A DNA stretch of 64,000 nucleotides from Sipunculus nudus. Lineage: Eukaryota; Annelida; Sipuncula; Golfingiida; Sipunculidae. Both the position numbers and the translations under genes were made by a program. The stretch spans positions 32,885,229-32,949,228 of the forward strand of contig CM049314.1 in assembly GCA_026874595.1 (NCBI GenBank), read 5' to 3'. Below are positions 1 through 64,000 of this stretch, in pieces. The notes under the pieces were generated by a model. The model did no database searches, was not told the DNA's origin, and was given only the letters and a program-made list of their open reading frames with translations. How positions within the stretch are numbered: position 1 is the first letter of the stretch; each line of letters starts with the position of its first letter.

Positions 1-1027
1 TCTAAGTTATGGGCTACAAAAAAGATGACCAACGAAGAAACACAGCCAAAAATATGCGAATTAACAACCAAAACAGTGAGGAAGACGGAGTCACGAAGTC
101 ACAAAAAGTGATGACTTGTGGTTTTGGAAATCAAAATAAAAAAAATTATAAAAACATAACAAAGCTTTTTAGCTGATCCATATTGCGGCTATGAATGTTT
201 TCGCTTTCATTTGGTTTAAAAGCCTGGTCTCCGGTTTGTTCATATGTGAACATGAAAATATTTTAAGGATTACTTCATGCAATAACACTTAATACCTAAT
301 CTCCGAAAATTTAACTGAAATCGCCCAAATTATGACTTTTAATTTCTTTGACCACTCACTTTCTAGGATTGTAAAATGACCAATGGGTCATATGAATTCC
401 AAAAATGTGGGCAGAAGTCCTGATTACGCTTGAAAATTGTCCCAAGGTGCTTTAATTGGGTTTAAAATGTAAAAAAAACTCAACATTTTGCCTAAATTGC
501 CTTTAGTAGGATTATATTTTGTGTTCGGGAGGGGACCGGTGACCCCCCCCCCCCCCCCCATAAATGCCATATTGTCACGGCCTAGGAGGCTGAAACATGT
601 GGTCATACAGCTGCTTGGACAGACAGACGTACTGACGACGTCCTGCGGTATCATGGGAGCGTGTTTTCGGTGTTATTACCGCCTGATGGCCATTATGTCC
701 GTCTAGAAAACCCAATAATGACACATTTCTGTTAAAAATAGAATGCTGCGTGTCAGTTATGGACCGACACGCGGGCGAAGACAGATGGGTGCGCTGCCTG
801 GCCGAAAAACATTTTGACGTCTTGCATTATTCATATCACAATGAAGAAGCCTCTGAAAATATGAACATGCATAATGTTGGCGTGTGTGATATTAGCTAAA
901 AGTAAACATAGCACTAACAGTGGGCAAAGTGATTCATAACATATCTACAAAATATATATATATATCCACGCAGTTATGCGTGCACTGGCATAGGGGAACT
1001 TGATTATTGATTATAAGGTCATTTAAA

Positions 1028-1087
<60 letters not shown>

Positions 1088-2851
1088 ACGCATGTGTGCA
1101 CGCACTGGCACAGGTGATTTCGTTTGCGTGCCTACATGAATTTATCCCACGCTGTCCCAGGTGTAATGTTTTATTAATAGCCTATTAACTGAGACGGTCC
1201 ATCCCTCTTCCCTCCCGCCAAGTGTCATGTCTCTGCCCTCGCTTTCCGGACCAAGTGGGACGGAAACTTGTACAGATGTTATGAGATGAAGGGCCTCGTC
1301 TCCCATCATTTATAAAGCTAACATGTGAAAAAAGTGACACTCTTCATTGGAAGCACGCCTCTGTTTTGGAAAGTTTTAAAACTCTGTGATTCTGTATAAC
1401 GTTAGCTAATACTTGTTTAAACTTGTGACGTAGGCGTATATCAATGCGTATCAAACGCATGTTTGGCTATAACGCCCAATAAAAACTTACCCAGTTATGG
1501 TTACGTGTAAACATCTGATAACAACAAAAGCGTGCTTACTTTCAAATCCTGCCAATGTTGTCTGATTTAACTTAATCACCACTTTTCTGCACTATTTGCA
1601 AATTCAGACACATTTAAAGAAAAATATCATAGAATTCTTATTTATCAAATTCAACAAATATGACATTCATAAATATCTATTGTTTTGCTTATGTCTATAA
1701 TACATTCAAGCTCACCCAAAATGGCTTTCCGTTCATGTGCTTTCTACAGTCATAGATATCCGTGTATAACCGTGATTTGGTATAAATAATATTTTTTTGC
1801 GAACTCATATAAATAATACCAAAAATAAATGAACACAAAAACAATGGCACAACCCTTAACAAAATTGACAAACTCAGTGCTGAAATTTGAATATACAGAA
1901 GAACATTTTCCCACATACATAAACATGCAATTAAACATAAATTCCACAGAAGCTATTAGATCATTCTCTTGAGGTAAGATAGTTCTAACCATCTTAATTA
2001 AGGCATAATATTTTTAATGGATTGCGGGATAACAATGAATTGAAAATAAATTGAAACTAATAATGAATATACTTTGTGGGCGCATAATATAATGTTATTT
2101 TTTTGGCCGTAAGAATGATTCAAGTGACCAAAACAACAATGACAATTGAATATAGATCATAATATGTTATTTCGGAACATTACAACACTACTGATATTGA
2201 TAAACTAGTCAAATTTTCTACAGAATTATACTTTTTTTCGTCCGTTTTCGAAGTAACGTCCGATGTCTCAATTCATTATATCACTTATATTACATTATTA
2301 ATGTATTTGCATTCCTTTTGCAAATACAAAACTATTTTCACACAAATGTGAATCAATATGATTGCTACCAATGTATCAAATCTATTGTATAAAAGAGCTG
2401 ATAAATGTGATTAGAGGAAGGTCAGATAATGACCAGGATATACATGATACATAAAAGCCTTGACTTTATATACAACAATTCCACTGTGTAATTATTAATT
2501 TATAAGTAACTTTGCACAGCAAATATATATGTTAATAGGAATATCTAACATGGTGGTTTCAAAATAACTGAAACATCACCAATGAAACTGCGAATACCGG
2601 TATATGAATATAGATTCATGTACATATTTATAGATTTTAACAAAATAATGTGTTCAAATTACCTAAAAAAATACATATTTGGCTTTACCTACTTTTCATA
2701 TAGTTTGCTGACTTAACATGTGCAAAAATTTGTATAAAAACAAGCTACCACAACAATGTGTGAACATGGGGGGAAAACGTGCGCAAACTAAAAAAGTGTC
2801 CTCTCTGGAATAGTGAATCTTGGCTCAGTGGAATCTTCATGATCGGCTGTG
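1..2851. other. 3' flank and possible 3' UTR of ACER3; no other gene seen
   Basis: AT-rich sequence without recognisable coding exons on either strand; the predicted short ORFs have no familiar motif. It contains a 17-base poly-C tract (543-559) and TA-dinucleotide repeats near 949-965 and 1029-1088. The part nearest 2851 must include the 3' UTR of the ceramidase transcript. Confidence 0.6.
1029..1088. repeat. (TA)n microsatellite
   Basis: About 60 bases of nearly uninterrupted TA repeats, with one TTTA interruption. Confidence 0.95.
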
Positions 2852-2899
2852 TCAGTCTCTGTCGAGGACTCTGATCACAGGAATCACACCTCCATATAT
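2852..2899 (-). CDS. ACER3: ACER3 terminal coding exon and stop
   Basis: The acceptor is ttttatttttcag. In phase 0 it reads IYGGVIPVIRVLDRD and then TGA (2852-2854). The human C-terminus FGIWPVILFEPLRKH has the same length and a similar hydrophobic pattern. The 3' UTR continues to lower coordinates. I could not fix the polyadenylation site: no minus-strand AATAAA lies in the first kilobase, and an ATTAAA variant occurs near 2013-2018. A longer ORF in another frame across this exon (to 2745) does not fit the splice phase. Confidence 0.85.
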   Translation of the reverse strand: MYGGVIPVIRVLDRD

Positions 2900-4079
2900 C
2901 TGAAAAATAAAAGAATTGGAAATCCACCTTTACAAACTCACCTATTATGTTCTGATTCTTGCTTCTAACTGACACTGCCTGCCGTAGAATTATTTACTGT
3001 GATCTATATTGGAACCAATATTATATGGGAACCTCCCTCATATTTCAAATATTTCCCTGATCAATTGTACAAGCATACATAGAACATCCAACGCTATATA
3101 GAGTATAATCCTCTGCCCATGTTTTTTTAATAAAAACAGAGTTCATAAAAAGAAATACAATTAAAACCGGGGACTTCACGGAAAGCTTTGATACGTGTCC
3201 AGACTATAATGGAATGCAGTTGTTCAGGCTAATTAACACGTATGTAGTTGGTAAACGTATTCCTAAACCCCAGTCTGCAAAATTTCACCCTGTAGAGTTT
3301 TTAATTTGATTGTATCCATCTGCATGCGTGGTCCGATTGGGTATTCCGTATACGAACGCCTTATCTAAGCATTACGAATACTTGCCGTGGTCATGTGTTG
3401 GCATTCCTTACTCAATTAGGTAACAATCATGCAGCCACACTTAGTCAAGGCACAGGACAAAACGAAAACCAATCATTTTGTCAGTTTCAGGTTTCAGCAT
3501 TGGCTTTCCCCTGTCAGGTTGTTTAGTAAGAACATTCTCTATTTTCCACTCCCACAAGTTACGTTTCTGACACTTATCATTCGAAAAATAAGCATACTGG
3601 CGTTTGATTCAATTGTGAAACCCTATTTTATCATACACAAGTTACTTCTCTATATGTTATAAGCGTAAGTATCCGTAACGCGGAAAAAAATAGTAATAAA
3701 TGTTATTAATATTTTTAAATTTGTTAAATCCCGCTTTTGTTGCTAATATCAAAAAAATTTATCCTAACAAAAACTGAAATTGCTTGCAAAAAAAAGAGAA
3801 AATCTTTAGATATCAATCAGCTTTCAACACGGACTACGTACCATGCTTATACGAGCTTTTGGAAAATTAACAAGCTCACACGGACTACTTTTGTGAACTA
3901 CGGATACGGGCTATGCACTTACGGAAACTAGCTTAATGCAGTTTATTATGCAATCTTCACCTTCTTGTGTGTATAAACATTAAGACTGAAACTGTCACAC
4001 TATAATTTCATGACTTTTATTCATATGTTTATTATAAAATGTAAAAATACTGAAAACTTAAATTGCACTTACCTATTTT
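2900..4079. other. Intronic sequence, nothing recognised
   Basis: Part of the 16.7 kb last intron. AT-rich unique-looking sequence; no exon, RNA gene or named repeat seen. Confidence 0.5.
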
Positions 4080-4080
4080 A

Positions 4081-5470
4081 GAAAGAAAAGAAAAACAAAA
4101 GTTTCTAGGGGCGAGAGAACCCTGTTTTAGTGACAGAGAAATATCGGATAAAAGGTATCACAACCAGCTCTGTGATTTAGAGTTTCATCGTCATTCTGGT
4201 GAGGAAATATTAATGTAGATCCTGAGTGAGGTATAAATAATTACGAAGGCCGCGTGGGCAGCATTGTTCAGCAACGTAGGTATCCACTAATGAAGATGCT
4301 CGCATAAGTCCTGTGTATTTGTTTTATATTTCTTTATTAGTAAAAACGCAGTTTTGGGAAAAACCTGGGCATAAATAACTAATTTCAAAATCTGAAAGCT
4401 ACTTAAAATCTTGTTGTAGAAACATGCCATGCAGATATAGTTGAAAGCACTTGAGATAATTATGCTGTTTCTTTATTCATATTAGAATTTTTCACTTATT
4501 TTGTCCTCCATAGACCAGTGCTTTCTACTAGAAGAACAAGTCACCATAAACCCCGGCCATTAAGATTAGCTTATTAGAAAACGTGGTCCTAGGAAAATTT
4601 TGATCTTTGATTTTCCTGGCTTATTTATAGAAAGCTTCTACCATTATTCAAACACGTATAATCCAACAGAGATATAAGCCCATTTTTTGTATAATATATG
4701 CTTCATGTAAATAATGCATAATACAACTAAGTATTACAAAAAACTGTTGACCTTAAACCATAAAAAAAAGGTGCTTTCTACTAGAAAAAAGAAAAGAAAA
4801 ACAAAAGTTTCTAGGGGCGAGAGAACCCTGTTTTAGTGGCAGAGAAATATCAGATAAAAGGTGTCAAACCAGCTCTGTGATTTAGAGTTCCATCGTCATT
4901 CTGGTGAGGAAATATAAATGTAGATCCTGAGTGAAGTATAAATAATTACGAAGGCCGCGTGGTCAGCATTGTTCAGCAACGTAGGTATCCACTAATGAAG
5001 ACGCTCGCATAAGTCCTGTGTATTTGTTTTATATTTCTTTATCAGTAAAAACGCAGTTTTGGGAAAAACCTGGGCATAAATAACTAATTTCAAAATCTGA
5101 AAGCTACTTAAAATCTTGTTGTAGAAACATGCCATGCAGATATAGTTGAAAGCACTTGAGATAATTATGCTGTTTCTTTATTCATATTAGACTTTTTTAC
5201 TTATTTTGTCCTCCATAGGCCAGTGCTTTCTCCTAGAAGAACAAGTCACCATAAACCCCGGCCATTAAGATTAGCTTATTAGAAAACGTGGTCCTAGGAA
5301 AATTTCGATCTTTGATTTTCCTGGCTTGTTTACAGAAAGCTGCTACCATCATTCAAACATGTATAATCCAACAGAGATATAAGCCCATTTTTTATATAAA
5401 ATATGCTTCATGTAAATAATGCATAATACAACTAAGTATTACAAAAAACTGTTGACCTTAAACCATAAAA
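4081..5470. repeat. Direct tandem duplication, unit about 706 bp
   Basis: Two head-to-tail copies: GTTTCTAGGGGCGAGAGAAC occurs at 4101 and 4807, and the copies then match to ACCATAAAAA at about 4755-4770 and 5460-5470. By eye they differ at only a few bases per hundred. No transposase-like ORF or terminal inverted repeat is visible, so this is a recent local duplication or two units of a longer-period satellite. Confidence 0.9.
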
Positions 5471-7577
5471 ATCCTGAATGAGTATCCAAAATGAGATTTT
5501 CCTTCAATTCAGGATCCCAATAAATTTTCCCGAGAAAGCTAATTTTATACCAACTAGTTTGCTTATATTCATCCATCAACTGTTCATGAAAACAATGTCA
5601 TGGAAATGAAATTTTACACAGTTTTCTTCTTTAAAAAATCTGCAGGTAGAGCTTTTCGTAAATAATTCTGAAGCATTATAATTCCTTCCCCCATTTTTCT
5701 GATTTTTCAATATTTGCACCCTCACAAGATACTGATATAGAAATTACCACAAGACTGAAAATCCATTTCTGAAAATTTCAGAATGTAAGAATTAAAATGG
5801 CTATTAAATGGTTATCAATTGATGACCGTGTGCCAACCCCGAACTCTCTCCCATTTTCCTAGGCGAAAAATTAATATTTTTTCCATGGCCTGTTAGTGGC
5901 CACGTCTATTGAATAAGGATAACTCTGACCGTGGGATGAGCATGTTATTATTACGCCTATCATTCATAACCTGTTGTTCAGACATAAGAGCAAATCTCTA
6001 AGTTCTATTGCTATTTGAGCATTTTGTGATTCAGGCGGCCTTGAGGTTCATTCCGGGGACCTTCTACAGTCAAATGACTAAAGCTCAAGGCTATGTTCTA
6101 CCCTGAGAAATGAATGTTAAGTCCGGTACAAAGTCATCTGACCAACCGTGGCAACTGGTTGACTTTTACATAGTGAAGAATGTCAGGAGCTTTCAGACAA
6201 GGCCCTGGAGAAAGGCTGGATGAATTGCGTAAATTAAAGCACTATGGCTGTGAGCCAAGGAATGTCCCCAAGAGATGAGATACAACGTAGATGAGAGCTG
6301 ACAGCATACTCAAGGACGAAGGAAATGTCCCAGGGAAACAGGACGAACACATTGACTAAGCAGGCTTGTAAATACTCACATGGATTACATGTTTAGCGTA
6401 TCAAGATGTAAAAATTGTTATATTACTGTAATCTCTTGAAGAGTGTAGAAGGACATAATTTAAAAATATGTAAACATTAACACTTACAAGCGTAATATTT
6501 CGCGATGTTGGTGACTGTTGTAGGCTTTGTATTCTTGGGGTTAATTTTTTTGCACTATTACTTGAAGCAAATATCACAAACATTAAGCTATGTGACTGGC
6601 TATTTAAAAGAACGCCGGAAACAATCTGCACTCTCCCCCTGCAGAAAAAGAATGCCTATAAGCAGGGATGGTGCAAGAAGATGACAATTATCATGTCAGT
6701 CATGGGAGAACAAAATCAGATACTGTAACCAGGGAGTGAAGAGCTTGCTTTATATTAAACAGGACCCAGTAAGTGTACTGTGACATTTGAGAACAATTTA
6801 TATACAAAATCTCTCCTTGACCATGCAATTATGAAGACTCGTACTCTCAGATCCACCTATCCGTCCTTTTCTGTTAAGCGAGCAGGAAATGTACAGAATC
6901 ATACCCATTAGATTAGGACTTTGTTTTTTATTGATTGTTGGAGTCAAAATCTGACCTCCACAAGGTACTGGGCCTTCCATATACACCAGCAGCACAGGTA
7001 TAATTGTAAAGAAGAAGGTAATGTAGTCCATGTTGGCTGAGAATCGTTTTTTTTTTTTGTGGTAAGGATTCACAGAATAAGTAAAATTCTGTAAGCATGT
7101 GCAATGTTCACAACCAGTGTTTCCTTTAACAGTGAAAAAATTTATTCTGAAGTTCGACAGCTGAGACAATTAGTTACGGCCATCCTATAATATCTAAATT
7201 GAAGAGGGACATTTTGAGTAGCAATTAATCTATGACGGAAGGGTCGTATTGACGTTCGATGGCAGTGCTTTTGCAAATGTTGAGCCAGGAATTTGAAACA
7301 GGCACCCTTTAACAGTTCAACATTCAAAAGCCCTTACTTGTTTCAAGTGTTGTGTCAAGACCCATCTAATTTAGTAGTTTCTGATGATTAAGTGATGATT
7401 TATTTATCTATTCATTAATCTATTTTACATGATTTAATTTATTTTTTAAATCGAAATGTTTTAGTATATGCACGGCATCTAGATTAAGCATTTATTGTCA
7501 TATATTTTGTGAATTATAAGTGAATATAATAATTAAAGCAACATTTCCATCAAATTTAAACTTATAATAGAGTGTCT
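5471..7577. other. Intronic sequence, nothing recognised
   Basis: No coding exon, RNA gene or terminal-repeat structure found. The minus-strand ORF at 6798-7169 has no familiar motif and no splice-phase relation to the ceramidase. Confidence 0.5.
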
Positions 7578-7890
7578 GGAGCGTGGTGGCGTAATGGTTA
7601 GAGCGCTGAACTTGTGACCGCAAGATTGTGGGTTCGCGTCCAAAGTCTTTGCCACAAGGGTGCGCTCTCTCGACCCAGGAGTGAATGCATGGTACTGGTT
7701 ACGGGAGGAAGGCAAATGTAGAACGAATAACCGTTATGGCTGTTATGGCTGCTTGGGTTGTATGCTCTCCGGGGAGCCGAGAAAAACTACAAGAATGAAC
7801 AGACCTGAAAGACCAGGAAGGCAAAGTGTAAAGTCAGATGAGACTGACATGTTCAGTGATATCAGACTATAAACCCAGACTTTTTATCTC
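7578..7890 (+). mobile_element. tRNA-derived SINE
   Basis: The head contains pol III-type boxes: an A box (TGGCGTAATGG) and a B box (GGTTCGCGTCC), spaced as in a tRNA. The body (GGTTGTATGCTC, GGAGCCGAGAAAA, AAGAATGAACAG) recurs in both orientations at 55868-56395. That shared body downstream of a tRNA-like head defines one SINE family in this window. Confidence 0.85.
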
Positions 7891-7973
7891 CAAGAGAAGA
7901 TGTATTGGTACAAAGATCCGTTCATTTCAACCATATGTGCTTAGGCTGGATAGATTAACATTACAGTGAAACC

Positions 7974-8165
7974 CTGGGTTGCGGACACCCCTGTGGTGGA
8001 CCCCCACTTTAACGGACAGTCTCTGGAATGACCAAACGCTTTTACTAGTTTAAGAACCCTTCTTGGCCAGACACCAAAAGTAACCGACAGTCTTCGGGAT
8101 GACCAAACATTTTTACTACTTTAAGAAACCCTCTGGGTGGACCCCCCACTATTCAGGACAACAGA
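7974..8165 (+). mobile_element. One-ended pogo-like MITE remnant
   Basis: It begins TA|CAGTGAAACCCTGGG, the usual start of pogo/Tigger-related TIRs. Inside are repeated GGACA.. and GACCAAAC..TTTACTA segments. I could not find the matching right TIR, so the extent is approximate. Confidence 0.5.
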
Positions 8166-8280
8166 CACTTTTTGTCTGCCCAACAGTTAAAATTATGAGG
8201 CTAAGGGACACCTAATGTTGAGCTTCCCTTCACGTCTCATGACTTATAAATATTTAGACAGGTAGCAACAGTAAAAAAAA

Positions 8281-10487
8281 AAGTGACCCATGGGTCATGA
8301 CGCTCGGCTGCCAAGCATGACCTGCAACATCAAGGGCTGGAATTCACAACTTCCTGTCAAAAAAAGGAACCTATTTGCCAATTTTGTTGAAACATTTTAT
8401 GATTATTGAAATATTTATCACATATTTCTAGTTGAAACATGGTGACTTGATGGTCTGAAGCAAAATGTATGGTTATTGAGCTAACAGGAATGAATCACAT
8501 AGCTTAATTGATACCACAAAATACACTGACAAAAGGATTTCCAAGGTGGCTACCTAGCAGATATATTGGATTTCTGACAAGGCTGACATTTGATGTCACA
8601 CATCCTCCAATAACAGACCAAACTTGTGGCAATTTCTCCAAAGAATGTTACATTAATGAATGTCCAAAACAATTCAAAAGGCATGATCAGGTTGGAGAGC
8701 TCTCATATAAAATTTTTCGACATGCAAATGTAAAAAGTGTAAGACCAATATTATTTTTAATTATCATCTTGCTTTTAGGTGGGGTCAGCAGGGTAGGTAA
8801 ACTGCAAAATCTGAAAGAAAAGAAATGCAGGAAGCATCAGTAAACGTCTTGTAAAACTAATAAAGCCATCCAATATCCAGGTACAGACCCACAAATAATC
8901 AGAACAAACACTTGCTGGCATATCTGATGATTTGTGTAAAAAAAAATATTTAGATATCTAAGAAACTAAGTTTGTTACTATGATTCCATAAAATAAACTG
9001 CAAAATGTTCCCATCATCTTTATAAATCAGTAGCTAAACCATAATACAATACTCTAAGTCTTAAGCGTACCTCGGGCAACATAGTGCTTTTGTTATGCTC
9101 TAATGATGTTCTTATCTTTCAAAGGGCTGATACAATGGGAATCATATATCAAGTGTCGCTCACAATTACGGCCACACAGTGAGATGTACAAGTTGGAGTG
9201 CAACGGTTTATAAAAGAAAAATATAGATGATCTACAAAGTAAGTGTTTATTGTGAAAATTCCTGACCTTTGACCTTGGCCTGTTGCCCACATATCAATTT
9301 GATCCTTTCTAGAGTGATAAGTAATTAAACTACTTAAACACTTTAACTACTGACCACTTAAAACTGGAGTAATCACTTGGCAACCAATGTGTGAATAACT
9401 TTGACCTCCAACCTTTAACCTCCTGACCAGCTTACACTTAAATCAATAATTTATTTCTTCAAGCAAAAAGGCTAATAAATATGAAGTTTGAATCAAACTG
9501 AATGATGCATAGTTGGGGCATATGTGAAAGACTGGAGGTTTTGGATAAACAGTTTAGCTTGAAATATGTTCAAAAGCATTTGGGTTTAATACTGTGACCT
9601 TGACCTCTGACCTTTTGAACTCAACATCAATAGAGTTCTTCCCCTATTGGTAGGCCATATAAGACACATGGTAGGTATAGGTTGAAAAGTTTGCCTTAAA
9701 ATGACTCCACATAAGAAGTGGGTGTGGTGAACTTGACCTTTGACCTTAAAATCAACAGGTCTTTTCCCCTGTTGGTAGAGAAGCAATATGTCAATGCTGG
9801 AAGGTTTGGAAGAAAAGTCTGGCTTGAAATGTGTCCACAGCCTTTTTAAAGAAGTGAATCCTGTGATCTTGACCTTTGACCTTGTGACCTCAAAACCTAA
9901 AAGATTCTTCCCCCACTTGGTATGTGAGCCATATGTGAAAGATCAAAGGTTGGGATGAAAGGTTTGGATTAAAATGCATCCACAAGCTTTTCAAAGAAGT
10001 TGGTCCTGTGATCATGACCTTTGACCTCAAAATAATTATGGTTCTTTCCCTGTTGGTAGGTGAGCCATATGTGGAAGATGGAAGGTTTGGGATGACAATT
10101 TTGGCTAAAAAATGCATCCACAAGCTTTTCAAAGAAGTGGGTCCTGTGATCTTGACCTTTGACCTTGTGACCTCAAAAATATTATGATTTTTCCCGTGTT
10201 AGTGGGTGAGCCATATGTGAAAGATGGAAGGTGTGGGGTGAAAATTTAGGCTATAAGAATTAATTCTGGGGGTTCAAACACACCCCGTATTTTGGAGAAT
10301 ATAGGTCATAGTGACCTAATTTCAGGTTTGCAAGATCTTTAAGAACCTCCAATACTGCAAAGCCCTTACTGTTACAATTTGTGCCCTCCTAACGGAGAAC
10401 AGCTGGAGAGCTGGACGGACAGACAGAAGGACGACGGACATAGACACATCGCTATAGCACAGCTTGACTGAAAGGTAGCTGAGCTTA
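8281..10487 (+). mobile_element. Modular element E1 (B-type core)
   Basis: The head has the palindrome TGACCCATGGGTCA and then GCTCGGCTG. About 1.1 kb of head sequence follows, shared with the element at 40441. Next comes an array of about 145-bp monomers carrying TTGACCTTTGACCT (9590-10200). The tail has a GGAC microsatellite, a stem-loop and GCTGAGCTTAAAG. It lies in the last ACER3 intron, antisense to the gene. There is no transposase or helicase ORF, so it is non-autonomous. Confidence 0.85.
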
Positions 10488-12704
10488 AAGCCCAAAAGAC
10501 ATTTTCGCTCCATTTGCCTTTAAAGTTTGTTATCTGCAACTTTTATACATTTTATTTCCATTGTTTTTTAAAGTGTTGCCACAAAAGTATAAGTAACATT
10601 TTTTCTATATATGTGATACAAAAAATTAAAATGCCATAGTTCTTAAAAAATAGTTAAGAACCTCCATAGTATTTGTTTTAAGTCAGACATACCCTATGGT
10701 TGGCTAAAAACTAGCGGGGTTAAAATTTTGTGACTTCCATGTTTCATAGTTTCAAGATGGATTCATTTATGCCATCTTACAAAACAGTAACCAACACAAA
10801 GTATATATATATTATTGTACAATTTTTTATTTGGTGCACAAAATCTTATAAGTTGAACAAGGACTGCAGTGTCACATCAAACACTGGAATCTGTTGTGCA
10901 TTATTGGCCAATAAAAAACAACTAATTGTTATAATATGAGATACCAATAGGGCAACAATATAATTGTTTGTGTAATCAGTGCAGATTGGTCATCTTCTAA
11001 CAATGGTTTTTATTTTCGCAATAATTTCACTTTCGCAAATATTGTGAGTAAGGAACACTACGAACAAAAAGCCAACCGTAGTATTCAACAAGAGGAGCAC
11101 CTGCAATGATTTACTGTTTAGTACTGAAGCACATTCCCCTGGGCTGACTATGTGGAGGGACCCAATTTCCTTTGCAGTCCTTAAGTCACATATACTATAT
11201 TTTATGATCTTTGCCGCCCTGGAGTGAATGGAACTTGTTAAGCGACTCCTGAACAAAACACAGGCTGGATGGCATTATGTGATGTATAGCACGGCCAATT
11301 ACTGTATAAATCTACTGCACCAGATAATTAACTCTAGATTTTATAACATCTAAAATTAATGTTGTAATGTTTTTGTAACCTTACACTTACATCATGCACA
11401 CAATAAGCATTGTGTTGTCCCCTGTGTAAACTTCTTTGTAGCACAAAATGTATACTGGCCCAGTCAATGAAATGGCTCTTAATTGTTGCCTCTGACAGAG
11501 AAACCAAACGTTCTCTCACTGTATTGCACGTATAGTGTCAGTACTGCCACCTCTTGGTTATTTCTATAATTAATTACCACTCTCTGACCCTCTTATTTCA
11601 TCAACTGGTAAACTTGGGCCGTACCGGACAGTCAGCGCCATACATCATCGCCTCGCTGAACTAAGGTCTTTCCCAGTGATGGAGAGAGTAATTATAGTGG
11701 TCTTTCCCAGAATTTTTTTTTTCAAAACCAACATCTGTTATCAGGTAACCACCTTGTGGGCTTCTAGCTTGCTATTTATATACCCATTTAATCAGTCTTA
11801 ATATTTTAGGGTCCTCGGCTATTTTGAGTATGGCAAGACTTTCAACACTATATATAACCCTCAGCCTCAGTGATTCAGTGTGTCGCCGTTTATCAGACCA
11901 TCACTTTTCAAGGAAGGCCGGTTTGAAAATGTATCTCTAGCTCAGCCAATCAGCGTGAGATATTCAGGTCCACACGAGATGAACGCAGTCATGTGCCGGC
12001 TGGCTGAAACAATCAAGGCAATCAGCGTGTTGGCAACTTAACAGGCGCAAGACTTTCAAGTGTAACAAATACACCGTACAAAATAGATGTGACAGTGTCT
12101 ACAGTGCACTTACATTTGGCCCCTGGACCTTAGTGTTCGACAGCAGAGATATATCATAGGACATGAAGGTCCATGTATGGACTTACTAAAAACATGATTT
12201 CAGTGAGAATGTTACCAAGCAGGTTGAGCTGTCTATTGCCATTTGGACCGCTGCTAGCATCCACATAGCATGGCAACAATGCCATTCCCAGGAGGCGTGA
12301 CGGCTTGATATGCAAATGCAAGGAAATCATCAGGAGTCTTGTGACGCCCTAATATGTAAATATCAGGGATTCACCATACGGACTTTACAGGGCTTTAGTA
12401 ATACGAGCTGGTACTTAGTTACGTCTATCGGTACATGGAACAACGTTTTATATTAAGCATTTTAGTAGTCAATGTAAATACACTAAAGCCCAGGCAGGGC
12501 TACACAAAATGACATTTCCTTAGATCTAGGTCTGTGGCTCACTTTAGCAGAGACCTTACTTCAGCAAGCCTGATGGCCAGCTATATCATGTATTTGGAAC
12601 AAGTGCACTTGAGATGGGATTAAAATCATAACACCAAACTAAATCCATCATAACAGTACTAAACAGTACACTGAAATCACAACTGTTTATACATCTTTTT
12701 TGAG
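10488..12704. other. Intronic sequence, nothing recognised
   Basis: No exon or recognisable repeat structure. It is somewhat less AT-rich than its surroundings around 11580-12560. Confidence 0.5.
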
Positions 12705-13212
12705 TCTTAGTACAAGTCTGATTCCAAGCCACTTGAATCTGAGTACAAGTCTGATTCCAAGCCACCTGAATCTGAGTACAAGTCTGATTCCAAGCCACCT
12801 GAATCTGAGTACAAGTCTGATTCCAAGCCACCTGAATCTGAGTACAAGTCTGATTCCAAGCCACTTGAATCTGAGTACAAGTCTGATTCCAAGCCACTTG
12901 AATCTGAGTACAAGTCTGATTCCAAGCCACTTGAATCTGAGTACAAGTCTGATTCCAAGCCACTTGAATCTGAGTACAAGTCTGATTCCAAGCCACTTGA
13001 ATCTGAGTACAAGTCTGATTCCAAGCCACCTGAATCTGAGTACAAGTCTGATTCCAAGCAACCTGAATCTGTGTACAAGTCTGATTCCAAGCCACTTGAA
13101 TCTGAGTACAAGTCTGATTCCAAGCCACTTGAATCTGAGTACAAGTCTGATTCCAAGCCACCTGAATCTGAGTACAAGTCTGATTCCAAGCCACTTGAAC
13201 CTGAGTACAAGT
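12705..13212 (+). repeat. 33-bp minisatellite, 15 units without indels
   Basis: TACAAGTCTGATTCCAAGCC recurs every 33 bases from 12711 to 13206, giving exactly 15 periods. The main variation is C or T in CCAC(C/T)TGAA; one unit (around 13055-13075) has AGCAACC and TGTGTAC. The period is a multiple of three and the unit lacks stops in several frames. This creates long ORFs on both strands, for example an 11-residue period SDSKPLESEYK on the plus strand. None has a good start context, and TAG stands just before the array in the SDSKP frame. It lies in an intron and is best read as non-coding. Confidence 0.95.
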
Positions 13213-14269
13213 CCTTGAGGTTCGAGTCCAAGTCTACCTTCTTTGAGTCTAAAAGAATTATGTCTGGCAGAATGAGGTGTTTGGGTACATATACTGCCAC
13301 CTGCATTCACTCTGCTGAACTCAAAGATTGTAAAAGAGAAGGGTGTGTTGGATTATCTGCTCATCTTTTGTTCCACTTTTTATCAGGGCTGATGAGAAAG
13401 TCTTTAAATCTATTTTTCTACACAAATATATATCTGGGCTCTTCAATAGATGGAAATATGTTGCACACAAATTCTTTCTAATAAAAACCTACACAAGTTA
13501 CTGTAAATAAACAGTATGTTTGCATGTTTTGTCTCAAGACTGACTGGCTTTAAAGTAGCGAATTCCTGTCAACAGATGTCATCACCAGATACATCAATAT
13601 TGCATGACACAGATATACATTGATCCATTCAGTAAAAAAAAATATTATTTTTCTTTGGACAGGACAGAAAACAATTAGAGTTGGGAGTTCACTCATTTTT
13701 CACAATGGCCATCTATTTGAGAAAACTGATTGCTTATCAATTGATAATCAGTTTAACAGAATATTCTATTGAATGTAAAACTCGAAAATTGCTGAAGCAT
13801 TTTAATCCTCTAATGTCCTACACTCCTAACACAGCAGTTATACACAGCAGTTGTCTAAGAACTCCTTTTCAGTGTCCACAGATTTTTCTTGGTTCAAACA
13901 CCAGGGTGCACATGGAGCAGCCAATTTTCTGACAAAATAAAAATCTGTACTTTGTCTGAGCTCACAAATAGGCAAATATATTGGTAATATAAGAAAAAGT
14001 TATATAGCCAACATGTGTATATAATAAACATTGACATGAATTAATAAGTAAACACAGACCCTTCTAATGTTCATTCACATAAATCTTATTAGCATATCCT
14101 TGTCAAATGCCTAAGTTATATAAAGTTTGTAATTGCCTCCGCTAGGGTGTGCATTCATTCCCAATTTTATGTGTGTTTTTGAGTTTATTTACAATATAGC
14201 AAAACCATGATCTGAATCCAATCACATTTTCAGGGTACCTCAGGAATAGTCCAGTGAAGAATCAATTAG
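13213..14269. other. Intronic sequence, nothing recognised
   Basis: The first 45 bases look like degenerate minisatellite units (GAGTCCAAGTC, TTTGAGTCTAA). Beyond that no feature is supported. Confidence 0.45.
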
Positions 14270-14535
14270 ATTTTGCTGTGGGTCTGGCTCATGATGTGGA
14301 TCCAGGAAGGACTTCCATTAATATTCACAAATGTGCAGTCACATATGCACAACTGAACATGGGAATCTGAGCCAAATAAAGCAAATGCCAGCACTTGTTG
14401 GGAAACAATTGCACCAATGAACTTGTGAATATTGTGTCAATAAGTGAATGCAAACATGGATGCGGAATACCCGACAACAAGGACCCTCCTAACAGTGGAG
14501 GCTTGCATTCCTGAGACTGCATATTTCTAGTTTAC
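14270..14535. repeat. Interspersed repeat shared with 38210-38475
   Basis: Matching blocks are GATTTTG(C/G)TGTGG, CTCATGAT(G/C)TGG.TCCAGGAA, GTGGAGGCTTGCATTCCT and GCA.ATTTCTAGTTT, in the same order and spacing in both copies. The copies are clearly diverged. The repeat class is not recognised. Confidence 0.75.
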
Positions 14536-14785
14536 TATGAGACTGCATGGTTAATCATCAGATGGCTTTCATTAACTGACCAATTATCAATTTAATCTTA
14601 TCATCAGCCCATCACTAAGAATAAAGGGTCTGAAGTTCTAAAGGTTCTGATAATTTGATGGTTCCTCAATATGCAATGCTGATAGAATCCCATTTATTCA
14701 TTCTAATGTGATAAACATGCTACCATTGCTCTGGCTCTTGAATCCTATCTTACCCCAAAAGGCATATATAATCTTATATGTGTAA

Positions 14786-15023
14786 AGGCCTGGCCACATG
14801 AAACGCTGCACTATGCTTTGCAGGGCACTGCAAATACTATTTTGAATAAACAGCTTGGCATTTTTCCGGCACTGCAAAGTAGAGAAATTGAACTTTTTTC
14901 AGCGTTGCTTTGCAGGACTGCACAGCGCTGCACAGCAAAGGCAAATAGTGTGGACACCCCAGTGTATTTTCATGTACTTAACATTTTCTGCAGCATAGCA
15001 CTGTGTTTGGTGTGAACGGGCCT
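14786..15023. mobile_element. MITE with imperfect terminal inverted repeats
   Basis: The left end AGGCCTGGCCACATGAAAC is complementary, with mismatches, to the right end GTTTGGTGTGAACGGGCCT. About 240 bp, with internal GCACTGCA and TTTGCAG.. motifs repeated in both orientations. No coding capacity. Confidence 0.7.
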
Positions 15024-16239
15024 CAATATATAGTTCTTATCGTTTGATTTTCTTCATACCAATATAATAGGCAGTGACATTTCGTGGCCATTTACAATTC
15101 ACAAAGAAAATCTTATGGGCGATATTGAAGTTTTCATGTTAATCAGGACACATTAGCTTGTGAGAGAGTCAGCAACACAGCGTGGCAGGTGTTTTCAGAA
15201 CCATGGCACTAATGGCCAATTTTCCTGTCACCCCTAGTCTCAGATATCAATAGCTACTTACCATAAATATTTCACGTCTACAAGTCTAACAGGAAATACC
15301 CAAATACAAAAACCCCATCATGACATTTCCCTAGGAATCCCTCGTGGAAAACTCAATGCCTTTCCAAAGAAACATAAAAAATCAATTACTCTCTGGTTTT
15401 TGGAGCTTGGAGAATATTTTGCTGCAGAAGTGGTGTTTTCTCCTCTTCCTGTCCTGGGATTATGGCTCATTATTTAAATCTTATACTCCAGGGGATCTTT
15501 TCATCCTTCCTGATTTAAGTATATAAGTAAAAATCCTTTTACTTGTAAAAAGACATGCCAAGGGATTGAAATAACCAACATTAACTTCTCTGACAGCAGT
15601 ATGTTGAGCAGTAAAAGGATATTGGATGTAACAATTTTAGAGCTGACTTAGCACTCCGTGTCATATTTTATGATTCACATTAGAACTAATTTATCCTCCC
15701 TGAACAGAGGAGAGTTTTATAGTGGCTGATGAATTTATTTCAACATAGATATTTGGGTCAAAATTATTTGTTGATATACATTTTAAGGTCCTTACAATAG
15801 TTACACTTTTCTTGTTTTATTTCTTCTGCCCCCGTTTGTGCTAGATTTCCAATATGGCTGATTTTCATAAACTGACCTTTGGCCACCTTATTAGTCACAG
15901 GTCACATATTCACACATTTCTTTCTGACCTTGACCTAATTTCCAAGGTCATACAACCGATCACTTACTGGAGATTTGATGCAATTTCTTTAAACTCACTT
16001 CAACTATCTGCAAATAGATTATCTATCCTCAGTTTGCGCACAGGAAAAAAACATGCATATTAAATGAGGTCAGAGGTCACCAGGCTCCTCTTTGGTGTAG
16101 ATGTGATAACTTGCCATTGAATATTACAGTTTTTGATGAAACTCAAAAGAAATATTAACCAACTTAATATCTCACCTGAGTGTGATATATTCAATGAAGT
16201 CAGAGGTCAGACTTTGGTGGCGCCTTGATGAATTACTAA
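15024..16239. other. Intronic sequence with scattered AGGTCA-like half-sites
   Basis: No exon found. The stretch 15860-16230 contains TGACCTTGACC, CCAAGGTCA and GAGGTCAGAGGTCA, and looks like a decayed relative of the B-type repeats. Confidence 0.45.
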
Positions 16240-18810
16240 CAAGTGGCCCATGGGCCATGACGCTCAGCTGAACTTGAAAATACAAAGAGTGTATTTAAGA
16301 TGTATTTGAAATATAATTTACATCAAATTTTTAATTATTCTGAGGGGTACTTCTGAGCCCCATAGCTCGAAGATTATGGGTAACAGAGAACTAATTTTTA
16401 GGTTTCCACAGAGATATATTCATGAACCTCCTTTGATGTCAAGTAAGAAAATTCCAGGTCCAGCAGTTAGGAATTGTGCCATGTTAACAGTTGACAGTTT
16501 CATTAAAGGTCTAAAAAACACACACAAAAAATCATAAAAAATGGAAAAAATACAGGTGGCACCACCAGTCTGCAGGATGTGATATAACACCCCATGATCA
16601 ATGTTAGTGCACATAACAATGGTGATCAATGCAGTAGTTATTCAGATACTTGAGCTTTTGTATCAACATTTTGATTATTCTGGGGGGGGGGGGGTACTTC
16701 ACAGCCCCATAGCTCAAAGAATATTGGTAACAGAGACCTAATTTCTGGTTTCCAAGAAGATTATTCATGGACCTTCCTAAATTTGAATTGAGAAGATTCC
16801 CGGTCCAGCAGTTCAGATTTGTGCCCTGTTAACATAGCTCATAGGTTATGGGTAACAGAGATCTAATTTCAGGTTTAAAAAAAAACTTTTCATGGGCCTC
16901 CCTGCATGTCCAGAGAGGAGATTCTAGGTCCAGGTGATACAATTTGTGCCCTGTTAACAGATGACTGCATTTTAAGAAGTCTCAAAAATGGAGACAAAAA
17001 TTCGTAAAAATCGAAAAATACAGTTGGTGCCACCAGACTGCAGAAACTGATGAAACATTCCATGATCAATGACCATGCAAAAAATCATGGTGATCAATGC
17101 AGTAGTTATTCAGATACTTGAGCTTTTGAATCAAATTTTGCATTATTCTGGGGGGTATTTCGAAGCCCCATAGCTCGAAGGATATGGGTAACAGAGACCT
17201 CATTTCAGGTTTCCAAGGAGACTTTTCATTGACCTCTCTTAATGTCAAGTAAGAAGATTCCAGGTACAGTGGTTATGATTAGTGCCCAGACAAACGGCCC
17301 GACAGCCAGATGGCCTGACCGACAACAGACAAAGAGTGATAACTACACCTCAGATGATTTACAGTCAGCTGAGCTAAAAAATAGAGAAAAAATGCATAAA
17401 AATGCGAAAAAAAAAAATCCAGGTTGCACCGCCAGTCTGCAGGAACTGATGAAATAGTCTTATATGAATATGCATGCAAAGAATCATGGTGATCAATGCA
17501 AAAGTTGTTCAGATACTGCAGCTTTTGTAAAAAATCTTTTTATTATTCTGGGGGGGGGGGGGGTACTTCGGAGCCCAATACCTCAGAGGATATGGGTAAC
17601 AGAGACCTAATTTAAGGGGTTCCAAAGAGACCTTTTTATTGGTCTCCCTGCATGTCAGGAGAGAAGATTATAGGTCCAGTTGTTACGATTTGTGCCCGGT
17701 TAACAGTTAACAGATGACTGCGTCTTAAGATGTCTAATAAAAAAAAAAATACAGGTGGCGCCACCAGTGTGCAGAAACTGATAAAATATTCCATGAACAA
17801 TATTTATGCAAAGAATCATGGTTATCAATGCAATAGTTGTTCAGATACCTTAGTTTTTGTATAAAATTTTCCATTATTCTTGGGGGAACTTCAGAGCCCC
17901 ATAGCTCAGAGGTTATTGGTAACAGAGACCTAATTTCAGATAAAAAAAAAAAAAAACTTTTCATGGGCCTCCCTGCATGTCAAGAGAGAAGATTCTAGGT
18001 CCAGTTGTTACAATTTGTGCCCTGTTAACAGATGACTGCATTTTAAGATGTCTCAAAAATGGAGACAAAAAATTGTAAAAATTGAAAAATACAGGTGGCA
18101 CCACCAGATTGCAGAAACTGATGAAACATTCCATGATCAATGACCAAGCAAAATATCATGGTGATCAATGCAATAGTTGTTCAGTTACTCAAGTTTTTGT
18201 ATCAAATTTTCCATTATTCTGGGGAGTATTTGGTGCCCCATAGCTCAAAGGATATGGGTAACAGAGACCTAATTTCAGGTTTTCAAAGAGACTTTTTTAT
18301 AAGTCTATTGATTTTTTAAGTAAGAAGATTCCAGGTACAGTGATTACGATTTGTGCCCTGTTAACAGATGATAGTTTCATTGCAGGTCTGAAAAAAAAGG
18401 AAAAAATTCGTAAAAAAATTAAAGAAAATACAGGTGGTGCCACCAGTCTGCAGGAAGTGATGGAACATCCCATGATCAATATTCATGCAAAAAATGATGG
18501 TGAGCAATGCAGTAGTTATTCACATACTTGAGCTTTTGTATCAAATTTTGCATGATATTCGGGGGGGGGGGGGGGTGGTTGTACTTCGGAGCCCCATAGC
18601 TCAAAGGATATGGGTAACAGAGACCTATTTTCAGGTTTCCAAGGAGATTTTTCATGGACCTCTCTGGATGTAAAGTAAGAAGATTCCAGGTACAGTGGTT
18701 ACGATTTGTGCCCTGTTAACGGACAGAAGGCCGGAAGGCCAGATGGCCTGACGGACAACAGACAAAGAGTGATCACTATAGCTCAGATGACTTACAGTAA
18801 GCTAAGCTAA
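16240..18810 (+). mobile_element. Modular element E2 (A-type core)
   Basis: The head has the palindrome TGGCCCATGGGCCA and then GCTCAGCTGA. The core is an array of about 340-bp A-type monomers; the GGTGGCxCCACC landmark occurs near 16553, 17025, 17753, 18094 and 18433. The tail ends GTAAGCTAAGCTAA. An internal tail module (17270-17378, ending CAGCTGAGCTAAA) interrupts the array. Poly-G runs expand at one fixed monomer position (around 16681, 17550 and 18560). Confidence 0.85.
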
Positions 18811-19556
18811 AAACTGAAGGATTACCATAAAACTCATTAAAGAAATTTATAAATCTAGTTTCTTACCTGAATTCAATCCTTGAAAAATTTCTTAGCATAT
18901 TTAATAAGGTCATAGGTCACAAGCCATATGACTGACATATTATGCACTCTTATGGTGCTCTTGTATATAGATCAAAATATTTTTCTTGAAATACCTGACA
19001 TGTGTACATATTTTGAAGGTTAAGAATATTCCAGCATTGTTGTGTAAAAACATCTGAGTAAATTTTATGCAGATCAATTTAATCAATTTTAATTTTTAAT
19101 TTAATTAATCAAATATAATTAAGCATGATTTATGTTAGTAGTGTAAGTAGCATTTTCTTTGCCATAATTAACACTAACAGCCGATAAAAAAGTTTTCACT
19201 CCAGAGGTGTGCATTCACCAACCAATCACTGGCAGCCGCATTCCATTGCCTACAACTATGGTCAAAATGAATATCAGGGGCAAGTTTGTCACTTGTGACT
19301 ATTATCCTGGCGAAAGGTCATTCTTCCATATCAGCTGTTTTCCTACCACAAACATGGAAGGAAGGAAAAAAGAAAAGATAAGAAATTGCCATAGAGGGTA
19401 CCTTAGACCAACTCTCAAAAATGATTGGTGCTTTATAGGGATACAGTTTATCAGGATTTTTTTCTTAACTGTAGGAGTGGTTGATAATTGGATCAAATCT
19501 CTTCCCTCTCTTGATGTATGTACTGACAAGTCAATTCATGCATAGATTGTACTTAC
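18811..19556. other. Intronic sequence, nothing recognised
   Basis: AT-rich. It includes a 112-codon plus-strand ORF (19207-19545) that has no familiar motif and ends just before the ACER3 exon; I do not treat it as a gene. Confidence 0.45.
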
Positions 19557-19602
19557 TTTTAAGACAGGTTTCTTCTTCAAATAGAGGTTTCTGGAATGTG
19601 AT
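19557..19602 (-). CDS. ACER3: ACER3 penultimate exon (46 bp)
   Basis: The acceptor is tggtctttgcag and the donor AAA|gtaagtac. One base completes a Ser codon. The exon then reads SHSRNLYLKKKPVLK. Aligned with human SLYTRTLYLRYRPKVK it keeps the RxLYL core and the basic run at the cytosolic tail. Fourteen kilobases of repeat-filled intron separate it from the HAWWH exon. It is recognised by phase, splice sites and homology. Confidence 0.88.
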
Positions 19603-21040
19603 CTGCAAAGACCATATACATTAAAAATTAGTTAATTATATATTTTTTATACATTTCATAATGAATATAACATATACTCTGAGGTGGTTACAATGTATAC
19701 CAATGTTTAAAATGAGAGATATCTACTGTTTCTATTATAAAGAAAATGATAACATTTTTCATATGAAATAAATGAAAGTAAACATAAATTTGTCAGTGAA
19801 AATATTGCACATTTTAAGCAAATGCACAATTTCTGATGGTTCCAAAAATAAAATTGAATCAGGAATTCAATATCACACAGAAATGCTTAAATTCTCTCTC
19901 CTTCTTCTCTTCCTATAATAATCCTAATGGAAATATTTTTTGTGTACTTCCACTTCAGTTAAACATCAAATGAAAAGTACTTTTGGAATTTGATATATCT
20001 GATCAAGTAACAAAACAAGCTGTCACTTGTAAAAAAGAGAAAAACCAAAACTGCAGACTGTCATAAAATCCTTATGAAACAGAAGCTCTACAGAAAAGCA
20101 TGTTATCAAGTGTGATGGAGACATCATTATCATTATCTCACAGTGACCTTGTCCTTAAATTGAGAGAGAAATAAAAATCATTCAATTCAATTATCAGATG
20201 AAAAAATGAAAGTTATATTAGCATGTCTTCTACATATTATAAATGAAAATGAAAGTCTTCTCCTGGCTGAAATTCTATGAATAAATATATCTAGTTACCA
20301 TCAGCACATAAAATTTTATAGAAAGTACCAGAAAACTATGAATATTTGAGTAGGCCTGGCTTGTCAGAAAGCCATGTCAATTAACTAACAAAAATACAAA
20401 ATATTTTAAGAGAATGAAGAATTAATATTCATTTCCATGTTGAATTAGTATTTTCTGTATACTCTTCTTGGAAAAGTTACTGGTACCCATGCTAATCATG
20501 ATATCTGACAGCTGCAATAACCATATCATTAACTTCCTTATTATCATGGTATCTCAATATGCATTTTTAGCCACCATTTTGCTTAACAAACATGTGCTTT
20601 TAGGATTATTTTCTAAAAAATAAAAGAATCACTTAAAATTACATTTATTTTCAAGAATCACTCTAACTGTAATTAATCACATGGAATTTATAAAAGACCT
20701 AATAATTATAATATCAAATGTATGTCGGTATTAATATTTTAATGATTGACAAATTGATTGCATGAATCATATTCTGCAGAAAACCTCTAGGGATTTACCA
20801 GCTTTAAGATGGTCCCATAAAGATGGCGGAAAATACTGACAAGTTTGGTTTATTGACAAGTGCTTGAGTTATGATATTGTACTTTCACAATATATAAGTG
20901 GTAGGAATCTTTTGTAAAAACATATCTGCCGATTGAAAGATATAAAACAACAGCTGATTGTTTATTAATAGATTTTTTTTTATACAGCATCTATATTACA
21001 ATAAAATATGCTCTATAAAATTGGAATTAAGCCCAAAATG
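19603..21040. other. Intronic sequence, nothing recognised
   Basis: Strongly AT-rich, unique-looking; no exon, RNA gene or repeat ends seen. Confidence 0.5.
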
Positions 21041-21043
21041 GGT

Positions 21044-21190
21044 AGGACATAGCCTGGTGGTTAAGGCCTTGGAATTCGGAGCTGAAGGTCCTCGGTTTGA
21101 ACCCGGCCGGTGGCTCAATGGCATAATGGTGACATTCATTATAGAACCTCTTAACGACATTAATGACTTAATGACTTCTGGATTATTCAT
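21044..21190 (+). mobile_element. tRNA-like SINE fragment (second family)
   Basis: It has an A box (TAGCCTGGTGG) and a B box (GGTTTGAACCC) about 40 bases apart, in a tRNA-like block at 21044-21113. A non-tRNA body follows. A standalone functional tRNA is unlikely because the acceptor stem ends do not pair. Confidence 0.7.
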
Positions 21191-21315
21191 AACCCTGTGC
21201 ATATAAAACCTGAAATCCAGAAGGCTTAATAATAACATATCATTATCATATGGATACCTTCATCCTCATTCAACAGACAGTGCCACCAATAGGCCATGGG
21301 CCTATCCGTAAAAAA

Positions 21316-24300
21316 CAAGGGACCCAGGGGTCATGACGCTCAGCTGACCAGGAAGACATTGACAAAAGTAATTTTATCATCTGAATGTCAAATTTGAATG
21401 AAATACTTTTTCCAAACTTGACCTTTTGTATAAAATCATCCAATATTCATTGGGGTACTATGGAGCTCTGTAGCATGAAAGATATGGGTAACAGACACCT
21501 ATTTTCAAGGTTTACAAGATGACTTTTCAGGGGTCTCCCAGCATGTCAAAAAATAAAATTCTAGGTCCAGTTATTATGATTTGTGTCCTATTAACAAATC
21601 CAAATGTTTATTCTGTGGGGTATTTCAAAGCCGCATAGGATGAAGGATATGGGTAACAGAGATGTAATTTCAGGTGCACAAGGAGACTTTTCAGGGGCCT
21701 CCCAGCATATCAAGAAAGGAGATTCTAGGTCAAGTCATTATAATTTGTGCTCTGTTAACAGATGACCAAATCTTTATTCTGGGGAGTACTTTGGAGCCCC
21801 AGAGCATGAAGGATATGGGTAACAGGGACCTTATTTCGGGTTTCCATGTAGACCTTTTATGGGCTTCCCTGGAGGTGAGGACAGAAGATTCTAGGTCCAG
21901 TCATTATGATTTGTGCCCTGTTAATATATGACCAAATCTTTATTCTGGGGGGTACTTCAGAGCCCCATGGCTCACAGAATATGGGTAACAGGGACCTTAT
22001 TTCGGGTTTCCATGTAGACCTTTTATGGGCTTCCCTGGAGGTGAGGACAGAAGATTCTAGGTCCAGTCATTATGATTTGTGCCCTGTTTACAGATGACCA
22101 AATGTTTAAAGATCACAAAAGTAGAGAAAAAAAATCGTAAAAAATAAAAAAAATATAGGTGGCGCCACCAATCTCCAGAAATTGATGAAACACTCCATGA
22201 TCAATATCCATGCAAAGAATCATGGTGATTAATGCATTAGTTGTTCAGATACTTGAGCTTTTGTATTAAATTTTGCATTATTCTGGGGGGTACTTCAGAA
22301 CCCCATAGCTCGAAGAATATAGGTCACAGTGACCTAATTTCAGGTATAAAAGGAGAATTTCCATAGACCTCCCAGGATTTCAAGTAAGAAGATTCCCAGT
22401 CTAGCGGTTACGATTGGTGCCCTGTTAACAGACAGACGCCTGGATGGCCGGACGGACGACGGACAAAAGGTGATCCCTATAGCTCAGATGACTTTCAGTC
22501 AGCTAAGCTAAAAATTGAAAAAATACAGGTGGCGCCACCAGAATGCAGAAACTGATGAAACATTTCATGATCAATATCCATGCAAAGAATCATGGTGATC
22601 AATATAATAATTGTTCAGATACTTGAGCTTTTGTATCAAATTTTCCATTATTCTGGGGGGTACTTCGGAGCCCCATAGCTCAGAGGTTATGGGTAACAGA
22701 GACCTAATTTCAAGTTTTTAAGGAAACTTTTCATGGGCCTCTCAGCTTGTCAAGAGAGAAGATTCTAGGTCCAGTTGTTATGATTTGTGCCATGTTAACA
22801 GATGACCGCATCTTATGAGGTCTCAAAAATAGAGAAAAAAATTCGTAAAAATAAAAAAAATACAGGTGGCGCCACCATACTGCAGAAACTGATGACACAT
22901 TCCATGATCAATATCCATGCAAAGAATCATGGTGATCACTGCAATAGTTGTTTAGATACTTGAGCTTTTGTATCAAATTGTCCATTATTCTGAGGGATAC
23001 TTCAGATGACTTACAGTCAGCTGAGCTAAAAACACTTAATGGTCAATATCCATGCAAAGAATCATGATGATCTCCGTATTAGTTGTTCAGATACTTCAGC
23101 TTTTGTATCAAATTGTCCATTATTCTGAGGGATACTTCAGAGACCTATAGCTTGAAGGATATGGGTAACAGAGACCTAATTTCAAGTTTCCACAGGCACT
23201 CTTCATGGGCCTCCTTGCATGACAAGAATGAAGTTTCTAGGTCCAGTTGTTGCAATTTGTACCCTCTTGATAGATAACATAGGTGGCGCCACCAGTCTGC
23301 AGGAACTGATGGAACATCTCATGATCAATATGTATGCCAAAAATCATGACCATCAGTGATGTAGTTATTGAGATATTGAAGTTTTTGTATGAAATTTTTG
23401 ACTACTCTGGGGGGGTACTTTGGGGCCCCATAGCTCGAAGGATATGGGTAACAGAGACCTAATTTCTTGTTTCCATGGAGACTTTTCATAGGTCTTCTAG
23501 TGTGTTGAGAATGAAGATTCTAGGTCCAATCGTTACTATTTGTGCCATGCTAACAGATGACAGCATCCTTAAAGGTCTCAAAAATAGAGGAAAAAATCGT
23601 AAAAAATCGAATGATACAGGTGGCGCCACCAGTCTGCAGGAACAGATGACACATCTCATGATCAATAGTTATGACACAAATCATGTCCATCATTCAAGTA
23701 GTTAATGAGATATTGAAGTTTTTGTATGAAATTTTTTACTTTTCTTGGGGGTACTTTAGGGCTCCATAGCTCGAAGAATATGGGTAACAGAGACCTAATT
23801 TCTGGTTTCCATGGAGACTTTTCATAGGTCTCTCAGTGTGTCCAGAATGAAGATTCTAGGTCCAGTCGTTATGATTTGTGCCACGTTAACAGATGACAGC
23901 ATCCTTAAAGGTCTCAAAAATAGAGGAAAAAATCGTAAAAAATCAAACAATACAGGTGGCGCCACAAGTCTGCAGGAACTGATGGAACATTTCATAATCA
24001 ATATGTATGCCAAAAATCATGACCATCAGTGATGTAGTTATTGAGATATTGAAGTTTTTGTATGAAATTTTTGACTACACGGGGGGGGGGGGGGGTGGTA
24101 CTTTGGGGCCCCATAGCTCGAAGGATATGGTTAACAGAGACCTAATTTCTGGTTTCCAAGGATATTTTTCATGGACCTCTCAGTGTGTCAAGAATGAAGA
24201 ATCTAGGTCCAGTCGTTACGATTTGTGCCATGCTAACAGATGACAGCATCCTTAAAGGTCTCAAAAATAGAGGAAAAAATCGTAAAAAATCGAACAATAA

Positions 24301-25364
24301 AGGTGGCACCACCAGTCTGCAGGAAGTGATGACACATCTCATGATCAATAGTTATGCCACAAATCATGACCATCAGTCAAGTAGTTAATGAGATATTGAA
24401 GTTTTTGTATGAAATTTTTTACTTTTCTTGGGGGTACTTTGGGGCTCCATAGCTCGAAGAATATGGGTAACAGAGACCTAATTTCTGGTTTCCATGGAGA
24501 CTTTTCATAGGTCTCTCAGTGTGTCAAGAATGAAGATTCTAGGTCCAGTCTTTACGATTTGTGCCTTGTTAACAGATGTTTACATTTTGAAAGGTCTCAA
24601 AAATAGAGAAAAAAATTCGTAAAAAAATGAACGATACAGGTGGCGCCACCAGTCTGCAGGAAGTGATGGAACATCTCATGATCAATATGTATGACAAAAA
24701 TCATGACCATCAGTCAAGTAGTTAATGAGATATTGAAGTTTTTGTTTGAAATTTTTTACTTTTCAGGGGGGTAGTTTGGGGCCCCATAGCTGGAAGGATA
24801 TGGGTAACAGAGACCTAATTTCTGGTTTCCATGGAGACTTTTCATAGGTCTCTCAGTGTGTCGAGAATGAAGATTCTAAGTCCAGTCATTATGATTTGTG
24901 CCTTGTTAACAGATGTTCACATTTTTAAAGGTCTCAAAAATAGAGAAAAAAATTCGTAAAAAATCGAAAAATACAGGTGGCGCCACCAGTCTTCAGGAAC
25001 TGATGGCACCTCTCATGATCAATATGTATGCCAAAAATCATGACCATCAGTCAAGTAGTTAATGAGATATTGAAGTTTTTGTATGAAATTTTGGACTTTT
25101 CTGGGGGGGTACTTTGGGGCCCCATAGCTCGAAGGATATGGGTAACAGAGACCTAATTTCTGGTTTCCAAGGAGATTTTTATGGACCTCCCAGGATGTCA
25201 AGTAAGAAGATTCCAGTTCTAGCGGTTACGATTTGTGCCTGGTTAACGAACAGACAGACGGACAGACGGACAGACAGACGGACAGACAGACAGACAGACG
25301 GACGACGGACGACGGACAAAGAGTGATCGCTATAGCTCAGATGACTTTCAGTCAGCTGAGCTAA
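21316..25364 (+). mobile_element. Modular element E3 (large A-type array)
   Basis: The head is CAAGGGACCCAGGGGTCATG followed by GCTCAGCTGA; the palindrome carries one mismatch. At least nine A-type monomers follow, with the GGTGGCGCCACC landmark or variants near 22158, 22529, 22865, 23283, 23620, 23957, 24301, 24640 and 24977. Internal tail modules occur at about 22430-22510 and 23005-23030. The final tail has a GACA/GACG microsatellite (25250-25315), a stem-loop and CAGCTGAGCTAA. It lies in the 14 kb intron. Confidence 0.85.
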
Positions 25365-26330
25365 TAAGTTATTTATTCAAGCAAAAAGACCCATAAATAT
25401 GAAGTTTGAGTCAAACTGAGTGATGCATAGATGTGGCATATGTGAAAGACTGAAGGTTTGGGTTGAACAGTTACACTTGAAATATGCTAACAAGCATTTA
25501 GAACAATTAAATATTGTGACCTTGACCTTTGACTTTTTGACCTCAACATCAATAGGCTTCTTCCCTTATTGGTAGGTAAGCCATATATGACAGATGGAAG
25601 GTACAGATTGAAAAGTTTGCCTAAAAATTACTCCATGCAAGAAGTGGGTGCTGTGAACTTGACCTTTGACCTCAAAATCAACAGGTCTTTTCCCCTGTTG
25701 GCAGAGAAGCCATATCAGTGCTGAAAGGTTTGGAATGAAAAGTCTAGCTTGAAATGTGTCCACAACCTTTTCAAAGAAGCTGATCCTGTGACCCTGACCT
25801 TTGACCTTGTGACCTCAAAATTTTCTATAGGATTCTTCTCCAACTTAGTAGGTGAGCTATATGTGAAAGATCAAAGAATTGGGATGAAAGGGTTGGCTTA
25901 AAATGCATCCACAGGCTTTTCAAAGAAGAGGCTCCTGTGACCTTGACCTTTGACCTATTGACCTAAAAAAAATTATGATCCTTCCCCTGTTGGTAGGTGA
26001 GCTGTATGTGAAAGATGGAAGGTTTGGGATGAAAATTTTGTCTCAAAGAGTTATTTCTGGGGGGTGCAAACACACCCCATAACTTCGAGAATATAGGTCA
26101 CAGTGACCTAATTTCAGGTTTGCAAGGAGATCTTTTTATAACCTCTAAGACTGCATAGGGTTCATGGCCCTAGCCCCTACGGTTACGATTTGTGCCCTGC
26201 TAACGGCCGGACGGCCGGACGGACGGCCGGACGGCTGGCCGGACGGCCGGCTGGAAGGACAGACGGAAGGACGACGGACAAAGACCCATCGCTATAGCCC
26301 AGCATGACTGAAAGTCAGCTGAGCTAAAAA
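25365..26330 (+). mobile_element. Truncated B-type element
   Basis: It starts abruptly after the tail of E3 with TAAGTTATTTATTCAAGC and is nearly identical to 41946-42868 of E7. The B-type head is absent. It has four nuclear-receptor-like monomers, a long CCGG/GGAC microsatellite (26200-26265), and the standard tail ending CAGCTGAGCTAAAAA. That end abuts the head of E4. Confidence 0.85.
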
Positions 26331-29300
26331 CAAGGGACCCATGGGTCACGGCGCTCAGCTGATCGTGATTGGACTATAAATGTTTCCCCACTGTGATACT
26401 ATATCAAGTCGATAAAGCTTATGAATATCATGGACATGTTGGGCTATTATAAAGGAATTTAATGTAATATGTTAATAAATGATAAATGAAATAACCTGAC
26501 TGATGGATTAATAGAGTCAAATATAGTGGTTTATTTTTTATTTATTTAGGAGGTGTTGAAAATTGTGATATATTTGAGCAAATATGAATGCAATGACAGC
26601 AGTAATAAGCAGTAGTAGAATGATGATAAGGCTATTTGTTGAAGGATCTAAAGTGTATGGTAGTCTGCAAGCTTTCAATTTGACAGATATGATGTTATGA
26701 TTAACTATGCTGATGAAGTGATTTATGAATTTGTGACTGTATGACACAATATCTCTTTGGTCTTGACAAGGTACATTATTGTGATGCCCACTATGTCTAC
26801 ATATTACACAATATTGAAATAATTTCTGGCATGTACATAGGTACCTATGGACGAATAGTTTTAATAATTTAAAAGTATGAATATATCTGATTCATCTTGT
26901 TCTTACTTATTGAGGCTGACTTTGGGATGGGGTTCGGAGAAGGGAAAAGTGAGGGCAGCACGAAGGTGGATGTAGAAATACTCTATTGTAATGTTTTTCA
27001 TTTATATAAGAATATGAAAAGCTAAGAGGAAAGGGGCCCTCCTACTTGGTTATAGTAAAGTTCTAAATATATGATTGCAAACTAATACTCTGACAAGACT
27101 GTCATGAAGAAAAACAGTAAAAGTTTTGAGATACTGTGATGCATATGAAAATTTACAGATGGACAGGCAAGTGGACAGAATGGACTAATACCTTTATTTC
27201 ACTTTCAAGGGAATAATGCATTTAAGTTTATATATAAGCCAATTTTTTTTAAGCATATCCACTTTTGCCATTAAGAAGTTTTTATCTGAATCATTCTTTT
27301 TATTTACATGTTTTATAAATTTTTAACAAGGGACCTATGGGTCACTGTGCTCAGCTGACGTTATACTTGAAGGTAAAAATCTAAAATAATATCAAATGGA
27401 GATAAAGTGTAAGAGGAAGAGGTAATAAAGGCCATGGTTGGTTTATATGATTGGTTTGTATTGATGAGCAAGAAATTGTTGCAAAAAATATTTTGTGACC
27501 TGACCATGTGTTTCCTAATGTTGAAACTAAAGCATGTGAGCAGTTTGTGAACAAATGATCTGTACTATTACCATGATCATTAGTTGGTTTTTCGATTAAC
27601 TGTTGACATTTCAGTAGTTTACACATTTGTTCAATTGAATCTATTTTTTTGTATAATATATATTATTAAATATATATGTATTTTTTTATGAAATGTATAC
27701 AGTTGAAATAGAGCTAATAAACAACATAAAACAGGGCAAACAAAGCCTGATCTCAAATTCTGCTGAGGCAGGAAAATAATGAACAAATGTTTGTATTAAA
27801 TCCTCATTTTTTTATCACATCAATTATTTTCTAATTTAAGTTTATATTTCTATACATTTCCAATTTAAAATATATATATCTGAATAAAAAAGTTGATTCA
27901 TAATTCTCAATTGCATCATCATAAATCTCAATCTTGTCAGATAACACCACATCATGCATACAAATGTTTATTTATTTTTTACCACAAAAATATATCTTTT
28001 AAATCTGCAAAACAATAAATATCTAAAAATAATACTTGATTTAGATTTCACAATTTTTAATTGTGTCTTTATTTATCCATAATGTGCTTCATATTTTATA
28101 ATAATTTAAGCATACTGATGGGTTCAATTATATTTGGTAAAATCATTTAAAAGAAAATTGATTTCTTTAAAAATGCTAGATTACACAACATTGTATCTTC
28201 TTGATTACACCTTGAATTATTTTTTCAAGGAAAGTTTTTGCATATCGGAGTGGAAACAGCATTACAATTAAGGAGATACAGTGAAATCAATAACAATTAG
28301 TGCATAACACTTGGTGGGTTGGGTTGGGGGGGGGGGGGGGGTGATTGGGGTGGTGATATGAGAATAACTGTACACCTGTCACAGCAGGGGATCTCCCCCA
28401 GTGCCTGTAACAAATCAGAAACCCTGGCATAGTTGACTTCCAGTGACCTGGAGTGGGACCCTGCATCTGTAATCAAAGCAAGTGACTACAGACAAAAAAT
28501 CAATAACTAGCTTAATTTTCAAGCTTTTATTTTCAAATTTCAGATTTAAACAAACTAAATATTTATGTTTACATGATGTGAAAATTAAATCAATGGTGCT
28601 TACAGGAAAAAAACATGCCATGGTCAAAGTTGGGCAAAATTTTAGGTACTGATTTTTTTTTATGCTAATAACTTAAAAAATTTACAAAATTCAGATCTAA
28701 TTTTCGGTAAACAATTGAATCTTAATTAAACATAGTTATATACTTGAGAAAATAGACTCTAGTTTCAAAATTTTTCATGTTAAGTGAGTTATTATTTTTC
28801 CTGATTTTTTACAAAGTCCATTATGTTTGGGCCCATAACTTAAAGAATTTATACTTTACAGACTTAATTTCTTGCATGTACATAGGAACTATATAGAGGA
28901 ATATTTATGGTAAATATGAGGAAAAACAGATGAGTGGTTTTGATATAAGGCAGTCCTGAAGAGTGAAAATAGGATTTTAATAAAAAATTGAGGTTTTTCC
29001 TTAATTTCTCAAAGGAACGAAGTTGCAAAGACCCAGTTTTTGGCTTGGTAGGAGATCTTGGGGACATCTAACATTATGCTGAATTTTGGATTCCTAGGTC
29101 TTACGGTTTCAAAACGTGCCACATCTACGGACGGACGGACAGACAGACGGACAGACGGACGGACAATGGACAATGGACCAAGACTATAGCTCAGATGACT
29201 TATAGTCAGCTGAGCTAATAAAAAAAACTGAAAATATAAATTAATTTTTTAGAATTGTTGCAAAAGTTGCAATCATTATATATACAGAGTAAAAAACTGA

Positions 29301-31600
29301 AACTATAAGTTAAAATATTAGAATTGTTGCAAAAGTTGCAATCATCATATATCCAGAGTGTAGCTCATATTGGGTCATATAATGCATACACATATATTTT
29401 ATTATTTTTAAATCATAAATGTTTAAACTGAATTTAAAAGAAAATAATGCCACAACATGGCATCTACAAGAATATTCCTTGAATCACTATTAAAAAGTTT
29501 TGCACATTGGAGTTTTCAGTACATGCTTAATTTTATTCACCAAAATAAAATAAAAGATTCAGTTAATTTGATAAAATAAAACATCTTTTCAAATAAAGTA
29601 TACACACTGTTGGTTGAATGAGGGACAAACAATATCATTGTGCTAATTACTATCCCAGTTTTAATTTATACACCAAAATAAAATAAAAGATTCAGTAAAT
29701 TTGATAAAATAAAACATCTTTTCAAATAAAGTATACACACTGTTGGTTGAATGAGGGACAAACAATATCATTGTGCTAATTACTATCCCAGTTTTAATTT
29801 ATTACTGGAATTAATAGTCAATTTCACACCTGGTGAAGTTTTTACTCTTCTGAAGTAAGGAATTACTTATCTCATGAACATCCACACTTTCATAGCAATA
29901 CACCACTTTGTGGACACAATTAAATGTACACTTTAATCAATGTAACCCTGGTGGTACAATACAAAATCTAAAATGCAGCATAGCCTAGAATAAGAATGAA
30001 TCAAATACAGAAAATAATAACATTCATCTAGTTTATGCACCATCGGGGGGGGGGGGGGTTGAGTGCAGGGCAGAGGGGAAGCCTGCTAGTAGTGGCCAAG
30101 CTGACCAAAAGCAAGCTGCCTGGGGTGGGTTACATAATGCAAGTGAAGGCTGTACTACTAGGTGGGCTAGATGTAAACAACACTTGACATGGTGTATGAA
30201 AACATTAATAAAAGCTATTCTTTCCAATAAATTTCTTTGAAATTTCAGATTTTAAAAGATTAAATCCTTATGTATATATGCTGTGAAAATTAAATCAACC
30301 GTGCCAAAGTTGGACAAAATTTAAGGTATTGATTTTTTATTTATGCTTATAACTTGAAAAATTTGCAAAATTCAGATCTAATTTTGGGTAAACAATTGAA
30401 TCTTGATTAAATAAAGTTATATTCCTGAAAAAAAGTCTCTAGGTTCAGCAATTCTCATGTTAGGTGAGTAAATATATTTCCTGATTTTTTTAAAAATTGC
30501 ATTATGTTTTGGCCCATAACTTCAAAATAATACCCAATACTGACCTAATTTTTGGTATGTTCATAGAAAATGTATGAAAGAATGTGAATACTAAATACGA
30601 TCAAAAACAGATCAGTAGTTTTGATATTAGGCAGCCTTGAAGTGTAACAATGGCTTTTTTTTATGGAAGACAGAGTGTTTTTTTCCTTAATATCTTGAAG
30701 GAACAAAGTCCTAATGACCCAATTCCTGGTATGTTAGGAGATTTTGGGGACATCTAAAATTATGCCAACAGCCTGGGGAGCATACAGATGTGCACTGAAT
30801 GACCTACAGTCATCAAAGTGGACTGCTTGACAATGTAAGGGAATACAACAAGAGCCTCCAAAAAAATTCAATAACTAGCCTAATTTTGCAGCTTTTATTT
30901 TCAAATATCAGATTTTAACAGATTAAATCCTTATGTATACATGCTGTGAAAATTAAATCCACAGTACTTACAGGAAAAAACGTGCCGTGGCCAAAGTTGG
31001 GCAAAATTTAAGGTACCAATTTTATATTTTTGCCAATATTTAAAAAAATTTAACAGATTTTGATCTAATTTTTGGTATACAATTAAATTTTGATTAATTA
31101 AAGTTGTATTACTGGAAAAAAGTCCCTACCTTTAACACTTTTGGTCTTAAGTGACCAAATATCTTCCTGATTTTTTTACAAAGTCCATTATGTTTGGGCC
31201 CATAACTTTTTTAAATTATATAATACTGACTTAATATCTGGCATGTTCATAGGAACTATATAGAGGAATATTTATGGTAAATATGAAGAAAACCAGATGA
31301 GTGGTTTTGATATTAGGCAGTCCTGAAGTGTGAAAATATGTTTTTAATAAAAAATTGAGGTTTTTCCTTAATATCTCGAAGGAACGAAGTCCTATTGACC
31401 CAATTTTCGGCATGGTAGGAGATTTTGGGGACATCTAACTGTATGCCGAATTTCAGATTCGTAGGTCCAACGGTGTCGAAACGTGCCAGTCTTACGGACG
31501 GACATCCGAACGGACAGACGGACGAACGGACGGACAGACAGACGGACGACGGACAATGGACCACGACTATAGCTCAGATGACTTATAGTCAGCTGAGCTA
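26331..31600 (+). mobile_element. Modular element E4 (C-type), interrupted by E5
   Basis: The head is CAAGGGACCCATGGGTCACG followed by GCTCAGCTGA. The left part (26331-27326) and the right part (from 29217) match 47525-50722 (E8) nearly base for base, so this is one C-type element split by E5. The tail at 31490-31600 has GGAC repeats, a stem-loop and CAGCTGAGCTAAAA. It includes a direct repeat (29555-29625 and 29673-29743) and a poly-G tract at 30044-30058. Confidence 0.85.
27327..29216 (+). mobile_element. Modular element E5 (C-type) nested in E4
   Basis: It begins CAAGGGACCTATGGGTCACT and ends AGTCAGCTGAGCT, flanked by AA on both sides. The homologous site in E8 (about 48520) reads TTTTAATAAAAAACTG without the insert, which fixes the boundaries. 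A poly-G tract is at 28326-28341. It contains the C-type 67-codon minus ORF at 28864-29067. Confidence 0.88.
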
Positions 31601-33231
31601 AAAATGCTTTATAGAATTAAGCTTAATATATTAGCCAAGTAAATTCAGTCTAACTTGTGCATGACACTGAAAGGTCAAAGTAATTGCCAGGTTGTTGACA
31701 CTCTTTCATTGCCAAGGTTTAGTTTTATTGCTGTTCGCTGTTTTTTGCCCAATCTTTCTCACACCTCTGACATAATAAGAGTGTTTTATCTGGCTAATAT
31801 GACTTTTTTGGATGTGCTTTCATAATTATTTGTGATCGTTTATACAAATATGTAATTGATTTGATGTACTTTGAATGAAAAGAACCAATCACTGATATAT
31901 TTGATTCATTGGCACACCACTCAATATAACATAAAAAATATATTTCATTATCATGATATGAGACACTGATACCATAAGGGCTGTACCGATACATTATAAT
32001 ACAAAGTAAAAAATTTGTATCAATATCTTCAGATATGTCCCTGTATCAACATATTGACCATATATGACCGTCCATCAGATAGTCTGACATACTGTAACTA
32101 CCTGCCTTGGTCTATCCTTGGGTAATGATTACTCTGGCTACAACAATGCAGTTAGTGAACCTCCCCTCTAAAACACACACATTGATAATGCCAGAAAATT
32201 CCATCTAAAGGTCAGTCCACTTTTAGCATCCAGTGGATACAGAAGATTTGGTTCGCTGACTTTAAGAGCCATCTTCTGTTTTTCCAGGAGTGCAGCCCTG
32301 ACATCCTTGGTACAGGAGTATTCACTTTTATATCTTATTGCATGTACAAGATCATATGGAGTTTATAGATTGTTAAAGTTTATAGTTAAGTTGTATTTAT
32401 AACTCTTTATACTTGTTGGGGTTCTTTGAATTATCCAGGCAGATGGAAATACAAAAGCCTGTCCTCAGAATTAGAAATCCACAACAATTTGCAATCTAGG
32501 GCATTTAATAAAGTGAAACATCATTGGCCAGGAATAAATAAGTCTGCACTTGATAATGTAACTGTTGCATGATCAAACTAATAGAAGTGGCTGTTTAACT
32601 GTTGAAGCATGGAGGCAACAGCATGAGAAACTTGAACAAAGAATAGAAATAAGTTGGAATCTGAACCTAGCGCAATATTGGCCCTCTGACATTAAGACCA
32701 GATTACTGGCTGCCAGAGTGCCTTTACACCTAGATCTGAGAAATGCATTATAAGGCCCCATGAGGATGCAAATATTTTGTCATTTTTGACAACGCCTCAT
32801 GGCCTACAGGTTGACTGACAAACTAGACTAAGAGTTAGTACTTTTGGTGTACTTTCTAACAACACCAAACATGAGCAAGAAAGTTCAGTTTTAACCCCTC
32901 CGCATGTTTGTTGAATTTCTGACCGCATGACTACAGGAATGGCTCACACAGGTTACCAGATGCAGCCAACTTGTATGCAATACAGGAAATGCCTTGTTAC
33001 CACAGAGACAGGGTTTCAGTTTGGGTTGCGAGTTCACATGTATCCTCTTGTATAAATTCATCATTTGTATCATAATGTTAAGAATATGGGGCTGTTAACC
33101 ACAATATGAATGTAACATAATGGAAGCATTCCTCCATATTGCTTGTATCATGACTCATGACTGTATCATGATTTACCAGCCAAATTATCATTCCCAAAGG
33201 AGTTGGGTCACAGCTAATCTGAACCCTGATA
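31601..33231. other. Intronic sequence, nothing firmly recognised
   Basis: No exon found. An overlapping pair of ORFs at 32565-32761 (both strands) looks like a fragment of an older repeat, but I cannot assign it. Confidence 0.4.
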
Positions 33232-33521
33232 CAGTAAAGCTTCATTTATCTGAAGGGGACAGGGTACTTGTTCAGATAAATGATCATTTGGACAAATGAT
33301 TCAGCATGATTCACCATGATTGCCAACTTTCTGCCGAGCACTGGACTTTACATGAAATTTACAGACGTGAATTTATGAAGCTAATCCAAAATTTACAATA
33401 GCAACAGCATTTTTGTAAGGTTTCCATCAGTTTAATGTACTAATAATGTAAAATACACTGAAATTATTACTTATTGACCCTGAAAAATCAGATATCTCTT
33501 CAGATAAATGACTCTTTACTG
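33232..33521. mobile_element. pogo-like MITE with TA duplication
   Basis: The left TIR CAGTAAAGCTTCATTTATCT and the right TIR AGATAAATGACTCTTTACTG are inverted copies (about 20 bp, two mismatches). Both sides are flanked by TA. 290 bp, no ORF. The CAGT start and TA target fit Tc1/mariner-pogo derived MITEs. Confidence 0.9.
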
Positions 33522-33631
33522 TACTATACTCATATGTATCATATTATATATCTTATTGTGAGCAAAGTATTGCGACCCATATTGCATCGTGAGATCATGC
33601 ATTGTTCCTTTACTACTGGTAGTATACTTAC

Positions 33632-33736
33632 GAAAACAGGAGACTGAGATGAGTGCCGAACCCTGTTAAAATGTGCCACCATGCGTGACCTTGAAGTAGT
33701 GGCTGTAGCGGTGGTGGTAGGCTGGAGCGTGTGGCT
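33632..33736 (-). CDS. ACER3: ACER3 exon with the HAWWH zinc motif
   Basis: The acceptor is ctattgttacag and the donor TTTTC|gtaagtat. One base completes the Arg codon. The exon then reads ATRSSLPPPLQPLLQ, GHAWWHILTGFGTHLSLLF and two bases of a Ser codon. The human protein has TTQFHAWWHILTGLGSYL. The two His of HAWWH correspond to human His217 and His221, zinc ligands. Length 105 bp. The proline-rich stretch before the motif is specific to this protein, but the human protein also has KKVPPII here. Confidence 0.96.
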
Positions 33737-34998
33737 CTGTAACAATAGAGGATTTATCATGAAAACTTACTGTGGTTGTTTTCATATTCACAAAGTTAAA
33801 CTTACATGGTTTTCTCTTTTTCATTACTTTGCAAGCATTTGATATTCACCATTTTAAAATTAAAGGGACCTACACAGATTATATACATTACTATATATAG
33901 TTCTTTGACAATAATTAAATTGCTTTTATTATTATTATTATTTTAACATATTTATACAGGGTAGCCCATTCAGACACAATTGTCTGATCTGCCACAGGGC
34001 CCTGTTTGGCTATACAGTTAAGCAATGTAAAAAACATGTAAATTGCAATCACAAGTGATAAAAGTGGCTTAAGATAAAATTATGCAGCAAGGCATTATAT
34101 TTAAACATGAAAATATATAACTATGAAATGCAATGTAATATACAGCAAGATGTGATATAAAACATGAAAATATAAAACCAAAACAATGTAATATACAAGG
34201 CAATCATGAGTGTGATTCAATTGAACATGGAAAAGGGTATAAATTTCTGTTCACTGATGAAAGATAATTAAAAGGTATGATATTCTTTATCATATCAGAA
34301 CCTAATTTGCAGGTAACTTTAAAGTAATTCATTATTTATTGTATCAATCATTAGCCTTGGGACTTCAGAAACAGATCCGGGGGAGGGGGTCCAGTGGGCC
34401 CGGACCCCTCCTTTTCATACAAAGCAACCTTTTTAAGGGTTTCAGGCAACATTTTGTGGCCTGGACCCCCCTTTTCCAGACTTAGGGACCTTTTTTAAGG
34501 TTTTTCATAAGTCCTGGTTGGACCCCCTCTTTTCCTGAATCCCGGATCCACCTCTGGACTTCCAACATTACAGACATGGATTACGGGCATGAGCCATCCA
34601 GTGATGAGTAATATCACAAAGTATAATTGTTCACGTGTGAAGGCGAGGCATCATACTCACAAAGGTTTTACCTTTGCGTCCATTGAAGAACTGGAGAGTT
34701 GATATCGTTTTATTTAAATATTTCATGGACACTTAGAAGTGCATGAGAACAATTACAGAAGTATACTGAATAAATAAAAAATATTTGTTTGCTGAACTCA
34801 GTTTTTAAATTATTATATGATTTCAAGTTTTTAAAGCAAGTGCATGAACATCAATTAATCTTGTAAAAATCTTGTAAAATTAATGAGCCAAAATTGCTGG
34901 ACAGCTCACACAACTCTTGACTGGAGTTCTAATGAATGTTATTTAAATAATATGAAACCAAGTGACCTATACTGACAGAAAAATTGAAAAGTACTGAC
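33737..34998. other. ACER3 intron between the HAWWH and WNLDN exons
   Basis: 1.26 kb. It contains a short (ATT)n run near 33930-33945 and the MITE at 34366-34556; otherwise nothing recognised. Confidence 0.7.
34366..34556. mobile_element. hAT-like MITE
   Basis: The left end CAGAAACAGATCCGGGGG is inverted relative to the right end CCCGGATCCACCTCTG. GACTT flanks both sides as a likely target duplication. It contains three CCTTTT..GGACCCC-type internal repeats. About 190 bp, non-coding. Confidence 0.8.
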
Positions 34999-35100
34999 CT
35001 GATTTGAGGACAGAAGACATTGTCGAGGTTCCAGAGTACAAACCCAGTACCATATGACACAAAACCAATTAGAAACAAGGACTTGTTGTGCTCAAACTTT
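34999..35100 (-). CDS. ACER3: ACER3 exon with the WNLDNVFC motif
   Basis: The acceptor is tcattttattttag and the donor AG|gtcagt. One base completes an Arg codon. The exon then reads KFEHNKSLFLIGFVSYG and TGFVLWNLDNVFCPQI, and leaves AG of the next Arg codon. The human protein has LGFLFWNIDNIFCESL. The FLWNxDNxxC block is a hallmark of alkaline ceramidases. Length 102 bp. The element starting at 35149 lies only 48 bp from the acceptor. Confidence 0.96.
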
Positions 35101-35148
35101 CTAAAATAAAATGACAAAATTCAGTAAGTAACAGTTACAAAATTTAAA

Positions 35149-37770
35149 CAAGGGACCTATGGGTCACGGTGCTCAGGTGTTATATATGATAAAAAATATG
35201 AATTTAAATTGAAGCACATGCTGGTTTTGTGTGGTAATAAATATAAGCTGTATTATGAGTTGTTGTTGTTTAGCTTATGTATGATTTTGATAGTACCTTT
35301 GGAGACAGGGAAGAGGATTGATTTCATTTCTTTTATTAACAAATGGAGTACTATTGTCACACAGATTTTGACTTGGCAATATAACTTATAAGCAGAACAT
35401 ATAATATAAGAGTTTAACTATTTATTAAAAAAAATTACAAATATTGTCCCAAATATAATTTTTATTAAAAATAATAAGGGAATCGTATGATTTTTTAAAA
35501 TGAAATATAACTGAAATGATTATTAAAATAATATTAAAGAATATATTCATGAATGCATTCATGAATACATTTTGAAAGTATTTGCACTGGTATTTTTACT
35601 CTCATTTTTACCTGAATTCCCATTCTTTAGGCAAAAAATTTTATAATGGAGTACATATTCATATTCGTATTTAAATACAATAGCAAAGTATTCGCACCAT
35701 GTCTGGTATTTATTCAGTTTTCACCAAACAATGATGTTGAGAATCCAGAATATACCAAATTCACACATTTAAATAATGATCATAAGTATCTGGTTTTATG
35801 GCTTTTATTTATATTAAAAATAAATAAATGTAATATATTCATTTTGGACTAATTTCACATCAATGTACACACTAGACACAGTAGAAATCTAGATTAAAAT
35901 TATCAACTGCATCTTTGTCTATCATTAATTTCATTCATATGATCCCTAATGATTAGTAATGAATAATATGATTTACTTTTTTTATCATTAAAATTGAACT
36001 GAAAAATACCATAGGTGACTGCATGGTGTTATTTGGAATATGTGACATTCTATCCATCAATACAAGATTCTTCCTATATCATCAGTAACTGCGAGTTAAT
36101 TTCCTGTTATTATACACTAACAAATTCCTTTTCTATTTTTCTTTAATTTGTTATTAAAAACCAATAAAAATTTATTAATTTATTGTTTATTGTTATGTTG
36201 TTGGTCAAAACTACTAGATGAGTTGGGTTGGACACCTGGATCAACTGTGGCTGTCCATAAGCTGCCTGGCTACCCCAGTGTATGTCTCGCCTCAAGCATG
36301 CATAATTTGCTGAAAGTTCAACAAGGTCAACATACTGGTGACTCAAGAGGGGCTGGAGAGAGCCAAGATCTGACATGGTATCATAAAACATTAATAAAAG
36401 CTACAATTTTTGGCCAATTTCTGTCAGCTTTCTAAACTACAAAGCTGAAATCCTTATGTGTGCATGATATGAAAATTATATCAACAGTGCTCACAGGAAA
36501 CAAACATGCCATGGTCAAAGTTGGGCAAAATTTAAGGTACTAATTTTATATTTATACTAATACCTTATAAAATTTGAAAAATTCAGAACTAATTTTGGGT
36601 ATTCAATTGAATCTTGATTAAATAATGTTACATCCCTGACAAAAAATCTCTAGCTTCAGCAATCCTCTTGTTAAGGGAGTAAATATATTTCTTGATTTTT
36701 TACAAAGTGCATTATGTTTGGGCCCATAACTTAAACAATTACGCAATACTGACATCATTTTTGGCATGTGCATAGAGAATGTATAGAAAAATATGCATAT
36801 TATATATGATTACAGTCAGATCAGTGGTTTTGATATTAGGCAGTCTTGAATTGTAACAATGGGTTTTTAATGGAAAAATGAAGTTTTTCATTAATATCTC
36901 GAAGGTATTAAGTCCTAGTGAAAAAATTCTTGGCATAGTAGGGGATTTTGGAAACATCTAATTGTATACCAAATTTTAGGAACTGAGAGCTGAAGCTGGG
37001 GAGCTGATTTCTTGCAAGATGTAAACAATATAATACATGGTGCTTGAAAACTTGAATAAAATCTACAGTTTTTGATCAAATGGTTTCAAATTTTTGGTGT
37101 TAACACACAAAATGCTAACAAAAACATGCTGTGAAAATTAAATCCACAGTACTTAAAAAAAAAAATGTGCCATGGTCAAAGTTGGGCAAAATTTAAGGTA
37201 CCAATTTTTTATTTTTGTTAATATTTTAAAAAATTTAAAAGATTTTGATCTAATTTTGGGTATACAATTTAATTTTGATTAATCAAAGTTATATTACTGG
37301 AAAAAAAGTCCATAGCTTTAACATGTTTGGTGTTAAGTGATTAAATATCTTTCCTGATTTTTTACAAAATGCATTATGTTTGGGCCCATAACTTTTTAAA
37401 ATTATATAATACAGACATAATTTCTGGCATGTACATAGGAAATATATAGAGGAATATTTATGGTAAATATGAGGAAAAGCAGATTAGTGGTTTTGATAAG
37501 AGGCCGTCCTGAAGTGTGAAAATAGGTTTTTAATAAAAAATTGAGGTTTTTCCATAGTTTCTCAAAGGAACGAAGTCGCAAAGACCCAGTTTTCGGCTTG
37601 GTAGGAGATCTTGGGGACATCTAACATTATGCTGAATTTTGGATTCCTAGGTCTTAAGGTTTCAAAACGTGCCACATCTAGGGACGGACGGACAGACGGA
37701 CAGACGGACGGACGACGGACAATGGACCACGACTATAGCTCAGATGACTTATAGTCAGCTGAGCTAAAAA
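35149..37770 (+). mobile_element. Modular element E6 (C-type)
   Basis: The head is CAAGGGACCTATGGGTCACG; GCTCAGGTG replaces GCTCAGCTG. Two C-type monomers follow (around 36440-36960 and 37120-37640). The tail has a GGAC microsatellite (37682-37720), a stem-loop and CAGCTGAGCTAAAAA. It starts 48 bp from the acceptor of the WNLDN exon. Confidence 0.85.
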
Positions 37771-38209
37771 CAGCACACTGATATTACAATGGTTAAAGGG
37801 ACATATTCAGGAGCAATTTTATGCCTATTCTTTCACACTATCAATTCATTTTTGCTTTGTACAAAAGTTTCCCAGCAAAACCATCCCAACACATGAACTC
37901 AGGACCTCGCATATGACCAATTAACACCTTGTTATGATTCTGCATTTTTATAAACATAGTCAATGTGTGTCTGTTTACCATAATGAAGCTGCATGACTGG
38001 AGGACCGATTGTGAACCACAGCATGCAGTGTTCAGCAAGTGGAAATATGTATAACATTTTCTGGGCCAAGTCAGTCAGGGCATCTCCTGTTTGCCATGTG
38101 TGGTGGCTCCGTGATGCACATGGCCCATAACACTGTGTTTATGTTGACACCTGTGATCGCCTGTAGTCCACTGTTTTAACAATTATTTACAGCAGTAGGC
38201 AAATTAGAT

Positions 38210-38475
38210 TTTGGTGTGGACCTGCCTCATGATCTGGGTCCAGGAACAGCTTCCAGGAATATACACAAATGTATAGTCACTTGTGCATGAATGAACCTCA
38301 GAATATGGGCTAGATAGATGAATCTAAATACAGGCTGGGGGAACATCTGAACAAAGGAGCCAAGGAGTATGGGCCAAATAAGAAAATGCAAACATTTTTT
38401 TGGAGCATCCCACATAAAGGACCGCCCACATGGTGGAGGCTTGCATTCCTTAAAATGCAGATTTCTAGTTTCATG
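38210..38475. repeat. Interspersed repeat shared with 14270-14535
   Basis: Same blocks as the copy at 14270. This copy ends about 20 bp from the donor of the exon at 38497. Confidence 0.75.
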
Positions 38476-38496
38476 CTTATTTTTATTTTTACTTAC

Positions 38497-38552
38497 CTAC
38501 AGGTCCTGATGCTTGCAGCAATCATTGAAAATACCATCAGAGCATATGCCAC
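38497..38552 (-). CDS. ACER3: ACER3 exon, membrane helix (VAYALMVFSM...)
   Basis: The acceptor is gtctgttttcag and the donor AG|gtaagta. It reads VAYALMVFSMIAASIRTC and leaves two bases (AG) of an Arg codon. The human segment is VMYGMLVFTLVLRSIYIV. Length 56 bp. An interspersed repeat (38210-38475) ends about 20 bp beyond the donor, so the repeat has inserted almost at the splice site without breaking it. Confidence 0.92.
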
Positions 38553-39888
38553 CTGAAAACAGACAAAGGTGTCTTAATTCATCGAAAAAACTCAGGTAGA
38601 GTGATCCTTAACTTGATAATGGTATTGGAGACCCTAATTTCAATGAATGGTCTTGAGATACAATTCCGGTGCAATCATATAACACAATCTTTTTTTCTAC
38701 CTAGAACTTACATGACTTGCCAGTGGAACTGGAGTTTTTTAGAATAAGATTAACTTCATGTTTAGCAGCCAGTTATCTCCAACAAGTTGCTGTGAAGAAG
38801 CAAAGACTGATACACAGAGAAACAAAAGTTTCAAAAAAATATTTTACTCAAATGTGAAATAAGTGTCCTCTGTGACTGTGGCCATCCATGCAATTGCATT
38901 AATATCATAGCAAACAGCTGATTATCTTAACATTAGGCTACAAGTGATAAATTAACACAAAAGAATACAAAATCTCACAAATCTATGTGAAAATCTGTCT
39001 CTATGGTAATGAGTCATGTCATGTTGTTTACATGTTGGGTATCGTTCAGTGACCATTGCGAGCCATGCTTGTATTCACCCAGTCAGAAATTCAACAAACA
39101 TGAGGGGGATTTACAAATATGCTGAGTAACAACTTACATCTGAATTTTTCTTGCACATGGTCAGTGTTGTTATATGGTACACAAACAGAGATAATGATCA
39201 GCCTGGTGTACATGTAGACCATGAAGAGTTTAAAACAAGAGTACCACAAATGGTGTATAACATGTCCATAGCATATATTATGACCTCTGTCTGACTTTAT
39301 TAAATGTGTGGATTTTGCCTTTAATGGAACTCAAGAGGGATAATCTATTGGTATGTAGTTATGGTGACTTTCATGAAAATTCCTGAAAGCCCCAGTAAGT
39401 TATCACAGCAACAATACAAGTTAATGGACAGATGGACTGTTTGTATACCATAATACATCCAGACATAGAAGGGCATTTAAAAAAAAACAAAGACCTGATA
39501 GCAAAACAGATTCTGAGGACAAAGTAAAGGATGGACGGGTCATATGATAAGAAAACTCTTGAACATCATCACATGGTTAGCACTTACCTGGAACCCTCAG
39601 GATAAAGTACAGAAAGGCCAAGAAATACCTGGAGAAGGTACTTTCAAAATGGATCACGGAGAATAAGATCCACTCTGCAAGAATTAGAAAAGGCCAAAAG
39701 TCACTTGTACTTGAACAGGATTTATTATATATCTCATGGGGTCACCTGTCCTCAGTATTTGATCAAGTCTACCACCTCTGAGATACAAATGTCAATAAAA
39801 ATATTCAACAGTCCTGCAATAAACACAACTGGAAAATGGACTTAGATTTTTGATAATCTGTAGCTCTCTCTTTACCCTTTTTACTTAC
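38553..39888. other. ACER3 intron between the IFHE and VAYAL exons
   Basis: 1.3 kb with no large repeat. It holds a candidate 41-bp cassette exon, listed separately. Confidence 0.6.
39588..39628 (-). other. Candidate 41-bp poison exon in ACER3
   Basis: A cryptic exon bounded by acceptor accttctccag and donor TTCCAG|gtaagtgc. It would read VFLGLSVLYPEGS. Being 41 bp it shifts the frame, and the next exon would then read Arg-Trp-His-Met-Leu-stop. No human ACER3 exon corresponds. It is supported only by splice-site quality. Confidence 0.3.
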
Positions 39889-39924
39889 CTCATGAAAAAT
39901 TGGCTCTTTAATTGTCAGATAAAC
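39889..39924 (-). CDS. ACER3: ACER3 36-bp micro-exon
   Basis: Exactly twelve codons, reading VYLTIKEPIFHE, against human VYLKVKEPIFHQ. The acceptor is cattttcttcag and the donor GAG|gtaagta, which is strong. It is symmetric (phase 0 on both sides), so skipping it would preserve the frame but delete a conserved luminal or cytosolic loop. It is far too short for ORF-based gene finding and is recognised only by homology and splice sites. Confidence 0.93.
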
Positions 39925-40440
39925 CTGAAGAAAATGAAAAGATAATTAACTGTATGTTAATTATTAGTTTTCAATTTCATGCTGCTTTAATTAATGACCT
40001 GTTCCTTAATTTGTTATATTGTAATTGCCATGAATTTTATTATACCATTCAAAACATAATAACTGTAACGATCAAATATTTCCAGCAGGTAAAGATAGTG
40101 AAAATACATGTATAATTATATCATTATCAGCAAATATTTTGCTTTTTTATAACTTATTTGTTTCTCCTCAAGTTTGAATCTTGCACTGAATCACCCTAGT
40201 CCCATTATATTTTTTATGCTTTTATGTTACCTGTAAATCAAAGTTTGATGTTATACATAATATCTGCTTTTATATATTATTTACCCATAATATAAGGAAC
40301 AAGAAATTGCACTTTTTGCTATTCCCTGGGGTTCTTTACAATTTAATAATTTAATTTAATTTTAATGCATATTGAATAAATCATGTAATAATGGGTATAC
40401 TCTTGTGTAGTAGTCTGCATTGTGAGACCACAAAAAAGAA

Positions 40441-42868
40441 CAAGTGACCCATGGGTCATGACGCTCAGCTGCCAAGCATGACCTGTGACATCATGGACTG
40501 AGATTCACAACTTCCAGTCAAATTTTGAAGAACCAATTTGCCAATTTGTTGAAAATTTTCTATGACAACAGAAATATATATCACCTATGTCTGGTTAAAA
40601 CACAGTGAATTGATGGTCTGAGGAAAATGCATGATTGTTAAGCTATCAGGAACTATTCCAACAGCTTGCTTGAAACCTGTCAGTTTCAAAAGGAACACCA
40701 CAAAGGGCAAATATAAGATCAAAATATATAGCAAAAATCAAGGAGTTTCATGCAAGTATTATTGAGAAACATGTGCTTCTGTATGAATTTTTATTCAATA
40801 CAAGCCAACTGTACTGCACTTTTATAAATGATGGTAATATTTATTAAGAAATATTTGACCCAATCCTTTACAAGTTTACATAAATATACATCCAACTGCA
40901 TTCACTTTAACTGTTCTTGAGATAATATGATCAAAAGGAATTAAAAGATGGTTGCCTGGCGGCCATATTGGACTTCTGACAAGTCTGAAATCAGACAACA
41001 AACATTCTTTAAATCAGACCAAACATTAAAGAAAAATTACTGAAACTGCCCTGAAGAAAGAATTTCTAAGGTGGCTAACTGGCAGACATAATGGATTTCT
41101 GACAAGTATGACATTTGATATCCCACATTCTCCAATAAGAGACCAAACTTGGGGAAAATTATCCAGTAATAAATGCCCAAAATAATTCAAAAGGCATGTC
41201 CAGGCCCTCATATCAGATTTATAGATATACAATTGTAAAAGTGTAAGTCCAATATTTTTATTATCACTCTGCTTTTCAATGGGGTCAGCAGGGTAGGTAA
41301 ACTGCCAAACCTGAAAGAAAAGAAATGCAGAAAGCATGACTAAGAGTCTTGAAATAAAACAAAAAGCCATCCTAAATCAAGGTACACATCCACATATTAT
41401 GAGAACAAACACTTGCTTTTATATGTGGTGATATATATTAAAATATTCAGATATCTAGGAAACTAAGTTTATTGCTAGGATTCCATAAAATAAACTGCAA
41501 AATGTTCCCATCATCTTATAAATCAGTAGCTAAACCTTAATACTATACTCTCATAGTCTTAATGCCTGGCTGAAGCATTCTGACAACAGTGTTTTTGTTA
41601 TGAAGTAACGAGGTACTTATCACTTAGCCTTATCACTTAATAGGCTGATACAAAAGGAAGTCATATGTCACCAGTGTCACTCACAATTACAGCCACACAG
41701 GGAGATGTACCAGCTGGAGTGGGATGGTTATATATACAAGAAAAATAGAGATGGTCTATAAAATAAGTAATTTTGAACATCCCTGACCTATGACCTTGGC
41801 CTTTTGCCCATATATCAACTGGATTCTTTCTAAATGATGGGTAACTACTGACCACTTAAATCTGGTGTAATTACCTGGCAACCAATGGGTGAATAACTTT
41901 GACCTGCAACCTTTAACCTGCTGACCAGCTGACCCCAAAATCAATAAGTTATTTATTCAAGCAAAAAGACCCATAAATATGAAGTTTGAGTCAAACTGAG
42001 TGATGCATAGATGTGGCATATGTGAAAGACTGAAGGTTTGGGTTGAACAGTTACACTTGAAATATGCTCACAAGCATTTAGAACAATTAGATATTGTGAT
42101 CTTGACCTTTGACTTTTTGACCTCAACATCAATAGGCTTCTTCCCTTATTGGTAGGTAAGCCATATATGACAGATGGAAGGTACAAATTGAAAAGTTTGC
42201 CTGAAAATGATTCCACACAAGAAGTGGGTGCTGTGAACTTGACCTTTGACCTCAAAATCAACAGGTCTTTTCCCCTGTTGGCAGAGAAGCGATATCAGCG
42301 CTGGAAGGTTTGGAATGAAAAGTCTAGCTTGAAATGTGTCCACTACCTTTTAAAAGAAGTGGATCCTGTGACCCTGACCTTTGACCTTGTGACCTCAAAA
42401 TCTATAGGATTCTTCTCCAACTTAGTAGGTGAGCTATATGTGAAAGATCAAAGAATTGGGATGAAAGGGTTGGCTTAAAATGCATCCACAGGCTTTTCAA
42501 AGAAGAGGCTCCTGTGACCTTGACCTTTGACCTTTTGACCTAAAAAAAAATATGGTTCTTCCCCTGTTGGTAGGTGAGCTGTATGTGAAAGATGGAAGGT
42601 TTGGGATGAAAATTTTGTCTCAAAGAGTTATTTCTGGGGGGTGCAAACACACCCCATAACTTCGAGAATATAGGTCGCAGTGACCTAATTTCAGGTTTGC
42701 AAGGAGATCTTTTTATAACCTCTAAGACTGCATAGGGTTCATGGCCCTAGCCCCTACGGTTACGATTTGTGCCCTGCTAACAGACGGACGGCTGGACGGA
42801 CAGACGGAAGGACGCTGGACAAAGACCCATCGCTATAGCCCAGCATGACTGAAAGTCAGCTGAGCTAA
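40441..42868 (+). mobile_element. Modular element E7 (B-type core)
   Basis: The head has the palindrome TGACCCATGGGTCA and then GCTCAGCTGCC. Its 1.1 kb head sequence parallels E1. B monomers with TTGACCTTTGACCT lie near 42100, 42240, 42375 and 42515. The tail ends CAGCTGAGCTAAAAA. The part from 41946 on is nearly identical to 25367-26330. Confidence 0.87.
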
Positions 42869-43321
42869 AAATCTAATCCTGCGAATATGATGCCTACCTG
42901 TCATCAACCCTCAGGGTAGAGTCAACATCTGCTGTGTTTATCCTTGAAATTCATGATAAATCTTTTGTATTGAGAATGATGTGTCATATGTGCCCCCTTG
43001 TGATTGTCCCAATTTAAGGAACTACTGTCAGACCCAGGGAAGCTAACCTTTTAAAGTGGGTACAGTTTAGGCCATAAAGCAGTAATTTCAGCAAAATTTC
43101 CTTTTCATTCGAATACATTATCATTTTCTACCCCATCAATGCATGATTAATAATTAATGCACAACCCTGTGAAACACAAAATATTTATTATTATATAATT
43201 TCTATTCCATTACTGGGTTTACATTCTTAATTTTTTTCTAAAAGCTTTTTTTATGCTTTGTTGAAACTGGATACCTATGCCACAGAATTTAAAGATAGGA
43301 GGTGTCGTATTTGATACTTAC
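42869..43321. other. Intronic sequence, nothing recognised
   Basis: Short stretch between the tail of E7 and the donor of the exon at 43322; nothing identifiable. Confidence 0.5.
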
Positions 43322-43403
43322 AACTGTAACGATGAGACAGTAGATAAAGAGACCATATCTGAAGTAACGGTTCTGCCCTCCTGGTCTCCCATCTACTTCA
43401 GCT
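43322..43403 (-). CDS. ACER3: ACER3 exon, variable loop and following helix
   Basis: The acceptor is atttattcag and the donor GTT|gtaagt. The first base completes a Leu codon. The exon then reads AEVDGRPGGQNRYFRYG and LFIYCLIVTV. The human segment (FECFKIKNSVNYHLL, LFSLIVTTV) has the same length but differs in the hydrophilic loop, which is the least conserved part of the protein. The hydrophobic LFIYCLIVTV segment is a membrane helix. Length 82 bp, ending in phase 0. Confidence 0.92.
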
Positions 43404-43529
43404 CTGAATAAATAAAATACACATCTGGAATACACTGCAAATCACAAATATAAAACACTATTTTAATAAAGCATAATACACATCTTGTAAAGACTAAAGG
43501 GTGTTTTAAATATAATATAATACATATGT

Positions 43530-43878
43530 TGTTACGGGGTGACATAAAAGTGGACCGAACTGTCTCGCTAGTGAAGCTTGCTTTCCTAGCAAAGCGGTAG
43601 GTACGCCAGACTTGTGCGTTTGACTCGCCCATGGTTTTTTCCCCTCATCAATTTGTCTTCGTAACAAAATGGGGACTCGTCTAACGTGACAGTTCACTTT
43701 GTGGCCCAGGGAATAAGCTCACCAAAGTGTGACTCCTTGGATAATTAGTCTTGTTCTGATAGCAGAACACTCTTAAGAGGGGGTGTGTTATGGGGTGACA
43801 TAAAAGCGGACCGAACTGTCTCGCAAGTTAGGCTGGCTTTTCTAGTGAAGCGGTTGGTATGCCGGACTTGTGCACCAC
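43530..43878 (+). mobile_element. TRIM-like mini-LTR element with tRNA-like terminal repeats
   Basis: The first terminal repeat (43530-43666) begins TGTTACGGGG and ends CGTAACA. It is followed by AAATGGGGACTCGTCTAAC, positioned like a primer-binding site. After 119 bp comes the purine tract AAGAGGGGGTG, then a second repeat beginning TGTTATGGGG at 43786, which is incomplete. No ORF. A and B box-like motifs (TAGCAAAGCGG, GTTTGACTCGCC) lie inside the repeat. Confidence 0.65.
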
Positions 43879-45160
43879 CAAAAAAGGACGAGCCCCAATT
43901 TTTTTACGAAGACAAATAAATGAGGGGAAAATCCCGGGCCGACCCGGGAGTCAAACCCAGGTTGGTGGTGCACAAGTCCGGCTGTCAGGAGTAGAGATGT
44001 AATCTCAGTAATATTTGTTAACATTGTTAACAGTGTTTATATTATTATAATCGGTTCCAGCCATAGTGAATGTAATATAGGCGGCCCGAACCGTACTGAA
44101 GTGTTATTTTGAGATAAATGGTCCTAACTGGAGTGAACAGACAGAATACATGCGGCCCGGACTGTGGTGAATAGGGTCCTGTTTGTTCGGTCAAACACCT
44201 GTTAGCCCGCGAAGTGTTATGCTTCAGTGAATATGGTTTTAGTCGCTAAGAGACCAGGAATAACAAGTATAAATGAAAATTGTTTTACGCATTAAACTCA
44301 GAGCTGAAATAAATGTAGACTGGTATGCCACAGCAAGGGAACCTAGCTCTCAGTGATGTTATTATAACCTGGTCAGAAGGTATGTCAATGCTGCTGTTTT
44401 AGTAAATTGAACTACATGCGTACATTATGTTGAACGATGAAATATATTCAAAGAATAATATGGGATGTTCCTTGAAAGTATAACCAGAACATGAGCCATA
44501 TATGTCTGTTCAGTAACGATAATGTTGTATTGTAAAGACCAGTAGTGCGTTATGGATGTCACCAAGAAAATGCTATAATTGTGTAGATACGTAAATGTAT
44601 ATCGTATACTGTGTATGATGACACGTACATTATATCATTGATGAAACGTACAAGTTCTCGTACCATATAGTTAAGATTTAAGATGCCTGCAGAGAGGGTG
44701 AATTAGTATCCAAAACTTTGGATCTTTTAATTGTCAACAGGGATCATTACCAGGACTGGTTTTGACTGCTATTTGGAAAAATTTGTCGTTGCCGTCCCAG
44801 GAGATGCCATGGAGTCATCAATGTCATGAGGGTCGTGAGAGACTCAAGCAGGCTATCCAGGATGTGTGTGTGTGGACCGGTCACATAATTCTAGAAACTG
44901 GACTATATCGCTATAAGTTCAATATTCCTTAAATTGGACCTAATCTGGTGCAGAATCAAAAGGCCTATATATATACCTATGAGATCTCATATTATGTATC
45001 ATTTTGAATTTTGTTATTTTGTATTAAAATTTTGTTTTATATTTGGTTATCATTGTAGCTATCCTTTTTTCCCTATGACATCGGTGTACCAACCGCTTAG
45101 CTAGAAAAGCAAGATTCACTAGCGAGACAGTTCAGTCCGCTTTTATGTCACCTCGTAACA
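43879..45160 (-). mobile_element. Inverted copy of the TRIM terminal repeat, split by a 1.1 kb insert
   Basis: 43879-43984 and 45083-45160 together form one terminal repeat in minus orientation; the outer end TCGTAACA mirrors TGTTACGG at 43530. GCCGGACTTGTGCACCACC near 43862 and its complement at 43965-43983 form a long stem. The insert 43985-45082 starts TGTCAGG and ends ATGACA, with no ORF. It could be a solo LTR, but that is weak. Confidence 0.55.
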
Positions 45161-45613
45161 TGGTAGAACATACTGAATCTATTACCATAAGAACAAATCT
45201 AAAATACTAATACATAATATTAAATACTGCAAATACACATCTAGAATACAATATTTTAAACAACAAAATTCACATATAGAATATACTGTAATTAATACTA
45301 CAAAATCCAAACCCAGAATACACTGTATAATTTAAATTCTAAAACATCATGTCTAAAATATACTGAGTTTGACACTACATAATATATAAAATACATTGCT
45401 AAAATATACAAGTATTTGTATAAACATACATATAGGTAGAACACACAGTTGCCCATAAACAGAACACACTGTCTTCAGTATAACAGAATACTAGTACATG
45501 CTTTTTATGAACAATAGAATATACACAGAGATTACACAGCTTATATTAGAACAGAATACACATTTAGAATACAATGCCTTTAATATAAGAGACTACACTG
45601 TATTTAATCTCAG
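45161..45613. repeat. Degenerate AGAATACA-rich tandem repeat
   Basis: Motifs such as AGAATACAC.TCTAGAATACA.TG recur irregularly every 40-60 bases here, and also at 43410-43520 and 46030-46070. This suggests one old array that the TRIM and the following MITE split. Confidence 0.6.
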
Positions 45614-46028
45614 CAGGGTTGGACATCAAAGGTTAACCGATTGCCTGGGTAAGTTAAACATTTAAGACAATGGTGGTAGGGCAACCATAGATGGGCTCCT
45701 ACTTGCCTGACTGGGCATGTGGGTGCACATAAACATAAACATAAACCTTTACACATGCCGTGAATCTCAATTAATCTAAGTCAGCCATTTTCTTTTTTAG
45801 GAGATGTAAAATTATATTGTAATGCCTCTATCTTAAATAATGAATGCTAAAGAGAAATAATATTTACATACATTTGAACATGTATATTGTTGAAAAAAAA
45901 ACATTTTTGTGGTTGTGGCCACGATTTCTGATTTTTGTTGGACAAGTAAAAATTCATGTAGGGCAAGTTAAAGCTAGTTGTCCATTCCCTACTGGGCAAG
46001 TACTTTGAAAAGTTAATATCGAGCCCTG
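45614..46028. mobile_element. MITE, possibly hAT-like
   Basis: The left end CAGGGTTGGACATCAAAGGT and the right end complementary to CAGGGCTCGATATTAACT are imperfect inverted repeats. CTCAG and CTTAG flank them. Several GGGCAAGT.. segments occur internally. 415 bp, no ORF. Confidence 0.65.
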
Positions 46029-46849
46029 CTTAGAACAGAATACACATCTAGACCAGACTGTGTTAAGTATTGTCTGAGAACAGTGAGCTTCTCTAAACTG
46101 AAATATGACCCAAAAACATCAGGTGGATATGAATTTAAGAGAAACAGTATGATATGATGCCAATAGTAAATCAATTAATAAAGTCTTGCAACACCACACT
46201 AAAAAGGAAACAGAAAACGGCAGTGAGAAGGATGATTAAACATGACAGAGCTGATAAGAAAACTGGCAGCTGATATAAAAGGAAGGATCGTTATACATTG
46301 ATTGATCTCAAGGTCAACTGCAGCCTGTTTCAAAGACACCATACATCAACGAGGATGGCCTTGATGAAATGTTTTATACTGGGATGAATCAAAGATCAGA
46401 TTCACTGGCCCTGGATAAGCTTCTCAGATCACACGGAAAGACCAGGCACTCATAAAATCAAGGATACCGCCAGGTGTCATTTTGTCATCACATAAAATAT
46501 ACTAAGAGAATTATCTGAGAATTGATGTGCAGGAAGCATCTTATATTTTTAGACTACTGAATTAAGATGGCCCGTTTTAACGTAAAACTAGAAAACTGAC
46601 AGGTCAGGAAGGGCCCCACAAAAGGCCCATAGATTTCTAGTGCAGGCTGAGTGTTGCTTGGCTAAATATTATAAAAATCCTGATAACATGCAGAGGCGGA
46701 GGAAACTGATCCAAAACAGTATTTAAACATCGGAACCAAGATGAACCAGTGATAGATGGTATGCAGGAGAAGGAGTGGAGCATTCCAGGCAATGGAGGCA
46801 TAATTACATCGGATGTATTTAACTGACATGTAATCCTGATCCTGTATTA
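46029..46849. other. Intronic sequence, possible old transposon fragment
   Basis: A less AT-rich stretch with broken reading frames (for example WDESKIRFTGPG in plus-strand translation near 46380). It hints at a decayed Tc1-like transposase, but this is too weak to name. Confidence 0.3.
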
Positions 46850-49800
46850 AGCATTTAAATCAATAGGATGGTCCTGTGATTTTTATCTTTGAACTATTGA
46901 GGTGATATCAATATATGGTTCTTCCCGTATTGTTAGGTAATCCCAATGTGAAAGATTTTGGATGAAACATTTACAGAGCCTCCACAATCTTTTTAAAGAT
47001 TTGGGTGTGGTGACCTTGACCACAGACATTGTGATCCCAAAATCTATAGAGTTCTTACATTAGTGGTGGGCTATTAATAAATCAAGTTTGAAATCTATAT
47101 GTAAATTCAAACTGGAGTTTGAACTCATTTAACTTCGACCTTGTGACCCCAAGATAGACAGAAATCATCCCCTACTGGCAGGTGAGCTATATATGTGCAA
47201 GACGGAAGGTCTGGGATGAGCAGTGAGGCTTAAAATGCATCCACAATAGTTTTAAATATTTGATTCATGTGACCTTGACCCTAAACCCCATGACTCCAAA
47301 ATCTAAAGGGTTTCTTACTTTATTGGTGGGCCATAAATAAGTCAGTTTTGAAATCCATATGTCAATTCAAACTGGAGTTATATTCTGGAAACACATTTTT
47401 GAACAGATAGCTCCTGTGACCTTGACCTTTGACCTTGTGACCCATTAATGGCATAAATCTTTCCATGATAGCACTGAGCTATCAGTGCGGGATTGAAGGT
47501 CTTGTAGGTAAAGTATGGCTTAAACAAGGGACCCATGGGTCACGGCGCTCAGCTGATCATGATTGGACTATAAATGTTTCTCCATTGTGATACTATATCG
47601 AGTCGAGAAAGCTTATGAATATCATGGACATGTTAGGCTATTATAAAGGAATGTAATGTAATATGTGAGTAAATGATAAATGAAATTACCTGACTGATGG
47701 ATTAATAGAGTAAAATATAGTGGTTTATTTTTATTTATTTAGGAGGGGTTGAAAATCGTGATATATGTGAGCAAATATGAATGCAATGACAGCAGTAATA
47801 AGCAGTAGTAGAATGATGATAAGGCTATTTGTTGAAGGATCTAAAGTGTATGGTAGTCTGCAAGCTTTCAATTTGACAGATATGAAGTTATGGTTAACTA
47901 TGCTGATGAAGTGATTTATGAATTTGTGACTGTATGACACAATTTCCAATCTCTTTAGTCTTGACAAGGTACATTACTGTGATGCCCACTATGTCTACAT
48001 ATTACACAATATTGACATAATTTCTGGCATGTACAAAGGTACCTATGGATGAATAGTTATACAAAATATTAAAGTATGAATATATCTGATTCATCTTGTT
48101 CTTGCTTACTGAGGCTGACTTTGGGATGGGGTCGGAGAAGGGAAAAGTGAGGGCAGCACGAAGGTGGATGTAGAAATATTCTATTGTAATGTTTTGCATT
48201 TATATAAGAATATGAAAAGCTAAGAGGAAAGGGGCCCCCCTACTTGGTTATAGTAAATTTCTAAATATATGATTGCAAACTAATACTCTGACAAGACTGT
48301 CATGAAGAAAAACAGTAAAGTTTTGAGATACTGTGATGCATATGAAAATTTACAGATGGACAGGCAAGTGGACAGAATGGACTAATACCTTTATTTCACT
48401 TTCAAGGGAATAATGCATTTAAGTTTATATATAAGCCTATTTGTTTTAAGCATATCCACTTTTTCCATTAAGAAGTTTTTATCCGAATCATTTTTTTTTA
48501 TTTACAGGTTTTATAAATTTTAATAAAAAACTGAAAATATAAGTTAAAATATTAGAATTGTTGCAAAAGTTGCAATCATTATATATACAGAGTAAAAAAC
48601 TGAAACTATAAGTTTAAATATTAGAATTGTTGCACAAGTTGCAATCATCATATATCCAGAGTGTAGTTCATATTGGGTCATATTATGCATACACATATAT
48701 TTTATTATTTTTAAATCATAAATGTTTAAACTGAATTTAAAAGAAAATAATGCCACAACATGGCATCTACAAGAATATTCCTTGAATCACTATCAAAAAG
48801 TTTTGCACACTGGAGTTTTCAGTACATGCTTAATTTTATTCACCAAAATAAAATAAAAGATTCAGTAAATTTGATAAAATAAAACATCTTTTCAAATAAA
48901 GTATACACACTGTTGGTTGATTGAGGGACAATATCATTGTGCTAATTACTATCCCAGTTTTAATATATTACTGCAATTAATAGTCAATTTCACACCTGGT
49001 GAAGTTTTTACTCTTCTGAAGTAAGGAATTACTTATCTGATAAACATCCACACTTTCACAGCTATACACCACTTTGTGGACACAATTTAATGTACACTTT
49101 AATCATTGTAACCCTGGTGGTACAATACAAAATCTAAAAAGTAGCATAACCTAGAATAAGAATGAATCAAACACAGAAAATAATAACATTCATCTAGTTT
49201 ATGCACCATCGGGGGGGGGGGGGGGGGTGCTGCTGGTAGTGGCCAAGCTTAGCCAAGGCAAGCTGCCTGGGGTGTGTTACATAATGCAGGTGAAGGCTGT
49301 AAGTACTACTAGGTGGGCTAGATGTAAACAACACTTGACATGGTGTATGAAAACGTGAATAAAAGCTATTCTTTCCAATCAATTTCTTTGAAATTTCAGA
49401 TTTTAAAAGATTAAATCCTTATGTTTATATGCTGTGAAAATTAAATCAACAGTGCCAAAGTTGGACAAAATTTAAGGTATTGATTTTTTATTTATGGAAA
49501 TAACTTGAAAAAATTGCAAAATTCATATCTAATTTTGGGTAAACAATTGAATCTTGATTAAATAAAGTTATATTCCTGAAAAAAAGTCTCAGATAATTCT
49601 CATGTTAGGTGAGTAAATAAATTTCCTGATTTTTAAAAAAGCTGCATTATATTTTGGCCCATAACTTCAAAATAATACCCAATACTGACCTAATTTTTGG
49701 TATGTTCATAGAAAATGTATGAAAGAATGTGAATACTAAATATGATCAAAAACAGATCAGTGGTTTTGATATAAGGCAGCCTTGAAGTGTAACAATGGCT

Positions 49801-51170
49801 TTTTTTATGGAAAATGGAGGTTTTTCCTTAATATCTGGAAGGAACGAAGTCCTAATGATCTAATTTTCAGTTTGGTAGGAGATTTGGGGACATCTAAAAT
49901 TATGCCAACAGCCTGGGGTGCATAGAGATGTGCACTGAATGACCTACAGTCATCAAAGTGGACTGCTTGACAATGTAAGGGAATACAACAAGAGCCTCTA
50001 AAAAATTCAATAACTAGCCTTATTTTGCAGCTTTTATTTTCAAATTTCAGATTTTAACAGATTAAATCCTTATGTGTACATGCTGTGAAAATTAAATCCA
50101 CAGTACTTACAGGAAAAAAACGTGCCTTGGCCAAAGTTGGGCAAAATTTAAGGGACCAATTTTATATTTTTGCCAATATTTAAAAAATTTTAACAGATTT
50201 TGATCTAATTTTTTGTATAAAATTAAATCCCTACCTTTAACACTTTTGGTCTTAAGTGACCAAATATCTTTCCTGATTTTTTTACAAAGTCCATTATATT
50301 TTGGCCCATAACTTTTTAAAATTAAACAATACTGACTTAATTTCTGGCATGTACATAGGAACTATATAGAGGAATATTTATGGTAAATATGAAGAAAATC
50401 AGATGAGTGGTTTTGATATTAGGTAGTCCTGAAGTGTAAAAATAGATTTCTAATAAAAAATTTAGTTTTTTCCTTAATATTTCGAAGGAACGTAGTCCTA
50501 TTGACCCAATTTTTGGCATGGTAGGAGATTTTGGGGACATCTAACTGTATGCCAAATTTCAGATTCGTAGGTCCAACAGTGTCGAAACGTGCCAGTCTTA
50601 CAGACAGACATCCAGACGGACAGACGGACGGACGGACGGACTGACGGACGGACAGACTTACGGACGACGGACAATGGACCACGACTATAGCTCAGATGAC
50701 TTATAGTCAGCTGAGCTAAAAAGCATTCACAAACTTTTAAAAGATTTAGATCCTTTTACCTTGATCTTTGACTCCAAAAGTCTAGAGTTTGTTTTTGCTC
50801 AATTTATTATCTTGAAACTAATTTTTGAACAGATAGCTCCTGTGACCTTGACCTTTGACCTTATGACCCAAAATCAATAGAAATCTTCCCCCTTTGCAGG
50901 TGTCCTATATGTGCAAGATGGAAGGTCTGGCATGAAAAATTGCCTTATAATGCATCCACAAACTTTTTTAAAATGTTGGTCATGTTACCTTGACCTTTGA
51001 CCTCATGACCCCAATATCTGCAGTGTTCTTGCTTAAGTGTTGGGCCATATGTATATTAAGTTTGAAATCCATATGTCAATCCAAACTGGAGTTATTATCC
51101 GGAAACCAATTTTTGGATAAACTGATGGTCAGACGAACAGGGTGATTTCTATATGGGACCCCCTTATTCA
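46850..51170 (+). mobile_element. Decayed B-type array interrupted by E8
   Basis: Diverged B monomers (TGACCTTGACC with variations) occupy 46850-47524 and resume at 50723. The standard head and tail are missing. The E8 junction lies within the conserved GGCTTAAA..GCAT.CACAA segment of the monomer. Confidence 0.7.
47525..50722 (+). mobile_element. Modular element E8 (C-type)
   Basis: The head is CAAGGGACCCATGGGTCACG followed by GCTCAGCTGATC. It is nearly identical to E4 without the E5 insertion. A poly-G tract is at 49211-49227. The tail has a long GGAC microsatellite (50610-50660), a stem-loop and CAGCTGAGCTAAAAA. Confidence 0.88.
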
Positions 51171-51201
51171 AGCAAATGCTTATCAGTTATAACCATATAT
51201 G

Positions 51202-51379
51202 CAGTCAAACCTGTGTAATATGACCACCCATGAGACTGACCAAGACTGATTTTTATTCACAGGTGGTCATATTAGGTAGGTCATTTATAAACAATGTGAA
51301 TGCATTCAGTTTACTCAAGGTTGCCCTTAATAGATAGGTGGTCTTATTAGATAAGAGGTCTTTCAGACAGTTTCCACTG
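51202..51379. mobile_element. Short pogo-like MITE
   Basis: The left end CAGTCAAACCTGTGTAATAT and the right end complementary to CAGTGGAAACTGTC are similar. TGACCACCC and GGTGGTC.TATTAG repeats run in opposite directions. 178 bp; target duplication not clear. Confidence 0.65.
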
Positions 51380-51493
51380 TATAATGTTTGAGCTTGAAAT
51401 CTATTTCTGTTGACTTTCATGGATATGAAACACAACATTTAGGTATGAGTCTGTGAGCACTTTGGTTGAAGTATCAGATATATCTGTACTTAC

Positions 51494-51546
51494 AAGGAAT
51501 ATAAGAGAAAGGAAGAACCCCAAATCATAGGAAGCTCATCCAAAAG
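51494..51546 (-). CDS. ACER3: ACER3 exon with the LDELPM motif
   Basis: This 53-bp exon has acceptor cgttttgtag and donor CCTT|gtaagt. It reads LLDELPMIWGSSFLLYS and then leaves two bases (TT) of the next codon. The human protein has LLDELPMIYSCCIFVYC here. The Asp of LDELP corresponds to human Asp92, which lies at the zinc site. The exon lies only 0.7 kb from the previous one, and the intron between them has no recognisable large repeat. Confidence 0.95.
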
Positions 51547-52252
51547 CTACAAAACGAATAATTAACGATAAAGTGACAATCAAATACTATAAGTTGAATA
51601 GGAACTGGTTGTGAAAACATTTTTGATCACTTAGAGAAAAAAATGATCCTCAATTATTAACTGAATATTTAATGTACCTTCTTTGTTAGAGTGAAATTTA
51701 CTGTATATAGTAATTATATCCAAAATATTGACCGAGTAAATTCAGTCTACTTTGGGATTAATTTTAAGGTTTCCTACTACTTCGACATGACAACACAGGA
51801 AAGAAATTAATATGATTCAAATAATTTATTAAGCAATATTGAAAAATCAGTAATAATCAAATTTGCAAAATTTAATAACCAGGTACACCTTGAAGGTCAA
51901 GATTATATAAATAATTAATAATTACATTTATAAGGAATGGAAACATCACAATAGTTAGAAGTAAAACACTTAGAAATTGACATGTTTCTTAACAAGCAAT
52001 ATAATTACATCGAGAGCAGTGTCTGATCCATAATTTACAATAATTAACTGTAATTAATTTATATCTTGTTTTAAATTGATTAAGTTATAGAAAGAGCTTC
52101 TGCATATCACACATGATTTTAGCTGTCATATTTGATGATAAAGACATGCATCCTTTTTGTTAAGAATATGAAAAATCAGTCAATTAAATTACATATAAAC
52201 ACATGTACATATATATGTATTTATCAGGTATGTAAGAAGGTTGATACAATAC
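51547..52252. other. ACER3 short intron
   Basis: About 0.7 kb AT-rich intron between the GSWCFH and LDELPM exons. No repeat recognised. Confidence 0.8.
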
Positions 52253-52305
52253 CTGCATCTCATAGAGCAGGGTGCCATGGAAACACCAGGATCCAAGCCC
52301 CACTA
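52253..52305 (-). CDS. ACER3: ACER3 exon with the first catalytic motif (GSWCFH)
   Basis: This 53-bp exon has acceptor tttttttacag and donor CAG|gtattg. Its first two bases complete the Val codon left open by the previous exon. It reads VVGLGSWCFHGTLLYEMQ, against human TVVGMGSWCFHMTLKYEMQ. In the family, the Ser and His of GSWCFH (human Ser77 and His81) belong to the zinc active site. The exon ends in phase 0. Confidence 0.95.
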
Positions 52306-54690
52306 CTGTAAAAAAAAAATAGAAATATTTGATATAATGCCAAATAAGTGTCTCATAAGGGTGCCAGTGGCTTAGCATATTTTTATGAAGGAGGGGTGGC
52401 ACAGTGTCTTAAAATGGAATCATCCTAAACGTTTACAAACACACACATTGGAAAAAAAAATATCATAAACCTAGCTCATCACCTGCCTCTTCTGTAGAAT
52501 ATTTGTGATTTATTGCTTGCTCTGCGTACAAATAAATGATCTGTCTACAGGTAATTCCTGTTAAAATAAGTTCTTATAAAAGCTCTTTAACAGATGTATG
52601 AGCTTGCTTATCTTCATGTCTTTAGCAGTAACAGTACAGGTGCCCAAATTGACAAACAGAAAAACCATGCAACTCATTAAATAAAGGTGGTTGCATGTCT
52701 ATGGAAAATGAAGGGCCATTATTTGTAAAACATCCTTTGCAGAACTCTGAGTTGTTCCAGATTTCATTGTTGAATCTGTTTCAATATGTTATAAACACGT
52801 TATAAACACATGGATATAAACAAAATGAATATCCTCTGTGTGATGGGATTGATGTTTATGGCCGTTTTTTTTCATAAAAGTTTCATTGGGGATTATCTTT
52901 AGTGAGCAACCTTCAGATATCAGAATAGGCTCCTTTTAGAATCAGGTAATAATTGTTCAATAATAATGGTTTCAGCAGATCCATATTCTAAGTTGTCCAT
53001 TCAAATACAATGTATACACAATTTTTTTTTTATTTCTTTGTTGTTGGAAGTAAGAAAGTTCAAGCAACTGCCTGCATTTTTAATGCCAGCTTTACTTAAA
53101 GTATGTACATCTGCAGAATTCCTTTCTTGTGAAAAATGCTGGAACAAATGTTCAGATTCAACCATTTTGTTATATTTTTGTTTCTGGTCACTGAAAGGAA
53201 CAGTGTGAGTGCTTAAGTGTGAAAGAGCTAGCTTAACAAACCATTGTGTAAACTATACTTGATATTTAATCACAAATTCATAAAATGTAAAATGGATGCA
53301 ATATGGGGGACAATAAAAAGATGATCCTCAGAGTGTACTCAAAAGAAGGACAAGATAATCAGTTTGGGTCTTTGTGATATCTGATGTAAAATTTGCCAAA
53401 GAACTGTGAGCTCTGATATTACCTGTGTGCTTCATAGTGAAGCTAATGAGGACCAAAAGCTGGAACTGAGCTGTAATAACTGTGTGTATGAGGACATAGA
53501 GGTAGACCCAGTGCACAGAAGTCTATTACTTCCATTGTATTATAATCAAATGATTATCCATGAACTAATATCAAAGAATGCCTGGTGCTAAAATGTCTGT
53601 AGTCAATCATCAAAATTAAAATCCAGTTCCTAATCCTCAATGAGCTGAGTGTTCTGTCATTTTCATATTCTGAGTTAATCATCCTCACTCTTGGGGGATT
53701 TATGTGGCAGGCTGTTCCCTTCTTACCTAAAGGCCTCTTCCTCATGTGGACTTTATCAGGGCTTTCAAGAACACAGGGGTAATGGTCTATGACGCTCAAA
53801 ATCTCTTATGGATGCTCATTTCTGAGGTAAAAGCATGCATAGGGACGTGCAAACTTCTGGCTTTAGGACATTGTATCAATTGAACCATAATTGGTGTAAA
53901 CACTGCGCTGATAACTGAGGCTCACATTTTGCTATAAGCAAATATTCATATAATGACATGAATTCTAATCATATAATGATAAGATAATTACATAAAATAT
54001 GAAAAAGATTCAATTTTACATAACCCTTCACACATACCAACTCCACTTGGGACACTCCAAGATCAGATGGGACTCCCCCAAAAAGTTTTGGCTGAACATC
54101 CCAGACTCTTCAAATTTTCTTCCTACTGAAAGCCCTGCCTTATTACCCTAGCTGTGAGAAGTGGCAGGTCTATTTTCAGTTGATTCCGTGTGAGTGTACG
54201 TGTATCAACATGATATCTTAAGATATCAAGTAAAAGTAGACCTATCACTAGTGGTAGTAGTCCTGCAGTTGAAATTGTGACCTGCATGGCCCAGTTGACC
54301 CTATGGGGCATTAATCATTATCCATAGAAATCTTTTCCCCCTGACAGAAAAACAAGAAGGTCAAGAAGGATGTGGATAACATGCATGACAAATTTTATCC
54401 TGACTTTGAAACAAAACTGCACTGGCAAACAGGAGAACAGGGATCCTGAAGTACCTCTTGATTAGGCTGCTGAAACTCGGCATGTTGTCAAATCTGTTTT
54501 CACAGAAAGCCTTTTTCAATTGGCTACACTGCTTTTTTAAAGCTGCATTTACCCAATCTATTCTTATAAACTGACAGAACCCTACCATAGAATAATTCTT
54601 GTAAATTTTAAACCAATCAGCTTTAGAGTTTCATCATAAAGCAGTGCAAAAGCTAGAAGAGTCTAAAATTACATTTTCACTTGTAAAAAA
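52306..54690. other. Intronic sequence, nothing recognised
   Basis: Two exon-like stretches on the minus strand (around 53430-53520 and 53725-53820) were examined. They do not match ACER3, and the second has stops in all frames. Confidence 0.5.
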
Positions 54691-55855
54691 AACAGATCAA
54701 TGTAGGTGGCACCACCAATACCTCATTACCAAATAAGAATATTTTTAAACCTTTTTTTAGCTTTTTCCCTATAAAATCTCAGAAAATACAGTTAGAAAAA
54801 AATAAACAAAATCCTATCGAGTTTTTCGGATGACAGATTATTTATTATAAAATAAATGGTGATGCTAGCAGCTCCTGCCGTTTTTGAGATAGCTATGATT
54901 AACATACAGATGATGCATGATGCATAGATGCATGACTGAAAATGCTGCACCATGGCATAAGCGCACAGGTTCGCTAACAAGTATGAAATATTTGTTCTCA
55001 CATGGATGTATATCTGTACATGTCTTAGTTATAAATTTAAACTGGAGAGGTATGTACCATGTAAATAACAATCCAACAAATGCTTCCTGAGAAATAAGCT
55101 CCTTAGTTTTATTCTATTCTAAGCCTTGTGACCTTGAAAAGTAGGTCAAGGTCATCCATCTTTTAAAAGGACTAAGATTTTGTAAATATGCATCAGTACT
55201 GAAGAAATGAAGTTCCTGTGTTGAATACCTTTGGTGATTTCCACTCACAAGGCCAAAGTTGAAAAATCCGATAAAAATTCATTTAAAATCAGAAATTGTA
55301 TGTAATCAGAAATTGTCGGTGGTGCCCCACATATAGCCAGCCCTAAAACTTAGAAAAATAGGTCAAGGTTACCCATCTTTGAACTTGGCCGAGATTTTGT
55401 CAACATACATCTACACCAAAGAAATAAAATTCCTACGGTGAATTCTTTTAGAGATATCCCACTCACAAATCCAAAGTTGAAAATCAGAGAAAAATTCATT
55501 AAAAATCAGAAATTGTAGGTGAAATCCCCAAACCTGTGCAGAAGGTACATACCATCAGTCCCAATTTCCATAGTAAGTTTTGTTAAAATCCACCCAATGG
55601 TTCCTGAGAAATAAGCTTCTAAGTGTTTTTCTATAATCAGCTCTATAACGTAGAAAAATAGATCAAGGTCACCCATCTTCGAACCTGACCGAGATTTTGT
55701 CGATATACTTCTTCACCAAATCATTAAAATTCCTACTTTAGAGATATCCCGCTCACAAGGAAAAGTTAACGGACGCTGGACAGATGAACGGACGGACAGC
55801 TTGGGTGATGACAAGAGCCCATCAGCCCAAGGGCTGAGGGCTTAAAAGGTACGTT
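54691..55855 (+). mobile_element. Fourth modular element type (D), same architecture, different sequence
   Basis: Three diverged monomers of roughly 240 bp (around 55090, 55330 and 55600) carry GGTCAAGGTCA.CCATCTT, AGATTTTGT and CTCACAA..CAAAGTTGAAAA blocks. They are followed by a GGACGGACAG microsatellite and then a terminal stem-loop: TCAGCCC pairs with GGGCTGA, with flanking AGCCC and GGGCT. TTAAAA follows. A head was not identified; one GGTGGCACCACC motif lies at 54704. Confidence 0.65.
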
Positions 55856-55867
55856 TATAGCATGCTA

Positions 55868-56185
55868 TTACTGCAGTCTGAGTCGCAGTCTCAGCCAACT
55901 TTTAACACTTTGCCTATCTGGTCTTTCTGGCCTGTTAATTCTTGTTGCTTTTCTCAGCTCCCTGTGGAGCATACAATCCAAGCAGCCATATCAGGCACTA
56001 GAAGGTTATTCCTTCTACATTTGCCTGTCACCCATGACCAATACCCATTCACTCCTTGGTTGAGAGAGCGCACCCTTGTTGTAAAGACTGGCTAGATGTC
56101 TTAGCACAGATGGGGTCTGAACGGGAGGTGATCCCACAACCCTTTGGTCCCAAATCCAGCACCCTAACCATTACTCCACCACACC
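55868..56185 (-). mobile_element. tRNA-derived SINE, minus copy
   Basis: Read on the minus strand it has an A box (TGGAGTAATGG) and a tRNA-like head near 56185, then the same body as 7578-7890, down to about 55868. Confidence 0.82.
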
Positions 56186-56186
56186 A

Positions 56187-56395
56187 GGTGAATGGGTTCT
56201 AGTCATGGGTGGCTGGCAAGTATAGAATGAATAAATATATCTTTCTAGCACCTGTTTAGGCACCTTGGGTTGTATGCTCCCCAGGGAGCCGAGAAAACCT
56301 ACAAGAATGAACAGGACCGTAAGACCAGGAAGGCAGCAGGGGAAGGTCAAATGAGACTGACATCATCGGTGATGTCACACTATAAACCCACCGCC
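56187..56395 (+). mobile_element. Head-truncated SINE, plus copy
   Basis: It matches the body of the SINE at 7578 from AGTGAATG.. to ACTATAAACCCA. It lacks the tRNA-like head and abuts the minus copy, forming an inverted pair. It ends about 30 bp from the donor of the exon at 56426. Confidence 0.82.
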
Positions 56396-56425
56396 TTTGG
56401 CCTTTTGTAATTTAAATTCACTTAC

Positions 56426-56536
56426 CAAGTACACTGAAGTATCCCCAGGTAAAGCGCTGTTCAAGTCCATCTTTTATGGCAAAAATCATACCATATATTG
56501 GTAGGATGATCAGGGATAAGTTGCTGATAGTGTTCC
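56426..56536 (-). CDS. ACER3: ACER3 exon (first one inside the window): NTISN to YFSVL
   Basis: The acceptor is tttgtttcag and the donor G|gtaagtg. The exon starts with GG, the last two bases of a Trp codon split by the upstream intron (human FWN), and ends with the first base of a Val codon. It reads NTISNLSLIILPIYG followed by MIFAIKDGLEQRFTWGYFSVL. The human counterpart begins NTVSNLIMIIPPMFG. This covers the first membrane helix and the following loop. The length of 111 bp fits phase 1 on both sides. A truncated SINE ends about 30 bp beyond the donor. Confidence 0.95.
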
Positions 56537-57205
56537 CTGAAACAAATACAAATAAACTGCAATTAGATTAATGTTGGGAGTGGCTTCCTTGTTCATAATC
56601 GATCAATGACAGCATATCAACAATGGATGATTGATTATTTGTTGAAGTGCTTGGAATTAGTTGTAATATCATGATCAGTCATCAGTGAAAACTGGTTGAC
56701 CTTAAGAAGTATGAAATTTCTTTTCAAATACAGACCTGTGCATCCTCACACTTGATATACTGTGGTTGCCTTTTTGTTTGCAAGGGTTTTGAACTGGCTA
56801 TAATTGCAAACGGGGCATTATCGCTAAAATAAAACTTTCGTGAATAAGAGGCCCCATTGTTGAAGACAAAGTTGGAAAGTGAAAGGTTGGCAATGTGAAC
56901 AAAAAGTGGATTGAGTATGTTCAAAGATTTACATATTTTAAATTATATCAAATCTTTCCAATTATCTGCCATTAATAAGATTTTGTGCACATAATATTTG
57001 ATATAATTTATTCACATATTAATGGTTATAATCTGTATATAGGTCTTTCGTTTTGTGAGATCGCAAAAATTGAACCCTAGTGGAACAATGAAAAAGTGAA
57101 ATTTGCACTATTTCCAAACTCCGAATATGAAGCCAACCACAGAATACCATATAAAATACGCCTAATATTCACCAATCCATCTAATAATTCTTTAGCCCAC
57201 ATGTT

Positions 57206-57206
<1 letters not shown>
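56537..57206. other. Intronic sequence, nothing recognised
   Basis: Presumed intron 1 of ACER3; no exon or repeat identified. Confidence 0.5.
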
Positions 57207-57286
<80 letters not shown>

Positions 57287-57290
57287 TTAT
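57207..57290. repeat. (AT)n microsatellite
   Basis: About 84 bases of AT repeats with two GT interruptions. It directly abuts the MITE starting at 57292. Confidence 0.95.
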
Positions 57291-57291
57291 A

Positions 57292-58513
57292 CAGTGGAAC
57301 CCCACAATTACGACCACCCTGGGGACTGAGCAAAGTGGTCATAATTTGGGGGTGGTCGTTTTTGTGAAACTCTTACCGTGGTCGCATATAACACGCAGAT
57401 ATTTAATGTGTATCAGAGCTTATCTATTGCATATCTTTAATGTGAATTATAACAAAATATTTTACTTAGCAGAGGATCCTTATTATGAATTTTTTTTGTG
57501 TGTAGCTATACATATTTATTCATGATAAAAATTAATATACATGTACACATATGTAGTGACTGATGATTAACAAATAATAACACTAAGGCAATATGATTAC
57601 AACCTACTGAATGCATATTGAACATAATAAGTGGCTGTCATATATTGAGCCTTCCGCTTGAGTATATATTGCATGCACTTGAGTTTTTCCAACGCTAAAC
57701 TGCTGAGCCATTTGGTGCTGACTGCGCGTGGTGTTGCCGCCTTGATTATAACGCCACTTTATCCTTCAAGGAGAGCTCTTTCAGAGGCATGGTTGCCCAA
57801 CAGCAAGCAATTTAAATGAAAACTTAACCAGTAGAGAAATAAACTGACAACGAGCTATCAGAAAAGGCAAGTTAATGTGAAGGATTTTCCCCCTATGCAA
57901 GCTTTATTTATACATTTCACTGACTGCTCAATACTCAGTGTCAGTAAGGTATGAACACATTTAGGATTAACTAGGCTGTTAATTTTACCAATGAGGATCG
58001 AACCATATGTGATGAGTTGAAATATTAAGCCCGAAACCCCACACTTAGGGTAGCTGTAATACTGGTGATCACTGAGGGGCAATTAGCATCTGACCCCAGG
58101 TCAGACCGGCTCATTAAGTAATCAGGCCGATGGTTACCCTCTTTGATCTATAACCTACACCTCAACAAGTCTCAGCGAAGACACCGAGTTGGGAAGATAT
58201 GCGGGACCAGATTAACACTCGGGTTAAGAAACCTTGTTACCCGCTTTGATCTTTCGTTAAGGCGCCTGTGACAAGACTCAGCCATTGACTTGTGACAAAT
58301 GTTGTTTCAGTACTTCTCGGTGGTGGTCGCATTAGCGGGGTCGCATTAGCGCTGGGGCCAGGAAATCTGGTCGTAATTCTGAATTCAGGGGTGGTCGTAA
58401 TTTTGAGTCATTTTTAAACATAAATAAACTATAAAAAATTCGGGACCAAGCAAAATGGTCGTAATTGTGGGGTGGTCGCAATTGTGGGGTGGTCGCAAGG
58501 CAGGGTTCCACTG
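57292..58513. mobile_element. pogo/Tigger-like non-autonomous element, 1.2 kb
   Basis: The ends are CAGTGGAACCC and its exact complement GGGTTCCACTG, flanked by TA on both sides. Subterminal ACAATTACGACCACCC blocks occur in inverted orientation (57305 onward, and 58440-58500). No transposase ORF. Confidence 0.88.
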
Positions 58514-60612
58514 TATATCCATGTACATTGTTATGAATATAAGTATATATATAAAATTACAACTATCTCTTTAATCTAGGAGATTGTACAAGCTGAAAAA
58601 TCTTTTAAAACAAAATGTGGATTTGCGCCTTTTAATAAGCATGAATAATTTTGATGCTGAAGAACAAACTCACTGACGAAAGAATTCATTAACGTTTGGT
58701 TACAAAGAATGTTTGTCTTAACTGACTCAATTCAAATCTAATTTGCTACAAGTGGTGTACTAATGAGCCCAATAATTAGGGAGGGAATAGTCTAATTGGA
58801 AGGCTAAAATATACATGCAACACAGGTGTTCAGAGTTAGAATATAGAACAATGATTCCAATAATGATCTTTAATGATACAGGAGGGTGAAGCTTTGAGAA
58901 TGCCATATCAATTAGTGGTATTAATTGCTTTTCCAAGGTGGATAAAACAGGTTTAGACCTTGTAAACAGACTAATAATCATGTCTTTTAAAGGTCTTCCA
59001 CGTCATTATGACATTCCAATTTTGCATATTACAATGAACAACTAGTTCCCAGTAGAGAATGTCAAATAATTTGAGATTTCAGAGCATTTAACCATACTTT
59101 TAATGTAGGTGCAATCACTTTTTTGGCCATATAATTTCAAACATTATCCACCAAACCAAAGTTTCTATTTACCAAAATGTAGAGAAACTTCTTAGCTTTC
59201 ATAATTTCAGACATGCCAAGTGTCAGCCATTTGGTGTGAGACTCTTGCATTTACCCCTTGTCTCCAGTCTCACACTGAGGGACATAAATCTAATGCATTC
59301 TTATACCTGGCCCTGTCATCCCTAGCTTTCAAGTTTAAACCAAACGTCTTACCCTTCATGATCCCATGGCATTCACGGTAGTGTTATAGCACAAAATTAG
59401 TCCATTACTTTAATACTATGTGATCACGCTATCAGATGCTAAAATGTGTATGTTTGTACATGTATTTGTATAAAAATTTGTATACATATGACCTATATGT
59501 GTGCTTATAGCTGGTAACCAAATTGTACAACATAACACATTGTGTAGGGATCTTATACGTATTTGTAGCCTGACATGGTCCATCTTTTCTGTTTGAATAA
59601 TAATAGGTGTAGGAAACAGGGATGGGGAAAGGGGGGGGGGGGTACAACATAGATATTTTAAATTTTGTCTTAAACATGGAGGATTTTATACCGAAGATGA
59701 GTACCATTTTGTCATTAAATGTTCTTTATCTGAATTGAAAGATATGCCTTTCATTTCATTAATGTAGACTATAAATTATGTCACAATTAACAAGCTTTCA
59801 GTATTTGTATATTTTGCATTTATTAAAAGAGAGTCATTTCTAAATGATTCTTTGAACTAGTAAGTGAACAATTTTCCATGTATCATGTTTTATGTTGTTA
59901 TGAAATTTATTCTATGTAATTACCATAAGTGGTGGGCGTCGGTTCCTTTTTCATAATCAATCATAGGTTTATGATCGATTATTAATCGGTTCAGACAAAT
60001 CAGGGTTGTTATTTTTCCCGGGAAAAACTAGTTTGTCTGACAAATATATGCAATTATCACAGAAATATGAAATTATCTGTGAAACTGTACCTGCGTTTAC
60101 CTAGCAGGTATTCTCCTCTTGCACAAGAATGTTCCATCCCTTCCATGTATATAGACACAATCAGACTAATTTTTAAGGATCAAATTTAACAATCGGAAAC
60201 GTCCGGTAATATCTTTCATCAGGGGAATTAAGAGCATCTAAGAATATTAGGCCTTTAGAGGGGCTGTTTTTCTAGCACATGAATGCAGATTTTTCAGGCC
60301 GGGTTAGCCCAAACAAAGAATTTTTTTAAAGGATGGCCTAAACAGCGGCACCTTGCTTCGATTATTTCTAAGAGAATCTTGCAAAATTGGCATAGACCTG
60401 GAGAATTTATGGGGTATTTTAATGCCATCCCACCCATATTTTGCAATATACATCTCGTACGAAAAATCTCCGCTAATTCTGCAGCTCCCTGCGAGTTCAC
60501 AGATAATAAGTTTAATAAGTCCTCCATTCTCACATCTACGAGTCATACTCAGTTACATATGGAAGTTATTTGGGAACACTGACTCATTATATAAAGCACG
60601 GAATGTGTTAAA
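58514..60612. other. Intronic sequence, nothing recognised
   Basis: It contains a poly-G tract (59632-59642) and several short overlapping ORFs at 60283-60670 with no familiar motif. No first exon of ACER3 found. Confidence 0.45.
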
Positions 60613-62486
60613 CAAGTGGCCCATGGGCCATGACGCTCAGCTGAATTCAAGGAATGTTGAACAATCATGAATTTTGTGAAAAGTCCTTAGAAATGGGTTT
60701 CAGTGGGCTTTTGGACAGATGACAACTTCATTTGAAGGTCTCATAAATAGAAAAAAAAATGCTTTAAAAATTGAAAAAAAATACAGGTGGCGCCACCAGT
60801 TTGCAGGAACTGATGTAACACTCCATGATCAATATGCCTGAAAAGAATCATGGAGATCAATGCATTGGTTATTCAGATACTGGAGTTTAAATTTGTATCA
60901 AATTTTTAATTATTCTGAGGGGTACTTACTACGAAGGATATGGGTAACAGAGACCTAATTTCATGTTTTCACAGAGACTTTTCATGAACCTCCCTTGATG
61001 TCAAGTAAGAAGAATCTAGGTCCTGCGGTTACGATTTGTGCCCTGTTAACAAATGACAACTTCTTTGAAGGTCTCAAAAATAAAGAAAAAAATTCGTAAA
61101 AATTGAAAAAAAATACATATGGCGCCACAAGTTTGAAGGAACTGATGGAACATCCCATGATCAATATTCATGCAAAGAATCATGGTGATCAATGCAGTAG
61201 TTATTCAGAGACTTGAGCTTTTGTATCAAATTTTGCATTATTCTGGGGGGTACTTCGGAGCCCCATAGCTCCAAGGATATGGGTAACAGAGACCTAATTT
61301 CAGGTTTTCAAGGAGATTTTTCATGGACCTCCCTGGATATTAAGTTTGAAGATTCCAGGTCCAATGGTTATGATTTGTGCCATGTTAACAGATGACAGTT
61401 TCATTGAGGTTTGAAAAAAAAAGAGAAAAAATTTGCAAAAAATTTGAAAAAAAATACAGGTGGTGCCACCAGTCTGCAGGAAGTGATGGATTATCCCATG
61501 ATTAATATTCATGCAGAGAATCTTGGTGATCAATGCAGTGGTTATTCAGATACTTGAGCTTTTGTATCAAATTTTGCATTATTCTGGGGGATACTTCAGA
61601 GTCCCATGGCTCTGAGGTTTTGGGTAACAGAGACCTAATTTTCAGTTTCCAAAAAGACTTTTCATTGGCCTCTCTGCATGTCAAGAAAGAAGATTCTAGG
61701 TCCAGCCCTCATGATTTGTGCCCTGTTATCAGATGACCGCATCTTTTAAGGTATCAAAAATAGAGAAAGAAAATTGTAAAAATACAGGTGGCGCCACCAG
61801 TCTGCAGAAACCAATGAAATACCCCATGATCAATATCCATGCAAAGAATCATGGTGATCAATACATTAGTTGTTCAGATATTTGAGTTTTTGTATCAAAT
61901 TTTCATTATTCTGGGGGGTACTTCAGAGCCCCATAGCTTGAAGAATCTGGGTAACAGAGACCTAATTCCCGGTTTCCAAGGAGACTTTTCATGGGCCTCC
62001 ACACTGGCCAAGATAGAAGATTCTAGGTCCAGTATTCACGATTTGTGCCCTGTTAACAGATGTCCACATTTTTAAAGGTCTCAAAATTAGAGAAAACAAT
62101 TCGTAAAAATCGAAAAAATATAGGTGGCGCCACCAGACTGCAGAAACTGATGAAACATTCCATGATCAATATCCATGCACAGAATCATGGTGATCAATGC
62201 AATAGTTGTTCAGATACTTGAGCTTTTGTATCAAATTTTCCATTTTACTGGGGGGTACTTCGGAGCCCCATAGCTCAGAGGTTATGGGTAACAGAGACCT
62301 AATTTCAGGTTTCCAAGGAGATTTTTCATGGTACTCCCAGGATGTCAAGTTAGAAGATTCCAGGTCCAGTGGTTACGATTTGTGCCTGGTTAACGGACAG
62401 ACAGACGGCAAGACAGACAGACAGAGGGACGACGGACAAAGAGTGATCGCTATAGCTCAGATGACTTTCAGTCAGCTGAGCTAAAA
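60613..62486 (+). mobile_element. Modular element E9 (A-type core)
   Basis: The head has the palindrome TGGCCCATGGGCCA and then GCTCAGCTGAATTC. Five A-type monomers follow (landmark near 60786, 61120, 61459, 61787 and 62124). The tail has a GACA/GACG microsatellite, a stem-loop and CAGCTGAGCTAAAAA. Confidence 0.87.
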
Positions 62487-62909
62487 ATGGAAGAATAATA
62501 TTCGCCTATAACATAAAGGCATTCTGGAAAGAAAACAATCATTATTATGACGTAATAGATAGTTGCTTTTGGTAATCAAGCACTTGAAAGTGACAGCAAA
62601 CCGACTGACTTTCGATAAAACTCGATGATCAGCCCACCACTAATTACCATTGACTTTAATCATGTTTGTGAAACAAAAATAGTTACCCTAAAATATTAGT
62701 GTGTATTTATTCAGGTGCTGAAAATGGTTATTCTGTTAATATTTTATAAATGATAACTGTGTATTGTTCAAAACTATACACATTTAACTGTTTATTTATT
62801 ATTTAGTCTTTTCATTTATTATTATTACTTTTCATGTGACCATGTATAATGTATTTGGTATGTATATATGTTGGATCTATTGGCCTGAGGCCTTCATTTC
62901 CAGAATAAA

Positions 62910-63966
62910 TACTGTGGTTGTCTTCTTATTTGTGGTGGTTTCAAATTCGCGATATTCGTGGTCGCTCTCTGACCGCGAAATTGAAACCACGCAGATTTGA
63001 ATGCATATATACCAGGCCATGATCATTAATTTCAGAAGCTGCCGTTGTAGTTATAGTTGGCGACAGTTGAGATTAATCTTCAGCTAATTGGTGATGTCCA
63101 TCGAGCCTCGTGAATATAATTTAAGTGATTCAGGGAGAATAAGAAACAGGGTTCATTTAAAATAATATCGCCTATCGGTTTGCTTAGATGCAAAAACCGT
63201 GACCCTTTGTGGAAATGTGCTGACCCGGTGGCCGCGCCTGGCAGTGTTTCCTGCCGCCTGGCACAGGACTGAAGTCTGGAAAGTGTCAATGCCCGCCAGG
63301 CAGTAATATTTTAAAAATTACGTGTATAGTGCCCGCCAGGCAGTTAATTTTTCAAAATTAAGTGTATGTGTGCCAAACCAGGTGACATCCACTGTCGCTT
63401 AAAATGAATATTAAGTAGAAGGTACTCTTTCACACTGTGCCGTATTTAGTAATTGTTAATAAATATAATTTTCCACAAAGTAGTGAACGTAGCCGCTAGG
63501 GTAGCGCCACCTTGTAACTGTATAAAGGACTAATTCTGTCACTACCGAAATCATGATGCGCCAAACGATGTTGGATTGGCTAGTGATGATGTGAACTTTG
63601 AAGATATTTGAAAGGTCATAGTTCATTATGGGGCCAATTTGCCGTAGAACAGTGGAATGTGAGTTGTTTTGAATGAGCCTTGGCCCTGAACTGATTACAT
63701 CGCGGCCAGCGGGGTCAATGCTTCCCGCACGTGTCGGCTCAGCCGTCCGTGACTGTTCGAACATGCGATATCCGGACAGAGAAATAGTAGACCTGGATAA
63801 CCATGAAATCAGCGGTTTATGAAATAATTTTGTCCTTACAGTTCTTTGTTTCATATTTGATAATAAAATATACTACCAGACAACGCGAAAAAAGAACCCC
63901 GTGAAACTTTTAAAAATACGAACACCGCGAAAATTCAGCCCCGCCGATATAAAGGCAACCACAGTA
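62910..63966. mobile_element. TIR element at the right edge, about 1.05 kb
   Basis: The left end TA|CTGTGGTTGTC and the right end GGCAACCACAG|TA are inverted repeats with TA on both sides. Subterminal TTCGCG.T.TTCGT is also shared in inverted form. Inside is a short direct repeat, GTGCCCGCCAGGCAGT (around 63290 and 63330). No convincing transposase ORF; the minus ORF at 63456-63854 is unrecognised. Confidence 0.75.
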
Positions 63967-64000
63967 TATCCATCATCATCATCAATCCACTTATATGAGA

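What the first reader, a model, noticed from the sequence alone, without database searches (positions are those of the whole stretch)
8281..62486. Family of modular elements with shared ends but three unrelated interiors
Nine elements share a head (AACAAG, a palindrome on CCATGG, then GCTCAGCTGA) and a tail (GGAC microsatellite, stem-loop, TCAGCTGAGC, A-run). The head GCTCAGCTGA is the exact reverse complement of the tail TCAGCTGAGC. The interiors are A-type 340-bp monomers, B-type 145-bp monomers, or C-type 0.5-0.7 kb units. Subterminal inverted repeats, a 3' hairpin and central tandem repeats are the hallmarks described for Helentron-associated elements (HINEs), including bivalve pearl elements. 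Assigning them to that class is inference.
Basis: partly seen in the sequence, partly recalled or inferred. Interest (0 to 1): 0.75.

Follow-up and report, generated by a model that had tools for sequence, protein, structure and literature searches.

The report
Rolling-circle jumping genes, one-way cluster
The nine repeats are non-coding passengers of rolling-circle jumping genes (Helentrons), full-length enzyme-coding relatives of which sit in the same genome, and unexpectedly copies lying near one another tend to point the same way.

Summary
In detail: nine elements share both ends, all on one strand. They are Helentron-associated elements (HINEs). A C7 Helentron carries the C-type head; its other end was not reached. 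No partner for B was found among five surroundings read. Modular HINEs with exchanged satellites are already published for oyster (PMC7492417).

Unexpected: orientation. Ends are strand-balanced genome-wide, yet in the window 13 of 13 tails and 9 of 9 heads agree; spaced neighbours agree about 91% at C1 0-3.3 Mb and 67% at 3.3-26 Mb. The one repeat used as control shows no agreement but is too sparse: HINEs thinned to its density are hardly distinguishable from it. Strand-guided insertion (fork or transcription) is neither shown nor excluded; local copying remains a serious alternative.

The parts
8279..10489 (-).
   Evidence: head profile hit at 8276 (degenerate inner motif), tail profile hit at 10429; 145-bp monomers
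16238..18813 (-). A1: A-type HINE, 340-bp monomers, one 3' end and two 5' ends (internal one at 17321)
   Evidence: A monomers match the right part of the C17 Helentron at 77%
21314..25367 (-). A2: A-type HINE with one 3' end and three 5' ends (at 22454, 22977, 25307)
   Evidence: 1172 bp at 93% identity to the C17 Helentron
25368..26329 (-). B2: B-type copy with a 5' end but no 3' end, abutting A2 and C1
   Evidence: 968-bp alignment at 93% identity to B3
26328..31604 (-). C1: C-type HINE, interrupted by C2
   Evidence: close relative of C4 (95% over 1003 bp, 91% over 1963 bp)
27325..29221 (-). C2: C-type HINE nested in C1; C4 supplies the empty site (TTTT|AATAAAA, no target duplication)
35146..37770 (-). 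C3: C-type HINE
40439..42870 (-). B3: B-type HINE
47523..50722 (-). C4: C-type HINE lying between B-like fragments (46872-47444 and 50804-51117)
   Evidence: head stretch identical over 36 of 36 bases to the C7 Helentron
60611..62487 (-). A3: A-type HINE, about five 340-bp monomers
   Evidence: 82% to the C17 Helentron right end
62454..62487 (-). example 5' end: T-run, then the subterminal repeat and its inverted repeat forming a hairpin (the 58-base end folds at -10.9 kcal/mol, z -3.1); a GTCC-type microsatellite follows inwards
60611..60644 (-). example 3' end: subterminal repeat TCAGCTGAGC then palindrome GGCCCATGGGCC near the 3' terminus
   Evidence: folds at -4.5 kcal/mol, not better than shuffles: 80 of 200 fold as well

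Best explanation
These are non-autonomous Helentrons (HINEs). An enzyme-coding Helentron of about 15-16 kb elsewhere in the genome makes a Rep (HUH)-helicase-endonuclease protein. Shown here: shared ends, Helentrons with the same ends, the domains in the C17 copy, the A-type satellite inside the Helentron itself, and one insertion without target duplication. Inferred: the catalytic steps, mobilisation in trans, and that the different interiors mark different Helentron families (A, C, and B with partner unknown) whose ends have stayed alike. Extra 5' ends are best explained by 3'-truncated tandem or composite copies. On top of this, insertions cluster, and neighbours tend to share orientation; why is not settled.
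For: Two Helentron copies, C17 and C1: homology starts at AACAAG (position 3478 and 2805 of the joined stretches), 98% identity over 7 kb, and runs 15-16 kb to A-type monomers, microsatellite and tail. The 2342-codon C17 frame has Helitron_like_N (98.7 bits, cut-off 28.9), PIF1 (82.4, cut-off 25.9), Exo_endo_phos (21.0, below its 24.5 cut-off), Herpes_teg_N (47.9, cut-off 25) and DUF6570 (63, cut-off 24.3); it contains the stretch FQQRGSPHIHML, which looks like the Rep HUH motif (recalled). Head pattern 8,132 and tail pattern 20,508 exact matches genome-wide, reversed-pattern control 0 for both. Empty site for C2. The 5' end folds better than shuffles (z -3.1; 3 of 200 as good). The layout matches the published HINE layout (section 7 of PMC7492417; passages of PMC4067079).
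Against: No partner for B among the five Helitron_like_N surroundings read, of at least 143 matches; two of these five (C4, C13) showed no head in the bases read. The C7 Helentron's 5' end was not reached in about 15.7 kb, and its homology to window C elements beyond the head is only 178 bp at 77%. The endonuclease match is below Pfam's cut-off. The C1 Helentron's frame is in pieces. The 3' palindrome does not fold better than shuffles. Only one empty site was read, and its cut point is ambiguous by a few bases because of T/A runs. Activity was not tested.
Confidence: 0.93

Rival explanations
1. On orientation: agreement reflects strand-guided insertion. The HUH transposase uses single-stranded target DNA at replication forks (as IS200/IS605 do in bacteria), so copies inserted in one replicon point one way.
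For: Agreement beyond one element's length: thinned to 16 kb or more, neighbours within 50 kb agree in 39.5 of 43.5 at C1 0-3.3 Mb and 42.1 of 63.1 at 3.3-26 Mb (means of 20 thinnings; median permutation p 0.0 and 0.008). Different end subtypes agree, not thinned by distance: 20 of 22 non-C heads that have a C head within 50 kb (22 of 27 within 100 kb); 25 of 27 A-type tails that have a C-type tail within 60 kb. Nine 10-kb stretches picked from plus and minus blocks hold 20,258 versus 2,660 and 0 versus 19,541 HINE-like bases in the two senses (they were picked because listed ends lie in them). Precedent in bacteria (passages of PMC5371812).
Against: Away from the C1 end the agreement is modest and about 0.5 beyond 100 kb. 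The TTACAG tail subtype alone has 43 runs against 47.6 expected (p 0.19), B tails on C1 p 0.057. HINE-masked GC and AT skews do not change sign between plus and minus blocks. The control is too sparse to separate from HINEs thinned to its density (8 of 15 against 0.61 within 200 kb). No replication data.
Confidence: 0.15
2. On orientation: agreement reflects transcription units. Insertion into, or survival within, transcribed DNA is strand-biased at gene scale (tens of kb).
For: On C1 3.3-26 Mb the agreement is mostly within 50-100 kb, which is gene-like (inference).
Against: Runs of up to about 1 Mb at the left end of C1 are long for single genes. Gene strand could not be tested: of 106 window frames of 62 codons or more outside the elements, the 60 longest were looked at by eye only and none looked clearly coding.
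Confidence: 0.3
3. On orientation: agreement is a by-product of local copying, that is tandem or segmental duplication, nested insertion beside or inside an earlier copy, or one transposition event that carries several ends.
For: Multiple 5' ends per element and C1 abutting B2's tail; about 2-kb spacing of some C1 tails (15.2308-15.2348 Mb); many within-stretch direct repeats on C1 and segments outside the element mask shared by L018 with L020 and L021. For the TTACAG tails beyond 10.4 Mb, 9 of 10 pairs at 5-20 kb agree but 3 of 7 at 20-50 kb and 3 of 7 at 50-100 kb. Composite elements with two 5' termini are described for Fusarium (passages of PMC5148889).
Against: Agreement persists at 16-50 kb after thinning in the combined list; three types mix within one cluster; in the window's self-comparison the repeated segments lie within the elements or B-like fragments next to them, not in other flanks (not tested against the whole genome).
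Confidence: 0.45
4. On identity: the elements are MITEs or foldback elements moved by a DDE transposase.
For: Palindromic ends and short inverted repeats; pearl elements were first called MITEs (PMC7492417 passage).
Against: The same ends flank a Rep-helicase frame; no target-site duplication at the one empty site.
Confidence: 0.02

Closest known systems
Cg_HINE elements of Crassostrea gigas (PMC7492417; abstract start, passages, sections 7 and 9 seen)
   Same: 5' subterminal repeat plus inverted repeat, microsatellite (GTCY/GTCC in several), satellite array, 3' subterminal repeat and palindrome; T-rich targets without duplication; a group with related flanks but divergent monomers
   Different: There no autonomous partner could be linked; here one is found for A. 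Orientation is reported there only as 'both orientations'; local agreement is not mentioned in the sections seen
Helentrons and HINEs of Drosophila and mites (PMC4067079; passages seen)
   Same: Rep-helicase with C-terminal endonuclease, subterminal repeats, 3' palindrome, variable T-runs, no target modification; some copies with microsatellites or tandem repeats
   Different: Other sequences; here a herpes-tegument-like domain is fused in (known in Helentrons, PMC9741609 passages)
IS200/IS605 orientation bias (PMC5371812; passages seen)
   Same: HUH enzymes (recalled), one-strand insertion, orientation tied to chromosome position
   Different: There orientation follows replication direction; here no replication map exists and agreement is strong only in places
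Maize Helitrons inserting near other Helitrons (stated in PMC12477314 and PMC3288121 passages; original paper not read)
   Same: Clustering near relatives
   Different: No orientation agreement stated in those passages

Membership tests
HINE / Helentron | Same ends as an enzyme-coding Rep-helicase-endonuclease element in the genome | tested here: met
   Met for A: C17 and C1 copies carry head, tail and A monomers. For C only the 3' end was matched. For B none found among five surroundings
HINE / Helentron | Rep (HUH) and PIF1-type helicase domains | tested here: met
   Helitron_like_N and PIF1 above curated cut-offs in the C17 copy
HINE / Helentron | C-terminal AP-type endonuclease | tested here: inconclusive
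   Exo_endo_phos E 0.0003, 21.0 bits against a 24.5 cut-off, residues 1281-1464 of the 1499-residue piece
HINE / Helentron | Subterminal inverted repeats at both ends | tested here: met
   GCTCAGCTGA / TCAGCTGAGC, 16 sites against 0.06 expected
HINE / Helentron | Palindrome or stem-loop near the 3' end | tested here: met
   CCATGG-centred palindrome in 6 of 9 window heads; C2 and C3 read CTATGG and A2 CCAGGG; its folding energy is not better than shuffles
HINE / Helentron | Insertion at T-rich sites without target-site duplication | tested here: met
canonical Helitron | 5' TC, 3' CTRR, palindrome about 11 bp from the 3' end, A|T target (as stated in PMC4067079) | tested here: not met
   ends are T-run/AGCTC and CTTGTT in true polarity
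ssDNA transposons with replication-directed orientation (IS200/IS605-like behaviour) | Orientation follows replication fork direction | not testable with these tools
   local agreement seen, no replication data; skew test gave no support

The most novel reading that the evidence does not exclude
Helentron insertion in this genome is strand-guided by a chromosomal polarity such as fork direction, so that HINE orientation is a fossil map of replication (or transcription) direction; the C1 left end would then be a domain of about 1 Mb with one polarity and an abrupt switch between 1.15 and 1.24 Mb.
Probability: 0.17. Interest if true: 0.85.

Novelty: new member of a known kind. Interest (0 to 1): 0.5.

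Why it matters
It ties a satellite-carrying HINE type to an enzyme-coding Helentron in the same genome, which the oyster study could not do, and shows that the A-type satellite sits inside the coding Helentron itself, so it could spread with it. It also corrects the polarity, which matters for any mechanism. The local orientation agreement, if it survives a whole-genome test, would give a way to ask whether eukaryotic rolling-circle transposons choose their strand at replication forks.

Tried and rejected
Disfavoured: strand-biased A/T tracts as the cause of orientation; unmasked A5/T5 runs are 47/63 in the C1 plus stretches, 67/150 in the C1 minus stretches (92 of the 150 T-runs lie in L024) and 127/111 in the window, no consistent match. 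No support: GC/AT skew of element-masked DNA (C1 plus -0.003/-0.009, C1 minus -0.035/-0.031, window -0.004/0.027). Not usable as local controls: a dispersed repeat with 146 copies and two SINE-like patterns (700 and 269 matches). In one search all 100 listed places had no mismatch, so it adds little. Literature search for end and monomer motifs: 88 papers, 15 listed, none relevant by title.

Too strong at first: my reading as megabase domains everywhere rested on the first 100 listed places of C1; later lists show strong long-range agreement only at C1 0-3.3 Mb. Note: its library contains the window's own elements, so same-sense coverage in the window is partly self-match; only the zero opposite-sense coverage says something there.
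Full report
What is there. The window (G000:C9:32885229-32949228, stated) holds nine elements with both shared ends and one more with only the tail-side end. GCTCAGCTGA is found 16 times against 0.06 expected. Profiles built from window sites and run on both strands give 9 heads and 13 tails, all on the same strand; reverse-strand rows of 11-24 bits are mirror hits on the same sites. The interiors differ, but A and B share up to 260 bp beside the tail at 71-74% identity.

The enzyme-coding partner. The Pfam model Helitron_like_N has 143 matches in G000, a lower bound because 150 of 195 candidates were scored. I read 8-9 kb around and downstream of five of them and followed three upstream. Of the five, three carried the shared head downstream of their coding frame (C17, C7, C1); the C4 and C13 copies did not within the bases read. 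The C17 and C1 copies align from the head onwards at 98% over 7 kb, and the homology runs 15-16 kb until A-type monomers, GGAC microsatellite and the tail hairpin. A2 of the window matches that right part at 93% over 1172 bp. The C17 frame is 2342 codons long; its domains are listed under best explanation. The C1 copy's frame is in pieces. The C7 Helentron has the C-type head, identical over a 36-base stretch to that of C4, and 178 bp at 77% identity to C2; its 5' end lies beyond the 15.7 kb read. No partner for B was found among these five.

Polarity. In one search the frame runs against head-to-tail. Section 7 of PMC7492417 describes HINEs as 5' subterminal repeat, complementary inverted repeat and microsatellite (GTCY/GTCC in several), then the satellite array, then 3' subterminal repeat and palindrome. 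Reverse-complementing the window elements gives this order: T-run, AGCTCAGCTGACT-GAA-AGTCATCTGAGCT hairpin (58-base end -10.9 kcal/mol, z -3.1), GTCC-type microsatellite, monomers, TCAGCTGAGC, CCATGG palindrome. The frame is then sense. So the window elements are on the minus strand in true polarity. Genome-wide, exact 5'-end patterns (20,508) outnumber exact 3'-end patterns (8,132); the two patterns differ in stringency, so the ratio is only suggestive. It fits 3'-truncated inner copies of tandem arrays (stated in the introduction of PMC7492417) and composite elements with two 5' ends (PMC5148889 passages).

Insertion. C2 sits inside C1, and C4 is a relative of C1 without it. The empty site reads TTTT|AATAAAA; no target duplication is seen, and T- and A-run lengths differ by one and two bases. 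This is one case.

Clustering. Six 10-kb stretches lying about 15-165 kb from the window (L027-L032) contain no HINE-like bases by alignment, although the profiles give one weak tail (17 bits) and one weak head (24 bits) there; L033, 231 kb away, has 1,011 such bases with a tail and a head in the sense opposite to the window. So the window is a local cluster.

Orientation. Pattern lists print only the first 100 places, so the map covers C1 from its left end: general heads to 10.3 Mb, general tails to 3.2 Mb, TTTCAG tails to 15.8 Mb, one head subtype to 25.9 Mb and TTACAG tails to 30 Mb, plus B tails. Exact matches only. Genome-wide the strands balance (4,039/4,093 heads; 10,399/10,109 tails). 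On C1, the 100 heads form 26 runs against 45.9 expected and the 100 tails 11 against 26.5; none of 20,000 shuffles had as few. These counts include several ends of one element. After random thinning to 16 kb or more (458 distinct hits of 520 listed; 158 and 284 of them in the two regions; 20 thinnings, 500 permutations each), neighbours within 50 kb agree in 39.5 of 43.5 at 0-3.3 Mb, 42.1 of 63.1 at 3.3-26 Mb and 28.6 of 39.8 at 10.4-26 Mb; median permutation p 0.0, 0.008 and 0.004 (largest 0.006, 0.024, 0.014). Different end subtypes agree with each other, not thinned by distance (20 of 22 within 50 kb; 25 of 27 within 60 kb). Nine stretches picked from plus and minus blocks because listed ends lie in them hold HINE-like DNA almost only in the block's sense, with one clear opposite element in L020.

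Results against. Beyond about 100 kb agreement at C1 3.3-26 Mb is about one half. Merging same-strand hits within 16 kb, a strict treatment that removes agreeing neighbours, leaves no significant run structure within 0-3.3, 3.3-10.4, 10.4-16 or 16-26 Mb taken singly (950, 1355, 300 and 604 of 4,000 shuffles as few) and 72 of 4,000 for 3.3-26 Mb together. Single subtypes away from the end are weak: TTACAG tails 43 runs against 47.6 (p 0.19), B tails on C1 p 0.057 (84 of the 100 listed). TTACAG tails beyond 10.4 Mb agree in 9 of 10 pairs at 5-20 kb but 3 of 7 at 20-50 kb and 3 of 7 at 50-100 kb. Masked GC and AT skews do not flip between plus and minus blocks. Local direct repeats are abundant in the C1 stretches, so duplication remains a serious explanation.

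Controls. A dispersed repeat taken from window 43530 gives 43 runs against 46.1 expected and agrees in 2 of 4, 3 of 9 and 8 of 15 neighbours within 50, 100 and 200 kb. It is much sparser than the HINEs: HINE ends thinned to its density agree in 0.61 within 200 kb, hardly different from 8 of 15, so this control cannot settle the matter. Non-HINE repeats shared between different C9 stretches and the window match 11 times in the same and 11 times in the opposite sense, leaving out the tandem array shared by L032 and L033 and matches within one stretch. These rows are not independent.

Literature. Modular HINEs with exchanged satellites are known (PMC7492417: abstract start, passages, sections 7 and 9). 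Helentron anatomy: PMC4067079 (passages). Tegument-like deubiquitinase in Helentrons: PMC9741609 (passages). Orientation tied to replication in bacteria: PMC5371812 (passages). Helitrons near Helitrons in maize: PMC12477314 and PMC3288121 (passages). Bivalve rolling-circle content: PMC10294476 (passages). Helraiser mechanism: PMC5876387 (passages; 'orientation' does not occur). My searches for a report of Helitron or Helentron orientation agreement (at most 20 papers of each were listed) showed none that I recognised from titles, abstract starts or the passages opened; most subscription papers are not held, so this does not show that none exists.

Host.

Verdict. Identity: Helentron-associated elements, confidence 0.93, a new member of a known kind, with the coding partner found for the A type. 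Local orientation agreement: real in the combined C1 data and in the window, extent and cause open; local copying or gene-scale bias are at least as likely as fork-guided insertion.

Noticed in passing
window 12700-13213: 33-bp tandem array of about 15.6 copies, 97% alike, open in several frames.
   Followed up: no
window about 21040-21120: tRNA-like SINE head (box-B-like GGTTTGAACCC, recalled) just left of A2; 700 matches to its head pattern genome-wide with up to 2 mismatches.
   Followed up: partly
window 43530-43617, 43786-43873, 45083-45160: Short dispersed repeat present in both orientations, sometimes in same-strand pairs about 250-500 bp apart elsewhere; used as a control.
   Followed up: partly
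L012 (C17 Helentron, residues 63-210 of the read piece): Herpes_teg_N domain (E 1.6e-12) and DUF6570 in the Helentron protein; such deubiquitinase domains are reported for Helentrons in PMC9741609 (passages).
   Followed up: partly
G000 C7:48525832-48588283: Three Helitron_like_N copies about 30 kb apart on the same strand with equal frame length (839 aa), possibly a duplication.
   Followed up: no
L024 (C1:1331000-1340999): Tandem-repeat-rich stretch with 92 T-runs and no A-runs of 5 or more in its non-HINE part.
   Followed up: no
A-type and B-type monomers, e.g. window 60785-60800 and 25800-25815: Recurring GGTGGCGCCACC palindrome in A monomers and TGACCTTTGACCT-like direct repeats in B monomers (read), which recall nuclear-receptor half-sites (recalled, not tested).
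   Followed up: no
L007 (C4:36166000-36174999): A different Helitron group with frames of about 2230-2250 codons in near-equal copies on C3, C4, C8 and C11, without these ends in the stretch read.
   Followed up: no
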